This document shows positions 1 to 64,000 of a stretch of DNA of 64,000 nucleotides, in pieces. Both the position numbers and the translations under genes were made by a program. The notes under the pieces are model-generated. The model searched no databases and had not been told where the DNA came from. It saw nothing but the letters and a program-made list of their open reading frames with translations. The stretch's first letter is position 1. Each line of letters opens with the position of its first letter. Source of the DNA: Cordylochernes scorpioides (lineage: Eukaryota; Arthropoda; Arachnida; Pseudoscorpiones; Chernetidae); assembly GCA_030710605.1 (NCBI GenBank), contig CP092872.1, forward strand, positions 97,722,874-97,786,873, read 5' to 3'.

Positions 1-332
1 CCGGGGACGGCCACGGCGGAGTCCACGGCTCCTACGGCTACGTGGACGCCCACGGCATCAAGCGGCACGTGGACTACGTGGCGGACCACCACGGCTTCCG
101 TGCCCACGTCAAGACCAACGAGCCGGGGACCGCTGACCAGGATCCCGCTGCTGTTCATCTAGAACACCACGGTCATCATGGTCATCATCACGGCCACCAT
201 CATCATGATCATCATCACGGTCATCACCACGGTCATCATCATGGTCACCACCATGGTTATCATCACGGCTACCACCACCACGGTCATCATCATGGACATC
301 ACCATGGTTACCATCATGGCCATCATTTCTAA
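1..332 (+). CDS. Histidine-rich RR-type cuticular protein, copy 1 (3' part of exon 3)
   Basis: This is the 3' part of the last exon of a secreted structural cuticle protein; the 5' part lies outside the window. The visible frame starts within SGDGHGG, runs through the Rebers-Riddiford core (GSYGYVDAHG, then HVDYVADHHGFRAHV) and the extension KTNEPGTADQDPAA, and ends in a His-Gly tail terminating GHHF and a TAA stop at 330-332. The tail of this copy is unusual in carrying three Gly-Tyr units. A polyadenylation signal AATAAA follows at 441. The coding part is very GC-rich until the tail, in sharp contrast to the AT-rich flank. The frame and domain match five complete copies downstream, so the assignment is secure although the gene is cut by the window edge. 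Confidence 0.9.
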   Translation, partial: GDGHGGVHGSYGYVDAHGIKRHVDYVADHHGFRAHVKTNEPGTADQDPAAVHLEHHGHHGHHHGHHHHDHHHGHHHGHHHGHHHGYHHGYHHHGHHHGHHHGYHHGHHF

Positions 333-1229
333 ACATCAATTATTATTCCCAGCGCTCGTGTGGGTGAAAAAGGAATCCTGTTGATTGATTCATAAACCAT
401 TGCCCTCATATGGCTACAAACAATGTAATATCTTGTATGGAATAAAAAATAAACTTTGAATATTCCTCTATATCATGCTCGTTTCATATCTCATTTGTCA
501 TCTAAATGTTTTCAGTTTCTCGGGGATCGTGTGAAAGAAGGTTGTTTAGTTTTGTTCTCTCACATAACAATAATTGAAATTACATCAAGGGAGGATTTAG
601 TATTCAAACACCTGTCTTAATAACTTTCATAACATCCTTAAATTATTTAGGTTAACACACAAAAAAGGATATTTTAAAACAAAGTTGAATTCTTCACCTG
701 ATTTTGTAGAATAAACAAAATACTCTTTAGGTTTGTTAACTTGAGCACGCAGGAATTTCCCAATGTGGATTTGAATTTGGGTCTTGAATGTCATCAGTGT
801 GAACCGCCATGTCACAAACCCCATGTTTTATAATGTAAATTCACAATGTACTGGCAAAGTCTTTGTCTATCAGTTAACATTTGCACATGAAGAGAAACAG
901 CCATTATTGCCAAACAATCCCTTAGAGCTAATAGTCTATAGAGAACATATTTACACGATCCACAATTAACTCCAGTTTCACCACCGTGGAATAATCAGTT
1001 TGTATGAATGCTGCAGATTTCAAATATTTATTTCACATATTAATTTTAAATTTTGTTTTTAATATCAATGATATACATATATATATCTTAAAAAAGGCAT
1101 TTATTACAATGAAAATATCTTTATTTAACAATATTTCAGTTTGCTGCACACGACATCAAGCTACAACAAATTTATTTACATATTTTCACACCATTACCAA
1201 ATTTGGAGTTTCATCAACTGAATATTTGA
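333..1229. other. 3' UTR of copy 1, then AT-rich intergenic DNA
   Basis: AATAAA signals at about 441-452 mark the likely end of the copy 1 transcript. Beyond this I see only AT-rich sequence with short chance frames and no recognisable gene. Confidence 0.5.
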
Positions 1230-1500
1230 ATCTAATATGTGCCTTGGAATTCGGTGGACGAGTAGTCAAATCTATTTGTTCTCAACTGCTACGATCAAGG
1301 ATCGAATCCCGCATTGGGCGCTTTTTTCCAATTAAACCAAAGCTACAAATGCCTTCATATTCTTGCATAGGCAATTCTACCTGAGAATACAAGTAGCCGA
1401 AAACAGCTCTATCACACCTGTAAGTGCAAAATTGAACTGTTTTTCAAATTTCAAATTGAAAACTAATATAATCGCTTCCTTTCATAAATATTGTTGCATA
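1230..1500 (+). repeat. tRNA-derived SINE, degenerate copy
   Basis: A tRNA-like head includes a box-B-type stretch GGATCGAATCCCGC near 1298, followed by a body ending in a conserved segment (ACCTGTAAGTGCAAAATTGA). The same order recurs near 13600-13935, 43862-44150 and 45095-45190. This indicates a pol III-type SINE family. Confidence 0.5.
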
Positions 1501-1689
1501 GGAAAAATAAATGTGAATTTAATTAATTATTATTCGGTACCTAATGTGGAAATACTTGAATAGAAAAGAAATTAATACAAATTTGTTTTGATCAAAGAGT
1601 ATGATGTTTTATAAAAATGTCGAATAGGCTTACACACAAGAGTTAAGCTGAAATTCTGACAATAGGAAAAACAACAATAGGGGATAAAT

Positions 1690-2900
1690 TCATATCTAGA
1701 TAAATGGGAGAAATTTAAACAATTGACACAGAAGAAATTTACGCCTTCAATGTATATGGAGAAATGAAATAAATACAATATATGTCCTTATATATAGGAG
1801 AAATTTAAATTCACATATGAAAGAAATTTAATTGAACATACATAGAAGAAATTTATATCCACAAACGAGAAAAATTGAAATCAACATACATGAGAGAATT
1901 TTACATCGACACGAGAGAAATGGAAATAAACATAAATTGGAAAAAATGATATACCCACATGAGAGATATTTAAATGAATTACACGGGAGAAATTCATATC
2001 CACAAACGAGTGAAATTGAAATCAACATACATGGAAAAAATGTATATACACGCATAGGATGATTGAATCAAACATACACAGGAGAAGATGGCGCAAGCCA
2101 TCAGCAACTTTCAGTTGCACGATATAGAGATGCCTTTATCCCAGTAGAATATCACATTTGTACTAATTTTTCAGAGGAGAAATACGTATCCACACACGAG
2201 AGAAATTGATATCAACATATATGAGATAATTTTACATTCATACATGAGAGAAAATAAATTAAAACATATGTACCTGGGAAAAGTTTATGTGAACATACTT
2301 TGGAGAATATTATGTCTACATCAATGACTAGTTCACATTAAAAAACATTGGAAAGGTTAACATGAACATATATTTTAGAAATTTATGTGTGTAAATGAAT
2401 TTTATGATATTTATGTCAACAGCAATAGAAGATATTCACTTTAACATATATGGAAGATATTTTGTCAACACTTTCTCGCACATGGAAAACATTTGCAAAC
2501 AACATAGGACATATTTTACAACACGCATAAAACATATTTTACATCACCCATGGGTAAATGTTTACAACATACATTTGGGATATATTTTATGAAATACATG
2601 ATAAATATTTTATAACACATACGGAAAAATATGCCATTTATACAAGGAAAAAATATGTAATTAACACATATGGTAAAAATTATGTCAACAAATAGGAAAA
2701 TTTAATACGGGAGAAATTTCAACAACAGACACAATAAATTTAGGCCGTCAATGTATATGGAAAAATTTAGGAGTAAAAAAAAAGGGAAAATTATATGATA
2801 GGGCTTGAAGAGATATTTTTGTAAAAGCATATGGAATATATCACACATTAGAGATATTTACTTCATAAATAAATATAGTAGAAATTTATTATTTATTGGT
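1690..2900. repeat. Degenerate ~20-25-bp tandem repeat region
   Basis: Imperfect units resembling GAGAGAAATTTA followed by ATCAACATACAT recur for about 1.2 kb, with the clearest run at 1780-2060 and weaker traces to about 2900. Units are diverged and of variable length. Short open frames in it (for example 1832-2062) are His/Glu/Arg-rich only because of the repeat. Confidence 0.5.
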
Positions 2901-2989
2901 GCATCAATAATAAATGATATATTTTAATATGAAAAAATGAGAGAAAACATAATTTTTATAATTTAAATAAATTTTTCGGGAAGCCACTA

Positions 2990-3307
2990 GGATCAAAAAA
3001 TATTTTTGGTCGCAGTGGTACAGCCTACTCCACGCTGACGAGCGCCAAAAGCGCGAAACGCGTTCGTGGATGGCTTTTCTTGATATATCAAGAAATGGGG
3101 TTAACCAAATATCACGGAGCAAGCTAAATAAACGTTTAGTTTATTCTTGCTCCAATAGATGGCGCTCTGCCATCTAAAAAAGTACATGTGCTCGTGGTCA
3201 GGAGATGCCTTCTTTATTTTTAATATCAACACCTGACCCATTTATCTTTTATTTTTTCTATTGTTTTTTCATGTATATATATATATATTCGTGGATGGCT
3301 TTTCTTG
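2990..3307. repeat. Dispersed repeat, interrupted by Helitron cluster
   Basis: This stretch carries GGTCGCAGTGGTACAGCC, then a TTTCTTGATATATCAAGAAA palindrome and ATGGCGCTCTGCCATCT. Related pieces occur at 6005-6160 (after the Helitron cluster), 15490-15625 and 60470-60545. The family is not recognised. Confidence 0.4.
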
Positions 3308-3659
3308 TCTATATATATAAAATTGAATGTCTGTATGTCTGTCTGTTTGTTTGTTTGTTTGTACTCTATAGATTCAAAAACCATACATCCAATCGCCGTG
3401 AAATTTTGGGATATTATTAGGTATATCACCGGGAAGGTTTTTGAAAAATAATATCATGAATATCTTGAATATCCTTAGAGTTACTTGCAGATTTGTAGAT
3501 TTAACTCGCAAGCAGCGCCCCCATTGTGACGATGTTAACAAGTTTTCTTATCACTAAGTTTGTTATCTTAAACATTATTTATCAAAAGTAAGATTATCTC
3601 AGGATGACACGGCAATGTGACACGGGAAAAAATGTTCACTAGATAACTCTATGATTTTC

Positions 3660-5403
3660 TATATGATATAAAAAGCCAACAATGAAGAGTGAATGTAATA
3701 TAAAAAGCCAACAATGAAGAATGAATGTAAGATAAAAAGCCAACAATGAAGAGTGAATGTAATATAAAAAGCCAACAATGAAGAGTGAATGTAAGATAAA
3801 AAGCCAACAATGAATAGTGAATCTATATATATAAAAATGAATGTATGTGTGTCTGTTTGTTTGTCCTTTATGCCTGACCAAACCACTCATTGGATCGCCA
3901 TGAAACTTTGGGAAGTTATTTAGTATAGTACTGGGAAGGTTTCTAGCAAATAAATTTTTGAAATAACTTTTCGCCTAGAAATAATCAAGATAAATATTCT
4001 AATTTATCTGTTATAATTCAACAATCTGCTCTAAATATTATCATGATGATACGATGATTTTGTAATGTAGAAAATTAGGAAAGACAAAATTCAGGATGAC
4101 ACGGCAATTTATTTGAGACAAGAATAATGATACAATTCAAAGGCAAGATACTATTCCTTTAACTTCCAATTACCGAGGGAACCAATTAATATTGATTTTA
4201 TTCAACTTATCGAGTATTTTTCAAGGGACCGGGAAAAAATGTTCACTTTATCGAGAGATTCGTTAAACAAACCTTTACTCGGGTAAAACCCGGGCGAAGC
4301 CGGGTACATCCATACAAGAATAATGATACAATTCCAAGGCAAGATACTATTCCTTTAACTTCCAATTACCGAGGGAACCAATTAATATTGATTTTATTCA
4401 ACTTATCGAGTATTTTTCAAGGGACCGGGAAAAAAATGTTCACTTTATCGAGAGATTCGTTAGACAAACTTTTACTCGGGTAAAACCCGGGCGAAGCCGG
4501 GTACGTCCGCTAGTGTAATATAAAAAGCCAACAATGAAGAATGAATGTAAGATAAAAAGCCAACAATGAAGAGTAAATATAATATAAAAAGCCAACAATG
4601 AAAAATGAATGTAAGATAAAAAGCCAACAATGAAAAGTAAATATAATATAAAAAGCCAACAATGAAGAGTGAATGTAAGATAAAAAGCCAACAATGAAGA
4701 GTAAATGTAATATAAAAAGCCAACAGAGTGAATGTAAGATAAAAAGCCAACAATGAAGAGTGAATGTAATATAAAAAGCCAACAATGAAGAATGAATGTA
4801 AGATAAAAAGCCAACAATGAAGAGTGAATGTAATATAAAAAGCCAACAATGAAGAATGAATGTAAGATAAAAAGCCAACAATGAAGAGTGAATGTAAGAT
4901 AAAAAGCCAACAATGAAGAGTAAATGTAATATAAATAGCCAACAATGAAGAATGAATGTAAGATAAAAAGCCAACAAAGAAGAGTAAATATAATATAAAA
5001 AGCCAACAATGAAGAGTGAATGTAAGATAAAAAGCAAACAATGAAGAGTAAATGTAAGATAAAAAGCCAACAATGAAGAGTGAATGTAATATAAAAAGCC
5101 AACAATGAAGAATGAATGTAAGATAAAAAGCCAACAATGAAGAATGAATGTAAGATAAAAAGCCAACAATGAAGAGTGAATGTAATATAAAAAGCCAACA
5201 ATGAAGAATGAATGTAAGATAAAAACCAACAATGAAAAGTGAATGTAAGATAAAAAGCCAACAATGAAGAGTAAATGTAATATAAAAAGCCAACAATGAA
5301 GAATGAATGTAAGATAAAAAGCCAACAATGAAGAGTAAATATAATATAAAAAGCCAACAATGAAGAGTGAATGTAAGATAAAAAGCCAACAATGAAGAGT
5401 AAA
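3660..5403 (+). repeat. 32-bp minisatellite array (interrupted)
   Basis: About 5 units (3660-3821) and about 28 units (4514-5403) of a 32-bp repeat share the core AAAAAGCCAACAATGAAGA. Two unit variants, AATATAAAAAG and AAGATAAAAAG, alternate over much of the array, giving a 64-bp higher-order period. The complement strand is stop-free in all three frames, producing long spurious frames with a 32-residue peptide period. The array is split by the Helitron at 3822-4513. Confidence 0.85.
3822..4513 (+). mobile_element. Non-autonomous Helitron inserted in the minisatellite
   Basis: The element begins TCTATATATATAAAAATGAA and ends GGGTACGTCCGCTAG. It sits exactly between A (3821) and T (4514), the classical Helitron AT target. 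Joining the flanks restores a normal minisatellite unit. The 3' terminal portion is present twice (hairpins ending near 4304 and 4503), so the element carries a tandemly duplicated terminus. It has no coding capacity. Confidence 0.8.
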
Positions 5404-6004
5404 TCTATATATATAAAATTGAATGTCTGTCTGTCTGTCTGTTTGTTTGTTTGTTTGTACTCTATAGATTCAAAACCCATACATCCAATCGCCGTGAAAA
5501 TTTGGGATATTATTAGGTATATCACCGGGAAGGTTTTTGAAAAATAATTTCATGAATATCTTGAATAACCTTAGAGTTACTTGCAGATTTGTAGATTTAA
5601 CTCGCAAGCAGCGCCCCCATTGTGACGATGATAACAAGTTTTCTTATCACTAAGTTTGTTATCTTAAATATTATTTATCAAAAGTAAGATTATCTCAGGA
5701 TGACACGGCAATTTATTTGCGACAAGAATTATGATACAATTCCAAGGCGGAGATACTATTCCTTTAACTTCCAATTACCGAGGGAACCAATTAATATTGA
5801 TTTTATTCAACTTATCGAGTATTTCTCAAGGGACCGGGAAAAATGTTCACTTGATAAAACTATGATTTTCTAATGTAGAAAATTAAGAAAGACAAAATTC
5901 AGGATGACAAGACACACAGGGACCGGGAAAAAAAATGTTCACTTTATTCGTTAGACAAACATTCACTCGGGTAAAACCCGGGCGAAGTCGGGCGGGTCCG
6001 CTAG
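5404..6004 (+). mobile_element. Non-autonomous Helitron, family with GCGCCCCCATTGTGACGATG
   Basis: It starts TCTATATATATAAAATTGAA after an A in the last minisatellite unit and ends at CTAG 6001-6004 after a GC-rich hairpin. The central part includes GCAAGCAGCGCCCCCATTGT, also present at about 3510 and in the reverse composite near 31260 and 32690. Confidence 0.7.
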
Positions 6005-6160
6005 TTTTATCAATAAATTGGGTTGGCCAAATATCAGAAAACAGGTTAAATCAATGAATACTTGATTTCTGTCCACTAGATGGCGCTCTGCCTTCTGAAA
6101 AGTACATAGGCTCCTGGTCAGGATATGCCATTTTTTATTTTAATATATATCTTCATAATT

Positions 6161-6867
6161 TACTGCCAAAATCTCTCCGTAGAAAATGCGGTCTTCTATA
6201 AAATTCTCTATTTTGAATGAAAATTCAATTTAAAATTCCCCTTGTTGTATTTTAAAACGAAACTAATCAGAAATATAATAATGTCACAATATAAAATATT
6301 AAGAAAGCTTAAGCAACATCAGAATAATCAGTATAATTACCTCCCTTTCAGGGATTCCTCAAATTGAATCTAAAACACTTACAGCTTTAAGCAAACAATG
6401 TATAGATAAATTAGTATGCTTATAATGGAATTATTCAAAGCTATTTCTTTAGAATATAAGAAAGAATTTCTATACCATTAGTGATCTGAATATATATAAA
6501 ATAAGATTTAGGAAGGCTTGATGATGATTGTTATCCTCACCAGCGATTTGTCTAATCTATCAATCATTGAAACTACTGCATTGTTCATTCTCCTTACATA
6601 TTTGGAATTTAAAACTTTATTCTTGACGATGTTTTACCAAAATTACGAATATCAAAAATTCGAATTCATACTATATAAGCTCAATAAACAGGGGAAAATG
6701 GTTATAGCAATTTGAACAAATTAATTTGGAGAAATTACCAGCAAGATTTCACATTGGGAAGAGCCAAAATTTATAAAATTTAGTAATTTTCACTGATTGT
6801 AAATATTTGTCCTAAATTATCAGAAATTAAGTGCTGAAAATGGCGCATTATGTTATGAATTTCAATA
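6161..6867. other. AT-rich intergenic DNA
   Basis: No gene is recognised. Short frames such as 6518-6715 have no recognisable domain and AT-biased composition typical of chance frames. Confidence 0.4.
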
Positions 6868-9010
6868 TTATTTATTTATTTATTTATCAAATCAGACGCA
6901 ATATCCCTACAAGGGATGCTTGCGTCAATAACAACACTAAATTCAGATACTATATTACATTAAAAAAAAATAAATAATTACAAGATTTGAAAAGATAAGA
7001 AAGAGGACATTAAAATCATTCTTGATTTTACATCACAACCAACAAAATAAACAAACCAAAAAATATATATATACAAATAGGTAATAATTAAGGTTTTTTC
7101 AACCAAGAGAGAAAATCAAAGATATATTTACAGAATTTTCTAAATTTAAAATACGAGTCCTTACTATTTACAAACATAAAAAGATCCTTGTATTCGATGT
7201 TTTCCCGGTTTCTGTAGTTCTGGAAGATTGGGCACTCAAGAAGCAGATGACTGGAATCCTGCTTTCTCTTTCCACATAAACATCCTGGATCGTCTATAGC
7301 TCCTATTCGAAACAGAAAATCTCCGAAATTTCCATGACCAGTAACGAATTGCACATTGTAAGAGTCAGGGCGGAAATATTTTGGTTATTTAGGTCTAATT
7401 AGCGTCTTATACAAAATTAACCTTTTATTAGAGTTTATACCCCATATTTTGCCGCTGAGGGAAAAAAGCAGATTTTTCATGCGATGCGCCTTATGCAAAA
7501 TCTCATTGATGTGCGGGGTGAAATTTATTTTTGTTTTGAACCTATGATTAGATAATTTCATTCCCAAAATTTTGATTTCATTTGAAGGCTTTATGACGGT
7601 TTTTTGAAATTCCAGCTGGAACCTATGGAAATTGTGAAAGTGAATCAAGTTTGTTTTTTCTGGATTTATTTTAAACTTGTTTGAGCGACACCATTGAGTG
7701 ACATAGTTTAGGGTGTTCACTAACTCAGTTTTTAGACCCTCTAAATTATAATGCCAACATACAATAGAGATGTCGTCCGCGTAGCAAATAATTTCAGCGT
7801 TTGTAGATTTAAAATTCATTAAAATATCGTTTAGCAAGATGTTCCATAATAACGGTGACAGTGGACTACCCTGAGGACATCCCTTAGTAAGGTTTTTGGA
7901 GACCGTTTTGCCACCGTATGACAGACAAACTGTCCTTTTATTATTCAAATAGGATTGGATGATTTGAATCAGAGAGCTGGGAACGTTGTCTAAATCCATT
8001 CTTTTTATTATAGCTGGCCACCATGCATTATCAAAAGCCCCTGATAAGTCCACTGCGATCAACGCCGTCAGTTCTCTTTGCTTGTGTTCCAGAATAGTTT
8101 CAGTCAGCTCTTTCATAGCAGTAATTGTTGATTTATGCCTGGAGAAGCCATGTTGTCTATGACTCATCAAATTGTTTTCGTCATAAAAGGTAGTAAGTTT
8201 ATTTTTAATTACGTTTTCGAAAATTTTTGAAATGTTAGATAGCAAGGAAATTGGTCTGTAGCTTTTACTAACATCATAACTAGTTTTATCTCCTTTAGGA
8301 ATGATTTTCACAAAAGAGTTTTTCCAATAATCTGGGAAATATCCCAAACTTATACATTTTTCAAATATTTGATGGAGGATTATGGAAATCCTAGGGTAGG
8401 CGTATTTTATCATATTATTGCTAATATTATCTGATCCAGGTGCTTTCTTATATTTTTCAATAATACAATAATTGATTCGATATCTTTTAGGCTTATGATC
8501 ACTTTGTTTCTATTATTGTAGATTGGCGAGTAATATCTAGTTGCTTTGTGAAGTTCCTCCTCGGAAGAAATATCATCGTCCGGGAAAAGATCGTTCAATA
8601 AACTTTCCATTTTTGAAGTCCTAGCAAAATCCGGTGCGTTGTCTATCAATGGAATCCCTGTTGTGCTAAATGATGCTTTTAAGGTTTTGAAAGTTTTATA
8701 AGTGTTCCCAAATGGATTAGTTGATTCGTTTTCTTCGAGAAAGAATCTCCAGCTTTTAAGTTTTGCCTTGTTAATGGCTTTATTATATTTATTACGAGCA
8801 GCTTTAAAGAATTTTTCATTAATTATTTTGCCTCGCGCGCGCGCGCGATAGAATAAATTTCTTATATAATTAAAATCATTTTTCATTTTTTCAAGTTTAT
8901 TCGTCCACCACTTGAATTTAACTTTGTTTTTGTTTATGGTTGATTTTAACTTAAGGGATGCGTAAGCTGCTTCACTGATAATATCTGTGAGTTCTAAAAC
9001 AGCTCTTGTA
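6868..9010 (-). mobile_element. R1-like non-LTR retrotransposon, 5'-truncated
   Basis: A LINE lies on the minus strand with its 3' end at about 6868, marked by a TAAATAAATAAATAAATAA tail. Its 5' end is truncated near 9010, where TATATTGTATATATTG repeats begin. Reverse transcriptase and a C-terminal Cys/His motif are recognisable (see the pseudogene entry). No target duplication was identified. Confidence 0.75.
7088..9003 (-). pseudogene. R1-like reverse transcriptase, broken
   Basis: The frame opens near 9003 with a linker containing KFKWWTNKLEKMKN and runs to about 8440. There a one-base frame change within the KAPGSDN region moves reading to the next frame. That frame (8413-7385) carries RT motifs SYRPISLLS, LIAVDLSGAFDNAWWPAI, GCPQGSPLSPLLW and the catalytic YADD. 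The GAFDNAWWP block and the later TGHGNFGDFLFR plus CLCGKRKQ...HLLLECPIF zinc-knuckle are typical of the R1 clade. The frame stops near 7385 after LIRPK; sequence between this and the C-terminal motif (7354-7088) looks deleted. The copy is dead: 5'-truncated, with a frameshift and a deletion. Confidence 0.8.
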
Positions 9011-9265
9011 TATTGTATATATTGTATATATTCAAATATTTATACTGTAGGTTTACAAGGTATATACTGCATGTATACAATTTTATATTGTTTGTATACC
9101 GTTAAATAAAGCAGTTCCTTCTCAACTCGCTAAAAACCAAAGTAACAGAGAGTATAGCTTCATTATACCTTTTGAATTTCAAGGATTTTGCCAGCTAAAC
9201 ATTCAGATATGCTGACTTACATTCCTTCTATAAATGTTGACATTGAATTGTCACAAGGGGAGTTG

Positions 9266-9430
9266 ATGAGGGCGTCCAATCGACTTCTGAGAGTGGAATT
9301 AACCTTAATATTTCTCAGTGGAATTCGCGGGACAATCAGAGAATGGTACCAAGTCATTTAGCATCCAGTTCTAGGATTGTATATAGCAGGGGACGGCAGT
9401 CAGTTTACAGTAGCATTCGCACCTACAACT
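9266..9430 (+). promoter_or_regulatory. Promoter of cuticle gene copy 2
   Basis: A block conserved in five copies (CCAATCGACTTCTGAGAGTG, then GGACAATCAG and GGTACCAAGTCATT) precedes a TATATAG box at 9380. A CAGTAGCATTC block about 29 nt further on probably includes the start site. The start codon follows at 9431, so the 5' UTR is very short. Confidence 0.75.
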
Positions 9431-11119
9431 ATGTTCTCTAAGGTAAGTCACTTCAGCCTGGATGCAACTATGGGATACTGTACCAACCGTTGGGATTATC
9501 GCCAATAGAATGATATTTCCTAGAGTCTTTGAAAAGACATACTTAGTAAGCTCATTAATTAAATCGATAAATATATGGATTATTGTTAACATTTATTATA
9601 CACTCGCAAATGGCACCGAGTGTAGGAAATATTTTCAATTAGAAATATTATAATAAACTGGTGCCTCCTTCAACAGGTCCGAGTAGTCGAAAAGAATATT
9701 CCTCACAATTTTGAAAATACATAAGTTATCATTTATATGACGCTTTGTCAAATTACTTTATTAGAAAACAAACATAAAAACCTAGCTAAGTGTAAAATTT
9801 GTTTGTAATCTATAGCCATTTAATATAGCCACATATATTAACTTGAATCATTTGAATTATTTTTGCCTTTCTATCAATTGATTCTAATTTTCAAAACTCC
9901 TAGAGTCATAAAATGCTATAAAGCAAACTAGATAAGTTTATAGTGATATAAATGTGTAAGAATATTACATATAGAAAGTTTCTCTACATAAAATTTGAAT
10001 ATTAATAAACTTTAATAGATACACAAATATAATATTTTATTGAATGCATATAGTGTTCAAAATAAGCGATAATATCTTGAAAATCAAAATAAATCAGGAA
10101 ATAGAACGATATTGAAAAGTTGAGAGAAGCAACTTAATATATCACTAGGGTAATTAATCCCATTACCTTTAAGAAAATCACTAGATTCAGTGCTGATATT
10201 GAATTCATAAATTATATTTTATCTCCAATGCACCCTCTAGAATATTGTCAATGAAGTTGGGAAATTGTAAAAGATTTATTGCTGTTTCATCACAGAATGT
10301 GTAAGTGAAAAGGTATATTTTTCTAACAGAGAAGTTTATCTTTCTAATTTTCCCCGAGTGCGGTATGTGTCCAGCCAAGTGAAAAATTTCAACATGTAAA
10401 ATAAATTTAAACTAATTTTACAAGAATTTACACCGCTATAAACACGCCATTTGATGTGTTCTGCAGGTGATCGTCCTCTGCTTCCTTGCAGCTGTGGCCC
10501 TCGCCCTGCCCTTCCATCATCATCACGATGATCACCATCATCATCATGTAAGTTACACTTGGAATAACAGAGTAAAAGGACCTGTTTCAACGTTATTCTA
10601 AATTAATTAATGGCTACATTATATAATTTTCCTCTAGCTTTTCATTTGACAATAAGCTTTGGTGACTTTTTATTTTTTTAAAATAAAAAGTCACCAAAGC
10701 TTTTTTTAAGAGCAACTGAAGATTTTCTATTGCTGTGTCAGCACGCCCACCCGTACCACTTCGGCTACCACTCCCCCGACCACGGCGGACACCACTACCG
10801 CAAGGAGTCCGGGGACGGCCACGGCGGAGTCCACGGCTCCTACGGCTACGTTGACGCTCACGGCATCAAGCGGCACGTGGACTACGTGGCGGACCACCAC
10901 GGCTTCCGTGCCCACGTCAAGACCAACGAGCCGGGGACCGCTGACCAGGATCCCGCTGCTGTTCACCTAGAACACCACGGTCATCATGGTCATCATCACG
11001 GCCACCACCATCATGACCATCACCACGGTCATCATCATGGTCATCATCACGGCCACCACGATCATCATCACGGTCATCACCATGGTCATCATCACGGTCA
11101 CCATGGCCATCATTTCTAA
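9431..11119 (+). CDS. Histidine-rich RR-type cuticular protein, copy 2
   Basis: Three exons are supported by splice sites and phase-0 junctions: 9431-9442 (MFSK), 10467-10547 and 10742-11119, giving 156 residues. Residues 1-17 (MFSKVIVLCFLAAVALA) form a signal peptide, so the product is secreted. The patch HHHHDDHHHHH follows at 21-31. A Rebers-Riddiford chitin-binding domain lies at about 50-95 with aromatic residues at GSYGYVD, DYVAD and HGFRAHV. From about 108 the tail is almost only His and Gly with two Asp-flanked breaks, ending GHHF. The likely role is a chitin-bound, metal-coordinating cuticle matrix protein; metal binding is inferred from composition. Intron 1 is 1024 nt, with a conserved element near 9660; intron 2 is 194 nt and has a perfect hairpin. 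AATAAA lies at 11230. Confidence 0.92.
10654..10702. repeat. Perfect hairpin in intron 2 of copy 2
   Basis: Two 23-nt arms (10654-10676 and 10680-10702) are exact reverse complements separated by TTT. The hairpin ends 39 nt before the exon 3 acceptor. It was not seen in the equivalent introns of the other copies. Confidence 0.85.
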
Positions 11120-11235
11120 GCATCAAACACATATTATTTCTCTATTAAATCTTGGTTTATAGAGGAATTCAGTTGATTTATCAACATTGTGTTTGTTTAT
11201 AACTACAAATAATATAATTGAACCTCGACAATAAA

Positions 11236-11567
11236 AACAATTATCATGGGCATATCTATGTAATGCTTTAATACTATTCCTTCACTTCTAATATTTGTTA
11301 ACACTTATCACACCAATACCTTTATGGATTCGGGGATCACGCAAATGGGAAATTAGATCGTTTGTATTGATCACACACAACAATCAGTGTACCTAAAGTG
11401 ACACCTCTTTCCCTTTAATTGTGTATCGGAATGATGTTTCCTACTCTAGTAGCAAACCTTACTAGTGGTGATAAGGAAAGAGCCACAACACCAAAGTTGG
11501 AAACTTTGTATACAGGTTGATTTGTTGTTTGGATTTGCTGAAATATGATATTGCGACTCATTCTTCA
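11236..11567. other. Downstream intergenic DNA
   Basis: AT-rich sequence between the copy 2 polyadenylation region and the next Helitron. No gene is seen. Confidence 0.4.
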
Positions 11568-12031
11568 TCATATATATAAATATAAAAATGAATGTATGTG
11601 TGTGTGTCCTTCATGCCTGACCAAACCACTCATTGGAACGCCATGAAACTTTGTGAAGTTATTTAGTATAGTACTGGGAAGGTTTCTTGCAAATATAATT
11701 TTTGAAATAACTTTTCGCCTAAAAATAATCAAGATAAATATTCTAATTTATCTGTTATAATTCAACAATCTGCTCTAAATATTATCATGATTACGATGAT
11801 TTTGTAATGTAGAAAATTAGAAAAGGCAAAATTCAGGATGACACGGCAATTTATTTGAGACAAGAATAATGATACAATTCCAAGGCAAGATACTATTCCT
11901 TTAACTTCCAATTACCGAGGGAACCAATTAATATTGATTTTATTCAACTTATCGAGTATTTTTCAAGGGACCGGGAAAAAATGTTCACTTTACTCGAATA
12001 AAACCCGGGCGAAGCCGGGTACATCTGCTAG
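11568..12031 (+). mobile_element. Non-autonomous Helitron
   Basis: The 5' end is slightly altered (TATATATAAATATAAAAATG) but continues with the family sequence CCTGACCAAACCACTCATTG. The 3' end has the CCCGGGCGAAGCCGGG hairpin and CTAG at 12028-12031, followed by T. Confidence 0.75.
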
Positions 12032-12207
12032 TCACTAATAAAGGTTTTAACTAGGGGTGATAAACATAATGCATCGTTCTCATCTATAATTAAAGGGAGA
12101 GGTGCCTATAGGTATTTAAATATCATCCTCCCGAAAAAACTTTATATTATATAATAATCAGTGAAATCTCACCGCCTCTCTTGCAAACCGTTTAATGTTT
12201 ACAAAAT

Positions 12208-12438
12208 ACACTCATGGACAAAACTAAAGGAAGTTGTATCTTTTATCATGTATATCGGGATTCAGACAATAAAAATCTGAAAGATATTACAGTGACTTTT
12301 ATTGAAGACACACGAGATAACCAATTGTTAACAAAATTGGCTTTTTCTTCTAAAAAACAAACAAACAAACAAACAACAAAACAGACGACGAGCGATATTA
12401 AAGACTTTCTACTTTTCCGAGTTTTGTTTTCATGAGTA
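12208..12438 (+). mobile_element. MITE with TACACTCATGGACAAAAC ends
   Basis: A TACACTCATGGACAAAACTA end is matched by an inverted end (GTTTTGTTTTCATGAGTA). The interior contains GATATTACAGTGACTTTTAT. Relatives occur at 16178, 19858, 46603, 47380, 53320, 55081 and 58501. It has no coding capacity and is probably a Tc1/mariner-type MITE (inference from size and TA-flanked ends). Confidence 0.7.
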
Positions 12439-13599
12439 GATGAACCATCATGTAAATTTTTCTGTGTTTCAAAAAAATTAAAATTTTAGCTTGGAATTTA
12501 GTAGGAATAAATTAAATACTTTTTATGTAGTGATAAGAAATTACTTATTGTCAAAATTCGAGGAAACGCTCTCTATGCATTGAAATTTACGCAAAAACCT
12601 ATCGACATCTAGATAAATATCGCCCTGAATAATCTACCGTATAGATTAAATTGTGTTTTCAGTAAGGGTATTGATGTCTTCTCGACTTGAGAAAGAAAAA
12701 TTACAAGAGAAGAAATCACCAGACATCATCTTGAAGAAGGAATTAAAGTTTGCGGGGACGAGTTTCTTTTATTTGTGCTGTATAATCGGCAAGCTTTCGG
12801 ACTTTGACGTCCTTTGACAGGAAACTATCATAAATATATGAAATATATATGGTATTATTTTGTTCTCTTACAAGAATTAAAGTTTCATTGCAATCTAAAT
12901 CAATGAAAATATCAAACATAGAGATAAATACGAGATATTATGTAGTAAAAATGAAGAAAAAGATCTCTGAATCGTTAGTGTTTTTAAACTTATCAAAAAT
13001 GATGAGAAATTACATAAAAGAAATAAGCAGATATGACTGAGAACTCTTCGTTCTTTGAGAGAGAAATTTTGAAATCCACCCAATCTATCAAAATATTATT
13101 TAGACTGAATTTAAGCCAAATCCATTGAAATCTGGCATTGATTGGTAATCATGTTGTAATGCAGTAGCGCCATAGACGTGTCATAGTAAAATTTAGTTAT
13201 ATATGACATGGTTATAGTGGTTACAAATCACTGTTGAATAATTACAGCGGCTTCACCTTCTCTCCACCTAAAATAATCTAATTAAGATAATTAAGTTAAT
13301 AGTCAATTCCTTCTAAATTAAGAGTTCGTTAGTCACGGGCAATTTAGAAAAAGACGCCTAAAGGGGGTTCTTTGCTACTTATTTAAACTAAGGTTTTGAA
13401 TTTATAAGAAAGATGATTCTTAGCAACACACACACGGCAGAGCTTGAAAAAATGTTTTATACTTATTCAAACATACTTGTAACAGGTCATGGTATTCATA
13501 TGGTGTGCAGTTAGAAAATTATCTTATTTTCAATGCATCACATATTTACACGGTTGAATAAAGTTTGACTTATGTATTTATGTCAGAGTTTGGTTTGGC
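12439..13599. other. AT-rich intergenic DNA
   Basis: No recognisable gene. Short frames such as 12849-13040 have no domain and look like chance frames. Confidence 0.4.
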
Positions 13600-13935
13600 C
13601 TCTTACACACACATTTACTTGTGGAATAGGGGGTAGGTGAAAGGGTAATCTAAACCGTTGGTTTTCGACAGCTATGACCCTGGATCGAAATCCGCATTGG
13701 GCACTTTTTTTTTTATTAAAAAAATGCTCCAATGGATCCATTCTTGCAAAACTCCAACCCCACCAGCGAGTGCAAGTAACCAAAACGGGGCTCTGTCAGA
13801 TTTGTAAGTATAAAGGTCGAACTGCTTTTAACATGTGTAGACATGTGGTGAACTTACAGTAAAAAGCAGTCGCCAACTTCTACCTACCATGATTATCATG
13901 GCCTGTATCACGTGTAATAAGGTTAATAATAATAA
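13600..13935 (+). repeat. tRNA-derived SINE
   Basis: The head includes GGTAATCTAAACCGTTGG and a box-B-like GGATCGAAATCCGC. The body has TTTGTAAGTATAAAGGTCGA and CAGTCGCCAACTTCTACC, and the tail is (TAA)n at 13921-13936. The body matches the copy at 43862-44150. Confidence 0.6.
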
Positions 13936-14549
13936 TAAAAACTTGTGGAGTTGAAATTGTGAAGAATAGGTGGACGTTCCTTGGATATTATTCTGAGCGA
14001 TGTGTGGGATTAGATATTTGGTCCTAGTTTTAAGAAATAAAGTCTCTTAAGAATTTAATGTGAGGCGGCCTATGAGATTGTTTTTAGTATCTTGTTATGG
14101 ATTAGGTTTTGAGTCAGAGAGAGAGATTGATATTGAAACTACTTTATTACACACGTTTATAGATTTAATAGGTTTAAATACAGAATAAATATATGAATAA
14201 AAATAAGATTTTTATCAATGATAAATACAAAGGTACTAGGAAAGTTTTGCAATACCCTCCAACCCATGCGTCCATGTGGGTACGAGTTCAAAATTGTTAA
14301 GCCCTGTTTATATTTGAACGGTTGACAAAATTTGATTTTCTAGCTGTTATTATTCTTTGAACTGAGGAGTGAAAAATATTAAGAATGTCTACCTGGCACA
14401 AAATTTGATATTGAGCGAATTTGAGATATAACTTTGAACGCGATTTGGGCATTGAATAATGTTTGCAAGAAATAACTTCTGTACTGAGAAATGTTTGTAC
14501 ACATTGTACTACCATATTCAGGTGATATCGTGAGTTTCAGCGAGGAAAA
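13936..14549. other. AT-rich intergenic DNA
   Basis: Nothing recognisable apart from short simple-sequence tracts such as a GA-rich run near 14117. Confidence 0.4.
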
Positions 14550-15400
14550 TATGGCATAGAGACGCGCCAAGGTCAGGACCTCCAGCTTCGTCAGTTAATG
14601 AGGAAAACATCGCTGCTGTCAAGATATTATTGGAGACTGATCGACATATAACTCATCCCCAGATAGAGGAGAATTTAGACATTCCTGAAAAAGAAATTTA
14701 TTCCATTCTGCAGGACCATCTGAAAGTAAGTGAAGTTTGTTCCCTATGGGTTTCTCATTCCTTAACTGATGAGCAGATGACTCGACATGTTCCATGGTGC
14801 CGAGAGGTACTCCAAAAGTTTGTTAATGGATCATCTTGTTATGTCAATAGAATCATAACAAGTTATTGAACTCGGCTTCATTATCTTGATGTGCCTATTA
14901 AAGCCCAGAACAAAGTTTGGATCTTTGATGTACTGTACTAAAATCCAGATCTATTGAGAATAAAATGTTTGCGGTATTATTTACTGCCAGAGGAGTTGTG
15001 AGTCGTGGGGTACTGGAAATTCAAAAGACAACTGAGGAATGCATTACTAAGTTAAGTCCAAACTCAAGGACTGACACATGGCTGTTCCACCATGACAATG
15101 CTCCAGCTCACCGTTCGAAGATCTGCGACGATTATTTGGCATGTACTGGACTAAAATTGTTGGAGCATCCTCCCTACAGTCCAGACTTCGCACCTTGCGA
15201 CTTTGCCCTCTTCCCTCACGTGAAGAATAGACTAAAAGATTGACGCTTTTTCTGCGATGAAGATCTTTTTGAGGCATGGATGACGACAGCTCCCTGAGGA
15301 AACGTGGAAGAGTAGGTTTGATGACTGGTTTCGAAGAATGGAAAAGTGTATTGATTATAGTGGCAAATATTTTGAAAGATTGTAATTAATAAAGTAATAT
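14550..15400 (+). pseudogene. Degenerate mariner transposase
   Basis: Fragments of a mariner-family transposase are visible in several frames. An N-terminal helix-turn-helix stretch near 14580-14860 includes ITHPQIEENLDIPEKEIYSI. A catalytic-core part near 15060-15240 includes TWLFHHDNAPAHRS and PPYSPDFAPCDFALFPHVK, which carry the second and third acidic residues of the D,D34D triad. The region between has lost the first catalytic motif, and a stop follows at about 15241. No terminal inverted repeats were identified. It is an old, inactive copy unrelated in detail to the mariner at 21071-22390. Confidence 0.75.
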
Positions 15401-16177
15401 TGTAAAACTTTTATAATGCCTTATGTATATGAATGAAATAAATATAAATATATAAAACAACATGCATATATATTTGCAAGATATTCTCTCTCATTGGTTT
15501 GATATTGGAAAGACTTCGCCAACGGTGGACTGCAAGACGTCAGCATCAGCGTGGTGCAAGCTGTACCTATATGATTAGATATATTTTGGTCCCAGAGGCT
15601 TCTTGAGAAATCAAGAAACGGGCGTTCAAGGACAAATTTGCGTAAATACGCTGTAAATATAGAATTTATAATACTAGTTGCTCTATTTGAAGGGCTTGTT
15701 AGCTCGATGTATAGCGAAATAATTTGTGCAAAAAACTTAGCCCTGGATGCTTTTTGATATTATTAAACAATATTGTTTTACAATCTCTATATAATAAAGA
15801 ATAATTTTCAACTAAAAAAGATTAGACTCGAGAAATCGCAATCAATGTTAGGGATTATAATTTTTAGTTAAATTTTGATTTTTTATTTCTCTAGGCATAC
15901 TAATTGAACAAACAGGTATCTTAGAATTTCATTTTAATATCTAAAGTTTCAAAACTGAAATTTGGTTACCAGTGAGGTATGTGTTTAGTTAAAATAAACA
16001 TCTCGTAAATAGAGAGCTTCCTCCCTAGTCAAAATAAAAGGTAAACGCCATCTATTGACAGCAATTCTAGCAATTTTGATCAGTGTTAAATTCAAATAGT
16101 AATTTATAATCTCCCAACTAAATTATTCATAAATTACAATTAACCTATTTTTTATGTTAAAAAATATATTTATGCAT
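15401..16177. other. Intergenic DNA with a dispersed repeat fragment
   Basis: 15490-15625 resembles the repeat at 2990-3307 (GATATATTTTGGTCCCAGAG, then a TCTTGAGAAATCAAGAAA palindrome). The rest is AT-rich with no gene seen. Confidence 0.4.
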
Positions 16178-16420
16178 ATACATTCATGGATGAAACTTAA
16201 GAAAGTTGAACCTTTTTGCATGTTAATCGGGATTCAAAAAATAACTCTGAAAGATATTTGATACAAAGTAACCTTTATTGAAGACACACGAAATAAACAA
16301 GTGTGAACAAAATCACTTTTGTCTCCTTATGATTAAAATATAAAACTCCCTTAAATTTTGCCAATGATTGAAGATAATTTTCTACCCTATTTTGAGCATA
16401 TGTTTTCCCCAAGGGTGTAT
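16178..16420 (+). mobile_element. MITE, diverged copy
   Basis: It starts ATACATTCATGGATGAAACT, has the family interior (GTTAATCGGGATTC, TTATTGAAGACACACG) and ends in a diverged inverted end near 16400-16420. Confidence 0.55.
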
Positions 16421-16545
16421 TTTTCACATATTAAAGAGGCGTAGCTATTGTAGAATATCGATGTAAATTTCGTCCATGTGTATCGGAATGAAGTTCTCCG
16501 ATGTAGATTGACATATCTTGTATCGTCTTATAATAAGTTGTCCAA

Positions 16546-16712
16546 TGAGAGTTAAGGAATGCAACCAATCGACCTCTGAGAGTGGAATTAACCCTAATAT
16601 TCTTCAGTGGAATGTAGGGACAATCAGGGCCATGGTACCAAATCATTTATCCACCAGTCCTAGTGTTGTATATAACTGGAGTCAGTTTACAGTAGCATTC
16701 ATACCTACAGCC
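16546..16712 (+). promoter_or_regulatory. Promoter of cuticle gene copy 3
   Basis: The conserved block (AACCAATCGACCTCTGAGAG, GGACAATCAGGGCCATGG, GTACCAAATCATT) leads to TATATAA at 16669 and CAGTAGCATTC, with the start codon at 16713. Confidence 0.8.
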
Positions 16713-18036
16713 ATGTTCTCTAAGGTAAGTAGCAACCGACGGATGAGACTTAAACACTTGAATAATTCAAGGTATAGAGATTTTTATCTTACAAATAATT
16801 ATTATAAAATTATTTCAAAATGAATTTTCACAAATATTTGGTAAATATTATAGAAATTCCTTTAAATGCCAATAAAACACATAAAAAATCAAAATAATTT
16901 TAGTAAAAATCGTTAAGTGTCTGTGGTGCTTTCTTTGACAGGTCCGTATGTTCGGAGCGCTAGCTAGGAGAAGTAAACCTTGTGAGGCTATGCAAATTAA
17001 AATAATTTAGTGAGTAGTATAATACTGTTAAACTCATATATGTCTACGATTTATTTTACAATTCAAAATAAATTTGATACTTTTAAATTAAAAAATACAA
17101 GTACACATGAACTATATTTTTCTTTAAAAATTGAAATAATGATTAAACAAACCTACTCGACTGTTTGATATATAGAGAGAATGGCATTCTTGTAATATTG
17201 GATTGTATAAAACTATTTTTTTGCCAATATTTCGGTTGGCTAAACGCCAACCTTTGTCAAAGTATTACATTTCGAATAACCAAACTCAAGCGCTTCTTAG
17301 TTTGAAATGTAAGTTGTTAATGTGGAAGAGGTGATTTGCCATTAAATCGAACGTACTTTATAGTCAAACTCTAATTTTCTTTATTTCTTGTGTCGTACAG
17401 TTGGTAGTTCTCTTCTTCCTGGCAGCTGTGGCCCTCGCCTTGCCTTTCCACCACCATCATCACGATGATCACCATCATCATCATGTAAGTATAATAACAA
17501 AGAAATTAATTAAAGACATTGTAATATGAAAATAGGATTATTTATATGTCTCTCAAAATATTTTCAAGCTAACTACTGAATATATTCTATTGCTGTGTCA
17601 GCACGCCCACCCGTACCACTTCGGCTACCACTCCCCCGACCACGGCGGACACCACTACCGCAAGGAGTCCGGGGACGGCCACGGCGGAGTCCACGGCTCC
17701 TACGGCTACGTGGACGCCCACGGCATCAAGCGGCACGTGGACTACGTGGCGGACCACCACGGCTTTCGTGCCCACGTCAAGACCAACGAGCCGGGGACCG
17801 CTGACCAGGATCCCGCTGCTGTTCACCTAGAACACCACGGTCATCATGGTCATCATCACGGCCATCATCATGATCACCACCATGGTCATCATCATGGTCA
17901 TCACCATGGTCATCATCATGGTCATCACCACGGCCACCACGAGCATCATCATGGTCATCACCATGGTCATCACCACGGTCATCACCACGGCCACCACGAG
18001 CATCATCATGGTCATCATCACGGTCATCATTTTTAA
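16713..18036 (+). CDS. Histidine-rich RR-type cuticular protein, copy 3
   Basis: Exons 16713-16724 (MFSK), 17401-17484 and 17602-18036 join in phase 0 to give 176 residues, the longest of the complete copies. The signal peptide is MFSKLVVLFFLAAVALA. Exon 2 ends HHHHHDDHHHHH, one His more than in the other copies. Exon 3 holds the Rebers-Riddiford chitin-binding domain, the KTNEPGTADQDPAA extension and an expanded His-Gly tail in which two HHGHHEHHHGHH-type segments appear to be an internal duplication. The protein is predicted to be secreted and chitin-bound, with metal affinity inferred from His density. Intron 1 is 676 nt and includes a palindromic MITE half (17200-17290, GGCTAAACGCCAACC) and the conserved element at 16925. 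AATAAA lies at 18169. Confidence 0.92.
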
Positions 18037-18174
18037 GAAATTAATCTGCTACTATTAATTAATCATATTGTCTATTCTGGTTGATGAGAGATGAACCATT
18101 CAGTTTAACTTACTTCTCGACTTTTACCTACCTATATATGAAAAACTACACTGTACTTTATTATTGACAATAAA

Positions 18175-19439
18175 CAACATGCTATCTCTATGTTATGTTT
18201 CTCTTTCCCATTTTATCACTTCCAATATTTTTAATACTTGAAATACTATTTTTGGAAAAGCTGTTTCAATTATTTTATTATTTTATTTTTATGGCAACAA
18301 AATTTAGAAAATTTACTAAAATTGAGTCCTTCCTTCAACACCTTTTGATGATGTCTGGTAATCTTTTCAATATTGGTAACCTATATTTGAAGTATTTCCA
18401 ATCTAAAATCGAAATGGAATTTTCTCTGCTTTGTTTTGTGAAATTTACCAGTACATCTTTTAAAGCAATACTCAAATAAAATAGAAATCAGATATTATGT
18501 TTCAACCTTTTAAAAATATTGGCATACTTAAATACTTCAGTTTTTTATCCATCCTCTGTTTTTCACAAAAGAAATCTCAAAAAATATATCAAGCACATAC
18601 AGGTGAAAATTATATTTAGTTCAAAAAACCTATATATGGTGAAGTGAAATTTGAACACAAATCTGGGGGCTCTTGGTCAAAATATTCAAGAGTTTGAATA
18701 GCGTTCTATATGGGTAATAAGAAGGAAATTGTTTTTAAAAAAATAGATGTTAAAAATAAAGGTGATGTTATATAGAATATATTTTAATTAATTTTAATGA
18801 AACATAACTTATTTATTAACAAAGTGTTCGATTTTTTTTCGAATAAAACATAAAAGGCAATTAGTTAGATCACAATAATTGTAAAAAAACAAATATTATA
18901 AGAAAATTTTGAAATATTCATTTTTATATTCTTTTGTGAAAGATTCTGTCATTATTTTTTAGGAGAAAGCGTGATAAGGAAGTTATTTTCAGATATATTT
19001 TCAAACATTTGTTCATGTAATATGTTAATAAGATTATTGGAAGTTAATTTATTGCTTTATTATTTATAGTCTTTGTTAAGGTTTTTTTGTCCTTAACGAA
19101 AAAGGCCGTACTTCAGAGGACTGTATAGGTTTTCAAACTTCCCAGACGACACCCCAATGGTGATTCCAATGCCTCAGCCAAAGAGAGAATAAAGCACGAC
19201 CAAGAACTATTCACACACTTTATTAAAAAAAACTCAATTATATACAAAGATAGTCAGCGGTCAATATTTACATAATCACAGAAAAATTAATAAATAAAAT
19301 AATATCTTAGAAAACTCAACAGTCTTGGTAATGAATGAAACTGTCCTATGGGCCTTTTGGTATCTTTTATAGCTCCTCAACTCTCTCTATGTTCAACTCA
19401 TATTTGATTATGAAAATTCGAAACTATTATAGACGCATA
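18175..19439. other. AT-rich intergenic DNA
   Basis: No gene recognised. A frame at 18195-18479 is Phe/Leu/Lys-rich without any domain and is probably chance. Confidence 0.4.
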
Positions 19440-19857
19440 TGATTCTTTTAAAAATAAACAATTTCTACTGCCCTTACTGCAATGGAAAATTAATGGGAGG
19501 GCCTGGCTTATCAGTGTTGAACCCTCCCAGTGGTTTCGACAGTTTAATCTACCATACCGCTGTTATATTGCATTTTTTAATTTTACTTTTATGATGATGA
19601 TGATAGCGCTAATGCATCATATTTGAAAATGTTTGGTGGAAATATCTCTGGCAGTAAAAATGAACAATACTCAGATCTGAAATGTGTAAAAAGAAAGCGG
19701 GCTGTTAACGCATTACAAAATTGATATATTTTGAATCACAAGACTACATTTCAGATGGGGAACTATAAGAATTTGCATAAAACACACGTGAAAATTGGTT
19801 GAGAATGATATTTTTATTAAGTAAATATTCAGTAGTGGAGGAGTGTGCGAAATGTTT
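19440..19857. repeat. Fragment of palindrome-family repeat plus flank
   Basis: 19440-19570 carries GGGAGGGCCTGGCTTATCAG, TTGAACCCTCCCAGTGGTTT and CCATACCGCTG. These match, after divergence, an arm of the 735-bp palindrome at 54092-54826 and a fragment at 38790-38960. The remainder is AT-rich without features. Confidence 0.5.
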
Positions 19858-20220
19858 CACACTCATGGACAAAACATAGGAAGTGGAAAATCGTTGATAT
19901 TGCCGGTTGTCTATTTTTTTTAAAGGAAACAGAGCAATTTTAGTTCACACTTGTTTATCTAGTGTGTCTTCATTAAAGGACACTGTGTATCAAATATATT
20001 TTCAGAGTTATTGAGTTTGAATCCCGATATATATGCTAAAAGACATAACTTTCTTGAGTTTTGTCCATGAGTGTACTCTTAGAGTTATTTTCCAGATATA
20101 TACATGCTAAAAGGTACAAGTTCATTGAGTTTGTCCATGAGTGTATCTTTCAGAGTTATTGTCCCGATATATAAACGATAAAAGGTACAACTTTCTTAAG
20201 TTTTGTCTATGAGTGTACTC
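19858..20220 (-). mobile_element. MITE with repeated terminal segments
   Basis: The left end is ACACTCATGGACAAAACATA. On the right, GTTTTGTCCATGAGTGTA-like inverted ends occur three times (near 20064, 20127 and 20197), each preceded by a family segment. This is the reverse-orientation counterpart of the tandem array at 47380-47845. Confidence 0.65.
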
Positions 20221-21070
20221 TAAGGTCCCGTTTCCTCAAAGTAGAACAATCCCTGTCTGGCATCTCCACATGGCAAAGGGTAGAAAACGCTCCAGGGAGA
20301 CTAAGGCAGGAGAGAAGAGACCGGGATAAGCCTTCAACCCCAACCTGATATGTAGGAAGTCACTCATCTATCTTTAAGTAGGAAAAACTTCAATATAAAG
20401 ACGGATTAAGCTGGTATTATATCAACGTCATATGGATTCAGAGATTATCGAGGAAGCACCATTTCCCCCCATTAAAATCTTCAATGAATGGACCAACAGA
20501 ACAACACATTACCACCAGACTATGGCTGTAGCTTGATCTCCTGATTGAGCCTGATTGAACAACAAAAACAAAAACAAGTTTTAAAACACTCCAAGTTTAC
20601 AATATAATTTGTGTACCAAAAAGATATAGGTTGTAATTAAGGCCAACACCTCCTAAAAGGAAGGCAATCTCTAACGTCAAAGAAAGGCAAAAACTATATT
20701 GGCCGGCTCTATAATTTAGCTCATTGGTCGGTGACATAGCCATTTCTTTCTTGGAATATTGTTTTAGGACAAAGCCCTTGTAGATACAGTTCAGGGCTTG
20801 ATTTCATGAAATCTTCCCAAATTGCTTAAAAATTAGTTTAGCTTGTGAGTGCCTACGTCAATTCTATGGCAAAAACAGGGATAGAAATTTTGTCATTAGG
20901 AATAATTAATCTATAAAATGAAATGAAAATTCTCCCATCAAAATAGACAATAAAATCGATGCCTTTCTATTGCCTTCCTCTGTATTCTTGCAGACTCTGA
21001 ATTATAAAAATACAATTTCTCTTTTCAACATCAATTTATTCCTGACGAGTATTACATCTATATCTATATA
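20221..21070. other. Intergenic DNA
   Basis: No recognisable gene or repeat end. Composition is slightly less AT-rich at 20221-20560, but no coding signal is clear. Confidence 0.35.
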
Positions 21071-22390
21071 CAAGGTGCGTTCATTAATTTCCAGGACTGC
21101 TCTGTATCTTTGAAAAAATAAAACAAATAAAAAACTAATTTAATATTTTTCAGAATATGCCCCTCCTGCCTCAATACACCTGTTCCATCTTTTTTTCCAA
21201 TTGTCGAAGCAGGAGATAAAATCACTTTTTGAGAGGCTCCTCAAGGTTGCCTTCGATTCAGCCTGTATCATATCAACATTGTCAAATTTCCTTTCTTTTA
21301 ACTTCATTTTCAATTTAGGATAGAGGAAAACGTTTTTGGGGGCTAATTCGGGGGAATAGGGTGGATGAGGGATCTGTATGGTTGAATGCTTGGCCAAGAA
21401 CTGCAAAACAACATGGGCTGTGTGCGGCCGCGCATTATCGACGTGAAGTATCCAGTCATTGTTTTGCCATCTTTCAGGTCTTTTAAGGCGCACTGCCTCC
21501 CTTAAGCGCCTCATTATCCCCAAATGAACCTCTTGATTAATTTTACGTCCGAAAGGAATAAATTCATGGTGAACCAAACCATTAATATCAAAAAATGTAA
21601 CAAGCAATGTCTTGACTTTGAATTTTGTAAATCTTGCCTTTTTGGGTTTCGGTTCCCCTCTTTCAATCCATTGGCTGGATTGACGTTTGGTTTCCGGGTC
21701 ATACTGATACACCCATGTCTCATCCCCGGTAATGAATTTTTGCATCCATTCTGGATCGGTCCGAGTCATTTCAACCATGTTTTTGCAGACATCCATTCTA
21801 ACCTTCTTTGTTCCTCTGTTAGAATCTGGGGAACAAATTTTGAAGACGTCCGGATCATGTCCAAATCTTTTGTTACTATTTGATGACACAGTCCTACAGA
21901 TAGTCCAGTCTCTGAAGATAAGTCTTTAATAGAAATTCTTCTGTTAGATTTAATTAATTCCTTTAATTTGAGCTTGTTTTCCTCGCAACGTAATGATCTT
22001 GGACGCCCAGTATGCTGATCATCGTTTACCTTTTCCCGACCTTTTAGGAAGCGTGAAAACCATTCAAAGGTTCTTGAACGGGATGAAGCTGCATCGCCAA
22101 AAGCTTCTTTAATCAATTCATACGTCTCAGTAGCACTTTTTTTTCAATTTAAAACAAAACTTAATGCAGATTATCTGCTCTTCCAAAATGGCCATTTTAA
22201 AATTAGAAATGCGAACCTTACAAGGAATTTTTTTGTTCTATTTTTAGATCGGCGCGTGCCCCACGAGACTCGTGCTTTCAGTCAGGTGTGGTTGAATGTC
22301 CAATATTCAACTCTGCATAAATATTTTTTCTTTAGCTTTTTTATTTATTTTATTTTTTGACCAGTCCTGGAAATTAATGAACGCACCTTG
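21071..22390 (-). mobile_element. Mariner transposon with perfect 29-bp TIRs
   Basis: Perfect 29-bp terminal inverted repeats (21071-21099 and 22362-22390; outer end CAAGGTGCGTTCATTAAT) are flanked on both sides by TA. The 1320-bp length is normal for mariner. The transposase inside is on the minus strand and broken. The right end lies only 7 nt from the LTR of gypsy-1. Confidence 0.9.
21140..22195 (-). pseudogene. Mariner transposase, frameshifted, third catalytic Asp replaced
   Basis: The start is ATG at 22195 (MAILEEQIICIKFCF). An N-terminal paired-type DNA-binding region (SATETYELIKEAFGDAASSR, HTGRPRSLRCEENK) is followed by the catalytic domain with GDETWVYQYD and HVDNARPHTA as the first two acidic positions. 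At the third, family members usually have APCD, but here it is APKNVFLYPKLK, so the final Asp is Asn. Two frame breaks are visible, one in an eight-A run near 22140 and one near 21800. The enzyme would be inactive even with the frame intact. Confidence 0.85.
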
Positions 22391-22397
22391 TATATAT

Positions 22398-22760
22398 TGT
22401 TGCACCAAGTTGAAGCTTTGCAGGGTCGTCGGCCTTGGTTTCTTCCTTCTTGGTGTTATATACGTTTCCCGAGCGGGTCTCCATATTAAAAGTAAATAAA
22501 TAAAATTAAATAAAAATAAATTACCTTTTAAAGTTATTGTGTTTATTTATTCTTGTCTTCCTCGTAGGTTGCGATCCGCAGTCTTCGTCTAGGTCCTCTC
22601 CCGCTCCAATCAGCATAAAAGATATATGTACAATAAATATTTAAAAATGAGTGAAACTATAAAAAGGAATGATGCTAATCTAAATATTCTGTTTTAAATA
22701 AATATTAAATATCATAGAATATTTTGAATAAATGTAAGGCGCATTAAAATTGATGTAACA
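22398..22760 (-). repeat. 3' LTR of gypsy-1
   Basis: On the minus strand it runs TGTTACATC...GGTGCAACA, 363 bp, TG...CA bounded. It matches the split right-hand LTR with scattered substitutions. It contains the pol stop (22744-22746) and a copy of the first 28 or so gag codons. Confidence 0.88.
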
Positions 22761-22917
22761 CTTCCCCCTCTCCAGAGGTTGTCACGTCCTCGTGAATGAC
22801 CTCATCCATTCTCTCATAATAAGGCTTGATTCTTGAAACATGAACTATCAGAGGGTCTTGGCCCGGATTATCTTTCGGTTCTATTAGATAATTGACGCTA
22901 GACATCTTTTTTAATAT

Positions 22918-24529
22918 ACAACAACAACAACAAAACAGCTTTATTAGGGCATCTTGCCCTGTACGGATTCTCCGTGGAGTTACAGACAATATTAACCATA
23001 AGAGAACAGGTGAAAATATAGTATTTACAGTCAAGGTATGTCAAACAGGGTGACTTTTTATTGTGCCCCTGTTCTTCTCTCTTCCATGAGTGCAATTTTA
23101 TTCCCAACAGCTTTTTGAAAGTTGAACATTTCAATTGCCCAACTTTTCTTATCTGAAACAGTTTTTATTAGCTTTATTGAGTTCAAATGCGGTCTAGGAA
23201 GACTTTTCAGGATCTTTTTTCTCTCTCCTTCCAGATCCCCGCATTCAGCAATAAAATGGTATATTTCATCAGTTATCTGACTTCCACATAACCCACAGTA
23301 CAAATCTTCTTTCTTAATTGCGTAAATATGATTTTCTTTGATCATTGTTGACATTAATCTGATCTGTGCAATAAAACTCACTAAAGCTGAAGACAGATTG
23401 CATGAAAAGTAATTTTCTGGAATAAATGAATCATAAAGTAACCTATAGTTTGAGTATGTTTTCGTAAGAGATAATTTTGCCAGATCTTGCTGCAATAGCT
23501 GTTCAATTTTTATTTTTAGTATATTCGGAAGTTCGATCTGTATGTCATCATAATTTAACCTATAGTTTAGCCATGTGAGTCCACAATGATTGATGATATC
23601 CATAATATTCTTACAGAATCCTATAGGTTTTTTTGTCATTAAGGAAATTTCCTTCAATCTATTCCAGCATAGCTTAGGTAGTCTATTGTCTTCCATTTTC
23701 TGTAATCTAATGAAATATTTCAAAATTAATTTGATCGTTGTAAAAGTCAAAGATATTCTGCCTGTTTCCAGCCTTACAATGTACCCTGGTATATATCTTG
23801 GTAGATTCAGAAAATTTTTGATAAACGTATTCTGTAATTGGTCTATAATATCCGTATTGTCCCAAGCCCACACAGGGGCCGCATAGAGCAGTATTGATTT
23901 AATAACTGAGTCAAATAGATTCAGAGCAACTTTTAATGAGTTAATTTTTTCTTTTTTTATCAGTCTAATAGTTGCATTTATTGCCGTATTTGCTTTGGCT
24001 TTATAAAAGAGGGCTACCTTTTTACTATTAATAGTGGAAGTGAATGGATATCCCAGATATGTAATATTGGACGCAACAGTCAGTGGGGTGTCACCCCAGT
24101 ACCAGTTTTCGTGTCTTGCCGGTCTTCCTCCATTTCTGAATACTATTATTTTGGACTTATTTTCATTTAAAACTAATTTGTTCTTATCCAGGTAAGACTT
24201 TAGTAAATTGATTTTAATTTGAAGATTAATTTCCGATTCTCCAATTATGGCTATGTCATCCGCATACATAAGTAGGTGTAAAACGCCAAAATCAGGGAGA
24301 TGAAATCCTGTAAGTGCTGAGTTATTATAAAGTTCTATTAGGTCGGCCATATATAGTATAAATAAAAGTGGGGAAAGTGATTCTCCCTGCAACACTCCAG
24401 AATTAATTTTCACATTATTTGAATATTGTCCTTTCCATCGGATAGTGATCTTAGCTTCTTGGTAAAAGTTTTTTATCAGCATTACAAATTTATTGCTAAT
24501 GCCCATTTTATGCAATTTTTGCCAAAGTA
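22918..24529 (-). mobile_element. 5'-truncated LINE nested in gypsy-1 pol
   Basis: The insertion is bounded by a 14-bp target duplication ATCTTTTTTAATAT (22904-22917 and 24530-24543). Its 3' end carries a TTGTTGTTGTTG-type tail on the minus strand (22918-22930). The integrase reading frame is resumed exactly across the duplication. Truncation at the 5' side is typical of target-primed reverse transcription. Confidence 0.9.
23058..24529 (-). CDS. LINE reverse transcriptase C-terminal part, open frame
   Basis: An uninterrupted frame of about 490 codons begins at the truncation point. It starts within the RT domain (KLHKMGISNKF, SGVLQGESLSPLLFILYMAD), includes the catalytic YADDIAIIG and KNKLVLNENKSKIIVF, and ends with a Cys/His motif CGLCGSQITDEIYHFIAECG and a stop at 23058. 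The endonuclease and the first RT motifs are missing, so it cannot act alone. The open frame suggests a recent insertion. The clade is unsettled: non-LTR and clearly different from the R1-like copy at 6868-9010. Confidence 0.75.
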
Positions 24530-27500
24530 ATCTTTTTTAATATTCTATATGGACCAAAATATTTTCTCAGAAGTTTCTCACACTTCCCTATTTTCCTAAT
24601 TGGTGTCCAAACTGCTACTAATTCTCCTGGTTCGTAGTTTCTTTCCATGTGTTTCTTGTCATAGTTCTTTTTCATTCTTTCTTGAGTCTTTATTGTGTTG
24701 TTAATAACTAATTTTCTTGTTCTGTCTATTTTGTCTAAGTGATGTTTTATGTATTCATCATAATCATCCTTGTCAATGTCCACCGAGATATTCCTGTCGT
24801 CCAAAAGAGACGTGGGTTCTTTTCCAAACATCAGGAAAAAGGGAGAATATCCTGTGGTTTCCTGAATTGTAGTATTGTAAGCGTGAGTGATGAACGGGAG
24901 TATTTCGTCCCAATTCTTCTGATCAGTGTTTACATACATACTGAGCATATTGATCAATGTTCTATTTAACCGTTCTGTCAATCCATTAGTCTGGGGATGA
25001 TAGCTCGTTGTGAAGCAATGTTTAATCCTGCACATTTTCATCACCTCTTCCATTAAATTACTGGTAAATTGAGAGCCCCTGTCACTAATAAGATATTGTG
25101 GGGCTCCGTGCCGGAGAAAAATATCCTCTACTAGGAATTTTGAAACTTCTTTCACTGTTGCTTCCGAGACTGCTTTTGTTTCTGCATATCTAGTGTAGTA
25201 GTCCGTCAGCACGATTATCCATTTTTTCCTGTTTTTCGTAGATGGCAATGGACCAACAAAGTCAATTCCAATTCTTTCGAAAGGAAAGTTGGCTTGGGGA
25301 ATGGGCTGTAGTAGTCCAGAAGGTAATTGGTTTGAGCCTTTTCTACTTTGGCAAAGGTGACACGTCTTAACGAATTCTGAGACATCCTTTAGCATGGATG
25401 GCCAAAAGTATTTACTCTTTATTCGGTACATGGTTCTGGCGACACCCAGATGGCCATTCGACATATGATTGTGATATTCTTTCATAATTTCTTTCTTTTT
25501 CTTCTCTGGAACCACAAGCAACCACGCCCTGCCTTCAGGGTTCGGGTTTTTCTTAAAGAGGCATCCATCTTCTACTTTAAAGTTTTGCCCAATTGATCGC
25601 CTGCTTCCATTAAGGTTTTTTTAACACTTTCGATAAACTTATCCTCTTCGTCTGTTATTTGATTTAAAAATAGCCTTTCAAAATCCTCATCCCAATCAGT
25701 TTCTGGTAAGGGTCCCCTAGATAAGCCATCGGCGTCCAGATGCTTCTTTCCTGATTTATGTATTATATCGAAGTCATATTCTTGAATTTTCAATGCCCAT
25801 CTTGCCAATCGACCTGTTGGGTCCTTCAAGTTTTTGAGCCAGCATAAGGCGTGATGGTCTGTTACTATTTTAAAGTGTCTTCCATAAAGGTAGTGCCGTA
25901 ATTTTGACATTGACCAGACAACGGCCAGACATTCTTTTTCAGTTGTTGAATAATTTTGCTCCGCTTTACTAAGGGTACGACTCAAATATGAGATCACCTT
26001 CTCTTCCCCACCGATGTCTTGGACATGTGTTGCACCTATGCCGATGTTGGACGCATCAGTATGAACATAAGTAAGCGCATTTGGATTGAAGTGACCTAAA
26101 ATTGGTGGACTCAATAGTGCTGTTTTTAGGGTTTGAAACGCTTCCTCTTGTCTTTCTGTCCAGGTAAATGATACACTTTTTTTTTTATAAGGTTGGTCAA
26201 AGGGTCAGCAATTTTTGAGAAATCTTTGATAAATTTTCTATAATATGAACACATTCCCAAAAATGATTGTACTTCTTTGACCTTTTTGGGCCGAGGAAAA
26301 TTTCTGACAGCTTTGATGTTATGTTCCGCGGGTTTTATACCATGTTTGCTCGTTATATAGCCGAGAATCTTCAATTCTTCAAAAGCAAATCGGCATTTTT
26401 TGTCGTTTAACCTTAAATTAGATTCACGAAAACATCTAAAAATAGCATCAAGTCTTTTGAGGTGCGTTGGAAAATCCGGGCTATATATGATAACATCATC
26501 CAGATAACACAAACAAATTTGCCATCTTAGATTTCCAAGCATATTCTCCATATTTCTCTCAAAGGTAGCAGGCGCGTTACAAAGTCCAAAAGGCATCACG
26601 TTGAATTCATATAATCCATGCGCTGTAGTGAAAGCTGTTTCTCTTTGTCTCTTTCTTCGACTTCAACTTGCCAATATCCAGATCTGAGGTCTATTGCTGA
26701 GAAGTATCTAGATCCTTGGAGAGTATCCATAACTTCGTCTATTCTAGGGATCGGATAGACATCTTTTACTGTCACATTATTCAGTTTTCTGTAGTCCACA
26801 CAAAATCTGTATTTACCATCTCGCTTCTTGACCAATATTACTGGAAAAGACCAGGGGCTAGAAGATGGCCTAATTATGCCTTCTGTAAGCATCTCGTCAA
26901 TTTGCTCTTTTATAATATCTCGTTCTTTAGCACTTACCCGGTAAGGCTTGTGTTTGATTGGCTTCGCGTCTTCTGTGTCTATCCGATGTTTTGCCATATT
27001 GGTTCTCCCTAATCTCGACGAAAACAGATCTCCATACTTTCTAAAACTTGTTTTAACTCCTTCTCTGTTCCTTTGGTGAAAGATTTTCGTTTACTTGGAA
27101 TCTAGGTTCTTCGTTCTCTTCTACCTCTCTTTCTCGACTCACATTTATTTTGGCTGGACTACTTCCAAAAGCCAATGTTTGGTTTTTCATTATTTTTAAC
27201 GGTCGAGGATACGGATTAGTTATCCAGATATGTGTTTCCCTATTTATAACATTGATCAAGCTTCTTGCTAGACGAAGTCCATTTGTTTGAAACATTTTGC
27301 TGCTCTCCTCGATAATATATTCCCCATCCTCTGTTTCTACCAATGCCTTGATCAGTTTAATAGAACATTCCGGTACAATGGAATCCTTGGCACTCTTTAT
27401 TTTCAACATTTCAAAATTGCTTTCGTCATGATTATTCGTCAAATCGTATTTTATAGTTTCTTGCTTACAATCTATTTTCGCGTTCATTTTCTTAAGGAAA

Positions 27501-27834
27501 TCTCTTCCAAGAATTAATGTCCGTAAATGCGTTTTTAATATCACAAATTTGTGTGTTAATGTTTCGTCATCAATTTTTATATTTAAAAATATACTTCCTA
27601 CCATGTCTATTTTTTTTCCATCGGGTCCTGCACAAGTTTTTGCGAGATTACTTATACCATGGCCTGTATCGAGGGCCGTTCTGAGGTCGACCACTGAGAG
27701 GTCAGCGCCTGTATCAACCAAAGCTTCAAAAGTCCCTATCTTGTCCACATGAATTTTTAATTTGTATTTAGGGTCCAACTTCTTGATTCCATTTATGGTC
27801 GACTTGCTTTGATTGACAGATTCAGGCGCGACGC

Positions 27835-28980
27835 TTAGTTTAAATCTTCCAACACGGAATATCTATTCCGGGTAGGAATATTTGTCTGTGGGCTATGACA
27901 TACATCAGCATAAAGCCGAGGTCTCGATTTATCTGATATTCCATTCATTTGGCATTTCTCTTCGACCTTCTCTTGGGTAGCTGTTGGATCCTCTTCTAGG
28001 ATTCTTATAAACTTAACCCTACAATAACGGGCCACGTGCCCTGGCTTGTTACACTTAAAGCAGATTGGTCTTCCATCTTCCATCCTATTTTTGTTCACTT
28101 CTTGGCTTTTATTGTAGGTGTTTCTCTGAAGGTTTGGTTTCGGCACAAAGTTTGGATTGTAAGGACGTCTAGGGGTAGAGGGCTGGGGAAAGTTGTTTCG
28201 ATACTGCCTGGGGGTAGGAGGGGAGTCATTCTTGTAATTATTGTAAACTGGGGCTTGGGGCCTGGAAGTGGTCTGATAGTTTCGCGTGGCAGTCGGCGGC
28301 ACGTTCCTCGATTGTAGTTGGGGTCTAGAATAGCGTGGACCGTTATATAGGTTTCTGGATTTATCCACACGTTCTCGATACTTCTTTTCAAAAGAATCCA
28401 TTTTCTTGCACACGACGAGAAGTTCATCGGTAGTTTTAGGAGGGTTCAGGTAGAGCGCGAATGAGTACTCTTTTTTCAGTCCTCCAATAACATGTTCTAT
28501 TTTTGTTTCTTCTTCCATTGCGGAGTCAACCTTGTTGCACAACACTAGGATGTCTTCCGCGAACCTGATTGTTGGTTCATTCCAGTGTTGCATTCTATTG
28601 AGTTTCCTTCTAAGTTCTTCTTTATTCGCGTCCAGAGAAAAATCCTGAATGAGGCGGATTTTAATATTTTCCCAACTCGTGAAACTAGCTTTGTGTAAAT
28701 TCAGCCAGGTTTTAACACTTCCCGTCATGTTCATGGCGGCATAACGGGCAATTATGTAGTCTGCCCAATGGTAGAGAAAACCAATCTCTTCGAGGGATTC
28801 TATCCATGGGCGAGGGTCTTCTGTCCCGTCATATTTCGGAATTTCTATATTGGGGTTTAAAGCAACTGGTTCGAAACCAGCATCTCTACCAATTGTTGCA
28901 CCAAGTTGAAGCTTTGCAGGGTCGTCGACCTTGGTTTCTTCCTTCTTGGTGTTATACACGTTTCCCGAGCGGGTTTCCAT
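27835..28980 (-). CDS. gypsy-1 Gag, starting inside the 5' LTR
   Basis: A 381-codon frame starts METRSGNVYNTKKEET at 28980. It has a capsid-like region (IPKYDGTEDPRPWIESLEEI, then SWENIKIRLIQDFSL), a Pro/Arg/Asn-rich linker and a single CCHC knuckle, CFKCNKPGHVARYC. It ends EDLN with TAA at 27835-27837. The first 28 or so codons lie within the LTR (28894-28980), and the primer-binding site is read in frame. The stop directly follows TTTAAAC, a -1 slippery heptamer leading into pol. Confidence 0.88.
   Translation of the reverse strand: METRSGNVYNTKKEETKVDDPAKLQLGATIGRDAGFEPVALNPNIEIPKYDGTEDPRPWIESLEEIGFLYHWADYIIARYAAMNMTGSVKTWLNLHKASFTSWENIKIRLIQDFSLDANKEELRRKLNRMQHWNEPTIRFAEDILVLCNKVDSAMEEETKIEHVIGGLKKEYSFALYLNPPKTTDELLVVCKKMDSFEKKYRERVDKSRNLYNGPRYSRPQLQSRNVPPTATRNYQTTSRPQAPVYNNYKNDSPPTPRQYRNNFPQPSTPRRPYNPNFVPKPNLQRNTYNKSQEVNKNRMEDGRPICFKCNKPGHVARYCRVKFIRILEEDPTATQEKVEEKCQMNGISDKSRPRLYADVCHSPQTNIPTRNRYSVLEDLN
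27838..27844 (-). promoter_or_regulatory. Candidate -1 ribosomal frameshift site (TTTAAAC)
   Basis: On the minus strand the gag frame reads GAT TTA AAC TAA. The heptamer T TTA AAC fits the X XXY YYZ rule, and a one-base backward slip continues in the protease frame without a stop. No downstream structure was evaluated. Confidence 0.75.
28877..28891 (-). other. Candidate primer-binding site of gypsy-1
   Basis: Two nucleotides after the 5' LTR the minus strand reads TGGTAGAGATGCTGG; TGG is the complement of a tRNA CCA end. The matching tRNA was not identified. Confidence 0.5.
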
Positions 28981-31493
28981 ATTAAAAGCAAATAAATAAA
29001 ATTAAATAAAAATAAATTACCTTTTAAAGTTATTGTTTTTATTTATTCTTGTCTTCCTCGTAGGTTGCGATCCGCAGTCTTCGTCTAGGTCCTCTCCCGC
29101 TCCAATCAGCATAAAAGATATATGTACAACTAGCGGACCCGCCCGGCTTCGCCCGGGTGAACATTTTTTTCCCGGTCCCTTGAAAAATACTCGATAAGTT
29201 GAATAAAATCAATATTAATTGGTTCCCTAGGTAATTGGAAGTTAAAGGAATAGTATCTTGCCTTGGAATTGTATCATTATTCTTGTATGGATGTACCCGG
29301 CTTCGCCCGGGTTTTACCCGAGTAAAGGTTTGTTTAACGAATATCTCGATAAAGTGAACATTTTTTCCCGGTCCCTTGAAAAATACTCGATAGGTTGAAT
29401 AAAATCAATATTAATTGGTTCCCTCGGTAATTTGAAGATAAAGGAATAGTATCTTGCCTTGGAATTGTATCATTATTCTTGTATGGATGTACCCGGCTTC
29501 GCCCGGGTTTTACCCGAGTAAAGGTTTGTTTAACGAATCTCTCGATAAAGTGAACATTTTTTCCCGGTCCCTTGAAAAAATACTCGATAAGTAGAATAAA
29601 ATCAATATTAATTGGTTCCCTCGGTAATTGGAAGTTAAAGGAATAGTATCTTGCCTTTGAATTGTATCATTATTCTTGTCTCAAATAAATTGCCGTGTCA
29701 TCCTGAATTTTGTCTTTCCTAATTTTCTACATTACAAAATCATCGTATCATCATGATAATATTTAGAGCAGATTGTTGAATTATAACAGATAAATTAGAA
29801 TAATTATCTTGATTATTTCTAGGCGAAAAGTTATTTCAAAAATTTTATTTGCTAGAAACCTTCCCAGTACTATACTAAATAACTTCCCAAAGTTTCATGG
29901 CGATCCAATGAGTGGTTTGGTCAGGCATAAAGGACAAACAAACAGACATACATTCATTTTTATATATATAGATTAACAGTAATTAAACGTAACAGTAAGA
30001 AAATGTTGATTTTAAAATATTTTAATTTTAAAATATTTTAATTTTTTCATATTTTAAATATGTAAATAGAGTCTCTTAAGAAAGACCACCTAAAACATGA
30101 ATCAACTTGTTTCTCCTGTTGGTGGTCTCTCATTGAAGATTCTAATTGCTATTAAAGAATCTCTAATAGACCTTTAATAAGAGACTGCCTCTTGGAGAGA
30201 CGATGTAGCTACGAAATGGATATTCCCGGCTTCGCCCGGATTTTACCCGAGTAAAGGTTTGTCTAACGAATCTCTCGATAAAGTGAACATTTTTTCCCGG
30301 TCCCTTGAAAAATACTCGATAAGTTGAATAAAATCATTATTAATTGGTTCCCTCGGTAATTGGAAGTTAAAGGAATAGTATCTTGCCTTGGAATTGTATC
30401 ATTATTCTTGTCTCAAATAAATTGCCGTGTCATCCTGAATTTTGTCTTTCCTAATTTTCTACATTACAAAATCATCGTATCATCATGATAATATTTAGAG
30501 CAGATTGTTGAATTATAACAGATAAATTAGAATATTTATCTTGATTATATCTAGGCGAAAAGTTATTTCAAAAATTTTATTTGCTAGAAACCTTCCCAGT
30601 ACTATACTAAATAACTTCCCAAAGTTTCATGGCGATCCAATGAGTGGTTTGGTCAGGCATAAAGGACAAACAGACATACATTCATTTTTATATATATAGA
30701 CTAGCGGACCCGCCCGGCTTCGCCCGGGTTTTACCCGAGTGAATGTTTGTCTAACGAACATTTGTTAAAACAATTCTCTTTAAACTTATAAAACGTACTC
30801 GGCTTCGCCCGGGGTTTTACCCGAGTAAAGGTTTGTCTAGCGAACATTTGTTAAAACAATTCTCTAAAAACTTATTAAAAAATAAAAAAGATATATTTTG
30901 ATAATTTGAAACTCGTAAATTTGAATCTCTCGATAAAGTGAAAATTTTTTCCCGGTCCCTGTGTGCCTTGTCATCCTGAATTTTGTCTTTCCTAATTTTC
31001 TACATTAGAAAATCATAGTTTTATCTAGTGAACATTTTTTCCCGGTCCCTTGAGAAATACTCGATAAGTTGAATAAAATCAATATTAATTGGTTCCCTCG
31101 GTAATTGGAAGTTAAAGGAATAATATCTTCGCCTTGGAATTGTATCATTATTCTTGTCGCAAATAAATTGCCGTGTCATCCTGAGATAATCTTACTTTTG
31201 ATAAATAATATTTAAGATAACAAACTTAGTGATAAGAAAACTTGTTATCATCGTCACAATGGGGGCGCTGCCTGCGAGTTAAATCTACAAATCTGCAAAT
31301 AACTCTAAGGATATTCAAGATATTCATGAAATTATTTTTCTAAAACCTTCCCGGTGATATACCTAATAATATCCCAAAATTTCACGGCGATTGGATGTAT
31401 GGTTTTTGAATCTATAGAGTACAGACAGACAGACATTCAATTATATATATTTAAGATAATATAAAAGAGTTTTAAAAATTGTAAAAAAAAAAA

Positions 31494-31564
31494 TGCATCG
31501 GCCGGGAATCGAACCCGGGCCGCCCGCGTGGCAGGCGAGCATTCTACCACTGAACCATCGATGC
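31494..31564 (-). tRNA. tRNA-Gly (anticodon GCC)
   Basis: The 71-nt minus-strand sequence begins GCATCGATGGTTCAGTGG (box A), has anticodon stem CTCGC/GCGGG around loop CTGCCAC with anticodon GCC, and T arm CCGGGTTCGATTCCCGG (box B). The acceptor stem GCATCGA pairs with the 3' end CCGATGC with one G-T wobble or mismatch, and the discriminator is A. CCA is not encoded, as in eukaryotes. It looks intact although it sits within a Helitron/SINE-like segment. A T-rich run follows at 31482-31493 on the plus-strand view (A-run), suitable as a pol III terminator. Confidence 0.9.
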
Positions 31565-31811
31565 TTTAAAAAATGGCCATATTTAGGTATTCATTCCATT
31601 CCGGATTAGTCCGCGTAAAAAAAGTTCTTCAAATGAAAAAAAAGAAATAGCCAAAAAACTAATCAAAATGCAGCCGAAAATTTTCCTCAGGTTTATAAAA
31701 AGCGACATGCAAAATATGGTACCAATTGGTTCAGTAGTTTTTGAGTTTATCGCGAAACAGACAGACAGACAGAAATTGACTTTTATATATATATAATATA
31801 TATATAGAGAT

Positions 31812-32547
31812 CTACTCTTAATTGTTGGCTTTTTATCTTACATTCATTCTTCATTGTTGACTTTTTATATTACATTTACTCTTCATTGCTTGCTTTTTAT
31901 CTTACATTCACTCTTCATTGTTGGCTTTTTATCTTACATTCATTCTTCATTGTTGGCTTTTTATATTACATTCACTCTTCATTGTTGGCTTTTTATCTTA
32001 CATTCATTCTTCATTGTTGGCTTTTTATATTACATTCACTCTTCATTGTTGGCTTTTTATCTTACATTCATTCTTCATTGTTGGCTTTTTATATTACATT
32101 CACTCTTCATTGTTGGCTTTTTATCTTACATTCATTCTTCATTGTTGGCTTTTTATATTACATTCACTCTTCATTGTTGGCTTTTTATCTTACATTCACT
32201 CTTCATTGTTGGCTTTTATATTATATTCACTCTTCATTGTTGGCTTTTTATCTTACATTCATTCTTCATTGTTGGCTTTTTATATTATATTTACTCTTCA
32301 TTGTTGGCTTTTTATCTTACATTCATTCTTCATTGTTGGCTTTTTATATTACATTTACTATTCATTGTTGGCTTTTTATCTTACATTCACTCTTCATTGT
32401 TGGCTTTTTATCTTACATTCATTCTTCATTGTTGGCTTTTTATATTAAATTCACTCTTCATTGTTGGCTTTTTATCTTACATTCATTCTTCATTGTTTGC
32501 TTTTTATATTACATTCACTCTTCATTGTTGGCTTTTTATATCATATA
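31812..32547 (-). repeat. 32-bp minisatellite array, reverse orientation
   Basis: About 23 units of the same 32-bp repeat as at 3660-5403, here on the complementary strand (core TCTTCATTGTTGGCTTTTT). It again lies between two Helitron 5' modules. Long open frames on the + strand are repeat artefacts. Confidence 0.85.
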
Positions 32548-33014
32548 GAAAATCATAGTTTTATCTAGTGAACATTTTTTCCCGTGTCACATTGCCGTGT
32601 CATCCTGAGATAATCTTACTTTTGATAAATAATATTTAAGATAACAAACTTAGTGATAAGAAAACTTGTTATCATCGTCACAATGGGGGCGCTGCCTGCG
32701 AGTTAAATCTACAAATCTGCAAATAACTCTAAGGATATTCAAGATATTCATGAAATTATTTTTCTAAAACCTTCCCGGTGATATACCTAATAATATCCCA
32801 AAATTTCACGGCGATTGGATGTATGGTTTTTGAATCTATAGAGTACAAACAAACAGACAGACAGACATTCAATTTTATATATATAGATAAATATTTAAAA
32901 AGGAGTGAAACTATAAAAAGGAATGATGCTTATCTAAATATTCTGTTTTAAATAAATATTAAATATCATAGAATATTTTGAATAAATGTAAGGCGCATTA
33001 AAATTGATGTAACA

Positions 33015-33363
33015 ATATAAATGAATGTTTGTATGTTTGTTTGTTTGTATGTCCGGTATACAAATTCGCAGTAGTTCACTAATTCAAACCAAAATTTCCA
33101 TACATAGGTAAAAGAAAACGGGGAAGACGATAGGCTATTTTAAAAAAATATATAAATCAATTATTAAAACTATATATTCAAATTATTCTACTTAGCTCAC
33201 GAACAGCGCCCTCTATCAAAGATTAGATTAAATTATGCTGATGCAAACAAATAGATAATGCTAATAAAAAACAATTATAAAAAAAATCTTATCTAAATAT
33301 ATATCACTCGGGTAGATATGCACACGGGTCAATCCAGGTGCGAAGCTCGGGTCACCTGTCTAG
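33015..33363 (+). mobile_element. Helitron-like non-autonomous element, second family
   Basis: It starts ATATAAATGAATGTTTGTAT and ends with GGTGCGAAGCTCGGGTCACC, a short spacer and CTAG at 33360-33363, then T. The layout matches a Helitron, but the sequence differs from the main family. It abuts the outer end of gypsy-1. Confidence 0.55.
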
Positions 33364-34635
33364 TATAATATAAAAACTACACAATTATTAAATATTTATT
33401 TTTGAATAAATATTTATTTGTATGAACCATAATATTTTAAAGTTATGAGGACACAAAGTGAAGCAAATATTATTATAGCTGTAACTATGTAAGAAATCTG
33501 TGATAAAAAAAAGCAATCAGTGTGACTTCAATTTTAAGCTAGGCTGTTGAACTGTTTTAATTTCTTTGTATAGAGTGCTTAAACAGATATATCTGATAAT
33601 ATTTTCATTTTAGAATTTCGTAACAGTATTTTAATATAGTTAACCCTTCTATAACACGGTAGATAGGTTTCTAAAAAATGGCGTGTTGTGTAAAACCGTG
33701 TTCAATATTTGAGAGCCAACTGTAAAAAATATGTATAACTGTCTTTTAAACATTATTTTAAGGAGATTGATTTTTAAAGTGCTATATACATAAACCATTA
33801 TATATAGTACTGTAGAGATACTATTTGTGCACGATATTTGAAGTGTTATACGAGGGTTCCCGTAATTTATCCTATCGTGTTAGAGAGAATCCGTGTTGAC
33901 ATTTCCGTGTTGTAGTAGAAGACTACCTGTATATACACTATTTTACTTTTACTATATTTACACTTTATTTCTAAAAGTATTTGAATAAATATTTACCAAT
34001 ATTCTGAAAGAATAAGATAGGTTGATAGAGTAAGGAATAGTGATATCGCCTGAAGATTGGTAGAAAAACAAGAGCTGTTGAATATCTCAACAGTTAAAAC
34101 AGTCAAATTAGTTTTAGATTAGAGTAAATTGTATTGATATGAAAAAACTTTCTCAAGAGGGAATATTACTGGGGAGGGAATAGTATGAAGAAGTATCAGA
34201 CTGATGGACTGGATGAAAGGTTATGAAGAAATAAAAAAAAAACTCAAGATAGAGAAGCATAGCGCCAGCGGACACCAGGATTTGATTAAGAACAGAGAAA
34301 TTGAATAATATGACTGATGAACTGGATGAGAGTTATAAAGAAACAAAGAGAACTGAAGATAGAGAGCATAGTTCCAGTGGAGACTATGATCTGATAAAGA
34401 ACAAAAGAAAGTGGAGATATTTAGTAGAAAAGTATTGACTATTTTTTTTAATCACTATCTCAATTTGTTAATGTTTGATTTGTATAAATTCAAAATTTCT
34501 CACGTTGGTTAAAATGATTTCTCACATGTCTGTAGAGGCATGTCTATTCCTTATGTCGAAGTCAATTTCTCGCTGAAGCTAACCTCTCCAATATAGATTG
34601 ACGTCACCTTATATCGTCTGACATTAAGTTGTCTA
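33364..34635. other. Intergenic DNA, possible pogo-like MITE at 33640-33915
   Basis: 33640-33915 begins near CTATAACACGGTAGATAGG and ends with CGTGTTGTAGTAGAAGACTA; CCGTGTT-type words recur in both orientations, which suggests a small DNA transposon. No gene is seen in the rest. Confidence 0.35.
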
Positions 34636-34802
34636 ATCAGAGTTGAGGAATGCAGACAATCGACCTCTGAGAGCAGAATTAACCCTAATATTCTTCAGTG
34701 GAATGTTAGGACAATCAGGGCCTTGGTACCAAATCATTTATCACCAGTCCTAGGATTGTATATAACTGGAGTCAGTTTACAGTAGCATTCACACCTTCAG
34801 CC
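34636..34802 (+). promoter_or_regulatory. Promoter of cuticle gene copy 4
   Basis: The conserved block (GACAATCGACCTCTGAGAGC, GGACAATCAGGGCC, GGTACCAAATCATT) precedes TATATAA at 34759 and CAGTAGCATTC, with the start codon at 34803. Confidence 0.8.
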
Positions 34803-35949
34803 ATGTTCTCTAAGGTAGGTAGCACTGACGGGCAATATGTGAATAATTCCAGGTGTATTGAGAGCACCTTATACAGAATAATTATTTTAAAATGTTAATT
34901 TCCACAAATACTTCGCCAGATATGAATGGGAAATAGAATTTTCTACACATACCCAATAAAGCGCATAGATAAAAAATATTTGCATTTTAAAAAATCGTTA
35001 AATATGTGTGACTACGATACCTTTCTCAAAAAGCCCTCGAGCCGAATATTTTAGATCAATTCATGGAATCTGTATTCAATTTTGAAAATGATTTATTGAG
35101 CTTTATTGTAAATATATTATTTATTTTTGCTAATGTCACTGAAAATATAGTTTCTCTCTCTCGTCAATGTACTCTCAAAGTTGGCTTAAAAGGTTTCTTC
35201 CATCTATCAAATTAATATATCTAAGATGCCTTGAGCGCGCGGTGTCTATTTCTCAGTGCGAATTCTTATGATAGAAAAGGTATTTCCTAATTAATTCGCC
35301 ATAATAAACTTTCCAGCGCACTCTAAACTTATCCATTCTGTATGTTCTGCAGGTAATCGTTCTCTTCTTCCTGGCAGCTGTGGCCCTCGCCCTGCCCTTC
35401 CATCATCATCACGATGATCACCATCATCATCATGTAAGTATTGCATGAGAGATTTATTACAGAATGCTAATGAAAAAATAAGTCTATTTATATATCAATA
35501 TTTTCAAAAGTGCAACTGAAGATTTTCTATTGCTGTGACAGCACGCCCACCCATACCACTTCGGCTACCACTCCCCCGACCACGGCGGACACCACTACCG
35601 CAAGGAGTCCGGGGACGGCCACGGCGGAGTCCACGGCTCCTACGGCTACGTGGACGCCCACGGCATCAAGCGGCACGTGGACTACGTGGCGGACCACCAC
35701 GGCTTCCGTGCCCACGTCAAGACCAACGAGCCGGGGACCGCTGACCAGGATCCCGCTGCTGTTCACCTAGAACACCACAGTCATCATGGTCATCATCACG
35801 GCCACCACCATCACGATCATCATTACGATCATCATCATGGTCATCATCATGGTCATCATCATGGTCATCATCATGGTCATCATCATGGTCACCACCATGG
35901 TCACCATCATGGTCACCACCATGGTCATCATCACGGTCATCATTTCTAA
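34803..35949 (+). CDS. Histidine-rich RR-type cuticular protein, copy 4
   Basis: Exons 34803-34814 (MFSK), 35353-35433 and 35542-35949 give 166 residues. The signal peptide MFSKVIVLFFLAAVALA is followed by the HHHHDDHHHHH patch, the Rebers-Riddiford domain and the KTNEPGTADQDPAA extension. The tail has a Ser replacing the first Gly (EHHSHHG), one HHYDHH unit and then a long uninterrupted run of HHHG units, the most regular tail of the family. Introns are 538 and 108 nt, the shortest pair; intron 1 has a diverged version of the conserved element at about 35016. AATAAA lies at 36062. The product is predicted to be secreted and chitin-binding. Confidence 0.92.
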
Positions 35950-36067
35950 GCAGCAAGTCTAGAATGTTTCTATCCTGTGGTTGAAGAAAAATTCAGTTTA
36001 TCTGATTTCTCAATCCAATTACTTGCCTCTACAACTATTCAACACTGATTCTACTGTTGATAATAAA

Positions 36068-36743
36068 CAACATTTTGAGAAATCTTTATTTCATTTTTCT
36101 ATCCCACAAATCACTTTATTTATTTATAATACATGTGTTATCGCATATATAGATTCAAGTGATTAAAACTAATGTTTTGCTTATAATTAACAATGGGAAA
36201 ATTTAAATAAAAATCGGCTATCTACTTCAACATTATTTTTAAATTAATAACCTCTTTAGTAGTGGTAAAATAATTAGAAAAACTTTGTCAATTTGTTTTA
36301 TAACAAAATTATAATCCTTACTTCAGTATAATAGAAGTGGATGCACACCCCATTGAGTTATCAAATTAAAAGAATTTAAGAGGTTATAGGGTTTATCTCA
36401 TAAAATATTTGTATCCTTGAACCATTTAAAGTCATTCATTGTATGCATTCCACAAAATCTCGCCACTTTGATAAATTAATTAGGTATCTATAATAATAAA
36501 AATTATATCCATATTTAAAATTTAAGCTATGAATTCATATTGGGGAACTTTGCTTCTGCATCGTATTGGAGAGATATAATTGCTCGTCACGTCCATAATC
36601 ATTTCTAAATTTCACAAACAAATGTTATTACTTCCGAATTACTCAGTTGAAAAATAAAATCTGTTGATATATCAAACACCGCTCGTTAATAACCACAAAT
36701 TGATGTATATATATTATATTGCGTATGATATTGTTTTTTACAG
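36068..36743. other. AT-rich intergenic DNA
   Basis: No gene or repeat end recognised. Confidence 0.4.
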
Positions 36744-36950
36744 CACAATACAACAATGTTGGCAAGTTTCTCTAGAGTGGAATGTCGAGGTGACGAATCC
36801 ACTCCAGGGCCTCCTCTGTGCACCGGTGGATATCCCCAAGTGTTCCCTGGAAGAATCTTCGAGGACAGTCCCTTAGGATCCGATTCATTAGTGCTGTAAA
36901 GACCAGGATATCCTAAAGGATATTTATGTAATACAAATGTTTGGAATAAA
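36744..36950 (+). CDS. Possible terminal exon of unknown gene
   Basis: A polypyrimidine tract and TTTTTTACAG acceptor at 36734-36743 precede a 52-codon frame (36744-36899) with internal ATG at 36756, reading LASFSRVECRGDESTPGP and later YPQVFPGRIFEDSPLG. An AATAAA signal follows the stop at 36945. Its base composition is clearly less AT-rich than the flanks. The acceptor is in the same phase as exon 3 of the cuticle genes, so it could be an alternative last exon of copy 4. It could equally be the end of an unrelated gene or a fossil. No family is recognised. Confidence 0.35.
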
Positions 36951-38160
36951 CAATGAGCTTGGGAATCTGTATGTCATATAACCTTTCTACTACATCACTT
37001 TTAGAAAGATCATGTCTATCTTGAAATGACCTGCCATTTATAAGACTGTCTCATGGTATATTTGATACATTATATAAGTAAAATATTCCACCTGCAACCC
37101 CAAACTACATTATTGAATGTATTGGCTCATCCATCGATGAAGTCTACTCATCCCAAGCAGATACCATCAACAAGCTCTATAAACTTGATACTCGGATATG
37201 AATGAGTGAAGAAAAGAAAGAAGATACGTCACATATAGTGTATATACATACAGTATTTTCACATGGCCTATACCAAGGTCTCAAATTCCGTTCAAATATT
37301 GTAAATAAATTATTTATTAGACATTGATGTTTGGGTTTTTCCAGAATGAATTCAAATTATATTAACATATATTTTATATATAATATATTGATCAATATAT
37401 ATGAAATTATATAACTAAAATAAAGGTATATATTTGGGGTTAAAATAAGATAATATTTTTCTTTGATGTAAACTATTTCTTCAAATGTACACTTATATTC
37501 TCATGGGATAGAGAGCCACTTATTCTAGTTAAATATGGAATCCATACAATTTTCTGTGCGTTCTTTACAGAAACTTCATTCAAGGCCACATACTATTCTT
37601 ATCTCAGTGGTACATGGATAACGAACCATAACATACGAATGCTCACACCTCCTTTTGCATAAACCCCTTTCAGATAAAAGACTATCTCAAATATAAATCA
37701 ACAAAATATAAACTGAAAAAAACCCGAAATTTACCAAGAGAAATATTTACAAATTTAGTTATCGAAGAAAAAGCTATTATTATTATATCTCATTTATATC
37801 AATCCATTTATAATGCTAATTATACAATTCGCACTATTTCACCAAAAGGAATTCTTACACAGTTCCACCCAAATTTTCTAGTCACTCAATTTGTCACATC
37901 ACATGAAAAATTCCAGAATTGTTCCTTCGGAGAAACTGACTGTCCGAACTTTGCAGAAGTGAGACATCGTTTGTTCCCTGATCTAAATGATATAACCTTC
38001 TTACATAAGCGTCTTTGTTTTTATTCATTTTTTTTAACTCTGTTGATTAATACATGTAAACATTTAAATATATAATCCTAAGTTTCGATATTATTTTCTG
38101 TTTGTTTCCTCTGTAATAGGCGAAAATACTTCAATATCACGCCTCTTGTTGATTATTCTA
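36951..38160. other. AT-rich intergenic DNA
   Basis: No gene recognised. Low-complexity TATATATA runs lie around 37360-37410. Confidence 0.4.
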
Positions 38161-39058
38161 TCTATATATATAAAAATGAATGTATGTGTGTGTCTGTCCT
38201 TAATGCCTGACCAAACCACTCATTGGAACGCCATGAAACTTTGGGAAGTTATTTAGTATAGTACTGGGAAGGTTTCTAAAAAATAAATTCTTGAATATCC
38301 TTAGAGCTATTTGCAGATTTGTAGATTTAACTCGCAAGCAGCGCCCCCATTGCGACGATGTTAACAAGTTTTTTTATCTATAAGTTTTATTATCACTAAG
38401 TTTATTATCTTAAAGATTATTTATCAAAAGTAAGATTTTTTAACTTATATTAATTGCGCACAAGTCAAAGTTAGTTATCGAGTATTTTTCAAGGGACCGG
38501 GAAAAATGTCCACTAGATAAAACGATGATTTTGTAATGTAGAAAATTAGGAAAGACAAAATTCAGGATGACACGGCAATTTATTTGAGACAAGAATAATG
38601 ATACAATTCCAAGGCAAGATACTATTCCTTTAACTTCCAATTACCGAGGGAACCAATTAATATTGATTTTATTCAACTTATCGAGTATTTTTCAAGGGAC
38701 CGGGAAAAAATGTTCACTTTATCGAGAGATTCAAATTTAAGAGTTTCAAAATATCAAAATATATCTATTTTTATAAAATAAATTTTTTAAACTGGCGAAA
38801 CCGCTGGGAGGGTTCACCACTGATGAGCCAGGCCCTCCCTTTAATTTTTCCATCGCAGTAAGGACAGTAGAAATTGTTTTATTTTAAAAAGAATATCACG
38901 CCTCTAAAATAGTTTTATAATTTGATAACAGATGGCGCTCTAGTACATCGTAATATCTATTTTTTTTTTATAAGTTTATAGAGAATTGTTTTAACAAATG
39001 TTCGTTAGACAAACCTTTACTCGGGTAAAACCCGGGCGAAGCCGGGTACATCCGCTAG
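38161..39058 (+). mobile_element. Non-autonomous Helitron carrying other repeats
   Basis: It starts TCTATATATATAAAAATGAA after A (38160) and ends GGGTACATCCGCTAG at 39058 before T, a clean AT-target insertion. It mixes parts of both Helitron families (CCTGACCAAACCACTCATTG and GCAGCGCCCCCATTG) and includes a palindrome-family fragment at about 38790-38960. Confidence 0.8.
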
Positions 39059-40305
39059 TAAATAATAATTAAAAATTATATATATTATATTAATTTATTT
39101 CATGTTTTTTGATGAAAAAACAGAATTAAATGTATTTTTGGAGCTTTAAATTTTCTTAAAAAAAGGTTTATTACCAGATTCAGAATTCACTAATAGCATC
39201 TTATTGTTGTGGCGAATATATCCTCAGTATTGAGTGGAAAACAGAGTCATAACTAGCTGAACTGGTTCAGAAAGGACGAGAAGGCGACTGCTATAAAACT
39301 TAAAGTAGATGACCTATGTGAACGTTGATTTTTTTATAATCCTAATAAATATTATTCAAAGCATTTTCAACAAAATCAAGAAAGGCTAGCTATGTAGGTT
39401 TTTGGCATAAATAGGAAAACAAATGTCTCTTTAAAAGTATTTTTGATAAAAATGATTCCACCGCCAATTTTTAAAACGTCCAGATCAGCAATTGTGGGAT
39501 CCCTTTGGTAACAATTCATCTCTGAACTTATCCTTGAATTTGTTCATTTTAATTCACACATTTTCCCTTTAGATTGATCTAAAATACTTGAACAATATAT
39601 ATTTTTATATCTCGTATTAAAATACTTTTGAAAGAGATAGAAATCACTGTTGTTTCTCACTAATCAAAGTTGATATTCATGCTCAAAAAAGTATATTTTT
39701 ACATTAAAATTTTTCTTAAAATATTATTTTTATCATCTTTGCAAGAACGCGTACATGAAGATAGATGAATAAGACAAAACACTAGCATTGATATTTTTTT
39801 AAAAGCAATTCTTTGGATGACGTGTTTAGAAACATTTCTTTTACTGAATGGATCATATATATTTTATGATATTCGACTGGAGGAGTTATAAAATGGGCTG
39901 AACATGCAAAAAATGTTTCAGATTGGAAATGATAAGACTAATTTTAATTAATTATTTTTTATTCTACTACAGGATGATAGTATTGATGCTGAATATATGC
40001 TGCTATAGAGAAAGAGTGTCATTCTGATATTGTGTGAGTGAATGGAAACGCACAAACAAACTCTCCGACCAATAAAAATATGTTGTTGCTTTTTATCCCT
40101 TCGTGTGAAGATTACGAAGATTCTTCAAATGAGTCCATGTTCCTCGAGCTGTTTGATGATAAGCAGCGGATTCTTCCAAAATTTCTGTTTAGTGTAGCTA
40201 ATGCATACCAATATGTTTTCCGAAACTGGGGGGGAAATTTTGTTACTATTTTGCATCTTCACAATTGTCTGAGATGTCATGTTCTAATAGAAATTAAAAT
40301 TCAAC
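39059..40305. other. AT-rich intergenic DNA
   Basis: No gene recognised. A frame at 40038-40340 has no domain. Confidence 0.35.
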
Positions 40306-40729
40306 TATATATTGTGGCGAAGAAATATTTTATTATTTAATTTAATATTATTCAATGAAAATATATTCAACAGATTATAAAAATATATATTAATCTGTTT
40401 TTGTGAAATCATCTTAAAATATTTCTTTGCTTAAAAAAAAAGTTTCTCTAGCTGTAAATAGTTTTGGGCTGACTTGTTAATAATTGTCGACTCGTCGGTG
40501 TGACGTCATCAATAAATACTTTTACATCTTAGGATATTTCAAGGCTCGATTTCTACGCTACAACTGGTGAAGAAGCTGGATCGATACCCATTCAGAAAAA
40601 AACGGAAAATTGACTCGGTTGAGCAAGAAGAAAAAACCATGAACATCAAGAAAGAAGCAACTACTCAGGTAGGTTCATTTTTTGTCCAACATCTACCTAG
40701 AAAAATATTTCTTCGCCACAATATAATTA
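40306..40729. mobile_element. TIR-bounded repeat of ~420 bp
   Basis: Inverted ends of 20 nt or more (TATTGTGGCGAAGAAATATT and its complement) lie at about 40308-40330 and 40706-40729. The interior has CTACGCTACAACTGGTGAAG and an A-rich coding-like stretch, AACATCAAGAAAGAAGCAAC. It may be a MITE or an LTR-derived fragment; the class is undecided. Confidence 0.45.
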
Positions 40730-41315
40730 GGTGAATATTCAAATAAATCTGAATTAAGTTTAATTAAATATATACATCAGATTTGAAAAGTATTATTAGA
40801 CTTTTCGGAAACCCACTGTCGTCATTTTCAAAGTGGAAAACTCAACCTAGAGTTCGATTTGTTAGTTTTGTATTTTGAAAAGGAACCAGAATAGCTTGGT
40901 AGACGAGGTTCAGAACAAGTGTTGTGCTTCTATTAGGATTTATATTGATAGTAATTCTCAAGTTTTTCAGTTTATTGAAGAGAAAACTGCAATAATTTTT
41001 ATAAAAATCAAAAGAAACTAATTACTACAAGCCTGATGTTTTAACTTTGTATGATTTATTGAAATCTCCCAATTGTATTGATTGCATTTTTGTTTTTATG
41101 CTGATGTAAATGTCTTTATGTGTATTGAATGAATCTATCACATGTATGCTAAAGTGATCTTATTTCACGTTTATTGACCTGAACATATATGATGTATTTT
41201 GAAAATAGAGCAATCCATAAATATATCTTTAATTAAAAAGGCATATATTTTGATCCAATATATGCCTTTTTGATTAGATATATGATTTATGTGTGTAGTT
41301 AAGTTTCCCGTGTGT
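40730..41315. other. Intergenic DNA with a short palindrome
   Basis: A near-perfect palindrome at 41235-41271 uses the AAAAAGGCATAT end also found at the palindromic MITE 52815-53047. Otherwise nothing recognisable. Confidence 0.45.
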
Positions 41316-41502
41316 TGACATTAACCTGTCCTATGGGAGTTGTTTACTAAGGTGACCAATCGACCCTTGAGAATGGAATTAACCCTAATATTCCCCAGCG
41401 GGACAATCAGGGCCATGGTACCAAGTCATTCAACACCTAGTGTAGTATATAAACGTAGAGTAGATTCAGTCAGACACAGTAGCATTCTCCCCCACTTCAA
41501 CC
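41316..41502 (+). promoter_or_regulatory. Promoter of cuticle gene copy 5
   Basis: The block starts TTGACATTAACCTGTCCTAT, continues with the family sequence (GACCAATCGACCCTTGAGAA, CCCCAGCGGGACAATCAGGG, GGTACCAAGTCATT), has TATATAAA at 41446 and an ACAGTAGCATTC block 32 nt later. It is nearly identical to the copy 6 promoter before that was split. Confidence 0.8.
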
Positions 41503-43595
41503 ATGTTCCACCAGGTGAGTCAGCTTCTACTCCTCAGCCTGAATATCTCTAGAGGAGATTGCACTGATTCAGCTTTGGAATAATTCCATGTCAAAAACTT
41601 TTGTGGAATTATTAAAATAAATTATTCACCCATAGAAATATTTTAAAGTACTAGTGGTAGAAATACATATATATCTATATATATAAAAATGAATGTATGT
41701 GTGTCTGTTTGTTTGTCCTTTATGCCTGACCAAACCACTCATTGGATCGCCATGAAACTTTGGGAAGTTATTTAGTATAGTACTGGGAAGGTTTCTAGCA
41801 AATAAAATTTTTGAAATAACTTTTCGCCTAGAAATAATCAAGATAAATATTCTAATTTATCTGTTATAATTCAACAATCTGCTCTAAATATTATCATGAT
41901 GATACGATGATTTTGTAATGTAGAAAATTAGGAAAGACAAAATTCAGGATGACACGGCAATTTATTTGAGACAAGAATAATGATACAATTCAAAGGCAAG
42001 ATACTATTCCTTTAACTTCCAATTACCGAGGGAACCAATTAATATTGATTTTATTCAACTTATCGAGTATTTTTCAAGGGACCGGGGAAAAATGTTCACT
42101 TTATCGAGAGATTCGTTAAACAAACCTTTACTCGGGTAAAACCCGGGCGAAGCCGGGTACATCCATACAAGAATAATGATACAATTCCAAGGCAAGATAC
42201 TATTCCTTTAACTTCCAATTACCGAGGGAACCAATTAATATTGATTTTATTCAACTTATCGAGTATTTTTCAAGGGACCGGGGAAAAATGTTCACTTTAT
42301 CGAGAGATTCGTTAAACAAACCTTTACTCGGGTAAAACCCGGGCGAAGCCGGGAGCATCCATACAAGAATAATGATACAATTCCAAGGCAAGATACTATT
42401 TCTTTAACTTCCAATTACCGAGGGAACCAATTAATATTGATTTTATTCAACTTATCGAGTATTTTTCAAGGGACCGGGAAAAAAATGTTCACTTTATCGA
42501 GAGATTCGTTAGACAAACTTTTACTCGGGTAAAACCTGGGCCAAGCCGTGTACGTCCGCTAGTATATATATAAATAAATATATATCAATTAACAAAACAC
42601 ATAAATAGTGTGTGTGTGAAAAAATAATTTCATACAAAATTGTTTATATACAATGGTACCTTCTTCGACAGGTTCGGATGTTCCAAACAGTCAGTTACGA
42701 GATGGGTTCCTGGTAGATTGTTGGTAGATCATGCACTAATTTACTTTTAAAATGAAAAAAAAAATGTTTTTGATTAATATTCCTTATTATTGACAATTCA
42801 TATAAAAATTAGTGAGAGACTCTTTGTTTCTTTACACTTGGCGCGAAACCTTTTACACCATAAATGGATTTCTCAAAACGCCCTGATGGAATTTCTGCCA
42901 GTACAGTGGAAATCCATGGTCGAAGAAGGATTTCAATCAATTCGCAATAACTTTAGTTTTTCTAAATATATTTGTTCAATGTGTTTTTCAGATGATCGTC
43001 CTCTTCCTCCTGGCGACTGTAGCCATTGCGCTGCCATTCCATCATCATCACGATGATCACCATCATCATCATGTAAGAATAACTTCAAAGACTATGAAAC
43101 TATGACTTTTAGCGCTTAACTTTTATGGTATTCATAATATTTTCATGTTGATATATAACTTGAAATGATATTCATAATCGAGCTGTAACTGATTAACCTT
43201 TTGAATGAATAGGACCAACAATGTTTATTTAATAACTACTAAACCTTCTATTGCTGATTCAGCACGCCCACCCGTACCACTTCGGCTACCACTCCCCCGA
43301 CCACGGCGGACACCACTACCGCAAGGAGTCCGGGGACGGCCACGGCGGAGTCCACGGCTCCTACGGCTACGTGGACGCCCACGGCATCAAGCGGCACGTG
43401 GACTACGTGGCGGACCACCACGGCTTCCGTGCCCACGTCAAGACCAACGAGCCGGGGACCACTGACCAGGACCCCGCTGCTGTCCACATAGAACACCACG
43501 GTCATCATGGTCATCATCACGGCCACCACCATCATGATCATCATCATGGTCATCATCATGGTCACCACGACCATCATCATGGTCATCATTTCTAA
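41503..43595 (+). CDS. Histidine-rich RR-type cuticular protein, copy 5
   Basis: Exons 41503-41514 (MFHQ), 42992-43072 and 43263-43595 give 141 residues, the shortest complete copy. The signal peptide is MFHQMIVLFLLATVAIA. The Rebers-Riddiford core is unchanged, but the extension reads KTNEPGTTDQDPAAVHIEHH (Ala to Thr and Leu to Ile), making this the most diverged exon 3. Its tail is short: 24 of the last 35 residues are His. Intron 1 is 1477 nt because it holds an 889-bp Helitron; the conserved element lies at 42655. Intron 2 is 190 nt with a GTAAGA donor. AATAAA lies at 43699. The MFHQ start and promoter group it with copy 6 rather than copies 2-4. Confidence 0.92.
41674..42562 (+). mobile_element. 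Helitron in intron 1 of copy 5, triple 3' terminus
   Basis: It starts TCTATATATATAAAAATGAA after A and ends CTAG at 42559-42562 before T. The 3' terminal ~195 bp occurs three times in tandem, with hairpins near 42150, 42345 and 42540; only the last is followed by CTAG. It lies in the same orientation as the host gene. Confidence 0.85.
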
Positions 43596-43861
43596 ACATC
43601 AAGACGATGTTAAAACTTTCTTATTGTTATATCTTGGTTTCTAAATAAATTTATGTGTTTTCTAATAATTAACTGACACACTATAAATTGTTGTTGCCAA
43701 TAAATGAATTGTTTGGATATTTATATACGCCATATTTTTATTCTATTAACAATCCTTTCCAGTGTATCTTAAAATAATTTATACCTCGATATACAACACT
43801 ACACGGCATTGGAAATGGAACAACTAGAAAGAGTGGTTGTTTATTGAACAAGAGAAATGAA

Positions 43862-44150
43862 GGAATCGGTTGACGAGTGGTTTAAACCGTCGAATTCCCG
43901 CAGCCACCACCCCGGATCGAATCCAAAATTGTCCAATTCAAAAAATTTGCTTCAATTGCCCTCGTTACTTGAAAAAAATTAGAGACCCACTAGTGAATGC
44001 AATCAATCAAATAGTGCTCTGGCACACTTGTAAGTGGAAAAGTCGAACTGCTTCTTACATGTGTTAATATGAGCTGCACTTAGAGTAAAAGCAGTCATCA
44101 ACTACTACCATGATTACCATGGTCTATACACCATGTGTACTAGGTATAAT
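43862..44150 (+). repeat. tRNA-derived SINE
   Basis: The head GGTTGACGAGTGGTTTAAAC (box A-like) is followed by CCCGGATCGAATCC (box B-like) and a body matching 13600-13935 (TGTAAGTGGAAAAGTCGAAC, CAGTCATCAACTACTACC). Confidence 0.65.
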
Positions 44151-44976
44151 TCCTATATATATAAAAGTCAGTGTATGTATGTGTGTTTGTTCCTTTGTCG
44201 GCTATACACGTCCACAATACGTAACTAATCTGGCTGAAATTTTAACAGTATATAGAGTTGAATCTAGAAAAACTTATAGTGAAAATTTCAGGTCTCTATC
44301 CCGAATATTCTTCGAGTTATTTGCAAATTGCGTTGCAAATTTGCCCTTTCGCTTGCAAGCAGCGCCTCTAGCGGTGAAGATAGGAGGTAATATCAGCTGA
44401 CCTAATGAACATGTAACACGAATTTTAACAGAAATTATAGAAAAATCTGGAAGAGATATTTAGCCAAAGAAATTGAAATTGATAGGTTTTGGGAAAAGAT
44501 AGTTGTTTTTTAGTCAGAAAATGATGATGACGATATTGCTGTATCATGTTTGATTACCAGATACAAAATTATATCGGGGAAAATTCCAAAAATCAGAGAC
44601 CAGGGGTGAAGCCAATTCATTTTTAGTTTGCAGGAACAAAATTCTAACAGAAAAAACATTAAATAAAGCAGAAGACACAAAGAGAGCTAGATCATCTCTC
44701 TATAAAAATATCGCTTCTCAGACACAAAGTTTGGAGCGGGACGTTTCACAAGAGTGACATCCACGGCGCCAATTTATAATTGTAACGAATAGTATTTGAA
44801 AATTAAAATAATAGAATTTTCAAATATCGTTGTGAAATTTATATATATATATATTTATATTTTAAAACACACAAAGTTTGGAGCGGGACGTTTCACATGA
44901 GTGACATCCACGGCGGTATTTGAATAAAAACATTTAATCGGGTAAAACCCGGGCGTTGCCCGGGTCATTCGGCTAG
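44151..44976 (+). mobile_element. Helitron-like element, third family
   Basis: It starts TCCTATATATATAAAAGTCA and ends with hairpin ACCCGGGCGTTGCCCGGGT, spacer CATTCGG and CTAG at 44973-44976, then T. The interior has GCAAGCAGCGCCTCTAGCGG and two copies of GGAGCGGGACGTTTCACA (about 44733 and 44880). Confidence 0.65.
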
Positions 44977-45094
44977 TACAAAATAAAAAAAGAAAGGTTT
45001 TGGCTAATGATTAATATATTTGAATATTTTTTCAAAAGGAATTCCTTTTATGAAAATATAATTATTGTGATATAATGCTAGATTGCTGATAAAA

Positions 45095-45190
45095 TTGAGA
45101 GGAGACAAGAGGTTAAAACCCTCTGTTCCCGACAGCCATAAACCGGGATCGAATCCCGCGTTGGAAACTTGTTTTAATTTCTAAATAACT
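45095..45190 (+). repeat. SINE head fragment
   Basis: GAGGTTAAAACCCTCTGTTC and CCGGGATCGAATCCCGCG match the tRNA-like head of the SINE family; the body is absent. Confidence 0.5.
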
Positions 45191-45919
45191 ATTACATATT
45201 AGACATTGTTGCAAATATCATAAGCTAGGTTGATCTTTTTGAGCGGTACCTAGTAAAGTTATTTTGGAACAAGTGGGATAAATTGAGAAATAGAATTCAC
45301 TGATCATGCGACTAAAATAAGGCTATAGGCTTACATTATCTATCAGAATGAATATCAACTTATTGAAATTACGAATATATTCTCACAATGAGTATCTTTT
45401 TTATTTAAAAAACGCTAGCTTTCAAGAGTTAATCGCTCTTCAACGGGCTTACTATAATATCGGCTTTATCCCACCAGAAATATTTACAAAAACAAACGCG
45501 CGCAGCGTGGATATTTATAACAGAATTTTTTTTTATAATTGAAAAACTTAAATTGGTTTGTAATTTAACTATTTTATGGAATATGTCTATTTTAATTTTT
45601 AGGGCATCCAGAACCTATAAAATTGATCTATTGATTTCTTCTGAGATATCGGTATTGTGAAGGTAAATTAATTTTTCTGTTTATGCTGCTATATTCATTG
45701 GAAACGAGAAATTCTAAGAGTAACCGTTGAAATTTGTTCTTAATGTTTTTGTAGTGGCATTTCGTTTGTGTTATGTTAAATTGGTGACCGGTCTGTTTCA
45801 CAATTTTATTATGAATATCAACTTAATTATCGATTTTTTTAATTCGGGAATATTGACCAAAATATTTCTCGATACATCACGAAAATCCAAAAACGTACGT
45901 GGATTGTTGGCACTTTTTA
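45191..45919. other. AT-rich intergenic DNA
   Basis: No gene recognised. TTTTTGAGCGGTACCTAGTA near 45236 recurs in modified form near 63888, so it belongs to an unclassified repeat. Confidence 0.4.
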
Positions 45920-46142
45920 CCGCTCTACAGGTTGTACGTCAGCGACCAATCTAAGTGGTCCTAGAGGTTTCCTCTTGATTAAAGACACCGACAAGTCCGA
46001 CTACAGTGGTGTTGAGAGCTATCAACTTGGAACTGCGCTGACTGGGGACATATAGTTTTTAGTGACGAGTCCCATTTCTTACTGTGTCCTGACGACCGTC
46101 GCAAACGTGCCTGGAGACGTCCTGGGCAGCGTATGGATCCTG
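45920..46142 (+). pseudogene. Tc1-like transposase fragment
   Basis: Broken frames include a DESHFLLCPDDRRKRAWRRP stretch preceded by a tryptophan-poor, stop-containing version of the usual region around the second catalytic residue. It resembles the Tc1-family block around SDES(R/H)F. Only the mid-domain is present. Confidence 0.55.
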
Positions 46143-46602
46143 GCCTTTATATATTTTTGTAAACATGTATAGAAAATAGTTTGAACATTTACATTCAAAT
46201 ATCTATACAGGATATAGCGTGTTTTTTTGTAATAAATAAATATTTAAATAAAATTATAATTACCACAATTATTTTTTGACTGGAGAGAAAACTCAGTTTT
46301 TGTTCATTAAAATAAAAACAATATATATATTTTTTCATTGTTTCCTAAAATACCTACATCTTGTTGTTTAAATTGTTTTGAAAAGCTATCCATATTAGTA
46401 CCTTCCACCACAGGGCGCATTTTAACGATGGCCACCTGGCCAATGCAATCAACGTCACGAGAATACGTTGCGAATGTTATCCCTAAAACTAATTTTAAAA
46501 AATACAAGGCTATCATGATTCGAACTAGGAATCTTTTGATCTGTAGTCTCAGTCGTGACATGAATTTCATCCATTTATTTCGAAATTGATTATTAGAAAT
46601 AT
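46143..46602. other. AT-rich intergenic DNA
   Basis: No recognised gene. A stretch around 46400-46480 is less AT-rich, but its frames carry no domain. Confidence 0.35.
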
Positions 46603-46789
46603 ACACACACAGGCAAAACTTAAGGAAGATGTACTTTTTAGCATGTATATCGGGTTTGAGACAATAACTATGGAAGATATTACAGTGACCTTTATTGAAG
46701 ATACACGAGATAACTGTGTGTAAACAAAAACACAGACGACCAGAGACATTTAGACTATCCACTTCCTTAAATTTTGTATATGAGTGTAC
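46603..46789 (+). mobile_element. MITE, single copy
   Basis: Family interior (TGTATATCGGGTTTGAGACA, ATTACAGTGACCTTTATTGA) between diverged inverted ends ACACACACAGGCAAAACTTA and TTTTGTATATGAGTGTAC. Confidence 0.65.
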
Positions 46790-47379
46790 ATAAGAAAAAT
46801 ACTTTTAGCATGTATCAAATGAGAGGATATGCCTTAGGTAGACAAGACCTATAAAAATGACCAGAAACATAAACGAAATTTTCAAAAAGAAAAATAATAA
46901 TTTAAGTTTACAAAGAAATATACAAAAATCATCATTTGATAGAATAATTCATCCAGGGAAATGTTTTTATAAATATGTATTCAATTAAATCGAGCTTTCG
47001 GGTCTTGGAGCCCTTCTACATGAGTAATGTACATTATAGGGTCGAATCATAGTAATAAAACATCTCTATATACCGCAAATGCACAATTTACATAACTGAT
47101 ATTTTAGAAATAAAGAGAAAAAAAAAAACATGGAATAAAAATGTATATACACATATGATAAAAATGGATTATATTTAAGAATTTTATTTAAAAAATATAT
47201 AATTATTAATTAATAAGTATAGGAAAAGACAAAATAAAATTGAAAGAATCAACTGTAGATATTATATTATAAAAAAGGCATATCTTGACCGCTTACATGA
47301 GTATTATTAGATATCAGAGAGCCATCTAAAAAGGCTCATATGAGTGAGGTTAGGATATGCCTATTTTATTTTAAATTTA
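46790..47379. other. AT-rich DNA with a dispersed repeat fragment
   Basis: 46985-47030 carries a GAGCTTTCGGGTCTTGGAGC motif also found near 61065. 47275-47370 has paired GGCATAT/ATATGCC ends around AGAGAGCCATCTAAAAAGG. No gene is seen. Confidence 0.4.
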
Positions 47380-47845
47380 TATACCTTATGGAAAAAATTA
47401 AAGATGGTTGTACCTATCAGCATGTATATCGGGATTCAGACAATAACTCTGAAAGATATTACAGTGACCTTTATTGAAGACACACGAGATAACCAATATA
47501 CACTCATGGACAAACCTTAAGGAAGTTGTACCTATCAGCATGTATATCGGGATTCAGACAATAACTCTGAAAGATATTACAGTGACCTTTATTCAAGACA
47601 TACGAGATAACCAATATACACTCATGGACAAACCTTAAGGAAGTTGTACCTTTCAGCATGTATATCGGGATTCAGACAATAACTCTGAAAGATATTACAG
47701 TGACCTTTATTGAAGACATACGAGATAACCAAGTGTTAACAAAAAAAATGGTCACTTTCTCCTTCAAAAAAAAAAAAAAAAAAAAAACAGACTACTGATG
47801 AAATTAAAGACTTTCCACTTTATTAAGTTTTGTCCATGAGTGTAT
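47380..47845 (+). mobile_element. Head-to-tail MITE array (three units)
   Basis: TIR-like starts occur at about 47380, 47499 and 47617, so the left ~118 bp of the MITE is repeated twice before one full unit ending in TTTTGTCCATGAGTGTA. Units are nearly identical, implying recent tandem amplification. The last unit contains a run of about 23 A. Confidence 0.8.
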
Positions 47846-48250
47846 AATACAAAATGACTATTAAAAATTGATATATATATGACATAATAAAAATATGATT
47901 TTTATTATTCATAAAATAATTGGAATTCTAAACACAGAGTTAATTTTTAAAATCCTTAACAAAAGGAATACAACCCATTATTGTTTTTGTTTTTACTTAG
48001 ATAATAAAACGAAAATTGAAATTATACCGCGAATTTTCGTTTTACAATCATCAGCCGCGTTATATTGTATACTTAGATAATATCATTTTAAATTGAATGT
48101 ATGCAAACTGTTTGTCTTAGAAATATAATCAAATAAAAAAATAAATACAATTTTGGAAAAAAAAAAAAGTTATCATTCATTTCAATCCACGACTGCATGA
48201 ATGAATTGGTAACGTACCTAGAATACGTCTTTTTTTATGACATATATATA
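47846..48250. other. AT-rich intergenic DNA
   Basis: No gene seen. Sequence just after the MITE (ACAAAATGACTATTAAAAAT) recurs at 53542, so the duplicated block described next probably includes the MITE. Confidence 0.4.
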
Positions 48251-48606
48251 TATAACATACAATAAGTAGGCAGGAAATATATGATATGGATGCATGGAAA
48301 TATGCTAAGTGAGAAATAAAAGAAGTATATAAGAAATGTACAATAGGTAGACAAGCATATAGGAAGACTGTCTTCATCAAAATTGTATATTTGGTAAAAT
48401 TGAAAAGTGCATCACACACACAATAAATATAGTTCAGGTTTATTCACTAAATTACATTGAATATTTGCAAGTTTTACTTCATCAGAGAGAATTTGTGGAT
48501 TATTATAAAATTGTTAATTTTTCCAAGAATGCAGCATTAGTTTCTCCTTGTTTTATAAATATGAAATTTCCACATATATGTATGTTAATATAAATTTCTT
48601 TCATAT

Positions 48607-48830
48607 TGTAACGTTTTATTTTTGCTTTAACTTTTCAAAGAAATGTTTTATTTTAAATCTTTATCTAATTTGTTTGTTTGTTTTAAATAAAGAGGCAAAT
48701 TTACCATGTTGTTGTTCTTTTGTTTATTCATTGTTCTTTTTTTCCAATGATGATAAGAGTTATTGATCACACATTAAAAATCAATGAAAAACCAATTACA
48801 AAATTAATTACAAAATTCAGAAACGTGTCA
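48607..48830 (-). repeat. 3' LTR of gypsy-2
   Basis: 224 bp, TGACACG...GTTACA on the minus strand. One difference from the 5' LTR (C/T near 48635). Confidence 0.9.
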
Positions 48831-48850
48831 TATCCCTCGGCTTGAAGGAT

Positions 48851-51617
48851 TTATTTTCGCAAAATAAATGGTTTCAATTGTGACACATGAACTTTAACCA
48901 AGGAGGAATCATCTTTCAATAATTCACACGTAACACTATATATTATTCTTGTTATTTGAAAAGGACCCTCATACTTTGGGGATGTTTTGACCATACTTGG
49001 ATCATTACTAGCTATTTTACGAAGGACCAGATCACCAACTTTGAATGACGACTGCGGATGTTTTGCATCGTGTCGTGCTTTCCACTTTTCTCTATGCTTT
49101 GCGCTATTTTCTATTGCTTTCTTCCTTACATTTTCTATGGTGAAATGTGGTGATTCAGAAAATTCTGGTATTGCACAATCACCATAAAGTAGGAAATTTG
49201 GAGAAAACCCAGTGACATCATGGGGTGTGCTATTATAATCTTTCACAATTTTGGCAAGTAATGATGACCATTTTAGTCATGGATTCTCTTGAAGGTTTGT
49301 TCTTAATTTGGTGAGTATAGTGTCATTCATCTTTTCACACAGTCCATTACTCTGCGAATGATATGGCGTCGAATAGGTGTGTTGAACTTGATGCTTATTC
49401 AAAAACTTGTTAAATTCTTTTGATGTAAAATTCTTTCCGTTGTCGGTTAAAATACATTTGATTTGGGGAACAGTTCTGTTGATTTTGTCTAAACATTGAA
49501 TTACTGCTTGAGAAGTGTTGGTGACAGTAGGGAAAGCCCAAACAAATCTTGTTAGGTGGTCAATTATTACTTGAATGTATTTGTGCTTGGTTTCATTTGC
49601 TGCAGAGCCTAGCACAATAGTATCCATTGATATTAATTCCAGTGGTTTCAGATCAGAGTTTGGTGCAACATATTCTCCAATAAATGGTTTATGACTGCAT
49701 TTAGTTATTTGACATATTTTACATGAGCGAACTTAGTCTTTGATGCATCTGATAGCATTCGGCCACCAATAAAATGGTGTTATCAATTTTACTGTCTTGT
49801 TACTTGAGGGGTGAGAATGATTATCGTGGTATTCTTTGAGAATTTCTTCTTGGAATGATTCTGGAACAACTGTTTTTAGAACTCCATTATGTTTCACCAT
49901 AATAAGATCTCGATGAATATGAGAGTTCTTTACAAAACTGAGATCCGCTTTTTGTTGGTGTAGTCGAAGAGTGGGGATTGATATATGAAATGACACTGGT
50001 GATCTTGACAATGCATCAACATGCGTTTGCTTTGATCCTGATCTGTGAACTATTTTCATTGACTTGGTTGATAATTCAATTATCCATCGGAGATATTTTG
50101 CCTTTGGTTTCTTTACGTTGAAGAGCCATTCCAAAGCCGAATGATCTGTAATGACTTCAAATGTATTGTTCTCAAGATAAACTTCAAAGTATTCAACTGA
50201 TTGAACTACAGCAAAGCATTCCAACTCAAATTCAGAATAGTTCTGTTGATGTGGTAGAAGTTTCCCTGAATAATAGGAAATTACATGTTCTTGATTATCA
50301 TTTCCAATTTGAGCTAAAATAGCACCAATTCCCAGTTTAGATGCATCTGTATAAAGCTTACATGCTAATGAAGGATCATATGTAGAAAGAACAGGATCTG
50401 TGAATAAATGAGACTTTAGTTCCTGAAATGATTTGTTAACTTCAGTAGTCCATTTGAATAACTTATTTTTTCTTGTGAGGCTTGTTAAAGGATCTGCAAT
50501 TTCACTAAATTTAGGAATAAATTTCCTGTAGTAACCTGCTAAACCCAAAACTGCCTTACTTGCTTCACTGTTTTAGGTTGAGGGAACTCATTTATTGCCT
50601 TTGTTTTTTCAGGGTCAGGTTTAATCTTGTTATGTCCTATGATATGACCTAAATATCTTATTTCTTGTTTTGCAAAGGAGCATTTCTTCAACTTGAGTTT
50701 GATATTGTTTTCTTTAAGCTTGTCAAATATTTTCTTCATGAGTTCAATATGATCTTTAAAGGTACTGCTGTAAATTAGAATATCATCTTGATAATTACAA
50801 ACACCGTTCCAAAGAAGATTTCCAATAATATGCTGAATTATTCGCTGAAAGGTACTTGGAGCATTTTTCAAGCCAAATGTCATAACAAAAAATTCATAAT
50901 GCCCGTCATGAAAGCAGTTTTCTCAACAGAGTCTGGATGTATTTCAACATGCCAAAAGCCCCATGCTATGTCAAGTGTTGTGAAGTATTTCGCATTATGT
51001 AAGCGATCAAACATATCTTGGATGTATGGAAGAGGCTGCTTGTCATCAATTGTAATTGCATTCAGTTTTCGGTAATCTATGCACATCTTTTGTGAACCAT
51101 CCTTTTTAGAGACCAACACTACGGGGAAGGCCCAAGGTGACTGAGATTCTCTTATTAGTCCCTTTTTACTCAATTCTTCAACTTGTCTTTTTATTTCATC
51201 ATATTCGGCAAGTGGTCTTCTATATGGTCTACAACTGATGGGTGGATGTTCAATTGTATGGATCTTGTGTTGAACAGCAATCCTTCCGATGTCAGTTTCA
51301 TGCTGGCTGAACAATGCTTGATTTTCTTTAAGTAATTGATTAAGCTCTTTTTGCTGAACAGTTGGAAGATGCGTTTCAGGAGATATATAAAAACATTCAT
51401 TTCCTTTAACATACACCGCTTTGTCTTTTGTGTCAATTATTAATCCAATTTTTCCTGCTACATCAAGTCCAATAAGCAATGGATAGCTAAAGTTTTTCAC
51501 TACATGAAGCTTACACTCGACAAGTTTAGAATGGATTTTCAAAAATACTTCTACTGATCCTAAAGTATATGCAAAACTATCTACTTGTTTAATTTTGATT
51601 CTATCGTTTACATTCAA
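48851..51617 (-). pseudogene. gypsy-2 pol, several frame breaks
   Basis: Protease remainder (YPLLIGLDVAGKIG) and RT (FPVVLVSKKDGSQKMCIDYR, 51617-50880), RT palm with YQDDILIYSS (50883-50539), RNase H (LYTDASKLGIGAILAQ, ITDHSALEWLFN, 50548-49733), integrase core (SMDTIVLG; CILTDNGKNF; YHSQSNGLCEKMN, 49733-49277) and C-terminal domain (SPKYEGPFQITRI, to 48851) follow one another on the minus strand. Breaks are near 50882 and 50545 (both beside homopolymer runs), a TAA near 49733 after RCIKD, and one near 49260. YQDD replaces the more usual YLDD or YIDD. With LTRs nearly identical, the breaks are either very recent or base-calling errors. Confidence 0.85.
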
Positions 51618-52464
51618 TTTTAACTTGTTGTTTTAAAAGCGAACAGCTCATTAATGAAATAGTTGACCCGGTATCAATAAAAGATGAAACTGGAATATTA
51701 TTAAGTAAAACTTCAACATTAACAAATCTATAAGGAAAATTGGTATTTGCCATGCAAAGTGAATCAGCTATGGTTTGTTTAACATCTGTGGTGATATTAG
51801 TTGCTTGGTGTTTAAGCTTGTCTTTATAATTAGGATCATAATCTTTGCAATCACTTATCCAATGTTTAAAATACAATCCTTTTTTCTTACAAATAGGACA
51901 CCAATATGGGCAATTTTTTGAGATTGTAGGTGTAGTTATATTAAAAACCTTGGTTTTACTTCTCTGTTGTTGCCTTATTTGATTATTGTTTTGTTCAATC
52001 TCCATGGCAATCTGCATCCAATGTGATGGATCTTTAGGCTGGGCTGTTACGAGATAATTTTTCCAATCTAATGGTAATCCATCCGTTAACATTTTTAGCT
52101 TCTCGACATTATTGAGGCTTGTTTGATTTAATAATCTAATTTTATCTCTAAAATAATCTTCCACGGTTTCTCCTTTTTTAAGTCTTCTTTTTGATGCTGC
52201 AACTATAGGGCTTTCAACTTTATATCCAATGCGCTGAATTAATTTGAGTTTAACAGTATCCCATTTTTTAATGGATGCGTTGCTCAATATTTCATCAGCA
52301 AACCATTCTAAAGCATCTTTTGATAAATAATAAATTAGATTATTGATTCTATCGACTTCATCTAGTTTACCAGTTTCCAATTCATATAGTTTAAGCCATG
52401 ATTCAGGCCGAATTGAACCTTTATCACCGCTAATTTTCTCTAATTTGTTTACATTTACTGCCAT
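51601..52464 (-). CDS. gypsy-2 Gag with start of protease
   Basis: A 287-codon frame starts MAVNVNKLEKISGDKGSIRP at 52464. It contains a capsid-like region (PESWLKLYELETGKL, KKWDTVKLKLIQRIGY), a Cys/His knuckle of the form CPICKKKGLYFKHWISDC, and the protease active site SFIDTGSTISLMS. It ends at 51601, where the protease sequence continues in the overlapping pol frame. The shift needed is +1 (equivalent to -2), not a classical -1 site, so an indel inside the protease is a fair alternative. Confidence 0.8.
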   Translation of the reverse strand: MAVNVNKLEKISGDKGSIRPESWLKLYELETGKLDEVDRINNLIYYLSKDALEWFADEILSNASIKKWDTVKLKLIQRIGYKVESPIVAASKRRLKKGETVEDYFRDKIRLLNQTSLNNVEKLKMLTDGLPLDWKNYLVTAQPKDPSHWMQIAMEIEQNNNQIRQQQRSKTKVFNITTPTISKNCPYWCPICKKKGLYFKHWISDCKDYDPNYKDKLKHQATNITTDVKQTIADSLCMANTNFPYRFVNVEVLLNNIPVSSFIDTGSTISLMSCSLLKQQVKIECKR

Positions 52465-52540
52465 TGTACTTACTTTTTCTTTCGTCGAAGCCTTTTTTGA
52501 TTTATATTTTAATCCTTTCGTAGCTGCGCCAAATATTTTA

Positions 52541-52764
52541 TGTAACGTTTTATTTTTGCTTTAACTTTTTAAAGAAATGTTTTATTTTAAATCTTTATCT
52601 AATTTGTTTGTTTGTTTTAAATAAAGAGGCAAATTTACCATGTTGTTGTTCTTTTGTTTATTCATTGTTCTTTTTTTCCAATGATGATAAGAGTTATTGA
52701 TCACACATTAAAAATCAATGAAAAACCAATTACAAAATTAATTACAAAATTCAGAAACGTGTCA
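52541..52764 (-). repeat. 5' LTR of gypsy-2
   Basis: 224 bp matching 48607-48830 with one visible difference. Confidence 0.9.
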
Positions 52765-52814
52765 ATATATATTATTAGGATATATTTATTCCATATATAT
52801 ACAAGTTTTTTTAG

Positions 52815-53047
52815 AATAAAAAGGCATGTTTTGGATGAAAATGCCATTTATTTTTCTAATATTTCAGTTGGCTGGACGCCAACCTTTATCAAGATATTAT
52901 AACATATTTAATGTGTGTCAACAACAAACTCAGCGCCATACATGACACACATTAATATGTTATAACACCTTGGTAAAGGTTGGCGTTCTGCCAACTGAAA
53001 TATTGGTAAAATAAATGGTATTATAATTCAATATATGCCTTTTTATT
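52815..53047. mobile_element. Palindromic MITE (~100-bp arms)
   Basis: The arms run AATAAAAAGGCAT...GTTGGCTGGACGCCAACC... and the inverted version ...GGTTGGCGTTCTGCCAACTG...ATGCCTTTTTATT, around a loop with CAACAACAAACTCAGCGCC. Single arms or fragments occur at 17200-17290, 54010-54091 and 63180-63240. Confidence 0.75.
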
Positions 53048-53319
53048 CAAAGATTTACTTATGAATTGCTCTATTTTCAAATATATACAAGTATATTTTA
53101 TTTTTTCATGTGTGTCAATATAAACCTTATCTATATATGTTGATATAAATTCATCCATTTGTGATTACATGAATTTCTTACAAAGCAATAAGATATAAAA
53201 ATATCTATTTTTTTATTTATCATATTTCATATATTTGAATTGATGTTAAAATAGTTTCTTGTGATGTTGATCTAAATTTATTCCACACTCGTATTGACAA
53301 ATAACCACCTACAAAAATG

Positions 53320-53537
53320 TACATTCACAGACAAACCTTAAGGAAGTTGTATCTTTCAGCATGTATATCGGGATTCAGACAATAACTCTGAAAGATATTA
53401 CAGTGACATTTATTGAAGACATACGAGATAACCAAGTGTTAACAAAAAAAAGGTCACTTTCTCCTCCAAAAAAAAAAAAACAGACTACTGACGAAATTAA
53501 AGAATTTCCACTTTCTTAAGTTTTGTCCATGAGTGTA
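53320..53537 (+). mobile_element. MITE at end of duplication unit A
   Basis: TACATTCACAGACAAACCTT start, standard interior, GTTTTGTCCATGAGTGTA end. Confidence 0.75.
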
Positions 53538-53562
53538 TAATGACAAAATGACTATTAAAAAT

Positions 53563-53596
<34 letters not shown>

Positions 53597-54091
53597 CATA
53601 CAATAAGTAGGCAGGAAATATATGATATGGATGCATGGAAATATGCTAAGTGAGAAATAAAAGAAGTATATAAGAAATGTACAATAGGTAGACAAGCATA
53701 TAGGAAGACTGTCTTCATCAAAATTGTATATTTGGTAAAATTGAAAAGTGCATCACACACACAATAAATATAGTTCAGGTTTATTCACTAAATTACATTG
53801 AATATTTGCAAGTTTTACTTCATCAGAGAGAATTTGTGGATTATTATAAAATTGTTAATTTTTCCAAGAATGCAGCATTAGTTTCTCCTGTTTTTATAAA
53901 TATGAAATTTCCACATATATGTATGTTAATATAAATTTCTTTCATATATATTATTAGGATATATTTATTCCATATATATACAAGTTTTTAGAATAAAAAG
54001 GCATGTTTTGGATAGAAATACCATTTATTTTTCTAATATTTCAGTTGGCTGGACGCCAACCTTTATCAAGATATTATAACATATTTAATGT

Positions 54092-54826
54092 GTTAAAATT
54101 TTACACAAATAAATTTACTGGCAATGCGTTTCTCTTAGATATCATCAAATATTATCTCTACAGACCTTACTGCAATGATATGAGTTATTGAATGAGAGGG
54201 CTTGGCTCATCAGTAGTGAACCCTCTCAGCGGTTTCGCTAAATTAATCTCTAGACCGCTCTACTATTGTATTGGAATTGTTTTGTTATATACCCTGCTTT
54301 TCTATGGAAGGCAGCTTAGGGGTGTTTAGTGAACTATGGACATAAGCTTATAGGTCTTTAGAGGTACATACATATAATTTCAAGGTATTGCATCGAGCAA
54401 AGCTCTTCCGCAAAATATGTTTTCATAACCAATATATTTTAGTAAATTGAATTTGGCAATAAAATTTAATTTACTAATATATATTGGTTATGAAAACATA
54501 TTTTGCGGAAGAGCTTTGCTCGATGCAATACCTTGAAATTATATGTATGTACCTCTACAGACCTATAAGCTTATGTCCATAGTTCACTAAACACCCCTAA
54601 GCTGCCTTCCATAGAAAATGCAGGGTATATAACAAAACCAGTCCAATACAATAGTAGAGCGGTCTAGAGATTAATTTGGCGAAACCGCTGAGAGGGTTCA
54701 CTACTGATGAGCCAAGCCCTCTCATTCAATAACTCATATCATTGCAGTAAGGTCCTGTAGAGCTAATATTTGATTATATTTAAAAGAAACGCATTGCCAG
54801 TAAATTTATTTGTGTAAAGTTTTAAC
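54092..54826. mobile_element. 735-bp near-perfect palindrome (foldback-like)
   Basis: Arms of about 360 nt (54092-54452 and 54467-54826) are reverse complements with few mismatches, centred near 54459 on TTTGGCAATAAAATTT. Each arm carries ATATTTTGCGGAAGAGCTTT, GGTCTAGAGATTAATT and GAGAGGGCTTGGCTCATCAG or its complement. It interrupts the palindromic MITE arm of duplication unit B. There is no coding capacity. Related single-arm fragments occur at 19440-19570 and 38790-38960. Confidence 0.88.
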
Positions 54827-55080
54827 GATAGATGGCAATAAAATTTAATATACAGGTATATATATTTTTTTCATGTGTGTCAATATAAACCTTATCTATA
54901 TATGTTGATATAAATTCATCCATTTGTGATTACATGAATTTCTTTCAAAGCAATAAGATTTAAAATATATTTTTTCATTTATCATATTTCATATATTTGA
55001 ATTGATGTTAAAATAGTTTATTGTGATGTTGATCTAAATTTATTCCACACTCGTATTGACAAATACCACCTACAAAAATG

Positions 55081-55280
55081 TACATTCACAGACAAACCTT
55101 AAGGAAGTTGTATCTTTCAGCATGTATATCGGGATTCAGACAATAACTCTGAAAGATATTACAGTGACCCTAATGGAAGACACACGAGATAAGCAAAATA
55201 CACTCATGGATTCTTCTAAAAAGCATACAACCAGCGATATCAAAGACTTACTACTTCCTTAAGCTTTGTCCATGAGTGTT
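55081..55280 (+). mobile_element. MITE at end of duplication unit B
   Basis: TACATTCACAGACAAACCTT start and GTCCATGAGTGT end; shorter than the unit A copy, with an internal ATACACTCATGGATTC stretch suggesting rearrangement. Confidence 0.7.
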
Positions 55281-55464
55281 TGTGTGGCATTTATAGCACC
55301 TCTTTAGTTTATTTTGAACTGAAAAACACAGAGCGATGTGTCCGAATATCTCCTATCACCCTGTGTTGACATTAACCTGTCCCATAGGAGTTGTTTACTA
55401 AGGTGACCAATCGACCCTTGAGAATGGAATTAACCCTAATATTCCCCAGCGGGACAATCAGGGC

Positions 55465-55649
55465 TGTTGTGTTGTTTATCTTTTATAAACTACAACTTAT
55501 ATATTTATTATTTAATTATAATTATTTATTTATCACACACATTTAAATTTAGTAAAGATTAATTCTCTATTTACAAAACACAGTCAGTCTATTGTTCTTA
55601 ATTCCTCTTCTTAAATTCACATCACTTATATATTTCACACTATTCTACA
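55465..55649 (-). repeat. 3' LTR of gypsy-3
   Basis: 185 bp, TGTAGAATAG...CACAACA on the minus strand, preceded by the purine tract. Confidence 0.92.
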
Positions 55650-55667
55650 TATTCCTCCCTTGTTTAG

Positions 55668-57722
55668 TTAGTATCTAATCATGTCCTTAAATCTAGAAGG
55701 AACATGTATTTGTCTTCCACTTCTAGTGATGACAGTCTTGTTTTCATTCTCATTAGGTGATTCATTTGGGTATAAACAGTCCATATCAGATATAGCAATC
55801 TGCTCTTCTGGTACAATATCTTCTAAGGTTGCTTCTTGTTCTGGTAGATACCTTGAAGTACTAGGAAGTTCCATTCTAATTTCTGGAGTCTTAATCAAAG
55901 TGGTATTCAAATCAATTCCTTTGTTAAAATCTTGTAAGACATTGGCATGTCTTAAATGCTTTGCATTCCTAATGATAAAGCTACCTGTCTCTGTATTGAC
56001 TAACTTGAATGAATTTGGAGATATAGTCTCTAGAATGATAAATCTTTGGTTGTCATAATTTGGTGTCAACTTGCTTTTCATTTCAGTGTTTGCAACAAAA
56101 ACAATATTACCTTTCTTGAAGTCATGAGGCAAGGCCTTATTCTTGCTATCAGCATATTTCTTCATTCTTTCTTTATAGGCTTGATTATGCTCCATCACTT
56201 CTTTCAGATCAACACATAGTCTGATTTCTTCAGTACCCTTTTTTGGAACTGCCACAATGTTTGAGATCCATTCAGAAGCTTCATGGACTTCCTCAAAAAT
56301 GCCATCTTCTATCATTTTGTCTAGCTCTTGATTGATGGCTTCTACCATTTTATATGGAAAATGTCTGCATCTCTGAGCTACAGGAGTAACATTTTCTTTT
56401 AGAGTTATTTTTTGACTATAACCCTTCACATTTCCTTGACCTTGAAAAAGGTTCATGTTTTCTTGTATCAAATTATATATATCCTTCGGAATAACTTCCT
56501 GTTGAATATTCCTTATTTTTGTTCCACGCTTTATAATTTCTAATTCGAAACTTGCTTTCTTTCCTAAAAGAGGTTCTGCTTTACCTTCAATCACAAAAAT
56601 CTGTTCCTTTATAGACCTTTCACCCCATGAAACATCTGCAAAGAAATATCCACAACATGGAAGAGGTGAAGTTTGTCCATAGGCATAAAATTTCCTTTCT
56701 GTACCATTCAAAGTTGGCATTTGAGATTTAGGAAAAATATTTTTCAAATTTTCAAGTCCTATGAATGTTGTATCACTACCTGTATCAATAGTCATTTTTA
56801 TTTCCTTTCCATCTATATAGATACTTTCTTTGTTATCAGAGCCTAAAAAGAAAGTGTATTCATCTGAGTCTTCATTATTTTCAGAAATATTTTGAATATT
56901 TCTTTTCTTTCCTTCAATATTTTTATATTTATTTTTATTTCTACAAACTCTATTAAGATGACCCATCTTGTTACAAAATGTGCATTTCATATTTCTAGCT
57001 CCACATTTATATGGAGGATGTGTAGTTAAGCCACATCTATAGCATTCTTCCAAATTAGGTGCACTTACCTTGGAGGTGCTTCCTTTTTGATGGTACACAT
57101 TATGAGCTTTTGATCCTTTAACAGTTGATTCATTAGCTGCTTGGAAATTATTTTTATAGTTTACTCTATTTATTGAGGTCATATCTTCATTTGTCAATAC
57201 TCTAAATTCTTCTTTGGCTGTTTCAAACATTCTTGATATCTCAATTGTTCTTTGAAGATTCAAATTATCTTGTTGCAACAACTTTTCTTTTAATTGCCTA
57301 TTATAGCATTTTTCTATTATCTGATCTCTGATCATGTCTTCTTCTAAATTTCCAAATTCACAGGATTTGACTAATTCTCTTAGGGCAATGACATATGAAT
57401 CAATATTTTCATCTGTATTTTGTTTTCTTTGCCTAAATTTAAATCGTTCTGATACAATATTTTTTTGTGGTGTGAAATATTTAGTTAAAGCTTCTTTTGC
57501 TTTTTCATACGTATCTTTTTCTTCTGGCAAATTAAAGAAAATTCTTTGGACTTGTGGTCCAAGGCAATGCAAAAGTGTTGCCCTTTTAACGTCATCTTTC
57601 TTTGTTGAAACACCGCTTGCTAATTCATAAATTAAATATGAATTCATCCAATGTTTGTACTCGGAATACAAATCTGTAGCATTAAGGTTCAACGGTAATG
57701 GAGACGTCAAATTATTTGCCAT
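55668..57722 (-). CDS. gypsy-3 Gag-protease fused to integrase C-terminus
   Basis: A single uninterrupted 684-codon frame starts MANNLTSPLPLNLNATDLYS. Residues 1-190 are capsid-like (WMNSYLIYELASG, FRQRKQNTDENIDSYVIALR). About 225-265 hold two Cys/His knuckles (CYRCGLTTHPPYKC and CTFCNKMGHLNRVC). About 305-400 is an aspartic protease (MTIDTGSDTTFIG). About 430-510 is the beginning of RT, ending EIRLCVDL. At that point the frame jumps directly to sequence typical of an integrase C-terminal tail (KEVMEHNQAYKERMKKYADS, then NYDNQRFIILETISPNSFKL). The palm with the catalytic aspartates, RNase H and the integrase core are absent, yet the frame is kept. Likely a trans-mobilised structural polyprotein. 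Confidence 0.88.
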   Translation of the reverse strand: MANNLTSPLPLNLNATDLYSEYKHWMNSYLIYELASGVSTKKDDVKRATLLHCLGPQVQRIFFNLPEEKDTYEKAKEALTKYFTPQKNIVSERFKFRQRKQNTDENIDSYVIALRELVKSCEFGNLEEDMIRDQIIEKCYNRQLKEKLLQQDNLNLQRTIEISRMFETAKEEFRVLTNEDMTSINRVNYKNNFQAANESTVKGSKAHNVYHQKGSTSKVSAPNLEECYRCGLTTHPPYKCGARNMKCTFCNKMGHLNRVCRNKNKYKNIEGKKRNIQNISENNEDSDEYTFFLGSDNKESIYIDGKEIKMTIDTGSDTTFIGLENLKNIFPKSQMPTLNGTERKFYAYGQTSPLPCCGYFFADVSWGERSIKEQIFVIEGKAEPLLGKKASFELEIIKRGTKIRNIQQEVIPKDIYNLIQENMNLFQGQGNVKGYSQKITLKENVTPVAQRCRHFPYKMVEAINQELDKMIEDGIFEEVHEASEWISNIVAVPKKGTEEIRLCVDLKEVMEHNQAYKERMKKYADSKNKALPHDFKKGNIVFVANTEMKSKLTPNYDNQRFIILETISPNSFKLVNTETGSFIIRNAKHLRHANVLQDFNKGIDLNTTLIKTPEIRMELPSTSRYLPEQEATLEDIVPEEQIAISDMDCLYPNESPNENENKTVITRSGRQIHVPSRFKDMIRY

Positions 57723-57780
57723 CTTCTGTTACGCTTATTTAATTATTATTTTCTTTTTTTTTAATCCTCGTCGCCAAATA

Positions 57781-57965
57781 TGTTGTGTTGTTTATCTTTT
57801 ATAAACTACAACTTATATATTTATTATTTAATTATAATTATTTATTTATCACACACATTTAAATCTAGTAAAGATTAATTCTCTATTTACAAAACACAGT
57901 CAGTCTATTGTTCTTAATTCCTCTTCTTAAATTCACATCACTTATATATTTCACACTATTCTACA
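57781..57965 (-). repeat. 5' LTR of gypsy-3
   Basis: 185 bp, one difference from the 3' LTR; followed at its outer side by the AGGGC target duplication. Confidence 0.92.
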
Positions 57966-58057
57966 AGGGCCATGGTACCAAGTCATTCAACACCTAGTGT
58001 AGTATATAAACGTAGAGTAGATTCAGTCAGTCAGTAGCATTCCCCTCCACTTCAACC

Positions 58058-60073
58058 ATGTTCCCCCAGGTGAGTCAGCTCCTGTACCTAACTACATCAC
58101 ATAGCACTGATTCAACACTTAGATAATTTCAGGTACATAGCCTCAAAATACAATTGATAGAAATTACCTGCAGGTTTCTGACCTCTGTGCTGTCTGGAGT
58201 TTAGGAACTCCATTTATGCTTCCTTCCTGCCCTGAATCTATATAAGACCGATGGTCTTAATAAAGCTGTATGTGTGAAATTACTAACGCCTATAAATACT
58301 TTAGAAGTGTACGATAAGTAGATATATTAAAGACTATATCAATCACCCAAAATATAAAGAGTAGAAAAATATTCTCAATAAAATATCTAAGGTGCTGCGG
58401 GACCTTCCTCGACAGGTCCAGATAGCTCAAGCGGTCATATAGGAGGAAAGAGAATCTTAGACGGTTATTAAAAGTATTTTAAGAGGATAAAAAATACGTA
58501 TATACACTCAGTATACTTATGTCGCCGGTCCTCTGTTTTTTAAGGAGACAGAGGCAATTTTGTTCACACTTGATTATCTCGTGTGTCTTCAATAAATGTC
58601 ACATATATGTATAAAGAATCTTTAAGAGTTATTGTCTGAATTCCGATGTACATGTTAAAAGGTTTAACTTCCTCAAGTTACACGCTCGGTCTTTTTTCCT
58701 TTGTTTTAGCAGTGATTGAACATTATAAAGTAAATTTATTGAATTCTAACCGCAGTGAAGGAACATTTTAATGTCGTAATCACGAGCATTCAAGATTGAA
58801 TAATTAAATTAGTTGTGCAGATTCATAAGTCTAGTTTTATCGACAGCACACACCAAGTAACGTATACGTAACCTAGACTGAGTGTGTATTTCAATAACAA
58901 GCTCACTGTCGGGGCTAGATTTTTATTTAAAAATTCTCTAATAAGTTTGACTTGAATATTAACATATAAGATTGTTATTTATAAGACACAACATTTATTT
59001 TTAATTGCATCTTTGAGCGTTATGTTGAAGGAGAATGTAGATTCTATTGTATAACATGTTTCAAACCAATAACCTTTTAGTAACGAAATGAAATCCAAAT
59101 AGAATACTTTAAATAAGAGAAATTAATATCTTACTAGAGAGGCCTCGTTTTTACCTATTATATTTTGACAATTTTTTTTATTGGATTCTATACTTATATT
59201 TTCAAATTCTAAATAAGTTATTCAGAAATTTATAAATATTCTTTATATTATTTTGTCAATTTTTTTCTCAGTTTAAAATGTGAGAATGACTTTCTAATGT
59301 TTCCACATATTTACTGCAGAACATTTACCTTTATAAATGAATTAGAACTTCTTATATATAAGATGCTTTGATATCAATGCGGAAAGTATTCCCCTATGAA
59401 GGGAGAGGGATTTTGAACAATTCTCCAGTACTTATTTTTGTAATTCTCTATTCCGTGTCTTCTGCAGGTAATCGTCCTATTCTTCCTGGCAGCTGTGGCC
59501 ATCGCCCTGCCCTTCCATCATCATCACGATGATCACCATCATCATCATGTAAGTTTCACATCGACATTAGTTATAACGCTTAACCCAAATTCCATTTAGA
59601 TTAAGAATTATATTTGCCTATATATAGCGCAAATATAGAAATAATAAACTTTTAGCTGATTAAATAATTTGAAATTCCTATACGAATTACTGAGGCTTCC
59701 ATTGCTGTGTCAGCACGCCCACCCGTACCACTTCGGCTACCACTCCCCAGACCACGGCGGACACCACTACCGCAAGGAGTCCGGGGACGGCCACGGCGGA
59801 GTCCACGGCTCCTACGGCTACGTGGACGCCCACGGCATCAAGCGGCACGTGGACTACGTGGCGGACCACCACGGCTTCCGTGCCCACGTCAAGACCAACG
59901 AGCCGGGGACCGCTGACCAGGATCCCGCTGATGTTCACCTAGAACACCACGGTCATCATGGTCATCATCACGGCCACCACCATCACGATCATCATCATCA
60001 CGGCCATCACCACGGTCATCATCACGGTCACCACGATCATCATCATGGTCATCACCATGGTCATCATTTCTAA
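58058..60073 (+). CDS. Histidine-rich RR-type cuticular protein, copy 6
   Basis: Exons 58058-58069 (MFPQ), 59468-59548 and 59714-60073 give 150 residues. The signal peptide is MFPQVIVLFFLAAVAIA, followed by the HHHHDDHHHHH patch, the Rebers-Riddiford domain and a tail with HHHHDHHHHGHHHG and one HHDHHHG break, ending GHHF. The extension has Asp for Ala (DPADVHLEHH). Intron 1 is 1398 nt with a MITE (58501-58690) and the conserved element at 58399; intron 2 is 165 nt. AATAAA lies at 60194. Coding and splice sites are intact, but the promoter is split by gypsy-3, so expression may differ from the other copies. Confidence 0.92.
58501..58690 (-). mobile_element. MITE in intron 1 of copy 6
   Basis: Diverged family member: TATACACTCAGTATACTTAT start, TCTCGTGTGTCTTCAATAAA interior (reverse orientation), end near GTTTAACTTCCTCAAGTTAC. 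Confidence 0.6.
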
Positions 60074-60199
60074 ACACCAAGGCAAAGTTTTTATTTCTAA
60101 TTGTTATATAATGGTTTTAAAGGAAGTCAGCTAACCTGATTTATAAACTGTGTTTGTTTATAATTATATTACACTGTAAACTGTTGTTAGCGCAATAAA

Positions 60200-60624
60200 C
60201 AAATTATTTTTGTATATTTATGTCATCTTTTATTCTATTAACATCCCTTTCCAGTTTTATCCTAAAATAATTGACACACACCTCGATATATATTTCTTGA
60301 GAAGATGATAATTGTAAATTAGAGATATACACTGAGATTTCATTGTTCACTGTTTAGACCACCCACGGTCGCCTTTTTAATGGTGGAAGGGTAGGCTCGA
60401 AAATAGATTTTTTCATTGAAAAGGATGACAGAGGTGGCCGAAACATCGAAGAATGAATAAATTGATATATCTCTAATGGCGCTCTGCCTTCTGTAAAGCA
60501 CATGTGCTCCTGGTCAGGATATGCCATTTTTAATATTGATTTCAACACCTGATCTTTTTATCTTTTTTTTTCTTTCGTTTTTTAATATATATATATATAT
60601 ATATTAGCCAGCCTACAATATTAT
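60200..60624. other. Downstream DNA with dispersed repeat
   Basis: 60470-60545 has ATGGCGCTCTGCCTTCTG and CTCCTGGTCAGGATATGCCA, matching 6075-6140 and, more loosely, 3160-3210. No gene is seen. Confidence 0.45.
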
Positions 60625-60832
60625 AAGGTTGTCCCAAAAGTTCGTATTTTTCTTAAAATGTTGTTTTTCTTATTATTTGATGAATAATATTATTACGACG
60701 AATACATAATAATTACATAATGCAATTACCTCATACATAATAGAAAGACATTATAAATAATCGGCGAATAATATTGGTATTTCAAATTTTTGCAAGTGTT
60801 TACGAAATTTTAGGACAATCTTGTATTCTTAA
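60625..60832. mobile_element. Mariner-type MITE (~208 bp)
   Basis: AAGGTTGTCCCAAAAGTTCG at the left and the inverted CGAAATTTTAGGACAATCTT at the right are imperfect TIRs. The AT-rich interior has no frame. Confidence 0.6.
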
Positions 60833-61195
60833 TATTTGGACCCATATGATAAGTTGAAAAATGGCCTGGATCAGTATTTTATTTAAAAAAAGTAGAAAAT
60901 CGTGAGTCGAAGAATTTCCATATGTATGTATTTAAAAGTAGAGAATTTACTTTGTTTCAATAATGCATCTTACAAATTTCATTGAGCTTATTAGTCAAAT
61001 GAGAGATTAGTTTTAATCTAAGGAAGAATGTTTTGCAAAAAGACATAGTTTAATTAACTCAAGCTTTCGTACCTTGGAGCCCTTCTACAGGTGTATGGTT
61101 AGATATAACACCGCTTCTTAAAGGAATAATTTGAAAATTTTCCTAACATTTTATCTATAGAAGTGAACTAATGTGAATTTTTTGTTTATAGAAAA
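60833..61195. other. AT-rich intergenic DNA
   Basis: Contains the AAGCTTTCGTACCTTGGAGC motif near 61062 (see 46985). No gene. Confidence 0.4.
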
Positions 61196-62313
61196 CTAGC
61201 GAACCCGGCCACGCGTTGCTGTGGCTAAGTTGTAATATGTTAAATTAATATTATACTAAACTATTCAGTACAGTAAAGTTAATATTAACTTATAAAGATA
61301 AAAATGTTTTAGCCGATCTAAAGCCCTACGGGATTGAGAATGGAACGTTACGTTAAAATTTGAAAGTGATTTATATATATATAGATAATATAGCCCTTTA
61401 TAATCACTGCATTAATAAATGTCAGTGAACTTGTTTATATGTATTGTTTTTGTTTTTGAGATATTCTAATAGAACGTTCTCACAATTTTTGTAAATTATT
61501 TATATATGCACAAACACAGAATTTAAAAATATGTCTTAAAATTTGCTATAATTATTGTTATAAATATTATTTTAAAATAATTCGCCAGAAATCGTCCCGG
61601 TAGTATACTAAACAACTTCCCAAAGTTTCATGGCAAACATCTAAAATAAAATAATACTTTTAAATACTTTGCTACAATATTAAAAAGAGGGGTGCTTAGG
61701 TGTTCAAAATGTAAAATGTGCTCTAAATAGTATTACATAGAGCCTTCATAACAAAAATATTTAAAATAAACCAATTAAAATATAATAATGCTGTAAAAAA
61801 AAGACTTTGCTACAATAATATAAAAGAAATGAAAATAAAAAAAGACACCCACGCTGAGCCTCGAACCTAGGTTTGTTATAAATATTATTTAAAAATTGTT
61901 TATGTTAATTTTTATTTTAAAAAGCCTACATTTTAATTAAAATAATATTTTTAATAATTTGCTACAATAATATAAAAGAAATGAAAAAAAAACACCCACG
62001 CTGAGCCTCGAACCTAGGTTGTGGGGGTACGAAGCTGTGTACCTAACCTATAGGCTAAGCTTGACGTTACAAATGCGCAATGCGAGGCTATTTCAGGCCA
62101 TACGCCTGCCGCGAGGGGGCGCTGATTGCGAGTGAATTTACGTTTTATTGTAAGTAAAAATGCAACGAAAGGTTATTTCTAAAGAGTAATTAGCCAGAAA
62201 CCATCCCGTAGTATACTAAACAACTTCTCAAAGTTTCATCACAATCGGTTGAGCGATGTAGAAGATTATCACTTACGGACGGACCAACAAGCATTCATTT
62301 TTATATATATAGA
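61196..62313 (-). mobile_element. Helitron-like element with internal duplication and tRNA-like segments
   Basis: On the minus strand it starts TCTATATATATAAAAATGAA (62313) and ends CTAG at 61196-61199 before T. A second 5'-like end near 61384 suggests nesting. The interior has two copies of CCCACGCTGAGCCTCGAACC (about 61848 and 61996) and two of a TAGTATACTAAACAACTTC stretch (about 61602 and 62210). The repeated segment has a GGTTCGAGGCT box B-like sequence but no intact tRNA fold. Confidence 0.6.
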
Positions 62314-64000
62314 TATAAAAGTAAATTTATCTCACTTCTTTGAAGAGAGCATTACACATGTTGGAGTATTATGAATAGAAATAGTATTTCTACTGCTAAT
62401 TATGGATAGGTAAACTGTTAGAATACTTAGTTCTTTCTAAATAATTTTCCATTATGTGTGCTGCATGGAATGAATTTTAATTTTAATATGAAAATATCAG
62501 GTTTCCGGGAATAAGTTTATTTTATTATTTTATACAAGGGATTATTTTATTGAAATGAAGCTTGTTAATTCAATTAATTATAATAGAAACTTGATAATAA
62601 TGAGGAAATATTTGTACTGACTTGATTTTTTGACAGGTGTGAAACTATAGGTTTTTATCGTGAACGTTATTTTATGTAAGTCGTGAGGTTGTGCCCAGAG
62701 TAGAACCTCTAAACACAATTTCACGACACACAAGTGTTGGGAGAAATTGTATACTTTTATTGAATATTTTGTGATTTTTTATCACTTAATAATTCGAAGT
62801 ATGCTGCAATTCATATAGTACAGTATCGATATTATTCTACATTGAATGCCATTAGATTCCTACTTTGGAAAGGGCAACAGTGGATTATTGAAATATCAGA
62901 TAATAATTTATTTGAGGTTTAATAAGTTTAAATTTCATATTATTCTGTATACAATAAAACCTTTCTATAAAGAACAACACCTAATTTCAGAGCCAAAATC
63001 TCCTTTAGAGAGAGGTTTCCTTTTATCGTAGAGTTGGTAAATAGTAAAAGTATGCAATTTTGGCGACGAAAACTGTCTTTTATAGACAAGTGTCTTCTAG
63101 CGAGAGTGTCTTAGCATGGAGGTTTCACTTTATATATATTTAATTTTAAAAAGCATCTATATTGCATCAAAATATAATTTATTTTACTAATATTTTAGTT
63201 GTCTGAACGCCAACCTTTTTCAAGGTATTTACAAGGTAGAGTCTTCCTTATAAATTGAGAAATAGCTATTTAAAATCGAATGAATTATTTCTCGGCCTCC
63301 ATCCCGAGGCAATGACAAGGGTGGCTACCATCTACAAGTACCACCTTGGTCTTGAGTTGGGTAAAACCAGCCATCACATCGACCTGCCCACTCTTTGGGA
63401 AAGAAATCTAGCGTTCCATCGGTGGCGGAGTCTTTCCCGCAGTGGACATCACCAATGTATATATTTCAGATAAATATTTGAATATATATTTTTAAATATA
63501 TTTATTTTTTACGTATATATTTATCAATATTTATGTCTTATTCTCATTCTTTTTAAAAATAAATTTTGTATTTAAATCTATATAATCTTATATGTACATT
63601 GTAATAAAGTAGTTTCAATCTCAATCTCTTTCTCTCTTATTATACCGCAAGAACATAACTTCACACACAGGCTATATACCTGTAAAATATCAGAGAAAAA
63701 CAAACCAAGCTACCAGCAACATTTAGTCACACTATCAGGAGGTGATTTTCTCTCATTTTCTTTCAAACTGGCCACAGTACAATTTCACTTTTGCACTATT
63801 TTTCATAGGTATCTCAATCCATGTGTTGGAGTTTTTTTTTTCTTCACATATTATTCATTGTTTCAATTATCATGAACTAGGTTGCTCTTGCTGAGCGGTA
63901 CCTATTAATGTGATTTGAACCAGATGGAGTTTTTTCGGAATGTTCCACATGCTCTTGTCATGACCAACTGGAGAAACGCAAAAACCCTTATATGCGTTTC
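62314..64000. other. Intergenic DNA, possible pogo-like MITE and an unexplained frame
   Basis: 62951-63131 has AAAACCTTTCTATAAAG at one end and GGAGGTTTCACTTTATA at the other, as in pogo-type MITEs. 63180-63240 is an arm of the palindromic MITE. 63255-63473 is an open, less AT-rich frame (LGLHPEAMTRVATIYKYHLG, DLPTLWERNLAFHRW) that I do not recognise; it may be a terminal exon or transposon debris, since AATAAA follows at 63602. The rest shows no gene. Confidence 0.35.

Follow-up and report, generated by a model that had tools for sequence, protein, structure and literature searches.

The window, i.e., the whole stretch of 64,000 nucleotides analysed here, harbours six cuticle genes of the RR type, all of which lie on the forward strand (Table 1). 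Each of the six copies matches the Chitin_bind_4 profile of Pfam (cut-off, 25 bits), five of them with 62.4–63.3 bits, and copy 1 (L016), which is truncated by the window edge only, with 43.3 bits. A three-exon structure with GT/AG splice sites was located in all five copies not truncated by the edge. A TATA box and an initiator of the TCAGT type precede exon 1, which comprises four codons. Exon 2 codes for a signal peptide and a His/Asp patch (FHHHHDDHHHHH; copy 3 has one additional His), exon 3 for the RR domain followed by a His/Gly tail. The exon 1/exon 2 junction splits the signal sequence in each of the five copies whose exon 1 lies within the window, as determined by pattern and by eye; exon 1 of copy 6 is the weakest match among the five. 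Exon 2 of copy 1 lies just outside the window and carries a longer His/Asp patch. The sequence-only reading had described secreted, RR-type proteins with His-rich tails, encoded in tandem by genes of one shared architecture, and this description holds.

A genome search yielded at least 20 near-identical genes of the window type within 0.31 Mb, accompanied by two sister types nearby, one with 15 copies and HHGY-type tails, the other with three copies and His/Asp tails. The count of six is correct for the window, but is ruled out as the size of the whole array. The span of 1–60073 initially assigned to the locus does contain the six genes, but also transposon-like and satellite DNA unrelated to them.

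Table 1. Features of the six cuticle genes in the window; each exon 3 row ends with the open reading frame of that copy.
Copy	Feature	Positions	Strand
1	Exon 3, edge-truncated (frame from base 3): last part of RR domain plus His/Gly tail	1..332	+
2	TATA box (9380), TCAGT initiator (9400), exon 1 coding MFSK (9431–9442)	9380..9442	+
2	Exon 2: core of the signal peptide, His/Asp patch	10467..10547	+
2	Exon 3: RR (Chitin_bind_4) domain and His/Gly tail, including stop	10742..11119	+
3	TATA box and exon 1 (ATG 16713)	16669..16724	+
3	Exon 2 (LVVLFFLAAVALALPFHHHHHDDHHHHH)	17401..17484	+
3	Exon 3; tail longest among 20 copies	17602..18036	+
4	TATA box and exon 1 (ATG 34803)	34759..34814	+
4	Exon 2	35353..35433	+
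4	Exon 3	35542..35949	+
5	TATA box and exon 1 (ATG 41503, MFHQ)	41446..41514	+
5	Exon 2	42992..43072	+
5	Exon 3; tail shortest among window copies	43263..43595	+
6	TATA box and exon 1 (ATG 58058, MFPQ)	58003..58069	+
6	Exon 2	59468..59548	+
6	Exon 3	59714..60073	+

Composition of the histidine tail

Histidine makes up 39–44% of the mature protein in the four window copies that were joined, and 34–44% of exon 3 across 20 genome copies. The tails of these copies, about 30–65 residues in length, consist of roughly 70% His (67–73%). Pooled, their 856 residues comprise 632 His, 173 Gly, 37 Asp, 8 Tyr, 3 Leu and 3 Glu, and include neither Lys nor Cys. The charge of such a His-rich, Lys-free tail is expected to change around pH 6–7. 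The window tails are built of 12-bp repeats, and the His codons of the 20 copies are mixed (410 CAT, 222 CAC). The silent sites of the tail are AT-rich and have drifted, and the amino acids are nearly constant: tail His is retained while silent sites drift. A sequence search of the PDB returned no matches. AlphaFold models of five near-identical exon 3 proteins (mean pLDDT 51, too low a confidence to place His residues) show three strands for the RR core, with a tail devoid of structure.

Evolution of core and tail within one exon

Across the 190 pairs formed by 20 copies, nucleotide identity in the core of the main exon averages 97–99% per 60-base block. The mean core dS amounts to 0.07–0.10 in every class of flank divergence, from 8–15% up to unalignable; flanks are unalignable in 123 of the 190 pairs, where mean dS is about 0.07, and the single pair with 5% flank divergence shows a core dS of 0.167. 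An ungapped comparison had suggested that only exons are conserved and the remainder is random, a view discarded once gapped alignment found alignable flanks in 29 (intron 2) and 63 (downstream) of the 190 pairs. In Mantel tests on the 20 copies, flank similarity is associated with tail similarity (r=0.34, P=0.011), whereas the cores show no such association (r=-0.26, P=0.97), although few core differences exist per pair and the lost correlation may partly reflect weak signal. The decoupling is weaker in the 15-copy sister type (flank versus core, r=0.20, P=0.057; flank versus tail, r=0.20, P=0.043).

Since synonymous divergence in the core does not track the surrounding DNA, these data suggest that the RR core is under concerted evolution by gene conversion; the case is made mainly by the lost correlation between core and flanks, rather than by mapped conversion tracts. 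Selection on codons of the whole message is disfavoured, because GC3 switches within the same exon from 0.85 in the core to 0.32 in the tail. Identity at fourfold sites amounts to 0.97 among copies of the type, to 0.79 and 0.65 compared to the sister types and to an expected 0.44 by chance. On the basis of the low tail GC3 and these type-specific silent states, codon bias alone was rejected as an explanation for the frozen core. High core GC3 is also found elsewhere: in 24 other CPR loci (a set that leaves out L054, L055 and L063 due to a pattern mismatch) the values range from 0.47 to 0.95, and the loci with high core GC3 include L001, which appears isolated.

The similarity of the cores could instead stem from duplications in a very recent burst or from site-specific synonymous constraint, an explanation that we regard as improbable. 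Core variation is indeed star-like, with singletons at 24 of 31 variable sites, and all four combinations occur in only two of 15 informative site pairs. Yet, a burst or constraint fits poorly with flanks that are mostly unalignable at so low a dS, with synonymous states specific to the type and with tail synonymous sites that drifted within the same exon. Moreover, the pair with the closest flanks, picked post hoc, differs at 22 of 437 flank bases and nevertheless carries eight silent differences over approximately 53.5 synonymous core sites (Fisher P=0.011). With a small residual probability, the uniform core could also go back to a sweep of copies or to synonymous constraint at specific sites.

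Gene conversion, possibly GC-biased, might furthermore maintain a uniform chitin-binding module at 20 or more loci, while each locus keeps, in the same exon, an almost pure His/Gly tail of its own length, such that tail lengths would be graded on one constant anchor. This extension is tentative. The tail variation itself resembles ordinary slippage and inheritance, because the window tails consist of short repeats and tail similarity over the 20 copies follows that of the flanks; the earlier suggestion that tail length tunes metal load is not supported.

Proposed role in cross-linked bulk cuticle and alternative functions

We propose, with a probability of roughly one half, that the array encodes secreted CPR matrix proteins of bulk hard cuticle, which are anchored to chitin and cross-linked through their imidazoles by laccase-made quinones. 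The number of copies would allow a large pulse of a single matrix protein around moulting; indeed, bulk supply is suggested by the twenty near-identical copies. The RR core, homogenised by gene conversion, would anchor the protein to chitin, and the probably disordered tail would present a dense set of nucleophilic imidazoles. Quinones generated by laccase would then cross-link these imidazoles in the course of sclerotization and thereby harden the bulk cuticle. Metal coordination or pH-dependent condensation by these imidazoles may contribute as well, but the scheme requires neither. Two laccase-type Cu-oxidase_2 exons were found in the genome. A precedent is described for the silkworm cuticle protein BmorCPR152, which contains 45% His and is cross-linked in vitro by laccase2 with NADA/NBAD (PMC8062583).

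A metal-based function is the foremost alternative, albeit an unlikely one: the His tails would act as ligands of zinc, copper or manganese, thereby hardening claws, chelicerae or pedipalp tips, with copy number and tail length setting the load. A mature protein with about 40% His, tails near 70% His with some Asp and the retained His composition are in agreement with this notion, and metal binding by the tails is possible. In arthropod tools, most of the zinc is considered to be nitrogen-bound, likely by imidazoles (PMC8410824), and in pseudoscorpions, Al has been reported at the tips of the pedipalps and Zn around the opening of the venom gland (PMC11342574). However, the zinc-rich surface layer is reported to hold little or no chitin, whereas the window proteins carry a chitin-binding-type domain, and arthropod data are said to fit only about one quarter of the binding sites on imidazole (PMC8410824). 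The twenty-fold dosage points to bulk cuticle, and the words “metal” and “zinc” are absent from the main text on the laccase2-cross-linked silkworm protein (PMC8062583).

The link to zinc-hardened spider fangs drawn in the sequence-only reading is not supported by anything in the sequence, and is weakened by the chitin-binding domain, the dosage and marker searches of the genome. Profile searches of the genome returned no match for Spidroin_N or hemocyanin, where an empty result is no proof of absence, and Antennapedia-like (Hox-like) homeodomains fall into two groups. These findings detract from the spider-fang reading, and the marker domains fit a pseudoscorpion better than a spider; the animal is probably a pseudoscorpion. 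A tick was rejected as the source, given that PF02098 had no match in the genome search and that the homeodomains form two groups.

Less probable still, and in our view doubtful, is a pH- or hydration-switchable matrix, where imidazole protonation would swell or plasticize the cuticle or drive coacervation before hardening, so that the tails would govern hydration and assembly, and not covalent or metal cross-links; in its favour are tails made of His, Gly and little Asp without Lys or Cys, the shift in tail charge that general chemistry predicts around pH 6–7 and the lack of tail secondary structure in the low-confidence AlphaFold model.

Relation to known cuticle proteins and significance

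The window genes share with the CPR family (Rebers and Riddiford consensus, PF00379) the RR domain, an intron-split signal peptide, a TATA box with a TCAGT-type initiator and tandem arrays as described for Anopheles, but their His content by far exceeds the RR-2 average of 11% (PMC2259329). With regard to composition, the window proteins resemble the His-rich proteins of lepidopteran scales, in particular BmorCPR152 (PMC8062583): their 39–44% His falls within the 6–45% range of cross-linkable cuticle proteins of this kind. In contrast to BmorCPR152, which was compared by composition, the window genes occur in an arachnid-like genome and in at least 20 near-identical copies. The Nereis jaw protein (27 mol% His, from zinc-containing jaws; PMC6477608, PMC8410824) is likewise a His- and Gly-rich structural protein, but comes from a worm jaw and is likened to the window proteins by composition only.

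The CPR clusters of flies and mosquitoes that evolve in concert (PMC2793513, PMC2259329) are also homogenised around the R&R consensus and diverge more towards their coding ends, and conversion in them is associated with coding repeats (PMC2793513). The present array differs in its 20 copies, the mostly unalignable flanks and the sharp GC3 switch between core and tail within one exon. Large tandem clusters of similar CPR genes are found in another arachnid, the spider Pardosa pseudoannulata, with 243 CPRs and one run of 59; His-rich tails are not mentioned in the abstract and one section of that report (PMC10810088). No arachnid His-rich cuticle genes of this kind were among the literature matches listed (open-licence PMC). 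The array is an extreme, His-rich arachnid variant of the CPR clusters with concerted evolution known in insects.

Quinone tanning and metal coordination, both of them ways of hardening cuticle, meet in His-rich cuticle proteins, and the array provides a defined gene set for testing one against the other. If a constant anchor with a variable tail were to prove true, it would represent a new way of grading cuticle hardness or metal load. Finally, a single exon with two halves under different regimes offers an unusually clean comparison for the proposed homogenisation of R&R domains by gene conversion.

Gene organization and extent of the array

The window spans 64 kb of contig C10 (CP092872.1) in a genome of 2.62 Gb and 24 contigs. 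It harbours six exon-3 reading frames, all on the plus strand, and in each the RR domain precedes a His/Gly tail. In the five copies uncut by the window edge, exon 1 is short, reads MFSK three times and MFHQ and MFPQ once each, and follows a TATA box with a TCAGT-type initiator; exon 2 supplies the remaining part of the signal peptide along with FHHHHDDHHHHH, a patch that has one extra His in copy 3; and the splice borders are GT/AG. The sequence-only reading, which described six secreted RR genes with His-rich tails, is borne out by Chitin_bind_4 matches above the Pfam cut-off in 6/6 copies and by signal peptide exons in the five uncut ones. The joined proteins of copies 2, 4, 5 and 6 comprise 141-166 residues and contain 39, 41, 42 and 44% His, counted from LPF onward, where the signal cut site was set by eye.

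Six copies is correct for the window, but not as the full number. A genome-wide protein search, in which 150 of 337 candidates were scored and all copy counts are lower bounds, revealed at least 20 copies with the same core (the 80-codon RR part of exon 3) and tail type, 19 on the plus and one on the minus strand; 18 of them form a one-strand run within about 158 kb. A pattern search recovered exon 2 in 17/20 copies; it is also readable in L010 and L019 and was not located in L028. The exon-1/promoter block matches strongly in 15/20 loci; the other five were examined over no more than 1.5 kb of upstream sequence, and two of them, window copies 5 and 6, have the block farther away. L022, a copy outside the window, carries AAG for ATG in an otherwise conserved exon 1 and may be silent.

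The neighbours include at least 15 genes with tails of HHGYQGEGG-like units (HHGY type) and at least three with HHDHHHG-like tails (His/Asp type). Farther out, the L032 tail is again His-rich, that of L033 is mixed, and those of L034, L037 and L038 are Gly-, Ala- or Pro-rich. Since an open frame above 20% His occurs in just one of 22 other CPR loci sampled (L001-L008, L054-L067; L062, 24%, followed by 11% and 10%), such tails are rare outside the cluster. The putative retroelement and mariner frames, called by eye from translations only, lie between the cuticle genes, and the 32-bp minisatellite yields long spurious open frames in the window.

Coordinates of the array, repeats and single loci (window positions unless a contig is named)
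Feature	Position	Remarks
His-tailed array	C10 97.627-97.937 Mb	
L022	C10:97651513	
32-bp minisatellite	3666-3836, 4514-5404, 31814-32539	up to 28 copies; opposite orientations at two main sites
196-bp tandem repeat	29157-29679, 41971-42557	opposite orientation; 96% matches each
Retroelement-like (non-LTR, LTR) and mariner-type transposase frames	7088-9039, 14534-15243, 21140-22143, 22744-29001, 48851-52560, 55668-57728	
L062	C3:133378500-133381300	
Inverted partner of L062	C3:133368908-133369204	
Cu-oxidase_2 (laccase-type) exons	C17:38395509, C17:38476180	equal scores; opposite orientation; about 81 kb apart
Homeodomain groups	C1 48.4-52.1 Mb, C24 4.5-8.7 Mb	9 and 12 matches

Core and tail of exon 3

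GC3 is 0.85 over the 80 core codons and drops to 0.32 in the tail of the same exon, close to the flank GC of 0.34. Across the 20 copies, His is encoded by 332 CAC and 7 CAT codons in the core, and by 410 CAT and 222 CAC codons in the tail. The 856 tail residues, leaving out the final Phe, are 632 His, 173 Gly, 37 Asp, 8 Tyr, 3 Leu and 3 Glu; Arg, Asn, Gln and Pro, each one base from His, are absent from them. The silent sites of the tail have drifted while His was retained; Asp, possibly a relic of an older unit, is left out of the selection argument. The copies extend 29-64 residues beyond the core, and the window tails are built of 12-bp repeats. With a slightly different core definition, GC3 is 0.93/0.35 (core/tail) here and 0.94/0.45 and 0.84/0.38 in the sister types, while most of 24 other CPR loci show a smaller step (core 0.47-0.95, tail 0.34-0.84).

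The core is homogeneous, with 31 variable sites (24 singletons) among the 20 copies; a pair differs by a mean of 4.0 silent and 0.8 replacement changes. A clear gapped alignment was obtained for intron 2 in 29/190 pairs and downstream in 63/190, and the flank is unalignable in 123/190. Mean core dS does not track flank divergence across classes: 0.083 (8-15%), 0.103 (15-22%), 0.089 (22-28%), 0.085 (28-40%) and 0.073 (unalignable). L009/L025, the only pair whose flank divergence is 5%, has a dS of 0.167; it shows 8 silent differences at about 53.5 synonymous core sites and 22 differences in 437 flank bases (Fisher P=0.011; picked after the fact as the pair with the closest flanks), as would be expected if sequence from elsewhere had replaced one of the copies. 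Fourfold-site identity (44 codons) is 0.968 within the type, 0.791 to the His/Asp type and 0.650 to the HHGY type, with 0.44 expected from composition. Intron and downstream similarity are correlated across copies (Mantel r=0.38, P=0.004), as are flank and tail similarity (r=0.34, P=0.011), but flank and core similarity are not (r=-0.26, P=0.97; 20 copies).

We read these dS, fourfold-site and Mantel results as probable concerted evolution with the RR core at its centre. Three observations count against this reading: the contrast is weaker in the 15 HHGY-type genes (flank versus core r=0.20, P=0.057; flank versus tail r=0.20, P=0.043); all four combinations occur in only 2/15 informative core site pairs of the 20 copies; and the core has few differences per pair, so that the missing core/flank correlation partly reflects missing signal.

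Proposed cross-linking and possible metal binding

The sequence shows a secretion signal, membership of the chitin-binding family, the copy number and the retention of His. The product would be a bulk matrix protein with cross-linked imidazoles. The closest tested case is the silkworm protein BmorCPR152 (45% His), for which cross-linking into films by laccase2 with NADA or NBAD has been shown (PMC8062583).

The sequence-only reading had assigned the His tails to metal binding in hardened, spider-fang- or claw-like tools, which we consider unlikely. Tool zinc is considered to be mostly nitrogen-bound, likely on imidazole, with some of it necessarily elsewhere (PMC8410824). In pseudoscorpions, Zn has been reported around the opening of the venom gland and Al at the tips of the pedipalps (PMC11342574, citing another paper); yet the zinc-bearing layer is reported to be chitin-poor (PMC8410824), and the source animal is probably no spider. 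L062 and its inverted partner are a pair of CPR genes whose open frames run to 807 and 827 residues; the L062 frame (24% His) has HDDGHHKSGHGSSR-type repeats and Asp runs. Compared with the window genes, this locus is perhaps the stronger candidate to bind metal or mineral.

An Antennapedia homeodomain query gave 24 matches, three of them outside C1 and C24. Grouped by location rather than by gene identity, the two main sets would be as predicted by the arachnopulmonate genome duplication, which has been extended to pseudoscorpions (PMC8136511). The same search tool, whose empty answers do not prove absence, detected the two laccase-type (Cu-oxidase_2) exons on C17 and returned no match to Spidroin_N, the hemocyanin M or C domain, or tick lipocalin. 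Combined, these results suggest a pseudoscorpion, a reading that depends in part on missing hits.

Relation to known cuticle genes

Insects provide precedents for CPR tandem arrays (PMC2259329), for concerted evolution with the R&R consensus at its centre (PMC2793513, PMC2259329) and for cuticle proteins rich in His (PMC8062583); a spider has large CPR arrays (PMC10810088). Among open-licence papers, our searches turned up none that directly describes His-rich cuticle proteins from arachnids. As far as searched, the combination of such copy number and His content in an arachnid is new, together with the sharp division of one exon into two regimes.
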